A stretch of DNA of 64,000 nucleotides from Rhytidiadelphus loreus (Eukaryota > Streptophyta > Bryopsida > Hypnales > Hylocomiaceae), in assembly GCA_947034895.1 (NCBI GenBank), contig OX344762.1:4159501-4223500 (forward strand), in the 5' to 3' direction. The notes beneath the pieces are model-generated. The model ran no database searches. It was given only the letters and a program-made list of their open reading frames with translations, and was not told the origin of the DNA. Below are positions 1-64,000 of this stretch, in pieces. Position 1 is the stretch's first letter; each line of letters begins with the position of its first letter. Made by a program: the position numbers and the translations under genes.

Positions 1-2029
1 CGCACCTTGCGCTGTCGTTCCCTTGCGTGGCGCAGAGGTTTCTGGCCATGGGTTTCTGCCAGATGATGATCTGTGACTGATTCTCATACCGCGCAACAAT
101 ATCCGCCAAATTAGCATCCTCCGCTGGCGCCCACATATACTCATCGACATCGAAGAAGAACAGCCACCTCGCGAGGTCCCGAGCACGATGAAAACAATCG
201 TTCACCACCATGAACTGATTATGGTAATACCCATCAAACTTCTCCTGCTCCCGGATATTATCTAGCGTCACTTTCCCCGCTTCAATCCACGGGGCAATCA
301 CACGCCGCACCTCCTCGTGCACCCCGCCCGCATCATACAGAAAGAAATGTGACTTTGGTCCGAAGAAATGTGCGTGATAAGCCAGCCACTCCCGAATCTT
401 CTGCGGGCTCAAATTCCCAAACAAGGGTGAGCCGCAGTAGACGTAATCATATGGACTCGTTGTTGGGGAGCTTGTATACTCGTCGACTGACTCCGTCAAG
501 GCAACGATGCGTTCGGATCTGCGAGGGTGATGGTTGCCGTAGCTGGCGTACAACACCAGCTGGCCGCCCTTGCTGTCCACGCCCACATCTTGTGTGAACG
601 TGCAGTTGAGGATGACGGCGCTGTAGAGGCGGCTGTAGACGTTGCCAGTGTCGGGGAGGAGCTTGGTGGCGGTGGATTTGGATGGTAGTGGTGCATTTGA
701 GTCGGAGCTGGGGAACCAGACGCACTCATAGGGAGGGTGGTTGTAAAGATTCGCTGGGTTTTTGGCTTCGAGACCGACGATGGCGAAGGAGTTCGCGCTG
801 CCGCGGTGGGCGGACATCTTGATGAAGAGGTGAACGGCCTCGCCGTGGGTGTCGAAGTGACGCACGTTCTCGAAGGTGCGGGAAGCATTCTGCGCAAGAA
901 TTGGAACAAGCGACAGGGAATCAATGCAAATGAATATATTGCCGAATTAATGCGATCGTTGTAAGGTATAGTAGACATGCTATGATTTGCACATGGATTT
1001 GAACAAGCGACAGGTAATGCAATTGCCGAATTCAGAGGCATTGATAGCAGCCATGCTATGATCTGCACAGCAATTTGAACAATCCACAGGTCATGCAATT
1101 GCCGAATTCATGGTTACAGCGGACATGCTATTGAGCCGACACTACCTGTTTCACATGCCTGAGCACATTCAATATTCTGTTCAAAATATCAAATTTTGGA
1201 GATTGGCGGATTTTCAAGAGATTGGCCGGGACTTTTCAGATCTACACCAGTCTTAGTTTTTGAGCTCTGGGGACTTCAAAGTCACACGTTTGGCGCTTTG
1301 GAACAAAACAGCTTAACAAATTTGACCATTAATGAATATTAGAAAGTTCCTACAACTATCCATGATTGAATCTTCCACAAGGAAGATGGTTCAAGAATGA
1401 AGTACTATATCTTTATGATGGATTCAATGATAAGCGTCCCAATTCTCACTCGAAAAAAGTGTTTCCTCTTTACCAGACAACCATACACTAAACACACTTC
1501 TCTAAATTAAGATTACGTTTTGGTCACACAAGAAAGTTTCTTGCGTTTCTTCGCTCACTCTGTCAATGAATAGAGTCCACAAGAAAGGAACCAACGTTCT
1601 CCCAAAGTGAGAAAATTTCTTGAAATCAAGGGCAAGTGTATATCAATGGCGCGCATCAATTGAATTGGAGGAGTCATGTAGTACCGTGGGAACGGATCTG
1701 GATTTCATGGGAATGTTCTTGCGATGCTCTTGAAGAGCAGGCAAGAAATTGGATTGCACATTGTGAAGCCGATCTCTCCTGACGACACAGTCACCACTTC
1801 GATCATTCACAATGGCACCGAATTCCCGTTTGGAGTGGAGCACATGCAGAGCTCCAAGGAGGAAGATGGAGTTCACCACCACAAGAAGAAACACTTTGGC
1901 CAGAGATTCCGCACTCAAAGCTGGCCTGCAATACGATGCGGCCGCCACTGAACTCGGTTCCACAGCAAAACTGTCTCCTTTCCAGAGTTTCTCATTCAGC
2001 TCTGATTTTCTGATCCACTGGCGAGCCAT
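1..2029 (-). CDS. GT92 beta-1,4-galactan synthase (GALS-like), 5' part, runs off the left edge
   Basis: Golgi type II glycosyltransferase that in the family extends beta-1,4-galactan side chains of pectin. Exon 1 (2029-1685) encodes a basic N-terminus and one membrane anchor (residues around SLAKVFLLVVVNSIFLLGAL). An in-frame ATG 33 bases upstream (2062) could be the start instead. Intron 1684-890 has a GT donor after CCCACG and a GCGCAG acceptor; both exons meet in phase 0. Exon 2 (889 to beyond base 1) reads through the GT92 hallmarks: FIKMSAHRG, FAIVGLEAK, YECVW, YDYVYCGSPLFGNLSPQKIR, HFFLYDAGG, IREQEKFDGYYHNQFMVVND and the metal-binding FFFDVDEY near base 140. Exon 2 is GC-rich compared with its AT-rich surroundings. 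The C-terminal third lies outside the window. No break is seen in the visible part. Family assignment is firm; the acceptor sugar is known only from the family. Confidence 0.9.
895..1140. repeat. three-copy minisatellite in the GALS intron
   Basis: Three diverged tandem copies start near 901, 1000 and 1075. Each contains TTGAACAAGCGACAGG-like, TTGCCGAATT and ACATGCTAT words. The copies are about 99 and 76 bp long, the first having an extra stretch. They begin next to the 3' splice site of the intron. Confidence 0.7.
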
Positions 2030-2062
2030 AGAATTTTCAATTATTTCTCGATCATGCAACAC

Positions 2063-3942
2063 GCCAAGAATTCAAGCTATTGTAACCACCACCAGCAGGA
2101 GATCACCGATTGTCTACAATAATCTAGACATGTTGTGTTGCGTATTAAATATTAACATTAATTGTAAACCCTATTTCGAAGTCAACCTTGAGAGAGTTTA
2201 TTATGCAATCGATGCAAAGGTATTACCTTCCAATTTGTGGTGATTGACATTTGTGAGCTGCTTGGGGTCACGTCCATGGCGCTGCCTCTGTGAGTGGGTT
2301 GCTCACGCTTTTCGGAAGTCAAGGTCTCCCTGTGTTGCAGGTGATGCCATGCTTGTGGCATTTGCTTGATTTTAGTGGTTCCTGTAAAGTCAATGATCAG
2401 GAGTACTCCTTCCGTGCAGAAATAAGCCTGTGTCCGCAGTTTTGTTGGAAAAGAGTATGATACCGATTTCGTGGATCATACTGTGAAAAGCAATATTCAT
2501 GAGGGTTCCAAATTCTATAATTATCACTAGAACCAATGAAGCCAATATGCAACGTGTGTTCATTGCAACCTATTGTAACTAAAACTTGGACATATAAGAA
2601 AGTTTCTATTGAGGACCTACTCTGAACAACTTGAAAAACATGAGGGAGTAATTAATGACTTCACGAAGGAGGTTAGCATCAAGAAGGAGGTTAGCATGAA
2701 ATCTATGGAATTATTTTTTAGGATGTCTTTCTATCTAAAGAAATATGTTTTGGGGTTTCTTATACTTAGTTATGTGACTTATTTCTTTATGTGATCTTTA
2801 GCAACATCTGCACAAGACAATAGCTTGTCCTTGTGATAGATTCTTGAATCTATGGTTGGATTTTTCTAGCTTCTCTCGATGCGCTTGTTGAAGCATCATA
2901 TTGTACCTAGCTATCAAGGTTGGCATTATTTAAATAAAAAATCTAGAATTGATTTTTTTGGAAATTATTCTTGGGGGAGCTAGAAAACAAATAAATTAAT
3001 ACCTAAGTATAAAAAATAGGCCAAATGGTGAAATTCAAGTCACCTAGTGTCAAAAACTTAATAGTTTAATTTTTATTAACCCTTAAATGTTGAGGAGGAC
3101 GTTTGGCGTCCGATGGATGATAGGCCGAATCCTTGAAGTAGGACAAAAGTGCAACTATCCATCTTTGGAATTTGGTTGTGAAAAGGGGAGGTCTTCTATA
3201 GTAGTTTGACTTCCAATGAGTGCTTTTGCTATTTCTGCTCACACGGTAATGAAAAGGGACGATTTCCAAGGTCACCCCTTTATCCTTTAAGGGTTAAAGT
3301 ATCACATGCACCATCAAATATCAAGACTTTTTGGTTAGGTGATATGAAGGGCTATCTTCATTGATGTTCTGTCTTCAATTGAAGGGGTGGAGAAGTCCGC
3401 TTATAGTGAATTGCAGTGTTCTCATCAATCTTCAAAGGTTATGGGATATTTTAAGCAAGGTGAGAGCTCAAAGAAAAATAGAGCAATTGTGTTTATACAA
3501 GAAACTTCATACTTCAAAGTATTGTAAATCAATTTTTTTTCTTCAAAATGACAAGATGTGGGAAATCAAATAAAGTTTCACCTACCAAAAACCGTTTGTA
3601 ATATGGAGTCTCTAATACAAAATTATGGAATGAACAATTTTTTTAAAATAGTGGTATTCCATGTGCCATTTTCAGACCGCCCGGTCTAGAAGTACCATCT
3701 AGGACAGGTATAGATTTAAGAAATCTTTGACTTTCATAGTTTAAAAAAATCTAGGATTGGTGTAGATTTCATACCGTGCAGTCTAAACCGTAAAAGTGAT
3801 GTCTAGGATAGGTGTAGATTTCATACATCTAGGAAAGGTATAAATTTCAGACATCTAGGACCATTGTACATTTCAGACCACCCAATCTAAACCATCAAAA
3901 TTGCTAAAATAGTGAAATGGTGCCAATTTAATGAAACTACCT
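2063..3942. other. intergenic, no gene seen
   Basis: Presumed promoter and upstream DNA of the GALS-like gene. Only short open frames occur, with no recognisable protein similarity. A GTCTAGGA/TAGATTTCA word repeats several times between about 3680 and 3880 (CATCTAGGA...GTAGATTTCA), a decayed tandem repeat. Confidence 0.5.
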
Positions 3943-4920
3943 CACTAGAAGAAACCCATGTTTTTTGTGACAAGCCTATAACATGATACTTATGTTCTTT
4001 TAGACATCAGTCGTGTCCACTTGGATATCAAAAAAATGCGTCAAGATTGACAAGCCCAAAAATATGCAAAATTACAAAAAACATGATAAGATTTGAAGAA
4101 GATTTAGGAGGATGTCTTAGAAAACATGGTCTTTTAAAATGTTAAGAAGTTGCTATGTGACTGCCACATATGTGCCACCTCAACGATGACGGGGCAGTGA
4201 ATGCCACATAAGCTATTTTTTCATCCATTCTTTGGATGACGTTAGCCATGACATCACTACCACATGTCAACTTTGTAGTAGTTCATAATTTTGACATGTT
4301 CATTGTATTGTGTCCAATTTGAAGTCCAAAAAGACATCTTCTATGACATGCACATGTTTCCTTTGATGTTTACAATTAAATCATTTACATTGTCCCTTAT
4401 GCTATGGCATGTCCTTTGCAAAATGGATGTCCACCAAGACATCCACATGTTTTTTGGGACATCAACTATAACATCCACATGTTTTCTAAGACATCAATTG
4501 AGATAACCAACTACATTCATACACAATATTTCTAGCACAATACAGAATACATTAAAAATATAACATACATTATACAACATACATCATTTACACAACATAC
4601 ATTATACAACAAGTACAATTCACAATACAAAATACACTGTATTTGGGAATTTATTGTGAGTATATTGAAATGAAAACACAAGCTTTATAGAAGTGGGGTG
4701 GTAGGAAGTATGGCAAACCATATGGGATATGTAGAACGTGTAGTTTGTATTAAAAGTAAAATTTCAAAGATGAACATGAGATGAACACGGCAATGCGTCA
4801 TTTGATGTCTATGAAAACATTTGGATGTCTCAATAGACATTGCAAAAATGTCTCTAGAGACATTTGATTTGATGTCCCTAGAAAACAACTCAAAAAACAT
4901 GTAGACATCTTAGTCAATGT
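3943..4920. mobile_element. fragment of a CACTA-type non-autonomous element
   Basis: Begins with CACTAGAAGAAACCCATG, the usual plant CACTA-superfamily tip. It is followed by AT-rich DNA with many short ACATCCACATGTTTT-like and GACATC words in both orientations. No matching right terminus (CTTCTAGTG) was found nearby, so the element is truncated or its right end has decayed. No coding sequence. Confidence 0.5.
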
Positions 4921-5385
4921 CTCAAAAAATAGAATAAAAATTCTCAAATGTTGTAGAAGTATATATAAAATTTTTCATAAATTCTCAAATGTTGTAGAAG
5001 TATATATAAATTTTTTCATAAATTCTCAAATGTTGTAGATTTTTAATTACAACATTACAACCATTGGATTTTCATTTTTCAATTCCATAAATAAATTGTT
5101 AACAATTTAGTATTTTGAATCATTCCCTACATCTTTCTACTTACTATTTTTTTCCTATATATTTTACAATTCCAAAAAATCTGAATTTTTTAAAGCATGT
5201 AGCCAACTTAACTTGAAGAATGATTCCTCAAAGTTGCAACCATTTTGGACATTTTTTCATAATGATCAGACCTTGTGAAGTGCATCTGCCCAGATTTTCG
5301 CAAGGCCAAAAAAAAGAATTTCATCACTTCAAACTCTAATATCTTACAATCTACAAGGTAGAAATTTTTGAAATTTTTTGCACAT
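4921..5385. repeat. AT-rich flank with a dispersed repeat copy
   Basis: A duplicated stretch (AATTCTCAAATGTTGTAGAAG, about 54-bp period) lies near 4937-5035. It is followed by a copy of a dispersed repeat (about 5035-5175) also seen at 46870-47010 (inverted) and 59610-59770, with the words ACAACATTACAACCATTGGATT and AATTTAGTATTTTGAATCATT. Confidence 0.5.
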
Positions 5386-5394
5386 CTTCTCAAA
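5386..5394. repeat. target site duplication of element A, left copy
   Basis: CTTCTCAAA immediately left of element A, repeated exactly at 26502-26510. Nine bases is the canonical Mutator/MULE duplication. The match can be read as ten bases because C follows on both sides. Confidence 0.85.
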
Positions 5395-5600
5395 CAACGA
5401 CGCTAGCATGTGAGCGTGGAGCAGTGAGCTTGTGAGCTATGAGCGATGAGTTTGTGAGCTGTGAGCGTTGGAGTTATGTTTTTTAGACTTTTATACCGAA
5501 AACACCTATTTTTTGAATTTCTTTTTTGGGTTTAGGGTTTAGGGTATATTTCAAGCAAATTTAAGGACCTATGACCGCTATCCCTATTACCGTGGATTCA
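5395..5600 (+). repeat. left terminal inverted repeat region of element A
   Basis: Tip CAACGACGCTAGCATGTGAGC, then several GTGAGC/ATGAGC words to about 5470. Then come telomere-like TTTAGGG units (about 5528-5545) and the block GGACCTATGACCG (5565-5577). The same order appears, inverted, at the right end of A and at both ends of B. The repeated GTGAGC words could be subterminal transposase-binding sites (inference). Confidence 0.75.
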
Positions 5601-6182
5601 AAGGATTTTTGTGCACAGTTTGCCAAGGTTCAATTAATGTGGAATTTCTTTCAGCCACCACTATTCTACTCCATATGACCTAATGGAGTGACCACTCTTG
5701 GAATGTCACATTTGTATAAAATACAAGAAACCTACTTTCAAAAAATGAAAAAAAAATGAAAAAAAAATGAAAAAAAATGAAAAAAAATGAAAAAAAATTG
5801 AAGGGGAGAAATTAAAAAAAGAATATAAATGAATAAAGTAATTCCAAAAGAATGGATGAACATGGAAAAAAAAAATGAAAACGAGAAAAATGTGAAAAGA
5901 GAAAGGAAAAAGAAAAGAAAGAAAATGAAGATAATATGGTCAAGAGAAAGACCAAAATGGATTTGGGATATAAAATTTAAGGTACGCAGTTTAGGGTAAG
6001 GATGTACACTTGTAGCTCTCAACCATTGATACATTCTTTTTGTAAAACATATGAATCATGACATATATAAGTTAACTTCGTGAACACATAAGCAATGTCC
6101 TTTCTATAGCTACAAAATCCTTTCAATCATTATACGTAAATGTAACATTATGACTGAAATAAAAAGCAAAATGTAGATATGC
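5601..6182. other. element A left subterminal DNA
   Basis: Non-coding. Holds a purine-rich simple repeat of GAAAAAAAAT units (about 5744-5800) and a longer A/G-rich stretch to about 5940. Lies downstream of the transposase stop codon and should contain its 3' UTR. No gene seen. Confidence 0.5.
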
Positions 6183-7829
6183 CTATTCTAAAACTGTGAT
6201 GATTCCTGCTCGAACTAGAAGTAACTTCAACTCATTGAAGCTATAACTTGGTGCATGAATGAAAACATCGTCATTGATGTCCATCTTGCAGAAGTATCTA
6301 AACAAATAGTACAAGTGCTTGCAATTCACGTACTTTTGTCGACCTCCAGTTGCAGAAACAACCATATTTGTAAAGTCTGGACACGTGCACGTAGGGAACA
6401 TACCCACAGTAATTCGATACACGTTTTTGTTGGGGTCTGCCCCTGTCTCAAGTGACACTATTGCACCAAGGCTTGGAAATGGAAGCAAGGTCACTCCCAC
6501 GATTTGCCCTCTTACATTTCCAGCGCTCTCCCACTTGTTCCGGTGTTCTGTAGTAGGTGCATTTCCAATTCGGCGTATGGTTTTGTTGTTCCGAACTGTT
6601 GGATACTGAGTCGAATTGGATGGTGATGGTTGATCATATATCACACTCTTGAATACTTTTGATATATTGAAAAGTCGACGTGGTGATAATGCAAGTCGTT
6701 CTTGGAGGGGGAAGCCTGCATGCTGTAGTAACAAAGTCTCGTCCCTACTCAAATTAGTTCCAATCAACATAGGCCAAACCTCTGGCACCTCTGGCCAATC
6801 AATGACCCATTTGCACTTTGAGCCTTTAAAACATCGCTCGATGTCATCCCAACAAAACCAAAAGTCCGCCACCACCTCTCGCTTACTCTTGTAATCTTCC
6901 TTTCTACCACGGTAGGTGGGAGCTAGGGTTCCTAGACGTCCCTTTGCTATTTTCGCCATGCACTTGATGTTCGATCCCTTTTGTTGAGCTTGACATTTTG
7001 CACCAGACTTGTGGTTGATTCTTGCAATATGCCACTTTGATATGTCACAGTCACTTTCAAATGCAATTGTAACATGCTGAAAAGTGTTTGTCATGGCTTC
7101 TTTACTTTTCCCTTCCGACGACTCCATTGAAGCCACATTTGACCTTGTTCGAACACGCGGTTGAGAGAAATTAACTTTGTCTGGTCGATGTGAATCTCTT
7201 GCATCACCAATGGGTATATCCAACTTCCTCTTCGTGCTCCCAAAAACTTTCTCTCCTTCCAAATGTGGTACTCGAGTTCCAATATCCTTTGCTCCAGGTA
7301 GTGTATTCAATGCTTCCGCTATTTTCTTTGGATCTCCACTTCGTCTTGCAGCTCTCAACCTCAATTCTCCCTTTGATGGACCAGATCCGCATGTATGCCC
7401 TCTCAAATATGCACGGTAGTTTGTCATTTGCATCCACGCTCGAATATTGTCGTCGCAAGTGGCATCAAACAAATTATTGCCTCGGTTTCCGGACATTTGA
7501 AGCCACTTGTTATGAACTGTTTCTGACAAATTGCATGAAGGCATGTCGGCCATCTCTTCCAAATTCAAATCCTACAAATCCAAGCAAACAGAAATATGGA
7601 TTACTATATTAGATTCTACACGTTAGACCTATTTATTTTTTGAAAAATGAATGCAAAGGTTTAGGTGAAATTTACAAAAGATGTAGGATAATCACATTAA
7701 AATAAATATTAACATGAAAGACTCCTAATATACAAGACAAGACTTAATTTTTCCAAAACAAATAGACACCTTCTTATTACCAACACACTATCACTTCGAT
7801 GGAAAAATCACCCAAATTCCATATTTTCC

Positions 7830-7935
7830 CTGTAACTATACCAAAAACAGGAGTCCTGTCAGAGACCACTAAAACCTTAGTCGGATCCGACTAAGGTCTT
7901 AGTGGTACCAGCTGGACCTCCGCTTTTGGGTACCC
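7830..7935. repeat. palindromic repeat, GGATCC-centred family, in the transposase A intron
   Basis: Imperfect inverted repeat centred on CTTAGTCGGATCCGACTAAG at about 7876-7895. The arms extend about 50 bp: ACCAAAAACAGGAGTCC on the left faces the complement of GGACCTCCGCTTTTGGGT on the right. Its position inside the 545-bp intron (102 bp in element B) explains part of the length difference. No coding potential. Confidence 0.7.
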
Positions 7936-9070
7936 TTCACTTTCATTTCCTCAAAATTTTGAATAATTCAATAAATTAGTTGATTATCACTTATCACAAT
8001 CCACCCCACATGAACCAACAAATGCATGCATAGAAATATCCATTTTTGCAGGTAACAACAACACATTTATCAAAGAGTACAACACCTACAAATATTCTAA
8101 TTTCATGGACACTTACCATTTGCATGAAGCCGCCCCATTGCCTGTAACAAAAATGCCAAAATGCTAGCCAATGGTCTAAGTGGTGAAGGGCCTCTTCACT
8201 TGCAGCTCCCGATGATAACCACCATGACCGGATTCCAAGATAACGTGTTTCGGCTTCCTCCATAGTCTTCGAATCTTTGTACTGTTTGCATATTGTATTG
8301 TGTTGGTATTGGAATGGTTCCTTGATATGTTTCTGTGTGTGCTTCTGAAGAGAAGTTGTCCAATGCAACAAACATGTCCTCTCACGATTCTCCATCTTCT
8401 CATTGGCCGACCCACTGCCATAGACAATATGAACCGCATTCCAATTCGCCATAGCACTATCTGCCATGAATCCCTTAAAGTTTGGATGGTCCACTCCGTT
8501 TCGTGACATCACATTGTTCAAGCATCTCCAAAACTGTATTTGGATTTCTGTATCTTCAGACTGCATGTCACATGTTGAAATGGTCATCACTTTCTTGTAC
8601 TCAGGATCATACACGTGGCAAGCCATCGTGGTCCACTCCTTTACACGCTTCACGTGGTCAAACATCATCCACGTATTCTGAAGATCACCTCCGGGTTGCA
8701 TACGCTTGACTAGGTCCACTCCACTCCCAGGTCCTTCGGTGAGCATTTTGAAGATATACACCTTCTCTTTACCTTGTCCAGGGAAGACACTGTCGTGTAT
8801 GTACTCGAACTTAGAGTCCTTCTTCATAGTCATAATGTTGTCAATAACCCCTCCTTGGTTGTTTGAGCGAAATGAAGAGATTACATTTCGTATATTTGGA
8901 CTGCTAAGATATTGGAAGCGATCCATGACCTCCTCTAGTTCCTCACCTCTCAACATTTTCTTCTCTCCCTCTCCGTTGTGAAAAAGATAGTCTGTTAGAA
9001 AGTCTTTGCTAGCGGATAAAGCAATGGCAGAGTTTGTGGCCATTGGTGTTTTAGCCACCTGCTCTGCAAT

Positions 9071-9075
9071 GAGTC
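9071..9075. repeat. 5-bp target duplication, left copy
   Basis: GAGTC directly before the insertion, repeated at 14250-14254. Removing the insertion and one copy restores an alignment of the transposase gene with that of element B across this point. Confidence 0.8.
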
Positions 9076-10631
9076 TGTGAGCCCTCAAGTTGGCACTTGG
9101 AACTCTGAACTTATTTTTCGCGATTTTTAGTTAATTTTTTAGTGAAAAATAAGAAAAAACATATAAAAATACAATTATTGTGGGTTTTGGTAGAAGTCCC
9201 TACCAAAGAGGTGTGTAATGGCCTTAAATGCGTGAAACACGTAAGACGTTACATTTTCACTAATTTTAGGTCTTATTAGTAGAAATAAGTAGTTAAGTTA
9301 GTAATTCCGAGAGATGTGAGAATTTGAGAGTTAACCAGTCCTAGTGTCTTGTTCATGTAATACAACAGCTATAAGTATACATGTAACAAACTGGTTAAAA
9401 GTTAGAGTCTAGTCCGAGTTAGTCCAAATCCAACTCGAAAGAGTTAGATTTATTGTTTGCAGGTAATTTTGAGAAATACAGTCATTCACAGACCAAGATG
9501 GAGGAAATGATGATTGGAACATACAGAGAGGTGCTTTTCTAGGTCAAAGCATGCCAGGAGGTCAAATAGAAGCCCGATCATCCAAGATTCCCCTGGTATC
9601 AAGAATAATTTCCCCCCCGGGTGGAAATTATTAAAGAATTGCTAAAAATAGCATTCTTATTGGAGATTTGGTTTTGCCCTTAGTTGATGGACATCTTGTA
9701 GAAGATTGCCCAAAAGTTTCGGGATTTTACAAAACTCCACGATGACTCCATGGGAAGTCAACCGCTTAAAACTGCATTCGTAAATTCCTAGAAATTACCA
9801 ATGTTGCGGTAAAATCTCACTAAAAATTGGAATAGTGTTTTGTGTGCCAATAAAGAGCCCTGTCAAGTTTGAAGACATTCTGACATTCCCAACTACCAGA
9901 ATTAGAACCAACAGCGAATTTTACAAGAATTTACAACTTGGCGGCGGGTTGACCGGCGAACCAGGAGCTAGCGGTGTCTGAATGGAGCGTTTCAAGGGTC
10001 AATTCTTACTCCCACGAATATTCTAAACCACCCAGGACCGACAGTTTCATCAAAAGACGCAAACTCCAAAAGTTAGCTTTTTAACTTTTGTTCTGAGTTA
10101 CCGTGACTCAAAATTGCGCTTTAAAACGGCTGGAGAGGTAGGGGTAAGGGGTCCTTTAGGCTAATTGGGGTCTTCTGAACACGATGGCACAATTTGTTTT
10201 CAATTTCGAGTTGTCCCTCAAAAGATAGAGAGGGTCAGCCCTTAGTTTGACTTTTAAAAGGTAATTTTTGATTAATCTGGGTTGATTTTGCAAATATCTC
10301 TTGTAAAATCGAAGATTGGATTTGCCCAAGATACTTGTCTTGCGTAAGAAGCCATCTTTTGGACTAAAGAAAGCCAATTTAGAACTAACCCTAGATTAAA
10401 ACACAAAATATCTTGGTTAATTAGGTAGGTTTTCAAAATATCTTTGGGAAAATCAAATATTTGATTTGGGAAAAGATTCTAAGGCCATTTAGGGCCTAGA
10501 AGGAACTCGCTTGAGAACCTTCCTTCCCATTAAACAAAGATTATTTTGAAAATACGTTTAGGTAGTTTAGCAAAATATCTAGATTGAAAGTAAAAGATAA
10601 TTTATGAACAACTTACCAGGGGGGGCCGGGA

Positions 10632-10648
10632 GCGAGTATATAAGGCCC
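10632..10648 (+). promoter_or_regulatory. TATA-box-like site in the 5.17-kb insertion
   Basis: GAGTATATAAGGCCC precedes a pyrimidine-rich stretch (about 10660-10780), like a plant RNA polymerase II promoter with a CT-rich leader. It fits the R/U5 side of an LTR, but no transcript start can be shown from sequence. Confidence 0.45.
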
Positions 10649-10824
10649 TTCCTCGAGGTTGTTCGTGGCCCTCATTCTTTGTTTCATTCTTGTTGTTGCT
10701 CTTGTCGTACTACCGACACTTGTCGGAGCACTTGTTAAGCCAAATTTTGGCTATTTTCTTCTATTTTCTTCTATTCTCTTGTACTTTGAAGGTCCGGAGG
10801 GCCCCTTCAAAACTTTGTTTTCTT

Positions 10825-11570
10825 TTCTTGTTTGAATTTGGAGGCTTCAAGCCCCAAAACTTTGCTTTTCAAGAGTTTAGGTGGAGGAAATCCCCTAACT
10901 CTAGTGTTGTTTGTGTTAACTAACTTATTTCTTGAATTTGGAGGCTTCAAGCCCCAAAACTTTGATATTTTGGGAGTTGTGGGAGTATTACCCAAACTCT
11001 ACTTTGATTTTATTGTTCTTTTGGATACTAACCAACCATTTGTGCGAATTGATACTAGTTTGTGAACTTAAAACTTTAAAGCGGCAAGGCTGGACTTTGC
11101 CAAAAGGGTTTAAGAATCACCACGTGCCAAAACTCGTTGTATAACGGGTGTTTGGTTTGAATAGTTGCTAATGTTTGGTTAAACACTGTCATGTGTACCT
11201 CCTTTAGTGATTAAACTTAAAACTTTGCTTTGAATTTTGGAAATTAGTTTTTAATGTTCGGTTAAACACTGTCATGTGTACCTCCTTTAAGAATTAAGTT
11301 TCAAAATACTAGTTTGGATCCTTGAATACTGGTTATTCCTGGGGTTGCTCCCACACGGCGGAGCTTTGACTTTGGAACCTGGAAACGGGTACTTGAAACT
11401 TAAGTTGTCAGTTATTTCCTGGGGTTGCTCCCACACGGCGGAGCTTTGACCTTGAAACCTTGAAACGGGTACTTGAAACTTGATTTGACTATTAATTCCT
11501 GGGGTTGCTCCCGCACGGCGGAGCTTTGACTTTAAAAGGTTAAAATTTACTTTTAAACTGACCATCTAAT
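10825..11570. repeat. series of short tandem duplications in the 5.17-kb insertion
   Basis: Three sets lie in a row. TTTGGAGGCTTCAAGCCCC is present twice 100 bp apart (about 10837 and 10937). AACACTGTCATGTGTACCTCC is present twice 87 bp apart (about 11182 and 11269). CCTGGGGTTGCTCCC with CACGGCGGAGCTTTGAC is present three times at an 81-bp period (about 11337, 11418, 11499). All are direct repeats; small open frames here come only from the repeats. Confidence 0.75.
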
Positions 11571-11944
11571 CGTGAATTTAACTTGCATGGCGAAGTTTTG
11601 AAACCAAGGAATCAATGAAATAAGATTCTTATGAAACTTATTTAAGAACCAGGTTTCAAAGATTAATTTCTCGTTTGTTTGTGCACGTTGTGGAGGTATT
11701 CTATCTCCAAACTACCAATTGTTGTTTTCTTTTCGTTCTTTCATCAATTTGTTAAAATCCGATTTCATCGTAAAAGATTATCAAAAATAGTTATCCTTGC
11801 ACTGTTTCCATTACCACAGAAATTAACGTTGCTTTCATTAGATGATTTCTTTTAAGGATTGTTTGGGTTTCTTTCTTTTCAAAATATTCAGTCTCTAAGA
11901 TTGTGAAAATCAAAAGCTCTTAGTTATACTGATTTCAGTCCAAG

Positions 11945-12180
11945 CAAAGGTGGGGGTCACCGAAGACCTGGACAGGCAAGGACCGGACCGGGATGCCAAC
12001 CAACGGCGCCTCGCCACGCGGCAGACGCTGGGGACGACAGGACGGGGAGCGACCAACGAGGAACGACGGAACGCTGAGGACGACCGGACGGGGAGAGACC
12101 AACGGGGAACGACGGGAACGCTGGGAACGACCGGAACGCCAGCCAACGGCGCCTCGCCACGTGGCAGTGGGGAACGTGCG
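11945..12180. repeat. GC-rich minisatellite island
   Basis: Strongly GC-rich DNA in an AT-rich setting, made of diverged units with GGAACGACGG, GACGACCGG and CCAACGGCGCCTCGCCACG words. Two copies of the last word lie near 12000 and 12144. The open frames through it are repeat artefacts. Confidence 0.65.
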
Positions 12181-14249
12181 GCATAAGTGTATCCAGAGCC
12201 AGCAACCAGTTCAACTTGGCCATATTACTGAAATTAAGAACAGAACTCGGAAGCCATCCCAGGACTGGGTAAGCAAATCACTTCAAAACTCAGGATGGAT
12301 TGAATTCAAAAACAATACTAACAATTAACTCTTTTCTAATATTCAGCTACAATTGTCATACTAAAAACTTGGATGTTAGCCAAAATGAAAACTTCTCTCC
12401 CATTGAAAATTTTGCAACTCATTCTCTTGTGGTTGAACACTAACTCTCGCCATAGCCAACAACTTTGAAGTTTCAAAACAACAAGAGAATGAATTAGGAA
12501 GAGAAGGGAAGAATAAGAAGGAAGAATTCGACACGTGAAGGAATTAGAAGACTAAAAAACTATTAAGGTAAGAATCTAACTATTCATCAATTAATTATTT
12601 TGGTATTGTTTATTCAGTTTATTCTTTTCACTATTCACGTTTAGATTTGTTTTAGATTATTTAAGATTATTTTATTAGATTACTATTCATTCATTTGGTT
12701 TTAGTTATTAATTAGGATTCCAAAGCCAAATTAGTTGTTTGTTTGTAGTTTGGGGGATTTGTTTTATTAGGCCTAATAAGCCAAAACAATAAAAACAAAC
12801 AACAACTAATATCTTGGAATATTTAATAAAATAACTATTAAAAATTGGCAATCGAATAAAACTACTATTCATTGAAAACTTGGGAAAAATGAATTAAATT
12901 TATCATTTAATTTAAATTCCTAAAATCAAAGGATTAGTTTTAAATTGCCAAAACTAACAAACTTGGACTTTTTAGATAGGTTTAGAAACAATAATAACTA
13001 AGATTTCTTTCAAACTCATGAAAGACAATGGAGAATTTCGAGGAGACGATTATGATGGTGTTTTGCGATGATGGGACAATCGACATTCTCGACACCAAGG
13101 TATGATTTCAAATTTTATCTTTTGTCTTTTCTTTTGCTTTCATTCTTTAAAAATTTAGATTAGAAAATTAAAACTAACAAATTAACCATTAAGAAGCCAA
13201 TAGCTAGTAGAATTTAAATTGTTAGAAAACCTTTGAAAATTTATCCAAAATCGTAAAAAGTAATAATTAGATTAACTTTGAATTAATTTGGAAAACGAAA
13301 TAGTAATCTCATCCAAAAGAATCTCAAAAGGAATCTAATTTAATTTAGGAACTTAGGGAATGTTAGAATAATTAGGGAAAGTAAAAACCTAATTTATCTA
13401 CTTATTCTCTTGAAAATTACTAAAGGAAGGGATTCCATCCAACCAAGGGGAATTTTCATCCATTTACAAGTTTTCACCTAAAAGTTCTAAATTTTTACTT
13501 TTTATCTTAACAAGAAGTTAATTAATCACTTTACTCATAAAAACCATAAAACCCTAAAAATTCACTAAAATTAGAATAATAACTTAGAATTAGGATTAAT
13601 TAAAGAACAATTAGGAATATTTTCAAGGCACGACTAGGGAATCTTTTGAAACCATAATCTTTTAGGGAATCTTTTGAAGATTCTAAATACACCTTTTACT
13701 TCTTAAATTACTTTAATGTGGAAGGATAAAAGGGTAGATGAAGATTTGACCTAATTCTGGATGAAAAGTCCTAAAATAGGTCAAAATTAGGTTTTCTCTA
13801 AAAATTCCATTAGTTAATTTAATCAACCTTTCAACCCTGAAATTTAGATTTATTTTACATTATTTTGCTATTTTTAGTTGACGGATGAAGTTTTTAGAAT
13901 AGAATTAGGTACGAATTTCATCCACACATAACTTTCATTAGGAATATCAGAATCCAACTTGCTTTACCATTTTGGAAAGGGCAAATTGTATTCTTTGATT
14001 TAGTTTAGGTCAAAGTTTAGTTTAGCTAGAAGTTTAAATCACAATTAACTACCCTCAACAACCTTTATTTCTTAACTATTAGAGTGTTTTGAAGTATTTA
14101 AATTAGGTAAAAATCAACATAACAAAGTGTCCATTGCTTGGAAGGCCAAAGAACACTACGTTTACATTTCACCTTACAATTTACTAACTTATGCCGCTAG
14201 AACCTGTGTGCAACTTTCTGACTTAAGGGTGGAGTTAGAAACACTCACA

Positions 14250-14254
14250 GAGTC
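14250..14254. repeat. 5-bp target duplication, right copy
   Basis: GAGTC directly after the insertion that ends ACTCACA at 14249; pairs with 9071-9075. Confidence 0.8.
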
Positions 14255-15451
14255 CACAAATCTTTTCCGTAGAATCTCTATACATCCCTTTTGCCACTGG
14301 GTGAGTATGATTCCCAAAGTGAACTGCGGCCCTCGTCTTCTTTGGATCATTTGTATAGCAATAATAGATCCTAGCATCACATGTACTCAAACAAGTAGGT
14401 GTAACCTTGCAAACCTTGCACACTAGAGTACAATCTTTGGGAGGACTTACCCCACCGCAAAAGGAAACACGGTGTATCCAATCCACTCTGTTTCGTTTTT
14501 CTTAGAAGCTCTCTTTACATAATCGCATTCCACGTTCAAACAAGCAAGATGGCCAGCGCAGTAAGACTTACGGAACTTCAAGTTGTCTGTGTTCTGGATG
14601 TTCGTTGTCAGTACCTTACACCAAGGGTGTTCGTCGTAACGCTTGTCCATTCCCTCCAAGTTCTTAGCCACCGAAGATGAAGAGCGGCACGGAGGCAGCT
14701 CGAAGACAACATCACCATTGTAAACTGCTGGTAGAAACTGTACACGGTGGTGCTTCATGGCATCATGAAGATCCATTGTTGATAGCTCATTACGAGAATG
14801 GCGAACAGTGGCTAGCCGCTTCAAGCAATCCATAATGCTTACTCGTTCAACAGGCGTTGGATGCATTGGTGGACGTGAATGTGAAGACAATGTAGGACTA
14901 CTGGAAGGGGTGTCCCATATAGACTTATGGATATCCATCTCATGTGATCTACTTGGAATTGCAGATGGTGACGTTTGAAGTGTCAAGTGAAGGGACTCAC
15001 CTTCTGATTCACTAGACAACTCTATGATAGGGTCTAATTTCTCAACCTTCACTTTCCGGATGATTGCACTATTTTTTAGCACAGGAGACACTTCATGAGG
15101 TACAATAGGTGATATTGAACCACACATGTAAGGCATATCTACAGTCAAATTATATGACTCTCGACTTAGTATCTCTGTGGATGCAGCTACCAAGGATAGA
15201 GGAAGACCATAAGCCCTGTAATTTCCCGAAGGCAGATACCAACAATGACCTTCTTCGGAGACAGACTTCACAATAGGGATAGATTCCAATAATTCACCTG
15301 ATTCTGACTTCTTCTCTTCTTCGACATAGATTGACGACTCTAAGAACCTAAAGCGGACATGAAGGAGGTGACTAGATATTGTGGCATATTTGCCATCTTC
15401 TACTGGAAAAACAAGTGGGACCTGATGACCATCTACTCGAATGGAAGCCAT

Positions 15452-17355
15452 TGTGCCACTCTACTATGCGAATACAAGAAAATGGAGACTACCGATCATT
15501 GAGTCCGCTTTAACTACAAGTAAGGTTCTTGAAACACTTGGCCATGTTTTTTTCCTTTTAACTTCATTTTTTAGGGAAGCTAACCTAACAGAAGTTGGTG
15601 GCCTACTATTTTCTCCAGTCACGCCACCAAGATGAAGGCACCCATTACTAACCGGCGTCCCATCAGCATTCAATACGTTGCCATATTTACAACCAATGTT
15701 CAATAAATTTTCATTTTCACCAATTGAATGCATCATTTATGGTTGACTGGCTCAAGATTCCTTTACACCATTCTCTATTAGGAAAAAACATCTATAAATG
15801 GCATAGTAAACTCAACTGCATTTGTGGTGTAGAATGATTTTTATAAAGTCTCCTTAAAGAATGAATGACTTGTCAAAATAGATGGTTGTGAGGAAAATTA
15901 AAGAACTTTCTATGTAAACAATGCTCCCTTATTAAAATTAATTAAAGGGATTATGATTCAAGAGGATATTCCTTTAGTTATCCATTTTGAGCAAGGATAG
16001 GCTTGCATTGTCGGCATATATCCAAAATTTGGGATGGACTTCTTAATGCATGTAAAAAACTTGGAGGTTATAAATTACTTTTCACAATTTCACCTTCATA
16101 TTATTTTATTTTATTTTATCCATTATTTTTTTTCATTTTACCCATTATTTTTTTTCATTTTATCCATTATTTTTTTTCCATGTTTTTTGTCCATGTTTCT
16201 TTATCCATAAGTTTTATCCATATTTTTTTAACCATATTTTTTCGAAATATCTTTTATCCATATTTTTTTATCCATATCCTTTTATCAAATACAAGGGGAG
16301 AGAAGACCCAAAATGAATTTTGTAGACTTTCTATTATGTGTGCTATGTGCACGCATTATCCATTTCAAAAATGCCCTATGTGGGACTTAATAGACTTGGA
16401 ACACTATCAAGTGTGTGTTCTTCAACTATGCATCTACTTCTATTTGGAATGCGTGGAAATATCCTTTTCAAGATTCGGACCAATAAGTGTATGACACATA
16501 AGTGATCAAAAAAGTAGGAAGCAATGAGAAAAAAATAGCTTCTTCAATGATCACAATTGGAAGAATACAGACATAAGCATTAGCGCTACCACATTTCTTC
16601 CTAGAAGACAGGATAATGACATTTGAAGTTATCAAATCAAAAAAATTTATGGAATTTCCATCACTTGTATCCATACACTAAAAAGAAATTCATTACTTTG
16701 TACTATTCCAAAACAATTATAGGTGCCTTCATCTTGTCTACTTGTTGATCACCTTTGCCTTGAATAAAATTAAATGTGTATAGGTGGAAATAAATGTGTT
16801 TAAGAAGATTTAATTCAATGGGTACATCAAGAAATAATTGCATGCATATAGCGGTTTTGGTACAATTCCAAGTCATAACTTCTGTAGAAATTGTAGTTGT
16901 GCAATTGATTATAATGATCTCTTATGCAGGATTTGAGACATTAACTACGTATCAATGCGATGGATGAAAGGCAGTTACAGTTACTTACGTACTGACGGCA
17001 ACTTCAAAATGGTGGAATCTACCGTGTTTTCCTTTTTGAATCAAAGGCCAGATGTCAGGGAGAAAGTAATTGCCGTAAGTTCCAGCCGGCGCAACCCGAC
17101 CTTCAGTGAGTATAAGTAGACGCCGTTGCCCTCGCAATCGGTCTTTCTGATGCTCACATGAAGAAAACTCCTTTAGGTTTAGAATTTAGGTTCACTGTGG
17201 TTTGTGGGCTTGTGGCATCGTGGTTCAATGCATTTGTGGTCACTCCATGCTTATAAGCAAAGACAGCTCTTCACTACTTAGTCCAATTCAAAAAAAAACA
17301 TAGAAAGTTCAGGGTGTTCTATTTCTCGTCTAGGAAGGCCCTTGCGCAATTGAGG
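15452..17355. promoter_or_regulatory. divergent intergenic region of element A
   Basis: Lies between the transposase start (minus) and the first likely exon of the partner gene (plus), so it should hold both promoters. It contains a T-rich simple repeat (about 16095-16280; TTTTATCCATTATTTT units). A TATA-like GAGTATAAGTAG at about 17107 lies about 250 bp upstream of the first partner ATG. The matching region of element B (36671-37450) is only 0.8 kb, so A carries extra DNA here. No gene recognised. Confidence 0.5.
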
Positions 17356-17550
17356 ATGACTCGAGCAAGGAGGACAGTGTCTAAGATAGCGAATGGAGCA
17401 CCTGGTGATCCGCGTAGAATTCTTCGGTATGGAGGAGGAGAGAGTGCCGGACATGAACATGACGATGATCAGATTATAGAAACACCTCAAGGAGATTCAC
17501 AAGGTACTATTGATGATCACGGTGCAACACTTCCCGACGTCTTTCCAACC
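17356..17550 (+). CDS. possible first coding exon of the partner gene, element A
   Basis: Opens at ATG 17356 with a basic N-terminus (MTRARRTVSKIANG), followed by an acidic tract with HEHDDD. It ends exactly at a strong GTAAGT donor (17551). Its length of 65 codons leaves phase 0. Two further candidate exons, 18293-18391 (33 codons, AG acceptor and GTAAAA donor) and 20657-20833 (59 codons, TTGCAG acceptor and GTAAGC donor), are also phase 0. They join in frame to the ATG at 21360. A basic N-terminus could be a nuclear-localisation signal. No homology support other than this phase agreement, so the exon chain is a prediction. Confidence 0.45.
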
Positions 17551-18099
17551 GTAAGTCCTTCAAACTCACTTTTCTTTGATTTAGTCTTTGTCAATTAAGG
17601 AAGATGGATTATATTTCAAGAACGGTTTTAGGTTTTCACTTAAAATGTAACCATACTATATATTGTAGATGGTGGTGACAGATAGGATTCAATTCTAAGC
17701 TATAGAAGTGAGGGTACATGACTTATTCCTCTATTTCAATATTAAAGGAAATAACAAGTATTATCACATCCTCTTTAAATTTTGATGATGTGTTGGGCCA
17801 TGCCGCTCCAGTCCTTTATAATATTTCTCTTTTATTTTCAAGAGATCTATGAGATTCACAAGATCAGTGATCTTAGATTCACCCAATTCGAGATCCAATA
17901 GGTCCAACTGGTCCAACTAGTCCGTGGAGGGACCCGAATTCTGAGACTGAAAATACTGATTATCAAGGAGGTTGCTGATGAAACGTCGGGTCCTCAGGCA
18001 AAGTACCGCCGATGAGGATAAGGTAGCATGCTGAATTCGCTCCACTTTTTCTTAAGCCGTTGATCCAGAGGGAAACTACTAAGTTTGGATTGAAGTTGG

Positions 18100-18215
18100 G
18101 CCACGTTGGGCCACATTGGGCCATTCCGCTCCATGTTTCTCCGTGCTAGGCCATGCCGCTCCAAGCTTCTCCGCGTTTGGCCATGCCGTTCCAGTCTTCT
18201 CCAAGATGCTCAGTT
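18100..18215. repeat. short tandem GGGCCATGCCGCTCC words
   Basis: Several diverged copies of GGCCACGTTGGGCCA and GGCCATGCCGCTCCA lie in a row; an earlier single copy lies at 17806. Small direct repeat in the presumed intron, no function visible. Confidence 0.5.
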
Positions 18216-18479
18216 TATCACCTCCCTTCCAAAATCTGTGTGCATTGGGCAGTAACGCATTTGTCCATCTTCGTGTTTTTTGGAGAATTCAGAAGGACAG
18301 CAGGAAGATGAACTTGCGAAGCCACTCGTGTGAGGATTCGTCTTCCCAACAGCCACAAATCTTGGCCAAGTCTCCTCGTCCAGAAATCGAGGTAAAAACT
18401 AAACTTTGCGCACGGTTTCTTCATTTTCCTTAATTGTACTTGCCATTTTGGCTGAAAGAGATTAGGACCTGCACATGAA

Positions 18480-19580
18480 GATTCTCTTTAAATTTGACGT
18501 TGCTTTTAGAAATTTGACGTTGGCTCTTGAAATTTGACGTTAGCTTGTCCTGGTTTATCTAGAAATCTTGAACTTGAAATCTATTCCCGAGCTTTTGAAA
18601 TTTGACTGCACCGAGGCACCGAGCTCTTAGAATTTTATTTCCCCGAGATCTTGGAACGGCGGTTGAAATTTGGGTGTTTCATTGTTCCGAGCTGTTCAAG
18701 GTTGACTGTCCCGACTCCCAAACTCCGGGTCCCGAATTGTAGTTCCCATTTCACGTTTCATTGTCTTGAAATCTTGTTGTTCCTCAGTCCTGAGCTGTCA
18801 ATCTGCAGCCCTTGACTTTTGCGGGGGATTCACGAAAAATTTAAAAAAAAAGTGGGATGTCAAGCTTCTGGATACTTGTTTTAGCAGGTCCAGGCGTCTA
18901 GCAGCCCCCCGCCAACCTCTAGTTGGATTCGACTAGGCTTGGGGTGGCAGCAGCTAGACCTGCTGATATTGGTACCCCCAAGCGTGACATCCCGCTGAAA
19001 TTTTATTTTTTTGGTGTGAATTCACGTCTGAGAGACACAATTTCGTTTTCTGAGTTGCTAAGACATGCGTTTGACGTTGCTTTTTTAAATTTGACGTTGC
19101 TTCTTGAAATTTGATGTTGCAACTCCTGGTTTATCTAGAAATCATGAACTTGAAATCTTGAACTTGAAATCTATTCCCGAGCTTTTCAAAATTGACTGCA
19201 CCGAGCTTTTAGAATTTTTTTTCCCCGAGATCTTGGAACGACGGTTGAAATTTGGGTGTTTCACTTGTTCCGAGCTGTTCAAGGTTGACTGTCCCAAACT
19301 CCCGAACTCCGGGTCCCGAGATATTTTAAATTGTAGTTCCCATTTCACGTTTCATTGTCCCGAAATCTTGTTGTTCCTCAGTCTCGAGCTGTCAATCCGC
19401 AGCCCTTGACTTTTGCGGGGGATTCACGAAAAATTTAAAAAAAAAGCGGAATGTCACGCTTGTGGATACCTATTTTGGCAGGTCCAACAGCCCCCCGCCA
19501 GCCTCCAGTCGGATCCGACTAGGCTTGGGGTGGCAGCAGCTAGACCTGCCGATATCGGTACCCACAAGCATGACATCCCG
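18480..19580. repeat. roughly 0.6-kb tandem duplication carrying palindromic repeats
   Basis: The stretch from about 18485 to 18990 is repeated from about 19070 to 19580 (offset near 590 bp). Shared words include AAATTTGACGTTGCTT, CTGGTTTATCTAGAAATC, CTATTCCCGAGCTTTT, TTGAAATTTGGGTGTTTCA and GCGGGGGATTCACGAAAAA. Each unit ends in a GGATCC-type palindromic repeat (about 18873-18985 and 19464-19576). TTTGACGTTG itself repeats several times at the start of each unit. The block lies in a presumed intron or 5' region of the partner gene. Confidence 0.75.
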
Positions 19581-20159
19581 TATAAAACTTTCTTTTTGGT
19601 GTCTCTAAGATTCTGGATACAGATTTCGAACTTGGGAATTCGTTTTCTTCAACTGGATCGGTAGTTGCTATTGAAGTTCAAGATTGGAAAGATTTGTGCC
19701 TCTGAGAGTCTGAGCTCCTAGATACGGGTTTGGAACTTCGATATTTGTGTTATTCAACTGTCTCGGCAGTCAACAGGGTGAGTTCTCTGTACTCGAAATA
19801 TTGGAGTTTATAATCTAGATCTGTCTTCGGTTTCTAGGGTGCGTGAAACAAAACCATGAGTTCCAAACTCATTTTCAATCTATGCAGTTGGGGTTCAAGT
19901 GAATGTTTTGATCCTATACCTGTGTTCCTAGTCAGGGTGGCTACGTGCGTGGTGAGTCCGGATTATTTGTGTTAAGTATCGATCCTAGTGTGCTTCTATT
20001 CGTTTGTTGTCAAAGATTTCAAGTATTGTTTCTTAATCTTTGGATGCTTAGATCTTAGAGTGCTTCTGTTCGTAGACTTCTTCTGCTCGTAGACTTCTTC
20101 TATTCGTGTTTGTGCTTCACTGTCTGCTGCAGGGATAGAGAATTTGAAATTCTTAAAAT

Positions 20160-20420
20160 TTCGGTTCATATTGAATATTTAATCCTGATTTTTTAATATT
20201 CATAATGAATAATGATTATTATTATTTTTTATTTTTTATTTTTATAATTATAGATTTTGTTTTTTGAATATTAGATTTTTTTCTTTTAATATTTCTTTAT
20301 TTCTTTATTTCTTTTAATTATTTTAAGATTTTATTTTTAAGATTTTTATTTTTAAGATTTTTATTTTAGATTTTTTAGATTTTTTTTAAATTTTTTTTAA
20401 TTAAAGGTTTAATATTATTA
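20160..20420. repeat. T/A low-complexity tract
   Basis: Long run of TTTTTATTTTT and TTTAAGATTTTT units just upstream of the acceptor at 20656. Simple sequence only. Confidence 0.7.
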
Positions 20421-20656
20421 GTTAAAGATCTTTATTCATTCAATGAGGTCCATTCTCAATGGTTACTTCGTCTTAGAGCCTCCTAGCTTAGTAGAGAATT
20501 AAAAGACATTTGAATTTTTCATCTTCTTACACTTCCGGGATAGAAATCCTATATGATGGGCTCTAACGTTGAACGGCTCAAAGATTTCCCATTGAAGTGT
20601 AAAATGGAATTTTGTTTGAGTTTCAAGTACTAATGTCCTTTTCTTTCCACTTGCAG

Positions 20657-21157
20657 GTACAGGCAAGCAGTGGAAATATAGCTCATGCTTCACTAGTTAT
20701 GGTTGTAGATGGCATACTCCCTGTTGGTGATGTGGCAGGATCATCTCAACCAAAGTTGCCACTATCCAAGGCAAACTCTGACATTGAGATTTCCAGTGAC
20801 AAATCGGGTGATGAAGATGATGAACTTGATCTGGTAAGCTTCAATGACATCATGGATGCTGCTGATCGCGCTGTTGACCAGTTTGAAGATGAACCTATGG
20901 CTAGTCATATTTCAGGCCCTTTGTCCCGGAAACGGAAGGCACCCATTTTCTCAGATGAGAGCTCAGAGACAGAGTATAGCTCATCAAGCGAGTCATGCAC
21001 TTCGGTTGGTGACAATATTGATACTTTTTGTAGTTGTGCAACTAGTGCACCCATAGGCAGGCATGAGGTGGTGATTATCCACCTCAGTTCAGATGAAGAT
21101 GAGGATGTTGATGTTGATTCCTGTGGATTGGAATTGATATCTATTGAGAGTTGGTAG
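20657..21157 (+). CDS. acidic exon with SUMO-interaction-like motifs; alternative short C-terminus
   Basis: A TTGCAG acceptor opens at 20657. If the GTAAGC donor at 20834 is used, 59 codons ending ...DDELDL join in frame to the ATG at 21360. If not, the frame runs to a stop at 21155-21157 and gives a short acidic protein. Two SUMO-interaction-like stretches are visible: DIEISSDKSGDEDDE before the donor, and VVIIHLSSDEDEDVDVD after it. Element B has an acidic open exon at the same place (34423-34088) that also carries such a stretch (ELVVVLDDSPGD). Role unknown; recruitment to sumoylated chromatin proteins is an inference. Confidence 0.5.
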   Translation, partial: VQASSGNIAHASLVMVVDGILPVGDVAGSSQPKLPLSKANSDIEISSDKSGDEDDELDLVSFNDIMDAADRAVDQFEDEPMASHISGPLSRKRKAPIFSDESSETEYSSSSESCTSVGDNIDTFCSCATSAPIGRHEVVIIHLSSDEDEDVDVDSCGLELISIESW

Positions 21158-23462
21158 ATTAGCATATATTCAACAGAGACTTATTGAGTGACTGTATGCA
21201 ATTTTGATTTAGAGCTTTGATTCATCTTGTCATGAAAGCTCATGCCTTTTATAGTAAATTATGGTTTCCATGCTTTTATTTAATCTCCAAACTTTGTACA
21301 CACTTCTATAATTTATTTTATATTTCACTATTTTGAATCATTTATATGTGATGTTGCAGATGGAATCCTCTCCTATCAATCAAACTCAAGAGGAATGTAT
21401 ATTGGAGACCCCAGGGACAGATGACACCACTCAGCTAGAAATTGGGGTCCTAGGTGAAGGAGATGCAATGGACAAGGATGCTGTTGAGGATGAGGAGAAA
21501 GAGCTTCTGGAAGATGAACTCCGCCTCATTCAGAAGGTGGACTCCATGGCGACACTTGCGTCTTTGCAAATGCAACCTGAGAAGCTATTTCGGTTTCCAA
21601 TCCCTTTGTGCAGGCTAGTGGCGATGCCAATGGTCCGACCAACTTTGGCTTGCGACATAAAAAAGCTGGAGCAGGAGTTTTGCCACGGGTACCGACCAGG
21701 AGCTGCCGCCCTCTACGTTTCCACCACAAACGAGGCGGGTGAAAGCATGGATTTCACAAATGAAGAGATGAGCAGTTGGGGACCGCTTTGGAAAAAGGCC
21801 AATGACGAGTTTATGGAGCATATGAATTCACATGCAGAACTGCATTTTTTAAAGAATGCTAAGCTCTTCGTATGTGACGGAAACCATCGTCTGAGAGCAT
21901 GGATGAGTCATATCCTTAGACTCCATCAAACAGAGGAGGTATGGCATGGCAGTGGATTGTATAGTTCTTGACACCAAAGGTAAAGTGGAGCTGGTCATGC
22001 AGGTCATGCATGACATAAACAAGTAAGTCTCTTTTCATAAAAATTAACCACTTCTATATTTTAGTAGATTTTTGTTGACTTCATACTAATTACCTATGAT
22101 ATGTTCAAAAAGCAAATTGCAATTGACTTCATGAAAATACAGATCGACTGAGGACTCCCATGTGAAGACCAACTTGGTTCACACGTTGTATAGGGTGCAA
22201 ATGTACGGCCTTCTACCCTTGCACAAGTTCATGGAGATGTTGAGGCCATCAGAGGTGAAAAAGTGTATGGCACCAATTACTAGGAAAACCTGGTACTCAA
22301 TGCCTGCTGATGTTTTCCCAGCTTTCATGTTTCGGGTAAGATTTCAATTGTTAAAATTTTCTTGCTGAAAAATATTTTAGTGTTGACTATTATTTTTTCG
22401 GGTGTGGAGGATTTCTTTTCTTTTCATAATGTTAATGAGACCTACTCCATTGCAGCAAGAAATTTCAGTTGCTGTGGATTCTGCGGAACGAAAATACACT
22501 GAGACGACCCCGGTGGAGGAGAGAAGCGAACCCGGCATTGCAAATGCCATGAGAATGGGGGCTAAAGAGAAGGCAAACAAATTGTATATGAAGATGATGA
22601 AGTTAGTGGCAGTGGCTAATCCCATCAATGGTCCACAATTTCTAGAAGAGGTAAATTGATATTCATATAAATGACTTATAATAACATTGTACTTTGATCT
22701 TCATTTTTTATTTTAAGTGTAAACTTTTATTATAATTTTGCAGGTAGAGAGGCACTGGAGTAATAATGAAGCCCCCGAGATGACACTCGAGAAATTGCAG
22801 TTAGTGGCTACTTGTCACACTACTCCTCATCACAAGACAAAGTTCTTAAAGTGGTGGAATGCATCTTTGCCCTCTCGTGAGGCTCGGAAGGTTCCGGTAA
22901 AGCCAGTTTCGGAGACACTCCTTGGTCCTTTCTTGAATAGATGCGTATGGTGGGCTAGGGTAAGTACTTCAAAGCTAGTTTCAAAATTGTCGCTTGCATT
23001 CACAAATCACAATTGTTTTAAACAACGTTTTCTTTAACACATTTACACGCACATGACTTTGTAGATGATGAAAACTAATTTATGTTTTTTTTTGGAGAAG
23101 ATCGAAGATGCAGCGGTGGAGTACTTTGAAGGGGTGGTGAGAGACAATAACATCCCAATCAACATGGCTGTTCCACAATGCCCAGAGCATCTAGTGGATT
23201 ACGTGGAAGGATGGAGGAGGAAGATTTGGGAGCAGGGTTTCATGGCGCATTTAAAAGGAGCAAACTATTTCAAGAAGGGTGATTCCTTCATGAATTTCGA
23301 AGGCTCTAGCCAGGCAGTTCGGAGAGTTCTTTTCCGGTTTGTTTCCTGAACTTTCTATAAGTCAATTATCTAATCAAGGATGGAGATTATCCTTTTCAAT
23401 TCATGAATTTGATCTACTACTATAAAATCTATTAGAATAATGACTTGAATTTAAGAGGTGTA

Positions 23463-23545
23463 CCAAAAGTTCGGGGTCCAGCTAGTACCTTCAAGACCAT
23501 AGTTGGATCTGACAAAGGTATTTGAAATGCCAAGTAGACCTCCAA
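23463..23545. repeat. diverged palindromic repeat of the GGATCC-centred family
   Basis: Contains GGGGTCCAGCTAGTACC, AGACCATAGTTGGATCTGAC and AAGTAGACCTCC. These words align with the family members at 7830-7935 and 23678-23787, but it has more mismatches between its arms. Lies in intron 5 of the partner gene. Confidence 0.6.
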
Positions 23546-23677
23546 TTTTTGTTTCCAAATGGGGTTCCATTTCATTTTTCTTTATTCTAGCTTGCCTTTC
23601 TATGTTATTGGAAATCCTATTCATAAATTTGGATTTGGATTATTTTCTTGGGTTCACTTAGGAACGAAGTGAAAACC

Positions 23678-23787
23678 ACATGTTGTACCAGAAGTTGGGG
23701 GTGTAGGTGGTACCTCCAAGACCTTAGTCGGATCCGACTAAGGTCTTGGAGGTACCACCTACACCCCCAACTTCTGGTACAACATGT
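23678..23787. repeat. perfect 110-bp palindrome centred on GGATCC
   Basis: From ACATGTTGTACC at the left to GGTACAACATGT at the right, the two 55-base arms are exact reverse complements around the axis between 23732 and 23733. Both strands therefore encode the same peptide. It lies in intron 5 (23337-23972) and could form a long cruciform or hairpin. The perfect match suggests recent origin or copying by gene conversion. Confidence 0.92.
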
Positions 23788-26181
23788 AGTTTTAATGTTT
23801 CTTTTCCGATATCCATATTTTTTCAAGTCGTCATGTGAAATTCTTTATTGAATTTCTATTGTTTTATTTAATTTGCATTTTTGGGGGATGTGTTTTTTTA
23901 TGCACCAAATTTAATTTATTTTTGGTAGAGGTTGGAACTTGTATGTAATTGATTTTTCTCATTGACCTTCAGATATTTCAAGTTGGAGCTCCTACCAAAA
24001 GGTGCAATTTCCCAGAGTGATCTTCCTCCTTTTTTGTCTACATGGCTTGATCGTACTTCAGCGGATTGCATGTATACTACAAACCAACTTCGGACATTCA
24101 CGACAGCTCATCTCAGTGGAGGAGGGTGGTATTTGGAATGCCACATCACCTTCACGCCATCTTCAGAAGTAGAGTACAGGAAGTCATTTGACGGCCTTGG
24201 TGCCATTGACTTGGACGTTGAGGAGTTTGTAGGCCTCAGTGAGAGACAAAAGAGGAGGGCCATCAACAGGAGGGAGCACAATGACAGAAAGAAGGAAGCT
24301 CGGGAGAAACTTATCTTCAGCACGAAGGAGAAAAAAGAAGCTGATAGAATCGCAAAGTTGGCAGAGAAGGAGCAGGAGAAGGAAAAGGAAAAGGAAGAGA
24401 AGGCAAAGGCGAAAGGCAAGAAGAAGGTGGACCCTAAAGCCCCAATTCCAGCATCTTCTACAGTGGATCAAGTCTCGCAAATGCAAGGCACGTCTCAGGT
24501 CGGAGTGAAGAGGAAGGCCCTCTCGCAATTGACTGAAGACGTCATTACTCATGGGACCCAAGCTCTTGTCCTTCTTGAAGATGAGGGGGATGACACAGAG
24601 GATTTAATCCTTAACATCTCTGTTGATGACCTCGTGGATGACATGCGGTCTCCTAAGCCGACTTCGTATGCACATGTTTTGGATTTTTTGAAGAAGGTAA
24701 TATTTTGTGGTTTTTAATAGCAAATCTATTTTTTGACTTCATTCACATGAGAATCATGTGAATTCATAATTCATTTCTGTGAAACTCATAATTCATTTCA
24801 ATGTGATTTTATTGTAGGTATCACCAGAGAAGTCTCGATTTTTTGATGGTGTAGTTAATCGAAGGCCAGGGGTGGATCTCATCTTCTTCGATTGTCCGGA
24901 GAATCTACCTATTCCGGGGATTTCTAGTACGAAAAATGAGGTTCCGGCATGGAATGAAGACATTGAGTACGAGGCTATGCAGTCAGTATTTGCTTTTGCA
25001 GAAAGGCATCTACAGGACCATGGATGTTTGATAATTATCCACTCATTCTCTGTGGCTTCCAAAAGCGCAATTAAAGGATTGTGTGAGATTTACCCAATGT
25101 TAAAGGAGTGGTTGGGCATGAATCGCCTGTACTTGACTTCGGCATTGGATAACACAACCACGGTAAGTAGAATGCCAAATTTTTAGCAAAATGACGTTAG
25201 TTTATCATTCATTTTGTAGTTCAATTCTTACATTTTGGGGGGAGATGCTTGCAGACGCAGAAGTTTTCAATTACCCTTTTTGTGAAAAATTTGGGTGCGA
25301 AAGGGAAATCCAACTTCTCTTTCAAATACACACAGATGATGAAGAGTGCGGGTCTTGACATTAGACGTGACGATATCTTGATGAACTTCACTAAAGAAAG
25401 CAACTTGGTGATGGATGGCCCTAAGCCATGGCGTGGGGCTTGCGAAAAAGACCCTCGGTTTTTTCAACTCCTCGAAGCCACAACCGATGAAGGAGATGTA
25501 GTGCTAGATTGCACTGCAGCTACAAGTGCAAATTGAATATTCTAACCATGGATTTGATTTGAAATTTGTAAATGCATCATTCACCTTATTTATTTAGTGT
25601 TATTCAATTTGGACAGGTGCATCTATTACCGCTTGTCGTGGTACAGGGCGTCACATTGTGGCATTAGAGGAGAATGGGGACATTTTTAAAGCCATCCTTG
25701 ACCCCATGAAGAAGTCTATACCGGTTGTAGCGCCAACACAACCACTAGTGGCAGTTCATGAATCTGAAGATCCGGACGGTATGCCCATTGTAGCTCGCAA
25801 GTTCGCCCGGAAGACACCATTGAGTAAGTAAGTTTGCAACTTTTCTGTATTTTCTTTCTTCCATGTCATGTTTGACGTTTTCCGATCTAAGACTATTTCA
25901 CTTCTACTTGTAGTCTTCAACGATTGACATCAGTAGGTGGATTGATGAAGACACGAAGACTTCTCTTGAGTCCAGAGAAGCCTTTTCATCTTCCTGTCTA
26001 TGCCGAGCAGATGGCATCGGCATTTGCAGAGTTTGGTTGCTCTAAACCAAAACGCCGTAAAGATACGTATGCTTTGAATGTTTTGGATTTTATAGATGGT
26101 AGTGCATGTGAGGGTAGAGAGACTTCAGAGGAGTCATCATCTACGACTAACGCTTTTGCGACAGTGTCCACTGCCACTTAG

Positions 26182-26501
26182 ACTTTTGAGATTCACATCT
26201 CTTGAGTTGAACTATTATATGTGGATTTTTATTATGATTGGATTAGTGTGTTTTATGACTATATTTTAGATGCTTGTTATTTTCATTTGAATTTTTTACA
26301 CCTACATGACTATTGACAATAATCACAACTTATTCTCTCCTAAAACATCATCCACATACATTTGCAAGTTACTCAAATTCCATTATAATGACTCTATATT
26401 TGCTGAAATTTAAATATTCTAATTCCACGGTCATAGGTACCAAACTTGTTTTTTCTTTGCAAAAAATTCCCCGCTCACAGGCTCACATGCTAGCAACCCT
26501 G
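26182..26501 (-). repeat. right end of element A with terminal inverted repeat
   Basis: Partner-gene 3' UTR, then the inner block CGGTCATAGGTACC (26428-26441). The terminal part has GCTCACAGGCTCACATGCTAGC and ends CCCTG at 26501. This is the inverted counterpart of the left end at 5395-5577. Confidence 0.75.
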
Positions 26502-26510
26502 CTTCTCAAA
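26502..26510. repeat. target site duplication of element A, right copy
   Basis: CTTCTCAAA, identical to 5386-5394 and directly after the right inverted end. Confidence 0.85.
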
Positions 26511-28610
26511 CCATTACATGTGATTTGGCTCTCGGGGAGGGCTGCGAGTTCCCAACTCGAACCCCCCCCTCCCGAGAACCGCCGATATCCGTTGTTCACG
26601 GCTTGTGCTGACCTGGCCGAGAGACGGCCAGGTCAGATTTTTCAACAAAAAATAAATAAATAAATAAATTTAACTTTGTTTCTCAGTTTAAGGACTTAAA
26701 AAAAAATTTTTTTTTTTTTTTTTTTTCAAAAAAAATAAATCTGCCAGTGGCATTCTTTGACTGCCGGGGGAAAAGCGCCGGGAACGGCCCCGAAACGGCC
26801 CTTAAAATCCTGAAATCTCATCTAATGTAGCATACTACAAATCGTATGGTTACATGTGTCAAAAAAAGTTTTTTTTCAGAAATTTGGTACTTATATAGAA
26901 AATGGCAATTTTTGAGCATTTTTGGTGATAACATAGTCAAGGAACTTTAGGGGTTAAGTTATTTCAACCTAAGTTTGAATTAGAGTTGAATTTTATTAAA
27001 ATTTTGATGAAATATTAAGTTTTCATCATAGTTATTGAATTTCATTGGAATTTAAATCACATTCAAAATCAAATTATACCTATTAAAAATTTCAATTGAT
27101 TAAAATTCAAACTTTGAATTTATACTCTATAGAAAACTCCAAATGATTTTGATAGATTTTGGAAGATTTTAAAATATTCTAATACAATTTGAATTGTGAA
27201 ATCCCTAAAACATTAACTATTTTCAAATGTCCTATTTTTAGTACTCTTGAAAATTGTTTTTCCTACTTTTTACAAATTAAAATGTCAAAGTACCTATCTT
27301 CATGAGAATCTGCATTTTTCCAGTTTTTCCGCTCACAAATTTTTTTTATGCTATTCCTTCTTAGGGTATCTTTTTTGTAAAGGTGTATACATTGGACATA
27401 TTTCTCATGTTTCTTTCAAATTGTTTTTTCTAATAAAGAAGTATTTCAGCAAAAAATTATGAGGATTGTGCAAATGTTTTTTTTTCTTGCAATGACCCCA
27501 AAGTCTGTCTACACCTTTGTTTGTAGTATGTATCAAACTCCATCTATATGTACGAAGCAAATGAGAGAAAATGTATTTCTTTTAAGAGATTTTGTATACT
27601 TTGAAATTTTTTAAAAGATAGCAAGAGCACATGAAATGGAAGTCATCAATGTCAATTGATAGTGCAAGTATTATACAAAAGTAATTGAATCTAAAATGTA
27701 CTAAAATTGTGACATTTAATGTATGAAAAAACTTCTAATTTGTCTTACAGAAGAATGTAAAGTTCTAGAGATGCAACTCTTGTATGATATGCAGGGGTCA
27801 ATGGCATTAGAATGGATTACAAGACAACTTCTATAGAAAAGTATATGAAATTAGATTGATCAAGAAGGTATATGAGGACCAATTAGAAAAAGACGAAATG
27901 TAGAAAAATTTGACTTATATATTTAAAATTAAAATTAAAATAATTAAAATTAAAATTAAAAATTATATATATATGAAGAATAAAAAGATGTATGTGGAGT
28001 TTTTGAAAATCCATAGAAGGAGTTCCCTCCAATTGAAATTAACATTTGTTTGTAATGTTCTATTTCTTTTTTAAATTACCGAGAACACCAAATAGTTGGG
28101 TAGATTTTGGTATGATACATGCATTAAAAAAATTCATGTAATAAGTTTTTTAATACTACTATTGTCTTTGAAGAATATACATGTCATGTATATGAATAAG
28201 ATTTTGGATTTTTTGTTGGAAGGGCTACAAGCAATTTTTACATTATAGCAAATTACATTCATTGAGATTGAAGAAAAATGCATTATAAGTAATTATAATG
28301 AATGGTATATAATATGAGAGTTGCTTATCTAGGTGTGAAATGGATTGTATAGTCCCCTTGTAGTATGAAATGGATATTGATTATGCTCAAACACACTTAA
28401 TATTCGACTTGATATGTGGATAGTTTTTCTAAAGAAAAAATGACATAGTCGCTTTTTTAAAACAAAGTTCTTTATTCAATCACTGACCAACACTAGAAGT
28501 GACAACAATGGAAGCCCTTCTTGTAGATGCAGTGCAATAAAATCCCCCCATTGAATAGAAATAAAAACAAATGCTAGGAATTATTTTTTTGCACTTTCTA
28601 ATTAAAAATA
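26511..28610. other. spacer between elements A and B
   Basis: No gene seen. A GC-rich fold-back block at 26527-26636 includes GGGGAGGG facing CCCTCCC, and a hairpin of CTGACCTGGCC and GGCCAGGTCAG with a 7-base loop (about 26609-26637). A poly-A/poly-T junction lies near 26700-26726. A dispersed repeat copy (about 26830-26955, words AATTTGGTACTT and GATAACATAGTCAAGGAACTTT) follows. The rest is AT-rich with no open frame of interest. Confidence 0.6.
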
Positions 28611-28619
28611 TAGTGGAAT
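28611..28619. repeat. target site duplication of element B, left copy
   Basis: TAGTGGAAT, repeated at 42145-42153. A tenth base (C) also matches on both sides. Confidence 0.85.
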
Positions 28620-28740
28620 CCGGGGGTGCTATTTTGTGAGCCTTGGAGCCGTGAGCTGTGAGCTGTGAGCTTGTGAGCAGGGAATTTTTTTTGGATTTTT
28701 TTGCAGTTTTCATCTTGTGGACCTATGACCGTGGTATAGG
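28620..28740 (+). repeat. left terminal inverted repeat region of element B
   Basis: GTGCTATTTTGTGAGCC, then GTGAGCTGTGAGCTGTGAGC and GTGAGCAGG. After a T-rich spacer comes GGACCTATGACCG (28719-28731). Same layout as the left end of element A. Confidence 0.75.
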
Positions 28741-28876
28741 GTATTATGGGGAGAATATAAAACAATAAGGCAATAGTAGTAGTCTATTAACAAAAGACAA
28801 AGATGGTATCAATGTAATGTACAAAAAGAGTAGAGCATGGAATTGAAGAAATATAAAGAAATAGTGTAGATAGAGT

Positions 28877-31800
28877 TTATAGAATGGATTCGTGTACAAT
28901 ACTGCTAGAAGATCTGGATGCAGAACTCTCATGACTATCTGATGAATCACCATCAGACTCTATAGCCGAATCATCTATAAATAATAGAACTCGAGGATCA
29001 ACAGTACGGATCCTACAAGACGGTTTTGGATCAAACATATCGTACTGCAAAGCTAATGCCTCCGCATACGGTGGCAATATGAATGGCTTTGGGGGGCTAC
29101 TGAGGTATGACCGGGCCCCATGAAACGGTCGACGCTGTGACAACTTCATTTTCTCTGCTTGCCTACACAATAAACAAAACCATTGATTAGATCAAGGTAC
29201 ATGACAAATTCTAGAGGATATCTAGAAAGAGCTTAGGGATAAACTTACTTACTGAATTTGGAAGTCTTCACGACATGGCGGATGGGAACTGCCTCGTCGT
29301 CCAGATCAAGCGGCGGAGCTGCATGCTGCTCCGAGTCCTCCGACTGGGACGGAGGATTGGCAATAGTTCGAGTGAACGGGGCAAGGAGGGCATCAAAGAT
29401 GGACTTCTCTGCTTCCAAAGCCACAATATGGCGACCTGTAGCACGACAAGCATAGATGGCTGAACCTGAAGAACAAGAAGCGAAGGTAAGCTTTCAAATA
29501 AAAATGTTATGTGCAATAGAGAGATTGGGTTTTACTATAGAATTAGGTACTGACACACCCATTTTCAGAAAATAGAATCAAGAACACGGTATATCAAAAC
29601 GGTGTCTCGGTAACGAGACGACATTCACAAGCGGCCTACCTTAAGATAATACTAAGATATTGTCAGAATCATGAAATCAGAACATTGAAATAAACTTAGC
29701 AAAGACAGAAAACGGAATCCGTAGACGTGCTGAAAATTAGAGAAAATGAAGTTGGAATGTAGATACTCCAAGCGAGGTCAGTGAACCATAAGTACAAATA
29801 GTTTAGGGTTTGAGGACACGGTGGGAGAAATACAAACCTGTAGATGCTGTACAGTCCATGACGATATCACCCGGAGATGTAATTGCTTCTACTAGCATTT
29901 GCATAAATGGGCGTGCTTTCTCTCTTGGACTGCGCCAAGGGATGTTGCCATTTAAGGCCACATCATCTTTACCGCAAAAGTTTTGCAGTATGTCGTCACG
30001 TCCCACATTCACACCTACGGCATCGTGCGCGGGTACGCTCCGAAATGAAAACCGGCTCCTAGAGCGACCACCTGGAGCTCTAATGTAAAGCGAAATAGCG
30101 AAACGCATTGTCTGCAGTGAATTAAAACCAAAAGTAAGTTGACATGAAAGAACAAACTGAATTTAAGATGCATACTGTAGTAGATGAAAATATACATACC
30201 GTGGTTTTAGGATCCAAGGGAGACGTAAGATGGAGCCTATTCATGCCCCACCAATCCTTGTGGGACATGAAGCCAAATGATTTGCAGTTTCCTAGCAAAT
30301 ATGATTTGATGTCACGACTGAATGGATACATCACAAGAAGAGCACCGCCATCATGTAGATAGTTCTCAGCAAAGTCAAAGACATCTTTTAGTCCATCCTC
30401 TGAGAACCTATTCCATTGTGGGACCGATTCTTGAGGATTGGATACTGTCGGTACCGGTAAACCCTCCAGGACATCAACAATGATAAGGTCCACAGCAGCC
30501 TGACCAGTAACCACGCCATTGAAAAACCTCTCTTTGTCAGAGGCATGCTGCGTCCACAACAACAAGCAATTACGAGATAAAAAAGTCAGAACTTAGTCGT
30601 CAATGAAGGAAGTGACATATTAGAAAATAACTCCAGAGTACTATGTGAAAAGAACAACACCAAAAGAAGAAGCCAATGTCAGTAGTCTTAGTACCTTCTC
30701 CAACATTTCGGTGATGTCATTGAATGCGGGCGGCACAGAATCCTTCTCAGATCCAATAAGCGTCGAGACTGAAGCGCAAAGGATGATTTCATCGACAAGA
30801 GGTAGAGCCTGTAAGTCTTGGACCTGGGGTGGAAGACCATGAAGAAGTTTCTCTTGCGTAAGTGAGAAACCGGAAGAGGTATCCTTCATGGCACCATCAC
30901 TCATAGCATGCTCTGGGGCCTCTGTCTCCGCTTTCCTCTTTTGACCCTTCTGCTTCCCCTTCGCATCTGACTTAGCCTTCTCTACTTCCCGAGCTTTCTT
31001 CTTTGCCTCGTTTTCTTCTGGTTTTTTTCTCGCTGACTCCCACCTCTCTTCCTTCTTCTTATCGGAAGTCTCCCTCTTCTTTATGGCCTTCTCTCGTGCA
31101 TCAGCATCAAGTCCGGCAAATTCATCGAACTCCGTCTCCACATCTGCACTGTCTTTAATAGACTGGAATAATGGAATCTCTTAGGGTGGGGTGAAGCCCT
31201 GACTGCATTCCAAGTACCATACACCTGATTGAAGGTGAGAACTTGTCCAGTTCTTTAGTTGGGAGGGTGAGAACATGCAGTTAGGTGATGAACGGTCTAG
31301 CCAAGTATTGAGGAAGGGCGGTAGGTCAGCCTTCGCAATGGCTTTCTTGGCGAAAAGCTCGAACTTGAAATATCTGTAGCCAAATCACAGTGTTCAGCAT
31401 TTTGCAACATGATTGAGTCCCAAAATAAGCCTGATAAGTAGAACAAACAATAATTCAACTTGAAGCTTGGACCTGTAAATGATCCGCTTGACGACGAGGT
31501 TGGAGCCCTTGAAGTCCTTAAACGAGTCTGACTTCTTGTAAGCATCGGCTCCCTTGAAAACTCCAACGTATGCATGGTCCCACAATTTCATCCTCCACCC
31601 CTCAATGTAATCCTGAATCGCTTCAGGGTCCTTTGACACCGCCATATTCACGGGAATATTGTCAGAGCGTATTATGCTCTCGTACAAATCTATGGCAGCG
31701 TCCTGTATCTGAATATTGAAAAAGACATAACACATTTCAATTCCATTATCCGTCTCAAAATGAAATCAGCTAAAGCAATTGTTTTCATTTAGGAAATACT

Positions 31801-33924
31801 TACCGCTGCGTACCAGCAAGCCTTGGAAAGGAAAGTGATGATTCGGTCATCGTTAGCAGGTCTTGGAGGAAAACGCCGGGCCTCACGCGTTGGGGCAGAT
31901 GAATTGAGCCACTTCAGCCACTTCACCTTGTGGCTTCGATCCGCGTTTGCAGTGGCGATGAGTTGGAGCTTGTCTAGCGTCAACTCTTGGACCGCATACA
32001 TACTCCAATGCCTCTCAATCTGGAAGAGCCAAATGACATGAGTATAGCATTGATCAAAATATGAATGATGGATAGGAAAGATTCAACTAGATTGAGCTAT
32101 ACCTCTTGAAGCCACTCGTCACCCAATGTAGGATGTGCTACAGAAACTATCTTGGATAGTTTCTTATAGAGGACGTGCGTTGCTTCTTTTGTGGAAGTCT
32201 TCATTGCTAGTGCGATTCCTTCTGTGGTCACATCCTCCAAAGGTGTGTCCTCGTGGTACTTCCGCACAGCTGCATCTGCCGCAGCAGCAATTTCTTGCTG
32301 AAGATCACATGATGTTAGTTATCAAATTAATGGAAGTCTGATTGATGGTGGAAACTGATATCATGTACATAGTATGAAAACAACAAGTTACCAAAATGAA
32401 GCTACCAAATAATATGTTCGAACGTACTAGGTGACCCGGAAGGCACAACCAGTACGTGTTGTCTTCTCAACTAGAGGAGTACGTTGACGAATTACGCAAC
32501 CGAAATTTAATCAGATGGGTTCCGGGGACAGACCACCCAGATTGACCAGAAAAAAAATATATAATTGAAACCGCTGACTCTTGTCCCGACTGAGCTGTCG
32601 CGTGTAGGGAGTCTCGGTGGCGAGACGGCTCAGGTAGCCAGCAAGAGTCGGGACTGCAACGACATTGGGTCAGGGTACAGACCACCCAGACTGACCGGAA
32701 AAAAAATATTTAACTGAAACCGCTGGCTCCTGTCCCGACTGAGCCCTCGCGTGTAGGGAGTCTCGGTGGCGAGACGACTCAAGTCAACGAGTCTAAGTCG
32801 GGACTGCAAGGACATTGGGTTGGTGGACAGACCACCCAGACTGACCCAAAAAAATAGTAATTATTGGAACCTCTGGCTCGTGTTCCGATTGAGCCGTCCC
32901 GTGTGGAGAGTCTCGGTGGCGAGACGGCTTCGGCCAGCAAAGAATGATGTGAAGACTTCCACATAGGATCGGACATACCTGAAAGATGAATGATGTGAAG
33001 ACTTCCAAGGGCATCGAGTACCATGTCTTCCTTGAACTTTGCTGACAAACCTTGACCTCCTCGGAACTCAGAAGTTCATTAAACTTCTCAAGTGGCATAG
33101 ACCCGTACTTTCGTACTCGATATAATGTATGAACCAAATTCGTCTTAACGTGGGAGTTCTCGGTGTGCCTAATCAAAAAGTTAAAAAAGTTAGTACAAGG
33201 CTTACATGCATACGGACATGCTTGATATTTAAATGATGGAAGTCTAAGCTTACTTGTTGATGTCGTGCATGACTTGCATGGCAGCACCTACACGGCCCTT
33301 GGTATCTAAAACGATCGAGTCCACCAAAATATGCCAGGCCATGTCATTATTGTGGAGTCTCTTGATGTGCCGCATCCATGAGATTCTCCGGTGGTTACCA
33401 TCACAAACGTAGAATTTAGCATCCACCAAGTGCTTAAACTCTGGAGAACTTCGTAGTTTGACATTGAAGTCATCATTGACTGTGTTCCAGAGCCCCCCCC
33501 ACTCAGCTTTTTCTCCATCGGAAAATGTCCTGATCTGGCCTTGCTCATCTGAAATGGAAACATAGAACACATGAGCTCCCTCTTCATAACCATGGACAAA
33601 TTCTTGCTCGAGCTTCGTCAAGTCACAGCTTAGAGTCGGTTGCACCATTGGCATCGGAACAAGCCGACAGAGTGGAATTCTCATACGGGAGAGGTCATGC
33701 GGTTGGATTCGCAAACTTGAAATAGTTGCTACAAAGTCCAGTTTCTGGGCTTTGCGTATCTCGTCTTCACCGTCCTCATTCTCATTGGGAGAATGTTCGT
33801 TATCTTCGCCAACAGTCTTGGAAGCCTCCTCGTCTAAATAAATGGGCGGTTGCTCTTCGTCAACAATCTCACGACCATTAGAATCCATCCGATCTACCGC
33901 ATGGCCGACTGAGGTAGAATCCAT
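28877..33924 (-). pseudogene. ParB-like/DNA methyltransferase-like fusion gene of element B, one nonsense codon
   Basis: Ten exons from ATG 33924: 33924-33254, 33168-32979, 32297-32103, 32019-31804, 31708-31473, 31373-30695, 30547-30200, 30111-29838, 29465-29249, 29162-28877 (1,104 codons). All nine intron phases equal those of element A. Exon 1 has an acidic leader and the ParB/sulfiredoxin-like domain (IPLCRLVPMPMVQPT ... VCDGNHRRISW) and is intact, unlike in A. Exon 6 carries the charged KKEERWESARKKPEENEAKK linker. Exon 7 has VDLIIVDVLEGLPVP at the methyltransferase motif IV place. Exons 8-9 have GDIVMDCTASTG joined to SAIYACRATGRHIVALE (motif I and following strand). An in-frame TAA at 31183-31181 (codon 567) replaces the Ser codon TCA of element A. 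Motif IV lacks DPPY here too. Short acidic C-terminal tail. Confidence 0.82.
32510..32955. repeat. three units of a 150-bp satellite in intron 2 of the partner gene
   Basis: Units start near 32515, 32666 and 32816. Each has ACAGACCACCCAGA, CCGACTGAGC, the hairpin word GTCTCGGTGGCGAGAC, and (in the first two) AGTCGGGACTGCAA near the end. They enlarge this intron compared with element A. Related to the 150-bp repeats at 34515-35370 by unit length and hairpin. Confidence 0.85.
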
Positions 33925-34087
33925 CTGAATATACAATTCAATGAAACAGAGATTGATATTAGGCATAGGGTATGTATTCCATTACTAAATACAATTGACA
34001 TTGATTTGTAAAAAACATTTGAGCAGCATAAAAAAGGTTCCCAATATATATCTCACGGAAATAATACAGAAACGTGGATCACAGAGG

Positions 34088-34423
34088 TCACTGGTCCCTA
34101 CAACCACATGTGTAATTCACGGAGATCCAAAGTCCACAAACGGTACACAAGGACCGGTCCCCTCTACTAAGTCCCATTGAAACCTCAACCTCGTGAATGC
34201 TGAGTCCCTCTACAACGAAATCTCCAGGGGAATCATCAAGAACAACAACTAATTCGTCACAGCCCATAGACGTGCAGCACGAGGTTGGAGATGATGCACC
34301 CCCGTCAGCATTCAAGTCCGCCAACAAGGCGTCAAGATTTACCATTCGTCGTTCAGGAAGCCTTGGAAATTCCTCAAGTGTCTCCTCAGTATCTGGAGGT
34401 CCATGCTCCATGATATGAATATC
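34088..34423 (-). CDS. acidic upstream exon of the partner gene, element B
   Basis: Opens after a CTGCAG acceptor (phase 0) as DIHIMEHGPPDTEE and runs to a stop at 34090-34088. It contains ELVVVLDDSPGDF, a SUMO-interaction-like stretch of hydrophobic residues followed by acid residues. It lies at the same place as the acidic exon of element A (20657-21157). Whether it is spliced to exon 33924 or ends a separate short protein is not settled. The best phase-0 donor is a weak GAG|GTTTCA. Confidence 0.4.
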   Translation of the reverse strand, partial: DIHIMEHGPPDTEETLEEFPRLPERRMVNLDALLADLNADGGASSPTSCCTSMGCDELVVVLDDSPGDFVVEGLSIHEVEVSMGLSRGDRSLCTVCGLWISVNYTCGCRDQ

Positions 34424-34514
34424 CTGCAGAAGCAATTCACTATCATGAGGAAATCGAATTCAACAAATTGGAGATCAACAATATTGGAAACAACAAATAG
34501 ATAGTACATGCCAT

Positions 34515-35375
34515 GATGATAACGAAGACGTCCCGACTGTCAATGCTACTAGGGTCCTCTCGGCAGCGAGAGTGCTCCCTTGCCTCCCCCGATGTCGGAG
34601 ATCCAACGCACGCGGGTAGGGGCTTGATCACCCTGACCTGCCAAACGAGAAACTACTGCGGCCTCAGGCAAGGCCCTTACCCGACTGGCCGATGCTACTG
34701 GAGTCCTCTCGGCAGCGAGAGTGCTCCCTTGCCTCCCCCGATGTTGGAGATCCAACGCACGCGGGTCGGGGGCTTGATCACCCTGACCTGCCAAATGAGA
34801 AACTACTGCGGCCTTCGGCAAGGCCCTTACCCGACTGGCCGATACTACTGGAGTCCTCTCTGCAGCGAGAGTGCTCCCTTGCCTCCCCCGATGTCAGAGA
34901 TCCAACGCACGCGGGTCGGGGGCTTGATCACCCTGACCTGCCAAACGAGAAACTACTGCGGCCTCAGGCAAGGCCCTTACCCGACTAGCCGATGCTACTG
35001 GAGTCCTCTCGGCAGCGAGAGTGCTCCCTTGCCTCCCCCGATGTCGGAGATCCAACGCACGCGGGTCGGGGGCTTGATCACCCTGACCTGCCAAATGAGA
35101 AACTACTGCGGCCTTCGGCAAGGCCCTTACCCGAGAGACCGATGCTATTGGGGTGCTCTTCGCGGCGAGAGTGCTCCCTTTCCTCCCCCGGTGTCGGAGA
35201 TCAAACGCACGCGGGTCGGGGGATTGAACACCCTGGCCTGCCAAATGGAAAACAAGTGCGGGCCTTCTTCACGCCCCGTCCCGACTGACCGATGTTACTT
35301 GGTTGCGCTTGGCAACGAGAGTGCTCCCTTGCCTCTTCCAAAGTCGGAGCGAACTTAGAAACGGGTCGGGGATTG
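34515..35375. repeat. five to six tandem 150-bp satellite units
   Basis: Exact 150-bp period (starts near 34540, 34690, 34840, 34990, 35140, 35290). Each unit has CTCTCGGCAGCGAGAGTGCTCCC (hairpin CTCTCG/CGAGAG), GGAGATCCAACGCACGCGGG, TTGATCACCCTGACCTGCC and AAACTACTGCGGCC. Copies 1-4 are nearly identical; the last two are more diverged. Because 150 is a multiple of three the array is open as a 281-codon frame, which is not taken as a gene. Confidence 0.9.
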
Positions 35376-36418
35376 ATCACCCTGGCCTTTGCCAATGCAA
35401 ATGCGTATCATATTTACTCTTTGTCTTGTTCGTCCGACCTTTTGAGAATAGTGTAGTTTCCTACTTCCTCCAGCTCCAGTGCACTATGCAGGAGATTCCG
35501 GCTTCATCCCCTTTGCCATCCCTAGGGGACTGACTTCGTGGAAAGCGGATTATTAGGCCCTACCTCCAAAACGAATGCTCTCGGTGTGACCCTCTTAGCC
35601 TCCACCGAGAGGTTTCAACCTAATTCTAAGACTCGCATGGACCTCGTCTTTCACGGAAGTTTTTGAAATCTAACGTGGAGATTCTAGTTCGAAAGAGAAC
35701 TGACCTTCGATAAGTCGACATTTGCATGCTCGGCATCGTTTTTCATCTCTCGCCGCTCGAGATCCCTTGCGCGTCTTGTCTCCATTTCTCCTGACGGTGA
35801 TTTGATTTTGAGGAACTCCCGTCGTCGCTGATTTGGAAAGAGCTTCTACTTCGCCTCTTAGTAGACAAGAAATGCGGTGGAGGGGGGAAACAGTGTTTCA
35901 AGTGGAATGACATGCAGTGCTCTGAGTGTGCGAAACTATCATAATGTTGCGTCATGCGAAATTTATTTTTGCCGGCGCAAGGTGTAAATCGGCATGGATC
36001 GTGCTGGGAGGTGGGTTGGGCTAGCATCTGGAAGGGGCATTGTGACTTCAAAACTTTATTTCAATGAATGACAGCGTGAGTGGGCTAATGTTAGACTATG
36101 GTCTACTCTGTTGGTACTGTTGAGGGTAAAAAGTGAAAAAAGAGTCCAGGCATGATGGATTCCTAAAGTAGCTATGTCTCATAGTCCGTCTTAATGCGAA
36201 TGATTGCTTCCTATAACTAGTTCATTGTATTTGACGGTAATTACAAGTCTTCATTTACCTCAAACTTCTACATTGAGTTTCTGCGACATTCAACTCTAAA
36301 AGCCTATAGGATATTAGATGTCACAAATTGAAATGAAATGGGACGAAGGTTATGAGACAGTCTTACGGACATTGTGATTTCCTTATGAGTTCTTCTCCTT
36401 CATGCCTACATCCGCACT
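35376..36418. other. upstream DNA of partner gene B
   Basis: No gene recognised. Contains an inverted pair CTCTCGGTG ... CACCGAGAG around 35578-35612, of the same kind as the satellite hairpin. The rest is unique-looking DNA. Confidence 0.4.
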
Positions 36419-36670
36419 CTATGCATGTTCACCACTCCTGTTCGATTGCGAATTGATCCCTGGACGCTCTTGAAGCAATCCTTCTTCGGCTATTTCTTCA
36501 GCTGCTTGATCCTGATCTGAGAATACTGGACCTTTCCGAATCAATCTCCTTCGACTCATCCTTGCCCTCTTCAACTCCTTCTCACTACTAAAAAAGAAAG
36601 AACGCTTGGCCCTCTTCCTTTTCTTCACGTGACAATCTTCAGTACATGATTTCCTAGGACTAGGTGGCAT
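36419..36670 (-). CDS. possible basic N-terminal exon of partner gene B
   Basis: Open frame from ATG 36670 to a stop at 36421-36419. It has Lys/Arg clusters (KKRKRAKRS, RMSRRRLIRKG) followed by an acidic QDQAAEEIAEEG tract. Position and basic-then-acidic composition match the 17356-17550 candidate of element A, but there is no clear residue alignment and no phase-0 donor. Could be a nuclear-localisation leader or a small separate protein. Confidence 0.35.
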   Translation of the reverse strand: MPPSPRKSCTEDCHVKKRKRAKRSFFFSSEKELKRARMSRRRLIRKGPVFSDQDQAAEEIAEEGLLQERPGINSQSNRSGEHA

Positions 36671-37450
36671 CTATGGCTCTAGATTTTCTATCTACACCAT
36701 ACGCGAATATGACGACATGAACAGATGCACGAATTTGACAACAAGACGATGTATTATGGAAACTAGAAGGGCTTCTGGAATGCACATTGTGTACTCTTAT
36801 TTATGTTCTACTGTGTGGACAATTCTGGGTGTGACAGAATCATATCACCGATGAATGTTTCAATTCATCGTTCTGTAACTATTCAAATTTGTCATAGTGC
36901 ATAGCACATTAGGGTACTTATTTTGGTAATAGTTTGCAGGTGACCTGCCTAAACATTATTGTCTTCATATTCTCAGTTGATGTATTATTGGAATACATAT
37001 TGCATTGTACTTCTTATAACGGTGCGGCATAGCGCGCACTCATGATTAGCCACCTTCTTGTATGTACTTGATGATTGATAGCAATTTAGGTAGACTACTT
37101 TAAAATCTTCATATTCAATAGTCATGTCCATACACTGCTTATCTTCTACAAATTTGAATATGTCTTCATCTCGGTACTTTCGAAATCTCTCTGGGTATTA
37201 AATATAATATTTAATGATCGGGAGATTTTCTAAGAATTGTTGATTTAGAAATATCTTTTCCAATCATGTCTTGAATGACCAAAATTGGCGGGCTTTACAA
37301 TTGCAGGATCATTAATGGTAAATTTGAACTTCATGAAATAGAAGGGATCATGAATTGATTAATGATCCTTCTCTCTTCTATTTAACAACCTGTGTTCCTG
37401 GCATTCTCCAAGTCTTAGTTACGCAAGATACTGTTACTCCTTCTTTTGTC
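36671..37450. promoter_or_regulatory. compact divergent promoter region of element B
   Basis: About 0.8 kb between the two outward-reading genes. AT-rich, with TAAATATAATATTTAATG at about 37198. An inverted pair GGATCATTAAT (about 37306) and ATTAATGATCC (about 37358) lies just upstream of the transposase. Likely holds both promoters, by position. Confidence 0.45.
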
Positions 37451-40400
37451 ATGGCATCCATTAGAGCGAATGGATTTGAGGTGCCGCTTCTTCTTCGAAT
37501 AAATAGTTTAGGTGTAGCTGTAGTGTCTACTGATTTGCTCCATGTCCGGTATGGTTTCGTGGAGTCCTCTATATATGTTGAGGAAGAAATTTACTCTGAC
37601 ACAGGATCACTTCTCCAGTCTATTCTCATGACTCAGACAAGCAATGTCCATGGGTACATTTGGAGTCTTCCAGCAGGATGTTATAGAGCGTTTGGTTTAT
37701 CGCCCGTTGTAATGGAGGCTTCCACTGAGATTCTCACTGATTTTTCTGCCGCTTCTACTGCGCAAGCTCCAGTCATTAGAATCGTGAAATCAGAACCAAA
37801 CTCTCCATCACAGTCAGATGACGTCGATGTTACTCACGTTACAAATAGTGGCGTCCGACAGATTCTAAGTCCTATAGTAGAGCTGTCTAGCGAGTCGGAT
37901 CCAGACGACATGAATGTGAGTCGTCAATCCGTCACATCTGCATCGGGAGATACTTCCACCAAAGTAGAGAATACACAATCTTGTGGTCTCCGTGAAAGTA
38001 GTGCCGGTAATTCAATCTTCTCACGACCTCCTCTGTATCCTATAGACAACAAATTCGAGAGTGTGATGCACTGTCTTCGAAAATTAGCCAATATCAGAGG
38101 ATCTAGGAACGAGCTTGCGAATTTGGACTTCCAGTCAATAGAATATGAAAAGGTCCAGTTCCTTCCAACTCATTTTAATGGTGACATTGTCTTCGAGCTC
38201 CCCCCATGCAGGATGTCATCTTCCTCTAGTTCTTCGAAGAACATGGGTGGCATGGATAAACGGTACGATGGCCACACGTGGTGTCGTACAATTACCTCAA
38301 ATATTCAAAATGATCTCGGTTTAAAGTTCAGGAAGTCGTCTTGCGCTGGTCATTTGGCATGTGTGAATCCTTCTTGCGATTATTTGAATCGTTGCTCGCA
38401 TAGAAACGAAACAGAGTGGTCCGGGAATACCCACACGCCATTCTACGTCGGAATAGCGCCTCCTAAAGACTCAACCGTAGTGTGTAAAGTCTGTAAACTT
38501 CCACCTACTTGTGTCAACTTCTGCGAAAGTAGGATTTACTATGTCATAGGTCCAACTAACATGTCCAGGGCATGCATACATCTAGGCACTCACACCCACC
38601 CTGTTGCGGGTGGACTGTGCAGAGATTCAGTTGATACTATCTCAGGACTAATTGCACTTGAGGTTTCAAAGACCCCTACAGCTAAAGCATCTGCCATCGC
38701 GTTGGCTGCTAGTAAAGAGTTCTTAGACACCTTCTTGGTTCACACGGGAGATGGTCCAAAAGAAATGCTACACGGAAAGGCACTTGATGATGTTATGGAT
38801 AAATTCCAAGTTCTCAGTTCTCCTAATGTGAGAAATATTATTGCATCCTTCCGGAGCACTGGAATCGGAGGAGGGGAGATTGACCGGATACTCGCAATGA
38901 AGAAGCAAGCGAAAATTGAGTTTATTCATGACAGTGTCTTCCCTGGACAAGGAAAGGAGAAAGTGTACCTCTTCAAGATGCTCGTTGACGGACCTGGGAG
39001 CGGCATTGATCTCGTTAGGAGAATGCAGCCGGGTGGAGATTTATCAAATTGTTGGTTGATGTTTGACCATGTGAAACGCGTTAAGGGATGGACGACCATT
39101 GCTTGTCACGTTTATGATTCAATTTATTGTAAGGTAATGACAATTGCAGTGTGTGACATGCAATCAGAAGATACTGAAGGGCAAGTCATTATGTGGAGAT
39201 GTCTAAACAGAGTAATGGAGCAAAATGGCTTGTCTAACCCGAACTTTAAAGGCTTCATGGCGGACAGTGCCCAAGCCAACTGGAATGCTGTCCGAATTGT
39301 TTTCGGATCTGGTGATCCGAAATTGAAGATAATAGACCGAGAGCGCACGTGCCTTTTCCACTGGGCTACTTCAATGAAGCAACACACCGAGAGACTTATA
39401 AAGAGGGAACTTCAAAGTCAGCATGTGAAGCTTTGCAGGGACTACAAAGATGCAAAGACACTCAAGGAAGCTGAAAGTAGATATCTCCAAATCAAGGCAT
39501 GGTGGTATTCTTCTGGTGCAACATCGGAGGAATCTCTCATGGAGCTTGAGTTATGGTTAGCGTTCTGGCATTTCAGATATCGCCAGTGGGGTGGCTTCAT
39601 GGAAACAGTGAGTACTATGATTCTTTTTTTGTATGACCATGTACATTCACGATTTAAATTTCTCAATTACCTCCAAATTATAACTAATAAATCGTTGTTA
39701 CTGATGCAGGACTTATCAATTGATGAAATTGCGGATATTCCATCTTGCAACCTCTCTGAAACGATTCACAACAAGTGGCTTCAAGCATCCGGTAAGCACG
39801 GTTCAGACTTATACGTTGCAACTTGTGATGATTGGGTCCGTGCCTTCATGCAAATGACCAATTACTGGGTGTATCTCAATGGCGGGCCATCGGGACACGG
39901 ACCATCACGCCATGACTTAAAGTTGAAGAGGGCAGTCGCCTCAATGGATGGCAAACGAATTACAGATGCCCTATGTAGTATGCCAGGTGCTGAGGCTGTT
40001 TGTACGCGCATCCCACACTTAGAAGGGGAGGAAGTATTCGGATCTATGAAGAGGAAGGTGGACGTTCCTATTGGATCCGAAGGAGATTCACATTGTCCAG
40101 ATAAGGTCAACTTTTCGCATCCACGAGTGCAAATTCGCTCTAGCGAAGGGCACATTGAAAATATGTTAGGGGACAATCCAATAATACCTCATGTCAAGCA
40201 TGTTCTTGAGACAGATTGTGACACTTCACAGTGGCACATTGCTCGTATTTCTGTGAAGTCTAAAAGAAAGTGCCATGCCATCCAGTCTGAAACGGAGTCA
40301 AAGTGCAAGATGATCATTGTAAGGGGTTCTAAAGCCACTGCGCTCCATTATATAAGGGTCAGAAGCGCGAGTTCAAGGGTTCAAGGGTGGAGACAGATGA

Positions 40401-41076
40401 GTTCTGGTTCTGCCCAGATGATATTAAGCGTTGCGTGATGGGTCCAAGAAGGTCTCATGTTCTCAGTCGACCAGAGATCCCTAATATTTGGCCAGTGCTG
40501 ATTGGTACTGCCCTCACTTCCGATGAGATAATATTGTTTGAAGATGCAGGTTTCCGCCTCCAAGAGCGTCCATCCTTGTCTCCTCGACGGCTCTTCACGT
40601 CCTCAAAACTCTTCGAGGTTGTGGAATGGACTTACGCAAGACCACCACATGCTGACAAACCTCTATGTATTCGTAATGGTAAGAACATACGCAGAAATGA
40701 AAAAGCACCTATTGATGAGCATCGGAATCAATGGGAGAGTACCCGAAATGTAACCGGAAGCATTCTGGGAGTTAACATTTTGCCTTATCCGGGCCTTGGA
40801 GCTGTCATCACTCTGCAGTCGGGAGTAGAACCTCAGCACATGGTGTATCGGGTCACTATCTCGAATTTTCCATCTTGCACATGTCTGTACTTCAGTAGTA
40901 TGGTGTCAGCATCCATTGGTAAGCGAGGAAAATATGTCAATTGCAAACATCTATATTATATTTTTTGTTATCTATGCAAAGTAGACTCCAAGAAGGACAA
41001 GTTCATCCACGCTCCAAGCCTTAGCATGGACGAAGTGCTCAAACTTCTAGAAAAGGCAGGGATGATCAGAATTTGA
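37451..41076 (+). pseudogene. MULE-type transposase of element B, one dinucleotide frameshift
   Basis: DDE transposase with about 1,173 codons over two exons. Start chosen at 37451 (MASIRANGF) because element A starts there too; the frame is open 32 codons further up. Features in order: SUMO-interaction-like SPIVELSSESDPDD (residues 140-153); Cys/His-rich DNA-binding-type domain (C298, C304, C309, CKVC 345-348, LGTHTHP); catalytic core with D539 in MFDHVKR, D605 in FMADSAQANW, C634-H637 in CLFHWAT, and a candidate E at 693-694; SWIM finger CTC...VNCKHLYY near the end. Intron 39608-39709 (GTGAGT...GATGCAG) sits at the same place as in element A. An extra TA in TATATA near 40349 shifts the frame, so the SWIM half is read only from the second frame (to 41076). 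This is the better preserved transposase. Confidence 0.88.
39608..39709 (+). other. 102-bp stop-free intron of transposase B
   Basis: The donor GTGAGT follows ATGGAAACA and the acceptor GATGCAG precedes GACTTATCA. The length is a multiple of three with no stop, so retention would add 34 residues. Element A has a 545-bp intron at the same point (8116-7572), which confirms it is an intron. Confidence 0.8.
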
Positions 41077-42144
41077 GCCTAGTATTGCAGTAGGAATATA
41101 TAGAACAAGTGTAAGCCTAAAATAGACTGTTCTACTATATATGGATGAGACTATGAGTCTATTAATTACATGTATGAGACTACGTGTTTATACCAAGGTA
41201 TAGTTATTTGTGAAGTCAATGTAAATATCCCATACAGTATGGATAATGCTCCATTGTTGACTCATTTGTTTCAGATGCCTGGAAAACATGAATGGGACCC
41301 AATGTCCAACTATAGTATTTGTTATCTCGGTAGCGAGACGGCTCTTGCGGTTCTCCTAAACCGCAATCATCTCCAAAAAATGGCACCAAAGTCCACTGGG
41401 TTTTTTTTTCTTTTAGGTGTGAAAAGAATAAAACATGTAAAAAGGTGCTTTCAATTGCCTCCCTTATAGCCTGTGTTCATAAAAAGAAAGAAGTTGGAAA
41501 TTATTACTCTACCATCAAGCACACAACAATTGTATTCAATTGCAACATAATTTTTTTTTGTTTGCTTAGAACCATGGAACATACTATGACAGCTGCCATA
41601 ATGTATTTGCCACGTCACATGTTAAGGGGACCATGTCACCTTTATTCATTCAAGAGGTGACAAGTGGCGATTTGCTCTAAAACAACTAAATGCGATACTA
41701 AATATGTACTATGAAGTCAACAAATGAATTTCTAGAACTTCAGTCTCAACTTAAAAGTCCAAACTGCTTAATGAACCCTAAACCCCTATACCACAATCAT
41801 GTGTGTAAGTCTATTTCCACCTTAACTAAACATGTCAGAGCAACCCATCCTAAATTTTCCCCAATCACTTCCATGTAGAAAACAGACCCGTAAACCCTAA
41901 ATCCAATACTTTAAACGCACCCTAAATCCAACCCTAAATCCACGGTAATAGGTCCACGGAAATAGGCCCCCCTTTATGCAATTTTGGTCTTAGGATTTCG
42001 AAACCTAAAATCCATATACATCCAAGTTTTTTTAGCTCGGAACTAAAAAATCAGCAAGTTATTCATATGGAATACGTAGGCTCGCAAAATCACTGCTCAC
42101 CGCTCTCAAGCTCACGCTTTTAGGCTCACAAACTAGCGTCGTTG
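41077..42144 (-). repeat. right subterminal and terminal region of element B
   Basis: Transposase 3' UTR, then TATCTCGGTAGCGAGACGG at about 41326 (hairpin word shared with the satellite). CCCTAAA-type telomere-like words lie near 41770-41940. Next come the inner block CACGGTAATAGGTCC (41941-41955) and the terminal GAGC-type words on the minus strand (GCTCACCGCTC, GCTCACGC, GGCTCACAAACTAG), ending GTCGTTG at 42144. The short open frames at 41170-41660 have no support. Confidence 0.7.
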
Positions 42145-42153
42145 TAGTGGAAT
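42145..42153. repeat. target site duplication of element B, right copy
   Basis: TAGTGGAAT, identical to 28611-28619. Confidence 0.85.
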
Positions 42154-43800
42154 CTTTCATCTTTGTAAATGGATGTCTTTTGTGGAAGGTGGGCATTGAC
42201 TTTTTGTTTGGATGGGCATCACATTTTCTTACAAAAATTACTTCTGTGATACATTTATGAACTATCAATATTGTAGTATTGTATTAGGGATAGAGGAATT
42301 ATTGTAAACAATTTGAATACAATGAAAATAAGAGTTCATTTATTCCTATAAGTTGTTGATGTATATGAACATAATTTGAAAAGTCCGCACATGCTTTGAA
42401 GCTTCTAGTACAACATATACACATGAATCGTAAGATCGTAAGTGAAGCGTAGTACATCGTACTTGGGATATGAAATTCTAAAGGATTTAGACATATTTCC
42501 AATAATTATGTTTATGTACACACATGCTTATAGAAGAGATGCCAACAAATTTTGTGCTTCATGAAATCCTAACTAAAAAATAGTGAATAGTAGCTTCATC
42601 ATCCATTCATGAAAGGGTTTTTTGGAAGACTCCCAAGCAACTACCCTTCTCCTATGATTTTCAGATTGGGTTAACATTTTACATGGATGTCCAATAACTC
42701 CTGGAAATTTACTTGTAGTGAAATTGATTGACTTTGCCAACATGGCATTGTCATATTGTTTTGCATATCACAAAAAATATGACAACATTTTTTTGGATGT
42801 CTTGCAAAACATACTTGTTTTTTGTATAATGCCCATGTTTTTTCATGGACATGTACACATTTTTTGCAATGTCCATCAGAATTTGCCACCCATTGGTTTA
42901 AACTTTGTGACGCCTTGCTGTCCACAAAAACATGCCATGTTTTTTGTTGCCATCACAAAAAACGCGGGTTTCTTCTAGTGCCTATTGGAGGTCTAAAGTT
43001 GAGTTGTGAAAACAATGATTGCATTTATTTATTTTGACTTGATTATGAGTGGTGGAGCTCTTTCATGTCTTAATTTGCATATCACACATGGATCGTTGTA
43101 CCTCCTGCTTCTATACTTCTACAATACACTTTCCTTCTTGCCCCAATTCTATCATTGAGTGGCTTGCAAATATATGTTGGATATACATAGATAAAGTGGC
43201 CATACAAAGTGCTGAAATTTTTAAAACAAGAAATTAAGAAATTAATATTTTTTATTAATTCTGAAAGTGCTACACCACTTTTTCCAACTTTAATTAGTTA
43301 TTCATTAGGGGAGAAATGAGGCCTTTGAAAGACCGTCGCACCATGGCTGTGAACCATAGCTAGACAATCATAATATTTAATATAAAATATAAAATATATA
43401 AAATATAAAAATATAAAAATATTTAAAAAATATAATGTATATATGTATATATTTTTTAAATTAAAAATTAAATTAAATTAAATTAATCAATGCAGTTCGA
43501 CGTGGCAGTCTCTGTACCGCGTCGGACTGCTACTTCTGCGACGTAACCGATGTTCCCACAGTCTAAGAACATCAAGGAACTCGAGGTCTCTCAATGGCCT
43601 GAAAATTTCTCTAATGTAACATGAAATACCAACCCTGACAACCAAATACTGTATTCGGCAATGTTTGGAAAACTTTTTGTATTATATGACTGCACTCATC
43701 AATCTGTAATTAATTTCACTTCCTCAAGGGACAAATGAGCTTCTATCACATGCTCATGTCACATGTTTTACAACTTGACTAGCATGTAAGCTTACAAGTT
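42154..43800. other. intergenic DNA with a CACTA-type end
   Basis: No gene recognised. A CACTA-type terminus (GGGTTTCTTCTAGTG) ends at 42980. The preceding about 270 bp carry CATGTTTTTT and GACAT words like those at 3943-4920, so this is the right part of a related non-autonomous element. An AT-only tract lies at about 43380-43485. Confidence 0.5.
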
Positions 43801-44419
43801 GTCCAATCGCATGTGCACACGGATTCTAAGGATACACTAGGGAACATGCACAACATTCTATCGTGCGATTCGAGAGCTAGGTTTGAGTGTTCGTTAATCC
43901 CTTTCCTCATCGATCTTGAACAACTTCTGTATATTATGGCATGCACGTATGTTTTGAAAGATACTGTGATTCATGCCGGGCTTCCAAGATTGGCCAAAGT
44001 TTTTGGAATTGCCACCATTTCCATAACTGCTATCGATCTGCCATTTGCCGTCTCCGCAAGAACACGATTAAGGTCTTGTCCCATCGATCGATCGAGCCGA
44101 GCTTCAATTCATCAAGAGCTCGATCCCGAGTGAGTAAACAATCCTCTTGCAAGCAGTTCCCTAGAGGAAGTTACACCAGGCAAGCATTATCTTCACTTCA
44201 CTATGAAAAGCTCAAGTATATATTCCGTTGGTGCATCGATCTCACGATACCGGTCAATACTGATCAAGCTTGTCCTTCACAACACCGTACCGGTACCGGT
44301 ACTTGTATTGGTGCGTGAGACCTTAAAAGATGGATTTTGGCCAGCTTCTAGGGTTACGGAAGAACCGGAAGACACAAGGCGAGAAGATGGCACAATGCGT
44401 GAAGAGTTTGCGGAGGATC

Positions 44420-44933
44420 CACCTTTGTTGGACACAAATGTGATCGACCTAGACCTTCATTCCGTATTGCACGTGATGTATTTGCAGGTTATTTTGTGGT
44501 AGTGCGTCCCGCTGATGAAGACCCAAATCCGTTTTGGCTGGCGAGGGCGCTGACAAATCCAAATCCAGATCCAGGGCATATTCATTAGATCCAAATTCAA
44601 TATTGGACATATGTTTCTGGTCGTCACATTGATTTGGATACATATGCTGGATGGGACACAAAAACAGGGAATGTGTGGCGCGAGGACCATGTAATCCCAC
44701 CGTGTTGGTCAAATACGGACTGTGTAATGACAACTTTTAAGCCACATGGAAAAAGGGGGGCCGAAGATCAACCTCAAGTTATTACAAAAGTTACAATTCC
44801 AAAGCCGCAGATCAACATCATCAAATCATCAGTAGAGGCCTTTGTGTCTAATTCAAGCAATGGTGCTTCTTCGGTTGGAGAAGAAGAACAATTCATAGCT
44901 ATGTTAGTCAGTGAACTATTCTTGTTGCCATGA
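44420..44933 (+). pseudogene. degraded gene of unknown function
   Basis: A reading frame with protein-like composition (GYFVVVRPADEDPNPFWLAR, then GWDTKTGNVWREDHVIPPCW) runs to 44933 but has an in-frame stop TAG at 44586-44588. I do not recognise the family. Conserved-looking Trp, Asp and Pro positions suggest a real former protein, possibly transposon-related. Upstream exons were not identified; the open frames at 43813-44502 are in other frames and have no recognisable similarity. Confidence 0.35.
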
Positions 44934-45785
44934 TTGGGACAAACTATGAATTTGCATGTTAACATTTTAAGAGATTTGCAAGTATATGTTGTGTACTTGT
45001 GTAGACAATATTATGATATTAGGGCCATGTAAAACTCTTCATTTCTATTAATAGTATATTTTTATCCTTATTATTGCATTAAAGTATAATGCATTCACAT
45101 TTTTTTCCAACTTTTATTTTGTTGCTATGTATATGAAGCGAAATGTATCGTTTTAGAAATATGTAGATTAGTAATTTCTTCAAGGTATTTTCACACAAGG
45201 TAGTCACAATTTTAAGGAAATGTTTTACTTTAATTATAACATCTTCATCTATTTTATTTCTATGCTTATAATGAATTAAACAAATAAAAATGTTAATTGT
45301 TAGTTGTAGCTCCTTTTTTTAAAAGTACCAAAACATATAAAATAGTCTTTTGACATTTTTGAGTCTCAATTTAATGAACACTAATTGCACTCTAAATATA
45401 GAATGTATTAAAATGAGACTCAAACTTGTCTCAAAATAATGAATAAGGCCTTATACTAACTATCTCTCAAAAAGAGACCAATCCATGCCACATATATGGT
45501 TTTGGATTGATGCAAGTGCTACATCTTTGTACACTCATAGTAAAAATTATATATAGTGTAAAATGTTGAGAAATTAGTGAGGGTCAACCTTATTTCATTG
45601 TTCAATGTTGTGATAATATTTTAGAGTCCAAAATAGTGAGATAACGTTGTATAAACATGTAATGGTCCTCTCCATACTAGGATGGTATTATACTTCATTA
45701 GATAATTGAGAGACTTCGTGTAGATTTTAGCAATGTGGACAAAAAATAAATAATTACAGGGGTGCCTAAATTTTTGGAAAATAAC
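44934..45785. other. intergenic, no gene seen
   Basis: AT-rich, with AATAAA-like and poly-T words; no recognisable repeat or reading frame. Confidence 0.4.
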
Positions 45786-46101
45786 CACTACAAGAAACTC
45801 ATGTCGAAGTAGATAGATTTTGTTGGACATCCAATGTAACAACTTATGTTTTTATGTCAACAATGACATCCGATGTAATATCTTCATGTTTTATTAGACG
45901 TCATTGACTCGTGTCAAAGTAGATAGATTTTGTTGGACATCCGATGTAACAACTTATGTTTTTATGTCAACAATGACATCTGATGTAACATCTTCATATT
46001 TTATTAGATGTCATTGTTGACATAAAAACATGGGTTGTTACATTATATGTCCAATAAAATCTGTCTACTTAGTCATCAAAAATCAATGGTTTCTTATAAT
46101 G
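45786..46101. mobile_element. CACTA-type MITE, palindromic, about 316 bp
   Basis: Starts CACTACAAGAAACTCATG and ends GGTTTCTTATAATG, the inverted tip. The inside has TGACATAAAAACATGGGTTGTTACAT facing the complement of ATGTAACAACTTATGTTTTTATGTCA. One half is duplicated, with the AAGTAGATAGATTTTGTTGGACATCC word present twice (about 45806 and 45918). No coding capacity. Confidence 0.75.
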
Positions 46102-47988
46102 TACTGACCTAGTTTACCCAAAATAATATGTATATATTTTAAGGGATTGCCTAATCTGTAGAAATTAAACGCACTCCATATAATCCTACATCTCCTCTTT
46201 GTCAATGATTGTAAACATACATTGCAAAGTTTTTTGCCTTGCCATTTTGCCTGTTATGAAGCAAAATCTCTCACAAAAAAATCATGTCTCTCGGACATAA
46301 TAAACCTTGACACTTAACAAAACCCTAATACACAAGGTTGGGATTTAGAGGTCAAGACAAGGATTTGGGTAAAAGCAATGGCCTTAAATGAAAGTAGTTG
46401 TAACCATCTAAAATTTGTAAGAACAATTGCTATGAATGCCTAATTTATTTTAAATGTATTTTAAAATTGATCAATTTTAATATTTTATAGTTTAGACTGC
46501 CTAACTAGTTTCTGTACTTTAAACCCTCAAATTCCTTGACTATGTTTTCACCAAAATCACTCCCAAATTGCCATTTCTAATACAAGTACCTAATTTTACA
46601 AAGTAAACATTTTTGGGCACATGTAGTGATAGGATCTTGTAGTACACTGGCTCAAAAAGATGAGGAAAAAAGTTTCAGAAATTTCCACAGCATGGATTGC
46701 AGATATAAGCATTCAAATTCACTTCAATAAACTTTTTGGCCCTTCAATAAATAGGAGAGCTATGCTTCCAAAGTTCACTTTTCTATGAAAAAATGTCCAA
46801 AATGGTGGTGTTTCTTAAGATTCTTTTCCTAGACAAGTTGACTACACACTTGAAAATTTTCACATAATTTGGAATTGTACAACATATAGGAAAAAAATAG
46901 TAAGTAGAAAGAAGTAGATAATGATTCAAAATACTATATTGTTAAGAATTTAGTTATGGAATTGAAGAATGCCAATCCCAATGGTTGCAATGTTGTAATA
47001 AACAATCTCTATCATATGATTTTTTTTTTTCAAAAAATATTGAAACTTGAATAAGTTAAAGGACTTCAAAGTTTATTTTAGAGTAGAGATTCCATAACTA
47101 AACGCAAACTAAAACTCCTCATAACTTTTGACTCATTGATAAAAATAGAATGATTGAAAGCTTCTTCAAACATATAACTCTAGAAATCCAATTTCAAATT
47201 TTTGTTTATGAAAAAAGTGATTTTTTTGGGCCCGGACTACTTACTAAAAAAGTGACATTTTAGGCCATAACTTTTGACTCATATTTCCAAATGTCATGAA
47301 ATTTAGTGCATATGAAACATATTCATCATCCCTACCTTCTTTTACAATTTTGATCTAAACTATGCAAATCCCCAATTATATGTACCAGTCCAAAAATTCT
47401 ACATTGCCCAAGAACACATGTTGATCTTTTGGGCAGAAAGAGATCCAGGTTGTTATGAAGCTATTAACAATATTAGTTAATTTCATGGATTGGGGTTGGT
47501 TGAAGAGATAGATAAGACAATATTGTTCACTAGAGGATGCAAATGGTTCCCTTGCCTCATTGGGAAACAATGTAAGATAATTGCACCTAAACTTGCACAT
47601 ATAAGCAATTCAACATGGTTCCTATTATTATAATTGGGAAATTAATTATTGGGTTTTGTTGATAATCAAAATGGGGATTTTAGATTCTCTTAGCTAAAAT
47701 GCATTTTTTGGACCCCCATATGAATAAACTACGAATTTGCAAAATATTGAAAATAGGTGTTTCTAAAACTGACTACAAACTCTCATGAATAGTGGGAGTA
47801 GTTTTAGACAAAAATCTAGATTGTGCGGATTTAGAAAGGGGTCCAAATTACATGTAGCTCTCTTATTGGACTTTCAAGAGCTCTAAATCTAGGGTTTACT
47901 AGGGTTTACTAACTCTGAGATGCTTCTACGTACGTACTTTTTGAAAGGTTACAGGATTGGGATTTGCTTCGCTGTTTTTCTGCTGTAG
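46102..47988. other. intergenic DNA with dispersed repeat copies
   Basis: Contains inverted copies of two dispersed families. About 46490-46650 matches 26830-26955 and 54415-54540. About 46870-47010 matches 5035-5175 and 59610-59770. No gene seen until the DeSI-like exon. Confidence 0.5.
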
Positions 47989-49425
47989 GATGATGGAGAG
48001 AAGGTGTTTTTGTACGTCTACAACCTCACGCAAGGAATTGTTCATCAGTTGTCGACAACTTTCCTCGGAAATACCATTGAATCCATCTGGTACGTATGAC
48101 GTGATTTCAATCAACACAAGTGATTGAAATCTTTTTGAAGTGATCCTCCTGCTAGTACGTTAGAGATCGAGACTAGTGACCGTACGTACTCAAATGGCAA
48201 GCAGCACGGGTAGAAAATCGCTAAGAGCTGTTGTAGATGTCGTAAACTCTGCAAATTGTAACGGCATTCTGGCAGATTGTATTGTATGCTAATTCCATTA
48301 ATTACAATGTGGTGAGATGTTCTCCAACACCTGTGCATGATTTCTTCATTGGTGAAGTGGAGCCTTCAACTAGTACCATTGTCAATTTCCGCAATAAGAG
48401 TTTCATCAGGGTTTAAAACGATCTGAATTGGATGTAGGTACACAGGCATAGGAATGTATGGTAAGGAGTATTTCTTCAGACCCGGCATTCTTAACATGCC
48501 AATTGGCTCCACTCCTTTCGGATCGCCCTCGGAAGTCCTTGAATCAGGGACCATTCACGTACCCAAGGACGTGTTCGAGGAGTATCTACAAGGAATTGCA
48601 TCACGGTACTCGATGTTCACATACAACCTTCTGAACCGCAACTGCAACAACTTCACCGACGAAGCTGCAAAGTTCTTGGTCGGGACAGGCATTCCAAACC
48701 GCATTCTGAAGCAAGCAGGCACGGCACAGCCTTCGACATCTTTCCTCTAGAAGCTACGATGTGTAAGTTTCAAAGCCTCATGATTTCCTAATTTCTTGTA
48801 ACCCTCCATTTGATGCTGCATTTAAATCCTGTTCAGTGCTAAGTTGAACTTGAATGTATAGCCCGTTTGTGGATAATCAATAGAACATGCTGAATTGTGC
48901 ACGAATGTAATCTTTCCACAACTAGGTTCGAAGGTAGAGACTCCATGAATCACACAGTACATGAGAGGCTCCAAGTACCAAAGAGTACCAAAGAGGAAAT
49001 TGAAGTGGTAATGTCTCCTAACGCCTGCCCGCTTCTTGAAAGACTGGCTATCGCATGAAGTCTTTGAACCCTTCGTTGAGATTGTGATTGGCAAGTGCGT
49101 GTCCTCTGATGTTGTGGAGGGTGTTTCTGGGGTTGTAGTGCCCATGTTGCAGCAACTGGAAACTACGTTGTGCTATGGCGGAGTCCCAGCGGCGAGTTCA
49201 TCGCCATGGCCAAACCCTTCGGTCCCAATTAGGTCGACCTCCAGAAGCTTTATGAACGGAGGCTTGTCTTCGTCTCCTTTTTCGACTCCGGCTCCTTTTA
49301 GGACAGCTAATGTTGTTCCATCTGTTTTTCCGACTACTCCTGTTCAGCTTGCACCTCCACGAGGAAGTGGTATGAAATGCCTTCTTCATTCTTTTTGCAA
49401 ACAAAGCAACTTGCAAGCGTTGTAG
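47989..49425 (+). pseudogene. DeSI/PPPDE-type isopeptidase-like gene, catalytic His replaced
   Basis: PPPDE proteins are papain-like (de)SUMO/deubiquitin isopeptidases with a His-Cys dyad. Exon 47989-48089 reads VFLYVYNLTQGIVHQL ... LGNTIESI and ends TG|GTACGT. Exon 48438-48750 opens at GATGTAG|G, restoring Trp, and reads YTGIGMYGKEYFFRPGI. It then has the Cys motif YNLLNRNCNNFTDEAAKFL and stops after TAQPSTSFL. The family has W-H-T at the junction; here the codon is TAC (Tyr), while the Cys is kept. The family's C-terminal helix (VPMLQQLETTLCYGGVPA) is found further on, about 49090-49190, in a separate frame after a GTAAGT donor at 48763. The stop at 48750 therefore probably truncates the protein. 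No ATG exon was found. Either a decayed gene or a non-catalytic paralogue. Confidence 0.7.
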
Positions 49426-52300
49426 CTACCTTCACACGTGTGGAATTTCAAGTGCTCAAGGTAGAGACATTTTGAATCTAATTGAAGGAAGGAAAAGTAA
49501 TAGACAGATTTTCACGGTTTCCATGTAGTATGTATCATCAAGCTGGAGCTTTGTTGTGGAAAATGGCACCTGCACAAGTAACAAAGGCTGTTTTTTTTTT
49601 TTTTTCTCTGAACCAATTTCAAATTTTATTTTTTATTTTTTTTATTTTTTATTTTTTTGAAATTGAGGATTGTTAGTATGGACCAACAGTACAATACCAG
49701 CAACTAGCTTCAGATTTGAGTTACCTAGCATAGTGTCTAGAGAGGGGTTAGACCTCATGACCTATGCTCCACAATTAGCAATTTTGTTTCCAAAATGAGC
49801 ATTTTCCTCAAAGTTCTAGCCCCTGGTAGCGATTTGGAATGCGATATAGAAATCGTCTTCTTCTATGAACAAGAGCTCTGAACAAGAAAAAAATTCGAAA
49901 CTGAGTGTGAGAATAGAAACCTGTTAGAGGAGAGGATCTGGCCTATATGGCAACTCTGCCTCTTTAATTATTGCTGCCACTTGTACGTTAGGAATTCTCA
50001 TGGAGACTTGTACTTTGAGGAAAGATGCCCATATTTTGATTTTTCTTGTTCTTTTTTCATGTTCAAAATGAGCAATCATCAAAAGTCTGTTGTTCATGCT
50101 GCAGATCAGCAGGAAAGTGGTTAAGAGGAATAAGGAGAAGGTGAATTTCTTGAATAGAGTCACTTCTTTAGACAGCCTATCCAAATCTGTAAGTACAGTT
50201 AGGTCCAGTTCATTTACGAATTGCCCATTGGAGGCTTTCAAATTTTTGTATACAATGTGTAGTGTAATTGGTAGATTTTGGTAGATATAATTATCATTGC
50301 ATCCTTATGCAATCGCACTCAAGTCTACCAAATTTCAGCTTCAACAAACCAAAAGATCATTTTTGGTGAATTTTTATAGTCAATTTTCATAGTTTTACAA
50401 GATATTTTATTGCAAGCAATTGGTGTTGAATTTCTTAAGTTTGATTATGAGTATATGTAGAGAACATCCATATGCACAACATTCCCTAGGCAAAATTTCT
50501 TCAAAAAAAATTGACAATTCCTTCTATAGAGTTTTAAGTGTTAGGATGACAATGTCCAAATGTTGTAAAAATAGACAGGTTCTTTATTATAATTAGATTT
50601 TTCTATTTGTCACTCATGTAGTAACTAATTTGGTACATTTGAGCATGGTGGTACAATTTCTTTGCCAAAATCTAATTCAAAATATAGAGATATCTATTTC
50701 ACAAAGTTTGGTCAAATGACGCCTCAATTGAGCCCTTACTAGGAGTTTATGTTTTTATTACTTAATGGGGTGTTTTTTAATTATGAAAGATGTGTATATA
50801 GATTTTAACTACATATCCATGCAATCAAATTAAAAAAAATTCATCACCAATTGTATTCTATAAAATATTATGTAAAACTATGAAAAATGACTTCAAAAAT
50901 TCACCCAAAATGAAAATTTTCTTTTTTTAAATTGAAATTCGGTAGGGTTGAGTGGGATTGTATAAGAATTGAGTGTAAATAATTCAAGAAGAAAATTTTG
51001 AATTCTCTTCCATGCTATGCAAGAAAGTGCACACAGCAGAAATGGCCAATTTGTAAATGAATTGGATTTGACTGTACAATGTCTTCTCTATTGAACAGGC
51101 CTCATAAGTTTGTGTATATGAAACCATGATAAATTAATAACAATTTTGATGCTTAATTCCAACAGTTGTGGCTATGTATATTCTAACTCAACAACTAGAG
51201 AGTGTAGATAGCCTCGCATTATAGCAACACTCAAGAGTATATACACAACTAGGTTCTAAACTATTTTATTTTATGCTTCAATTTTCGTCAGTCTATTCAC
51301 TTGGTCTCTATTTTTCTCTACGTAGGATACAAAAAGTTCAGTGAAAGAAACATATATAGCAAAGGTGCCCGGTCCAAGATTTTAGACCCACTTGCACGTT
51401 CATCAGTACAATCACAGTTTTCATACTTACAAATCGAATGCTAAAGCCTAGCTAACTGAAAATTCACCTCAAATTCAAAGCACTACGTATGGAATTTATC
51501 TTCAACAATACTCTTCAACACACGAAGGCTTCGATTGATATGTATTCAACCATTATATCCACACACACCATGAACTGATGCTTCTGCTATACATGAGCAA
51601 CAAAATCAGTATATGTGCTTGTATCCACATTTAAATCCATATTTAATCCTCAATTATGCTAAGCATTTAACAGAAAAAGATTTTTTCCTCTCTGCCCCAT
51701 GAGTCAATATTGCCGCACAATTGATTCTCAGTTTTCATGTTTCAGTAAAACACACAACAAGCAAGAATTGTGGAAGGAAAATATGTTGCAAAATCTCTAT
51801 TCAGATGCTGATCTCATCTGGATGGTCAAGACAGAAATTGGAACCACCAAGGACAAGGGGAAGAAGAAGCATTTGGAAATCCTGATTTTCAGGTCAGTAG
51901 TTTTCTTACACCACAGATCCTGTACTGTACATCAAAATTTCACTTCTTATTGAGCGGTCATTTGTGAAGACGTTTAAAATCCTACTAATCTTGTAAGAGT
52001 GGGCATCAAGGAAAGGGCTCTTCAATTCAGTGTATGAAAAATAAACTCACAAGAATAAAAGCAAAACATTAATATTAATGTTGTTAAGTTAATTATGATT
52101 GCATCAAATTGTGTAACAAATAGTTGCCAATACTTTTACATTAATAATGATTAGGTGAATTGTCTAACTAATAGTTACCATTACTTTTACATTAATAATG
52201 ATTGGGTGAATTGTCTAACTAATAGTTACCATTACTTTTACATTAATAATGATTGGTTGAAAATCTCTAATCAATGGTTGCCTTTACTTTTACTTTGTGA
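49426..52300. other. intergenic, no gene recognised
   Basis: AT-rich. A T-rich tract lies at 49588-49665. Three to four tandem copies of a roughly 58-bp unit with GAATTGTCTAACTAATAGTTACCATTAC words lie at about 52105-52260. Small open frames (for example 50090-50284 and 51699-51953) show no recognisable similarity. Confidence 0.45.
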
Positions 52301-52324
52301 TCATTTAATTCCATCTTTGTTAGA

Positions 52325-52336
52325 AGTATAAATATT
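52325..52336 (+). promoter_or_regulatory. TATA-like element of the repeat-protein gene
   Basis: GTATAAATATTG lies about 200 bp before the ATG at 52536, followed by a pyrimidine-rich leader with CTTTC/TTCTC words, as in plant promoters. Confidence 0.5.
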
Positions 52337-52535
52337 GGGAGGCCTCCCATTCTTCTCACAACTTTCATCTTCTTAGCTCTTGCTTTCCCTTTTCGCTTTA
52401 TAAACTCTTGTCTTCCATTTAGCTTTCCAAACTCTATTTTCCCCTCAATTCTTTTGGTCTTAACTCCTTGAGGTCATTTATTTTCACTTAAACTCATTGT
52501 AGTCATTTCCTTAGCTTTTCACTCTAAATCAAGCA

Positions 52536-53288
52536 ATGGAGCTCAATGCACTCTTGAATCAAGATGGGGGACTCAACAAGGGGGAAAACACACCAAATGC
52601 TTTCTTCAAGCTTTTCGTAAGAGCGGTGTGTTTGGAAAGCAATCGCCGCCTCTCCATCCTCTTGGAGGTTGTACTTAGGACCAACAATAAGTACACCCTC
52701 CAACAAGTCTTCATGTCGAAATCCGACATCACGAGCCTCCACATCCTTGTTTACATGCTGTGGAATTCCCAATCCAACCATCTAATGATGGCCATCCTCC
52801 GCAAGGGCCTCCATGTGCTTCATCACTTGATGACGCACCGCATCGTTGGAGGCAAGAGTCTCACTCTTTGCTCACACCACTTTTGCGTCCACACAATGTG
52901 TGAGCTTCTTCATTATCTCACAAGACATAGAGATGCTCAAGTGCGTGTGTTTGCCTCAAAGTTCCAAGACTTGAGGTTTCAATTGCCACGGGAAGCTCAC
53001 TCCACACACGTTAGCATTTGCAAGGAGTCAAGGAAGGAGGCCCAAATGAAAAAAGTACAAGAAGAACAAGACCTGGAAGTGTGTATGTTGGCCTCGAAGT
53101 TCCAAGATTTGAAGTTTCAATTGCCACAAGAACTGCATGCCACACACGTTAGCATTTGCGAGGAGTCCAAGAAGAAGACCCAAAGGAAAAAAGTACAAGA
53201 AGAACAAGGCCTAGAAATGTGTATGTTGACCTCTAAATTCCAAGATTTGAGGCTTCAATTCCCATGGGAACCACAAGCCACATGTTAG
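52536..53288 (+). CDS. 250-residue protein with 46-residue tandem repeats, unknown function
   Basis: Single open frame with its own TATA-like element. The N-terminal 140 residues are rich in Leu, His and Asn (for example LHILVYMLWNSQSNHLMMAILRK) and look helical. The C-terminal part is three tandem 46-residue units: SKFQDLRFQLP, then THVSICKESRK, then KKVQEEQ. At DNA level the period is 138 bp (near 52961, 53099 and 53237). In the third unit a 2-bp loss after CAAGCCACA brings the stop at 53286-53288. The following DNA still reads as the rest of a unit in another frame, so the protein was once longer. Family not recognised; helical repeat structure is an inference. Confidence 0.6.
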   Translation: MELNALLNQDGGLNKGENTPNAFFKLFVRAVCLESNRRLSILLEVVLRTNNKYTLQQVFMSKSDITSLHILVYMLWNSQSNHLMMAILRKGLHVLHHLMTHRIVGGKSLTLCSHHFCVHTMCELLHYLTRHRDAQVRVFASKFQDLRFQLPREAHSTHVSICKESRKEAQMKKVQEEQDLEVCMLASKFQDLKFQLPQELHATHVSICEESKKKTQRKKVQEEQGLEMCMLTSKFQDLRLQFPWEPQATC

Positions 53289-55466
53289 CATTTGTGAGGA
53301 GTCTAGGAAGAAGGCCCAATAAAAATAAATCCAAGAAGATCAAGGCTTATAAGAAGGCAAAATTCCAGTGGCGGATGGATAGATAGAGGCATAGCCTAGA
53401 ATGTATTGTACATTAGATTATCACAAAATGTTATATAAATTGTTTGTGTAAAAGCTTGACAAGACAGTATTGGTATTGATGATACACAATCCAATAATTG
53501 TCTCTTATTATCAATCAAACATTTATTCCATGAAATTACTATTATTTTTATTAAAATTTGGGTAATTTTACAATCTTGAGTTCATTCGTCCTCTTCAAAA
53601 CCATTATACAATATGTGTGGATCATCACAAAAAGTTATGTACATTGTTTGTATCACTAGTAGGAGTTTGACAAGCCATTCTTAGTACTGATTATATAGAG
53701 TTTGTCTGTCTTTGATCTTGGTTATTTTTTCCAGTTAGATAGCATTCAATGAAGTTGCAATTGCTCATTACAATCTTCAATTTCTTTGTTGGTTTCCCCT
53801 CTTCCAAACCAACAACTACATAATTAAATCCACTTGAATGTCTTGTAACTTAATTTCATTGAATGTGTGAGATTCAGAGAAAGCAGTTGAAATCAATTTG
53901 ATTTACAACACACAATTTCTCATGAAGTACACAATTCCGAATTGTAACAGGCATAAATGGAACTTCATAGATTGATTTGAGTATAATTTGTTAAATATTT
54001 CTTCTTAAAAAGATTGATTTTGGCAATACCAATAGTTTTGAATGAATACATGAGGATTCTGGAAATGTACACCACTTGAATTTTGAATGAAGACTGGCCT
54101 ATAACCACTTTCTTATACATCAAAGTTTCTCTTTGTGTGTGCTTTTCATTTTGCAACTATTGAAGGTAGAATGTTTTGTATTTACTATTGGGGGGATATA
54201 ATTACATATATTCTACAAGTCATCAAAATTCCAGGGTATTTTTTGTGAAAATTTAAAGCTATTGTGAATTTTTGTATCCAATGTAAAAGTTGCTTAAAAA
54301 TCTGAAAATTTCTCCATTATGATGTACAACATCATCGTCCAAATCAATATATTGTACTGTTCTAAAATATAAAAAATCAACTCTCCATTGTTGTGTCTCA
54401 AAACTTTAAACCAACGTACTACAAGATCTATAGTTACATGTGTCCTAAAAATGATTTTTCTTTTATAAATTTGGTACTTGTACTAGAAATGGAAGTTTTG
54501 GAGTATTTTCAATGAAAATATAGTCTAAAACTTTCAAAGGATAAATAGGCTTCATTATCCAAATTTTAAATAGACTAATCTCTTACTGAAATTTACTGAA
54601 ATTTAGATGTAGATAAAGGAGTAGAAGTTAACAAAATACACTAATTCTTGGATGTGACATTTCCTTATATCTATAGAAAGTCAAAAAATATCTCAAGGAG
54701 GGAAGATTCAACACCATTAATTGGAAATGATTTCAAACAACTTCTTTTTAATATTGGATGGAAAAACATTTTTCCCCACCTCAAAAGCTTCCTTGGAAAT
54801 CATTTAAAGACCCAAATCCTTTGCTTCTCACACTTTTTAAGGATAAAAATTAAACCTTTAAGGGACAAACCAAGCCCAAGGGGCATAGTAAAAAATCAAA
54901 TATGAATTTCAAATAGTTCTTCATTTGAATTGAACCAGGGGGCCTCACATTGTTACTGTTTGGGCTAAGTCTAGAAGTAGGTTCAATGCTCATTTGCTCT
55001 TTTGCAGTTCATAATTCAATGAATTTTTGACTTGTACGTCGGAGTGTTTGTCTATGTATGCAGGTGTTCTTTCAATGTTTGGTTATTTATTTCAAAGTTC
55101 TAAATATCATTGCATTTTGGCTTGGGTGTGGGAGTGTTTTTGTGTGTGTGCAAGTTTTTTGCCTTTGTAGCGAAGTTGGAGGTTTAAGTCAAAAAATCAA
55201 AATTCCGTCATTGGGACCAGTTGTTGTGTTCATTATAAGTTTTTTTTCCATTATCTTAATTTTGTTCTGGTTTATAGTCACTTCCAATTTTATATAGAAG
55301 TAAACTATAACTCTACGTAAAAATAATTTCTTCATACATATATGTTGAACCTAAAGCTTGTCAAAGTCAGTCATGGACTCTATTTGATTTCAGAGTAGTT
55401 TTTATAAGGGTCTTTCAGTATGGTTTCAATGTTGCATTATGAGTGTTTCTTGTGCGGTTGTGGCAG
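53289..55466. other. intergenic, no gene seen
   Basis: Remains of the repeat unit continue to about 53345. A dispersed repeat copy lies near 54415-54540 (family also at 26830 and 46490). The rest is AT-rich with no recognisable feature. Confidence 0.45.
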
Positions 55467-56044
55467 CAAGGATCAAAGCGTGTGCCTAGTCTGGTAGTCA
55501 CGAAGTTTGTAGTTGCCAACAATTTATGGGGCAAAAAACGAGAGGAAGTCTTTGTTGACATAATTGAAAAGATCAGTGTTACCTTCAATGCGAGCGTAAG
55601 TGTTGCTTATTCTCCTTCCTGTGTTTACATATTTGCCCTTTTCAATGCACTCTTATGTAGTGCTTCTGGTTGTCTCATGGAAAGATACACTATCTGTTTT
55701 GCTGCATTATATTGCCATCAGAAGTCATTACTGATTTCATTTTTGGAAGTTTCAAAGGATATGTTTGTACAATTGTACCTTCTCTCCTAGAAATTCTCCT
55801 AGTTTATCTGCAGACCCTAAATAATGCTGAGTTTGTTTAGTTGTAGCTAAAGGTCCTATAATTTATGTTGAAGCCTAGATGTGTTGATCATAGCTCCGTT
55901 CTCTGTACGGAACCTGAAAGTGACATGGTTTCGGCGCAGGGCTATGTCTTGACATCTAAGATAGATGGAACTATCCAAATGAAGAATTATTTGACAGGGA
56001 ATCCGGAAATTAAAGTTGGATTGAATGAAGACCTTGCCATTGAG
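55467..56044 (+). pseudogene. AP-4 complex mu subunit, two-exon fragment
   Basis: AP-4 mu is the medium chain of a trans-Golgi vesicle adaptor. Exon 55467-55595 follows GTGGCAG and reads QGSKRVPSLVVTKFVVANN ... REEVFVDIIEKISVTFNAS, ending at GTAAGT. Exon 55940-56044 follows GGCGCAG and reads GYVLTSKIDGTIQMKNYLTG, then GNPEIKVGLNEDL, up to GTGTGT. These match the start of the mu-homology domain of plant AP-4 mu and join in phase 0. No exons for the N-terminal longin-like half or the C-terminal cargo-binding half were found within several kilobases. It is either a gene fragment captured by repeats or part of a gene with very long introns. Confidence 0.7.
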
Positions 56045-58259
56045 GTGTGTAGCTCTAGCAGTAACAGATTTGGTTAGTTCTGTATTTCTCATCTTAAAAC
56101 CATTCTTTTTCACCTCGTATAACAATTCTGTTGCTACTTGAAATTGATTGTAAACACTTAATCTATCTCAATGTCTTACAATTTGATATTTGTGTTGTTT
56201 GAAGTCGGAGAATTGTATGGAAGTGTGCCAATTCTATCATTTTAATATCCCCAAAACCTTTTGTCTATAACTGCAATGATTGAGGCCCCGTTTGGAATAA
56301 GGCTTTGACTCGATTGAATATATCTTGACTTTTGATAACGTTATTGGTGAAGAGCTGAAATAGGTACCAAGGCTTTCAGACAAGGTACCTAGCTTAATAT
56401 CATAGGCATGGATTGGTGCTTGCATGGTACACATTTAAGCACCAAATATTTGAATTTGACCACAACGAAGAGTATTAGTGGAATGATAACCCAAACCTCG
56501 GTCCGAATTGCAAGAAACATGTGAAATGCATTTTAACCATAGGATCAGGACATCTGGTTATATGTTGCTAATTTGACTTATTTCTTGCTTATTTTACGCA
56601 GCTCCATTAAATTAAGTGCATTTGGTTAGCATTAGGTAGATTGTAGTGAATATAAGAATTCATTCACCCGCATTGCAGCATTTAGTCGTCTACACTAATG
56701 TTTGTAGAAATGGGAGGTTTTCATTTGTAAGTTTGTAGAATAGAATTGACTTTTTCAATCTCAAAGTACTCCATGCAGCCTGAATGGGACTATCCCAATT
56801 TGTATTGTTGCCCATTTTGCACCATTTAAGAAATATTGTCGCCTTTTGTTGCTATCAATTCAAATTTGGGTCGCCTAAAACTGCAACAATCCGCCCAAAA
56901 CAATAGCCGAAGATGTGTTTTCTCTTTTTTCCTTGATGCCATTGAAGTCACAAATCTCTCATACTTGGAGCCACATTTTGCACCAAAAGAATAAGTGCAT
57001 GCTGCTTGATCTTTGATACCTCATTATGAACTGGGGCCCAGATCCAGATTCCTTAAAAATAAAATAAAACACTACTTTGGACCCTCCTGTTTATTCTTCA
57101 TAATTATTTGTACAAGAGGAGTATCTCAAAAAATTGAAGAAGCCAGGTATTTAATTTACAGTCTAGGGACACCTGTAGAAGCAACAACTTCATGTTGCCA
57201 TTCCTGGAAGATAGAGTAGGTGAGTGCCTCCAACCCCACCTCTTTGTCAAAGGAACAAAGGACATTCATTGTGCTTGGAATTTTGCTCACCTACCCAATG
57301 TTAATATTTTATATTATTTTGATATAACCAAAAGATTGTAGCAAATAATAGAGATCACCCCTTCATATTTATCCTACATAATGCTAAATATTTTGTTACT
57401 ATAGCTATGCACCCAATGACGCTCTACTATAGGCCTAAACCCTATGTTGTAAAGTGAGTAGGATTTAGGTGCTACATAGTAGTAGTACAAAAGGTGATGA
57501 AAGGTAGTGGACAACTGATGAACTACATCTCGTCTTGGTCATTCTTCTGGTGATGGCACCAAGGTCACCAGTTCTACAATCTATCATGTAACACCATAAA
57601 TTGGAAGAGTATCCAATTATGTGATGAGTTTATTTCTAGTGATTGTACAATTGAGTTCTCTCTATTCACCTATACTATTTTGTTATGAGTTGGAACTTTG
57701 CAAATTCTATAAAAAAAATTAGAGAAGAAAGACCCTTAAATTTGGCTATAGAATATGTATACTCTCAACTAGTGAGTTAACCCCTAAAGGACCAAACACC
57801 ATTTTGGGGCAACATAGACATTTTGGGTAGCTCACTACAAACAAAAAATTTATTCATTTTCTTCAAAAAATTCACTCAACGTGTATCCAAGGAGTAGCTT
57901 TAAGGCCCAACAATTTTCATAACTTTTGACTACATGGTTAAAAAGTTATTGCATGATATGTAATTTTCAACAGTGAGTGGGCAACCTGGGTAGCCCAAAA
58001 ATCTTCTTTAAAAATCACTTGTGCTTCAATATGGTGGACAATGGTGCTTATTCTCCCAAGGATTACTGTAGGGACAACAAAGGAAGAAAAGACAACCATC
58101 ATTCTTTTGGGCACACAACAGTCACCAAACATAATAGCTGAGGTATCTAAACAAGCCTTAGAATATTGTAGAATGCTTTTGCTTGTATAGATTGAGTGAA
58201 TTTGCAATTAAGGTCCCTCATCACCAAAACTTAAAGGATTCAAAGTGGAGTTAAAGGAG
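56045..58259. other. intergenic, no gene recognised
   Basis: No open frame with recognisable similarity. A dispersed repeat copy (about 57764-57997; words GAGTAGCTTT, ATAACTTTTGACTA and GGTTAAAAAGTTATTGCAT) has a relative at 59166-59410. Confidence 0.45.
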
Positions 58260-58476
58260 CACTACAAGAAACCCATGTTTTAGGTGATGTTTTGTAATTT
58301 TTTAAAACAGATTTTAGGTGACATCCATTGCAACAAGCCCATGTTTTTATGTCAACAATACGTCCAATATAGCATCAATGTTGACATAAAAACATGGGCT
58401 TGTTGTAATGGACGTCACCTAAAATCCGTTTAAAAAAATTACAAAACATCACCTAAAACGTGGGTTTCTTCTAGTG
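58260..58476. mobile_element. CACTA-type MITE, near-perfect 217-bp palindrome
   Basis: Starts CACTACAAGAAACCCATG and ends GTGGGTTTCTTCTAGTG. The arms match through TTAGGTGA, TTTTGTAATTTTTTAAA, ACAAGCCCATGTTTTTATG and GTCAACAAT to the middle. A fold-back non-autonomous element with no coding sequence. Confidence 0.85.
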
Positions 58477-61400
58477 GACAATTTGTTCTTCTTTTTATAC
58501 ACAAGTCATATCTTAACCAAGTTAGGGCGCTTTATTGCTTTACCAAATCCTAAACTTTATAGAACATAGAATCTTAAAGCTTCTAGTGTGTGTGGCTTGG
58601 AGAGAACAAAGTATAGTTGAAGAATCTCTCTTCCTTGGTGTGAATTGTTGTGGGCTTGTAAAGGATAAAGTGGAGGCTAGAAAGTTGGAAGGGTGCATAA
58701 CAATTTAATTAGGTCTACAATATTATAGCCATTGTAAGAATGACTTGAATAAGCCCACATTATTTGCATTCTTGTCATCTGAGTCTACTTTCTATTACTT
58801 TATATACCATCTTTTTCTAAATGATAGCCGTATAGAATTGAGTTTTGAGTCATATTAATTATCTCATGATATAAATGGGATTTGGATTCAAAATTAGAAT
58901 ATTTACGTAACAATCTTTTTTGTAATTAATTTTTGTAATTTTTGTAATCATAGAATAAAAAATGAATGACCACCATAGATACTTAGGAATCAAAGAGTTA
59001 ATTTCTAAAGACTACTTCATTATTTTAAAATCTCAATAATATATATATAAACATAGTCGGGTGGATAATCTTACTATTGTTTTAATTGGAAATGTTTTTG
59101 CCTAAATTTGTTTAATGAAGAAATTAATGCAATGTGTAAAATATTATAATTTAAGTGCTCAAAATTTACTTTGAGGGGAATTATTGACCTCTTGAAGGGC
59201 CAAACAATGTTTTTTTGGCAATATAGTGTTTTGGGGCAGTTCACTACGAACAGAATTAATATTTATTTTTCTTTGAAATTTTCACAAAACATGTACCCAA
59301 TGAGTAGCTTTGAAATGCAAAAAAATTCATAACTTTTGATTAGATGGTTAAAAAGTTATTGCATAATACGTAATTCTCATTGTTCAACGGGAAGCCTGGG
59401 TAGCTTAAATTTTTCTTTTAAGAAATAAAAATTTGAAATTGGTTTTCTAGATTTATATATATGTGGAAAGATTTGAATCATTCTATTTTGATTAATGAGA
59501 TGAGAGTTATGAGGGATTTTAGTTTGTAAGTAGTTATAGAATTTCTACTCTACAATAAACTTTGAAGTCCTTTATTTAACTCAATTTTCAATATTTTTGA
59601 AAAATATAAAAGCTTTGGGTGTAGATATTTTATTACAACATTACAACCATTGGATTGGAATTTTTCAATTCGATAACTAAATTCTTAAAAATTTAGTATT
59701 TTATAATCATACTCTACTACTTGCTAATTATTATTTTTTTCAAGCATGAATATGAAATATTTTTTGCTTGAAATTTCTTATAGGTATTTCCAATTTATTT
59801 CTTCAACATATTTTAGAGAGCAACAAGTTGTAGGATCTACACATTTTTGTGTAAAAAGTTTGAAAGATGAAATCTAACATTTGGGAAGACTTGAAAATGC
59901 TTCTTTTTCAAATTCAAGTGGCTTGATCTTACAATTCATTGCATATTTTTTCAGGCCTCTAAAAAACTATTCCGGGTTGGTTTCCCATTTTGTGAACAAT
60001 GTCTCGATAGTCAAATTAATTCATAATAAAAAAAATATTAGTAAAAAAATTCAAAAGAAAATTCAAAATTCAAAATTTAAATAATAATATAAATAAATAA
60101 CTATTATCTAACATGGCAGTCTCTTGGCCACATCAAACTATAGCTGCGGTGTAATTCTCATAGTTTCGAACTATGGAGAATTTATAGTCTTCTAGAGACC
60201 TAAAAAAACATCTAATGGATAAGGTTTAAAATTTTAAAATTTTAGAAGGGTGTACTCTAACAAGTTTTTAAAGGATACTATAGTTGGATTTGTTAATGAA
60301 TAAATATAGTTGAAGATTTTAGCCTTGCTTTAGGTTTGAGTACTTTGAAGTAGTTTTGGGCCTTTAAAACATCAAAAACCTTTAGGGCTTAATGAAGTTT
60401 TCATGACCTTTTTGTTTTTTTGCTAATTGATGTAAGATGAACTTTTAGGCAATTATAAAACAAAAATAATTTATTCAACAGATAAACTTTATGAATTGTC
60501 AAAGTGAAATGCTTTGAAATTGATTTAACAACTATCTAAAACAATTTCCAAACTTAATCATTTAAGAAATTTTTATTTACAATACATACAATAATATTCT
60601 TTGATGAAAACCTCAATTTCTTTGTAGAATACATATTTTGTAGGGTAAGCATGTGACCAATAATTGAATTAAGGTACCTACATCTAAATGTAATTTCTTT
60701 CTAAATTTGATCCTTCTAGATTCTTGCCTAAAACATATTCCCACTATTCGTAAGTGTTTAGGGTCAATTTTAAAAACAACTATTTTCAACAATTTGAAAA
60801 TTCATAGTTTATTCTTCCTATGTTCAATTTTTTCATAAAAAGGGAATCTAAAATATATTTTTGACTTCCAATGAGATCCAACCAAAAATTGGGCAATTTA
60901 ATAATGGAAACAATTTTGAAGTGCTTATTTGATATATGATTGTGAAAACTTCATTATTTTAGAATGTCCTCAATTAAATCAATGTAATATGCTGCCCTTC
61001 CAAATAAACTTCTAAATTTTCACTAATTTATAATTAAAACTTGATGTCTTTATCATTGGAAGTGCATCCTTTTAGCACATTCCAAAATTTGATGCAATTG
61101 GCATGATTTTGCTTTTATAAGTGTGATATTGCAAAACACTTAGGGATGTACTTTCAATGATGGAAATTTCAAGTTCTACTTTGGTGAAAAGTTATTCGAA
61201 AAAATGTTGATTTGTATCATTTGGATGAAATCATCGAGGTTCGGACAATGAGCCTCAAAGCCATAGGTAGGGAAATCCTAACCTAACATAGATTGGTTTT
61301 TTTGCTCTCATTCCAAAGTGCCATGTCTTTGTATTAGTGCATTTGCAATGCATACTTGGCATAGAAGCCTTGTAACGGCAAACAACAGGCCATTCCACGA

Positions 61401-61848
61401 GGCTCACACAATGTCGATTCTTCCTTTGACCAATATATGCAAAGCCGGAAATCCAAATGTCAAATGGAATATTTTGTATTATAAAAAGAAATGACCTATT
61501 CCTTAGCCCTTAAGCACTCCAACGTCCATATTCTGGACGATGAACAAAGGGTTTCGGGTCATTGTTTTGTCCAACTAACTTTTCATTCATCCAATGTATA
61601 ACTTGAATTTTGAAAAGACAACCTTCCTTAATGATCAATTTCATGAAATTGTGGAAAATGATATTTTTGTAGAAAGATATAAGCAAAAATGTGCCAAAAT
61701 TAGACAAAGGATCGAGGCATTAAGGGGTTAATAGTCATGTTCTAAGTAGAATTTTTTAATAAGTATAATTTTTGCAAAAGGATACTACTGAAATTCTTTT
61801 TATAATTGCTTTACTCCATGATTGCAGTAGAACTTGCAACATCTAATA
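58477..61848. other. intergenic repeat DNA, no gene seen
   Basis: Contains dispersed repeat copies at about 59166-59410 and 59610-59770. The rest is AT-rich with short open frames only. Confidence 0.45.
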
Positions 61849-62470
61849 TTAGTACAGTACTTCAAATCTTGTGAAAACATAATTTAATTGGAATAATCTA
61901 GCATAGAAAAACAATTTGTAATGCCTTGTGAACTCGTGAATGTTGAAAAATATTGTAATTTTTGGCTTATAAAATGAGTATTCTAATTTGTGTAGTGGAT
62001 CGAATTCATGGTTATCTTCTATTGCAATGACATGATCACCTACTCTATAATGAACACCACAAAAAATAACAAAAGAAATATTCACAATTTCATTTGAAAA
62101 CTCTTCTTTTGTGTCATTATTGAGTATTATTTCTTGTCTCCAATATGTATGCATATTTGTCTCAACACTTTTGTTCATTTGCTTCATACTTCCATTTTTC
62201 CACCCTACTAAAATACCTTTCAATTGAATGAGCTCCCTACACGTATAGACATTGTGGCAATAGTGCATGTAATCTTTCTAACCTCTTTGCATCTATTATT
62301 GAATTGGTGAAGATGCTTCTCTTCTCATGAGATTTTGGACATATATGATGGTCCGTACCTAGAATATGTTCACAGCCAAGTAACACATACAATAGTGTAT
62401 TACTAAGAACTCTAATTTCAACATCAGAAAAGCATATCATTTCTATCAATCTATCATGTTTGTAATCCAT
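61849..62470 (-). pseudogene. overlapping reading-frame remnants of an unknown protein
   Basis: Two overlapping frames (62470-62237 and 62268-61849) together give a protein-like stretch, including CFSDVEIRVLSNTLLYVLLGC, HICPKSHEKRS, then FCGVHYRVGDHVIAIED and LHKLEYSFYKP. The switch of frame near 62250 suggests a frameshift in an old gene, probably transposon-derived. Family not recognised. Confidence 0.25.
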
Positions 62471-64000
62471 GTCACACTATAAATTCAATACCTCTAGGTT
62501 GTCCATTGGTCAATGATGTGTTGTTAACAACTTGTGAATTTCTAATATTGCCTTTTGTGGAGAATACAAATTATCTTTATTTTTTGCTATCTTCTCTTGA
62601 ACATTAATGAATGTCAAACAACTTTCATATTTTGAGTATGTTATCTCACTATGCTTTTGATTTGTTTTAATGCTCTTATTGCATATAAGTCATGTGGGCT
62701 ATATCAAAAGATGTCATCCAACATCTCACCACTTCTTGTTGACGAAACCATTAATTTAATTCCCAAACCATGCATCTTTGACATGAATATGATGTTTTAT
62801 TACTCATTTCATAACGTTCTCTATAAGTGACACAAGAAATAAGGAACATGATACGTATTCATCATAATTGAAAAACATTTGAATTACAAAAAAATTGTTT
62901 GAGGACTTGTATTGAAAGTATAGAAAAGACAAAAATAACACTTTATTTCATTCCCAATAAAATTGACATATATAAGCAAGTGTGAGATAGAAGAGAAACT
63001 AAATCTTCAGTAGCTCTAAGAAGAAATTGAAATACATTAATTGCAACAATGAGATAGTTCTAGCAAGCTAACTTGACCTCATCAAACAATTCTTTTTTTT
63101 AAATCCTCAAAATTGCATTAAAATGAGTCCTATTCTTTCTTGAAGAAGACACTTACATTGTTTGAAGATGAGGGTTGTCCATAACTTTCTCATCACTAGA
63201 CCAAATGAAATGACTCAAAGCTTTACATAGGTATAGAGAAATATTATCTTTGAGAGAAAATTAAAAAATCAATTTTTTTTGTTGTCCCTCAAAAGGTTTT
63301 TGGATTTAGGGTGGCATAACATTTTCTAATTGAAAAAAATATATATTCCCAGGGAAGCTAATATGATTTTCTATCTCTAATTTTTTTTTATAAAATATCA
63401 TATTAGAAATTGAATTCACACAAATCTATTCAAAATCTCAAAAGTATATTACTAGGACTTGGGGAGTCTAGAGGTTTAGAATGGAAATTTTTTTATTTTT
63501 AAAATAATTTTTATTAATTTTCAAAAAATAAACTTCAAACAGTTTGTTTCATGAAAATTTTCATGAGTCTATTTCATGAATAATTGTTGACCTTAATGTT
63601 GGTAGGTTTCAAATTGTAGTAAGTTGTTATTGTCAGTATTTTACTAATTATATATATTTATATTTTAATATTTTTTCCCCTTAGCTTGAATTACTACCAA
63701 AGAAATCCCAACAATTTTTTCTTATCACGATAATGTTCAAGTCTTGTAGTGTGACTTGCACATCATGTATTATAACCTACTTATGGTTTACAAAGGTCCA
63801 AAAAATATGAAATGCCTTTGTTTAGAGTTCCACTTTGATTTTTTAAGAGTTGAATCTAAAAGAAATTTAGAAAAGTTGCAACTTTTGATATAGAGACTTT
63901 TGACATTGGCAAAATACCAAACAAAAAATAAAATGACGACACATTTGTTTCACAAATCATGATATGCCACATTAACTACTCCTGGACTATTAAGTGAATT
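62471..64000. other. intergenic, no gene seen
   Basis: AT-rich DNA with short simple-sequence runs; nothing recognisable. Confidence 0.4.

Follow-up and report, generated by a model that had tools for sequence, protein, structure and literature searches.

A Mutator-like transposon family of the moss Rhytidiadelphus loreus with a ParB/methyltransferase-fold partner gene and candidate palindromic recognition sites

Two transposons in a 64,000-nucleotide stretch of Rhytidiadelphus loreus DNA (the window) represent a Mutator-like family that appears to have retained a DD..CxxH transposase together with a partner protein of ParB and methyltransferase fold, which would recognise its own element through palindromes. 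We give this reading a probability of about 55%. The anatomy of the elements, the co-inheritance of their genes, purifying selection, both folds of the partner, the absence of its DPPY motif and the presence of the palindrome in most copies examined were computed, and we infer the binding and function of the partner.

The two elements, E1 (5395..26501, 21.1 kb) and E2 (28620..42144, 13.5 kb), were delimited by 9-bp target site duplications (TSDs) and typed ends. As an earlier note on this DNA had claimed, both TSD pairs are exact; they directly adjoin the ends of the elements, with CTTCTCAAA flanking E1 (5386..5394 and 26502..26510, + strand) and TAGTGGAAT flanking E2 (28611..28619 and 42145..42153, + strand); TAGTGGAAT is present once more at 56476. 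The inverted ends are likewise related and fall into two types according to the neighbouring gene, the transposase-side ends starting with CAACGACGCTAG and the partner-side ends with C(A/C)GGG..TGCTA. The terminal inverted repeats are imperfect, ~25-70 bp long, and carry arrays of GTGAGC, which is found 15-16 nt inside each of the four ends: on the transposase side at offsets 15, 29, 37, 59 and 66 in E1 (5395..5470, +) and 15, 29 and 44 in E2 (42085..42144, -), and on the partner side at offsets 15 and 23 in E1 (26470..26501, -) and 16, 31, 38, 45 and 53 in E2 (28620..28680, +). A second subterminal motif, CCTATKWCCG, occurs six times in the whole window, every time within these ends (two copies in 5568..5592, +, and one at 26428..26437, -, in E1; one at 28722..28731, +, and two in 41943..41966, -, in E2). 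Exact 9-bp TSDs were found in six elements (E1, E2, R015, R020, R025 and R045), with GTGAGC in 12 of their 12 ends and CCTATKWCCG in 10; the TSD of R015, AAAAAAAGT, is A-rich. The earlier description of both elements as giant is relative: the length of E1 includes insertions, and E2 is close to the four other mapped copies, which span 13.3-15.2 kb. Neither Rfam nor tRNA searches matched anything in the window.

Both elements contain the same two genes in the divergent, head-to-head layout described before, with the transposase on the minus strand and the partner on the plus strand in E1 and the opposite orientation in E2. All four genes are broken, and both transposases have frameshifts. Exon 1 of the E2 transposase (37451..39607, +; 719 aa) holds D539, D605 and C634xxH637, and exon 2 (39710..41076, +), with one internal frameshift, has a weak SWIM-type finger near the C-terminus. 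The E1 transposase is split into an N-terminal piece (14250..15451, -; frameshift near 14447), a middle piece (8117..9075, -) and exon 2 (6183..7571, -), and the homology gap between the first two marks a ~5.2-kb insertion (9076..14249, -) with ends TGTGAG...CTCACA and a 5-bp TSD, GACTC, both read by eye. The two aspartates, at a spacing of 66, and the CxxH are invariant in all 14 alignment rows that reach the end, and the candidate catalytic glutamate, assigned by eye, is E736, which lies within NLSE(T)..HNKW in E1 as well as in E2. The SWIM matches (E 0.0064 in E2, 0.07 in E1) are both under the gathering score, and no curated MULE or Transposase_mut profile in Pfam matched the transposase above cut-off. 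When the ParB and transposase alignments were searched against the PDB, there were no matches or only unconvincing ones, and AlphaFold2 of the transposase, run without an alignment, was uninformative (mean pLDDT 33). Since no curated profile matched above cut-off, we call the family Mutator-like and not a proven MULE member, a label based on the 9-bp TSDs and the DD..CxxH pattern.

The partner gene has ten exons and nine introns, and the intron phases (2,0,0,0,2,0,0,1,2) are identical in E1 and E2, as had been noticed before. In E2, where splicing was set by eye, the exons lie on the minus strand at 33254..33924, 32979..33168, 32103..32297, 31804..32019, 31473..31708, 30695..31373, 30200..30547, 29838..30111, 29249..29465 and 28877..29162, for a protein that we read as 1103 aa; exon 1 corresponds to the ParB/Srx fold, exon 6 contains an in-frame stop, and the methyltransferase region comprises exon 7 (motif IV position), exon 8 (start of motif I) and exon 9 (end of the motif I region). 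The E1 gene (21360..26181, +) was placed at homologous junctions, with exons at 21360-22022, 22143-22335, 22456-22650, 22744-22959, 23101-23336, 23973-24696, 24818-25162, 25255-25525, 25617-25827 and 25914-26181, and has a frameshift in exon 1. The partner proteins of E1 and E2, already noted to differ at many residues, are 43% identical, and the transposases 55%.

Both folds that the earlier note proposed for the partner are supported. Exon 1, which structure prediction covered, is modelled as a ParB/sulfiredoxin (Srx) fold, and the matches listed in the structure comparison are ParB/Srx relatives or proteins that Foldseek ranked with them. The ParB profile phrog_2159 matched one of five rows (E 3.9e-4) and phrog_1033 three of the five; in a wider set of 51 ParB-exon rows, phrog_1033 matched 15 weakly (best E 0.03) and Pfam ParB matched none. 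A few of the 51 had weak Pfam matches to KMP11, DUF1015, DndB or RDM1. The CDGNHR motif of the partner presumably occupies the position of the ParB GxxR motif. Judged by its sequence, the C-terminal part is a beta-class N6/N4-methyltransferase fold with motif IV before motif I, as supported by alignments to DpnA and CcrM and by Pfam (10 of 10); taken alone, the part of the DpnA alignment that covers motif IV scores only 2.6 bits. The catalytic motif IV, [DNS]PP[YFW] (DPPY), is absent from all 31 copies, which instead read DVPE (23), DVLE (4), DVSE (2), EVPE (1) or DCPE (1). In motif I (F.GxG), the first glycine is replaced in 30 of the 31 copies (A in 22, S in 7, V in 1), and the second is retained in 27. 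The missing motif IV weakens DNA modification, one of the roles suggested earlier for the partner.

The family is large: the ParB exon was matched at 150 of 150 scored places, out of 1388 candidate places. Among ten other copies sampled, a transposase is clearly head-to-head with the partner in seven, and both ends could be mapped in four, each with an exact 9-bp TSD; partner homologues mostly outside MULE ends were thus not what this sample contained. The distances of transposase and partner correlate (Mantel r=0.937), and the low dN/dS of the partner indicates purifying selection. Together with the common intron phases, these findings support the earlier view that the partner has long belonged to this lineage. 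In a search with the whole E2 partner protein, none of the 7430 candidates reached E <= 0.001, presumably owing to exon-by-exon storage of its relatives; a search with exon 1 gave 80 matches. Viral contigs scanned with the ParB exon and alignments A3 and A4 yielded no relatives.

The gene spacer and the partner introns contain a 14-bp palindrome, TCTCG-N4-CGAGA, with 63 sites within five mapped elements and none in 74 kb outside. In E2, it lies in a tandem array in the head-to-head spacer (34532..35349, 150 bp x 5.5; palindrome at 34558, 34707 and 35007), in another in partner intron 2 (32516..32929, 150 bp x 2.8; at 32612, 32761 and 32911), in partner intron 8 (29605..29618) and between the transposase stop and the element end (41325..41338). 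Six further spacers all have arrays, four with the exact palindrome and two with a one-mismatch form. The repeat units vary between subfamilies while the palindrome is retained, its centre and flanks being variable, and it is also found genome-wide away from the listed partner copies. TCTCG-N4-CGAGA is absent from E1, where a different palindrome, AGTCG-GATC-CGACT, in the transposase intron (7879..7892) and at 19507 and 23726, with a two-mismatch form at 18921, is suggestive only. Palindrome arrays beside a ParB-fold gene suggest, by analogy, a ParB/parS-like self-recognition system.

In the proposed mechanism, the partner would bind TCTCG-N4-CGAGA as a dimer, like ParB on parS, and so recognise its own element in cis, with the arrays concentrating many copies of the protein on the two divergent promoters. 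What the element most likely gains would be continued transcription, against host silencing or by autoregulation, a logic like that of VANC in VANDAL MULEs, and the methyltransferase domain is probably a non-canonical AdoMet- or DNA-binding module and not an ordinary DNA methylase. A bolder form, which we hold only tentatively and think will more probably fail, is a complete ParB/parS-type system in a eukaryotic transposon: a ParB-fold protein fused to a catalytically altered methyltransferase would load on palindromic parS-like arrays in its own spacer and introns, spread along the element, and keep it open against silencing (or pair and segregate it), with arrays and protein co-diverging between subfamilies.

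Host genes are frequently captured by MULEs (PMC6446971), and the partner might be such a gene, carried without function in the style of a Pack-MULE. We consider this highly improbable, since it is full-length, under purifying selection and co-inherited, with common intron phases; with these observations and the palindrome counts inside and outside the elements, both capture and pure chance were set aside. That the partner is an active adenine or cytosine-N4 DNA methyltransferase, aimed by ParB to mark its own transposon epigenetically, is what passages of PMC12477816 suggest for an Ectocarpus protein with the same pair of domains, and the fold, the low dN/dS and the retained second glycine of motif I fit it. 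The replaced first glycine argues against it, and with DPPY missing from all 31 copies we judge a plain active methylase unlikely.

The arrays might instead be promoter elements for host transcription factors or a drifting satellite, with the partner acting elsewhere, for example at GTGAGC or CCTATKWCCG in the ends to aid transposition. The presence of GTGAGC at all and CCTATKWCCG at most of the mapped ends, the position of the arrays in a shared promoter spacer and the genome-wide sites all favour this, but the same palindrome recurs in differing repeat units and also in partner introns, and we find the explanation rather doubtful. Similarly doubtful is a transposase of another superfamily, Sola1-like or a new lineage, in which case the family would be the kind of ParB-methyltransferase transposon already known from algae, found in a different host. 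Sola1 makes 4-bp TSDs, as opposed to the 9-bp TSDs of the six elements here, and the weak C-terminal SWIM match also fits a MULE. So do the DD spacing and CxxH, according to PMC5225508 and PMC6446971, the latter giving a MULE TSD range of 8-11 bp, within which the exact 9 bp falls. On the other hand, the Pfam call is missing (Transposase_mut and IS256 each matched 1 of 24, at E 0.034 and E 0.15), and the published partner, which lies on the opposite strand to its transposase, has 1104 aa (PMC12477816), close in length to the 1103 aa of the partner here.

Returning to self-recognition through palindromes, the nearest bacterial likeness is ParB/parS and SopB/sopC of the F plasmid, in which palindromic sites lie near a ParB-fold gene, those of sopC in tandem; the bacterial parS palindrome differs from TCTCG-N4-CGAGA, and no gene for ParA was noticed here. 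If our reading is true, partition-type DNA marking extends to eukaryotic transposons. Among transposons, the Ectocarpus Sola1-1_Ec32, a large DNA transposon, carries an accessory gene opposite the transposase strand for a protein of ~1100 aa with ParB-like and N4C/N6A methyltransferase parts, and green and red algal transposons are mentioned alongside it for the same pair (PMC12477816). The earlier note knew of no description of such a family; for the ParB-methyltransferase pair in a transposon one is in print. Our literature search found no paper linking ParB to a MULE, and the passages on giant transposons in PMC6431247 contain nothing on such a partner. Sola1-1_Ec32 is classed as Sola1 and the present elements have 9-bp TSDs and a CxxH transposase, a separation drawn from the published description; the passages on it in PMC12477816 mention neither palindromic arrays nor lost catalytic motifs. 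What appears to be new is TCTCG-N4-CGAGA in spacer and partner introns as a candidate binding site. ParB-methyltransferase genes had been reported from algal transposons, and a large family with a strongly constrained, co-inherited partner that is probably not an ordinary methylase would reduce the question of what the accessory protein does to a simple binding test. MuDR (mudrA/mudrB) is also a MULE with a transposase and a second gene, set apart by description from the present one with its ParB and methyltransferase folds; mudrB is apparently required for integration (PMC6446971). The Arabidopsis VANDAL MULEs are alike in having an accessory protein, VANC, and short motifs that lie, within fast-turnover tandem repeats, both in introns and in the region upstream of the transposase (PMC5735166), and with the exception of E1 the present elements share motif arrays in spacer and introns with tandem-repeat turnover. 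The VANC21 and VANC6 motifs (YAGTATTAY, AGTTGTCC/AC) are non-palindromic, unlike TCTCG-N4-CGAGA (PMC5735166), and if the partner does counteract silencing, this would be a further solution, besides VANC, to that problem.

We found that E1 (5395-26501) and E2 (28620-42144), two related Mutator-like elements in the window, are each flanked on both sides by an exact 9-bp target site duplication. When read inward, their transposase-side ends begin CAACGACGCTAG and their partner-side ends begin C(A/C)GGG..TGCTA, and all four ends carry GTGAGC at offset 15-16, with more copies further inward. The window contains 30 GTGAGC sites on its two strands, 15 of them in these ends, which also hold all six occurrences of CCTATKWCCG in the 64 kb. 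The transposase gene and its partner, which encodes an N-terminal ParB/sulfiredoxin fold and a C-terminal N6/N4-methyltransferase fold, diverge from a central spacer and are each transcribed toward their own element end. The exact duplications, related ends, and head-to-head gene pair claimed in an earlier note are thus present in both elements. The nine shared partner intron phases that it described also hold (ten exons; phases 2,0,0,0,2,0,0,1,2), with E2 spliced by eye and the E1 junctions set by homology to E2.

All four genes are broken, with a frameshift in exon 1 of the E1 partner, an in-frame stop in exon 6 of the E2 partner, and frameshifts in both transposases. An insertion of about 5.2 kb, delimited by eye, lies in the E1 transposase (9076-14249) and has TGTGAG/CTCACA ends and a 5-bp duplication, GACTC. 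E1 and E2 share 43% identity in the partner, in line with the many residue differences noted earlier, and 55% in the transposase; synonymous sites are saturated (pS of 0.78 for the partner and 0.79 for the transposase), while pN is 0.39 and 0.30, respectively. By these comparisons, E1 and E2 are old relatives whose proteins were under constraint for most of their separation. The window also contains a host-type gene exon with a PPPDE peptidase domain (48427-48750, + strand, E 2.8e-24) and a weak LAMTOR5-like match below the cut-off (1643-2071, - strand, E 0.0018).

In the 407-Mb genome, all 150 scored places for the ParB exon (partner exon 1; 1388 first-look candidates) matched with E <= 6.7e-74; for partner exon 7, all 150 scored places also matched (1103 candidates). 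Many copies keep open frames, and some sets of copies score equally, which looks as it would after a recent spread. We sampled ten copies, taking every fifth row (5 to 50) of the 150 ParB-exon matches, and looked, as the earlier note had proposed, for a transposase neighbor within 9-bp duplications. The neighbor was clear and head-to-head in seven, with the transposase of R030 and R035 extending beyond the stretch; R040 held only fragments, out of order but on the expected strand, and no transposase was found in the 10 kb examined for R005 and R010. Both ends with exact 9-bp duplications were mapped in four of the ten copies (R015, R020, R025, and R045; 13.3-15.2 kb); the R015 duplication is A-rich, and a one-base shift is possible in the boundaries of R020 and E2. 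Transposase and partner distances correlated at r=0.937 among ten elements (E1, E2, the seven head-to-head copies, and R040 with 119 residues only), a value reached in 1 of 20,000 permutations. Since several of these elements are closely related, the correlation shows co-inheritance of the two genes, not many independent events.

Just upstream of the partner start lies an open frame, in one form in E1 (20603-21157, + strand) and in another in E2 (34088-34459, - strand). R005 (95%), R015 (89%), and R010 (42%, with one stop near the start) retain the E2 form, and a frame adjoining a second partner copy of R030 resembles the E1 form at 49%. This frame may encode a third small protein, or it may be an upstream reading frame. 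The second partner gene fragment of R030 (stretch L020, element coordinates 15468-16516) follows directly behind the first gene in the opposite orientation, and we read the two as probably nested or tail-to-tail copies.

Relatives of transposase exon 1 in outside data comprised 61 proteins (best identity of 61%). Near the N-terminus of both window transposases (14447-15451, 37451-39607) is a (D/S)PI(I/V)ELSSES stretch, which we take to resemble a SUMO-interacting motif. MULE profiles made no call in 24 transposase sequences; Transposase_mut (best E 0.034) and IS256 (best E 0.15) each scored in one of the 24, and SWIM scored E 0.0064 and 0.07 in the window transposases. D539, D605, and C634xxH637 are invariant in all 14 rows reaching the end of the alignment. 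Muta1 is described as having D214, D283, and E419 plus a CxxH common to MULE and hAT (PMC5225508), and MULE target duplications are given as 8-11 bp (PMC6446971). We call the transposase Mutator-like, with strict MULE membership unproven.

When ten copies were used in a profile search, the METHYLTRANSFERASE half of the partner matched DpnA (6e-5) and CcrM (2.8e-4), the CcrM alignment covering nearly the whole methyltransferase domain, and N6_N4_Mtase was matched by all ten (best 1.7e-7). The DPPY of DpnA aligns with DVPE of the partner, although that half of the DpnA alignment scores only 2.6 bits by itself. Among 31 copies (20 further places and 11 of the 12 elements, R010 being without an exon 7 match), motif IV reads DVPE in 23, DVLE in 4, DVSE in 2, EVPE in 1, and DCPE in 1, and a DPPY-like form occurs in none. 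In the AdoMet motif (motif I), 30 of the 31 copies have another residue in place of the first glycine (A 22, S 7, V 1), and 27 keep the second. The median dN/dS in the methyltransferase region is 0.13 (0.08-0.17; 58 pairs), the lowest of the partner regions compared (ParB, 0.19, three pairs, all with R050; exons 3-6, 0.35, five pairs; exon 10, 0.28, 82 pairs), with copy sets that differ among regions and pairs that are not independent. Constraint on a domain that lacks the catalytic motif typical of its class suggests that it is a pseudo-enzyme or has an altered chemistry, and AdoMet binding may be retained.

Tandem repeats occupy the spacer preceding the partner, with units of 150 bp in E2 (x 5.5), R005 (x 8.7), R010 (x 2.3), and R015 (x 4.8), 32 bp in R020 and R025 (x 6-8), 96 bp in R030 (x 74.5, 7.1 kb) and R035 (x 69.5; each of the two, about 70-75 copies over 6.7-7.1 kb), 97 bp in R045 (x 34), and the 96-bp type over 2.4 kb in R050. 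The E1 spacer has only short, mostly AT-rich repeats, and the partner introns of E2, R005, R010, and R015 also carry tandem repeats. Although the units differ, the palindrome TCTCG-N4-CGAGA recurs, with 65 sites in the stretch of R030, 64 in R035, 29 in R045, 21 in R050, 10 in R005, 9 each in R020 and R025 (dispersed through the spacer but not in the 32-bp repeat), 8 each in R015 and E2, 4 in R040, 2 in R010, and 0 in E1. All eight palindromes in the window are in E2 (0.00 expected, 100 shuffles), and the five palindrome-bearing elements with both ends mapped hold 63 sites in 70,041 bp inside versus 0 in 73,959 bp outside, E1 being counted as outside. The arms are constant while the center and flanks vary, as for a dimer binding site, making the palindrome a candidate site.

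To test the palindrome, which had been defined on the first set, on a second one, we then examined the 5 kb preceding the partner at six places hand-picked from lower ParB-exon match rows. All six spacers held tandem arrays (main units ranging from 118 to 361 bp, with a possible relationship between L050 and L051), and four held the exact palindrome (3, 8, 5, and 6 sites; shuffle means of 0.00-0.02). The other two held TCTCG-N4-CGAGG 26 and 3 times, a one-mismatch form that we sought only once the exact one had proved absent. No TCG-N4-CGA palindrome was found in the methyltransferase stretches of the 20 further places, which cover introns and no spacer.

On the other hand, the palindrome is far from exclusive to the family, since it occurs 2967 times genome-wide versus 1704 for a reversed control pattern. 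Among its first 50 distinct places listed, 12 are within 20 kb of a partner copy among the matches listed and 38 are not; about 2% of that sequence is this close to such a copy. For a 17-site array without a partner among the matches listed, 3 kb on one side held an 11-residue match only. E1, which lacks the palindrome, contains three exact copies of AGTCG-GATC-CGACT, at 7879 (transposase intron), 19507 (spacer), and 23726 (partner intron); they share its TCG-N4-CGA core and lie in comparable positions, but two of the three fall in long hairpins, which may be small inserted elements. The hairpin in E1 partner intron 5 (23672-23793) is a 122-bp inverted repeat, 98% complementary and without a loop, and a related one lies in the transposase intron (7839-7932).

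The earlier note knew of no description of such a family, which stands only in part. A 21.5-kb Sola1 element of Ectocarpus is described as encoding, on the strand opposite to its transposase, a 1104-aa protein with ParB-like and methyltransferase parts, and transposons of green and red algae are said there to have similar proteins (PMC12477816, after Iyer 2011 and Petroll 2025), so the domain pair is already known in a transposon. The literature searched, a partial collection screened by title, gave no other relevant report of ParB with Mutator-like elements or MULEs or of N6-methyladenine in algae, and none of parS with tandem repeats appeared among the 8 of 540 matches listed. Within that literature, no description appears to exist of the palindromic arrays, of the conserved absence of DPPY, or of a Mutator-like setting with 9-bp duplications.

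Beyond the observed anatomy, constraint, folds, co-inheritance, and arrays, we propose that the ParB half would bind the palindromes and that the arrays would concentrate it on the shared promoters, while the altered methyltransferase half would bind AdoMet, DNA, or a host partner. The bacterial parallel is ParB on parS, and sopC of the F plasmid is a tandem array. In function, VANC21 offers the nearest parallel: it is described as binding arrays of a nine-base motif that lie upstream of VANA and within the introns of VANB and VANC, and as causing methylation to be lost locally (PMC5735166).
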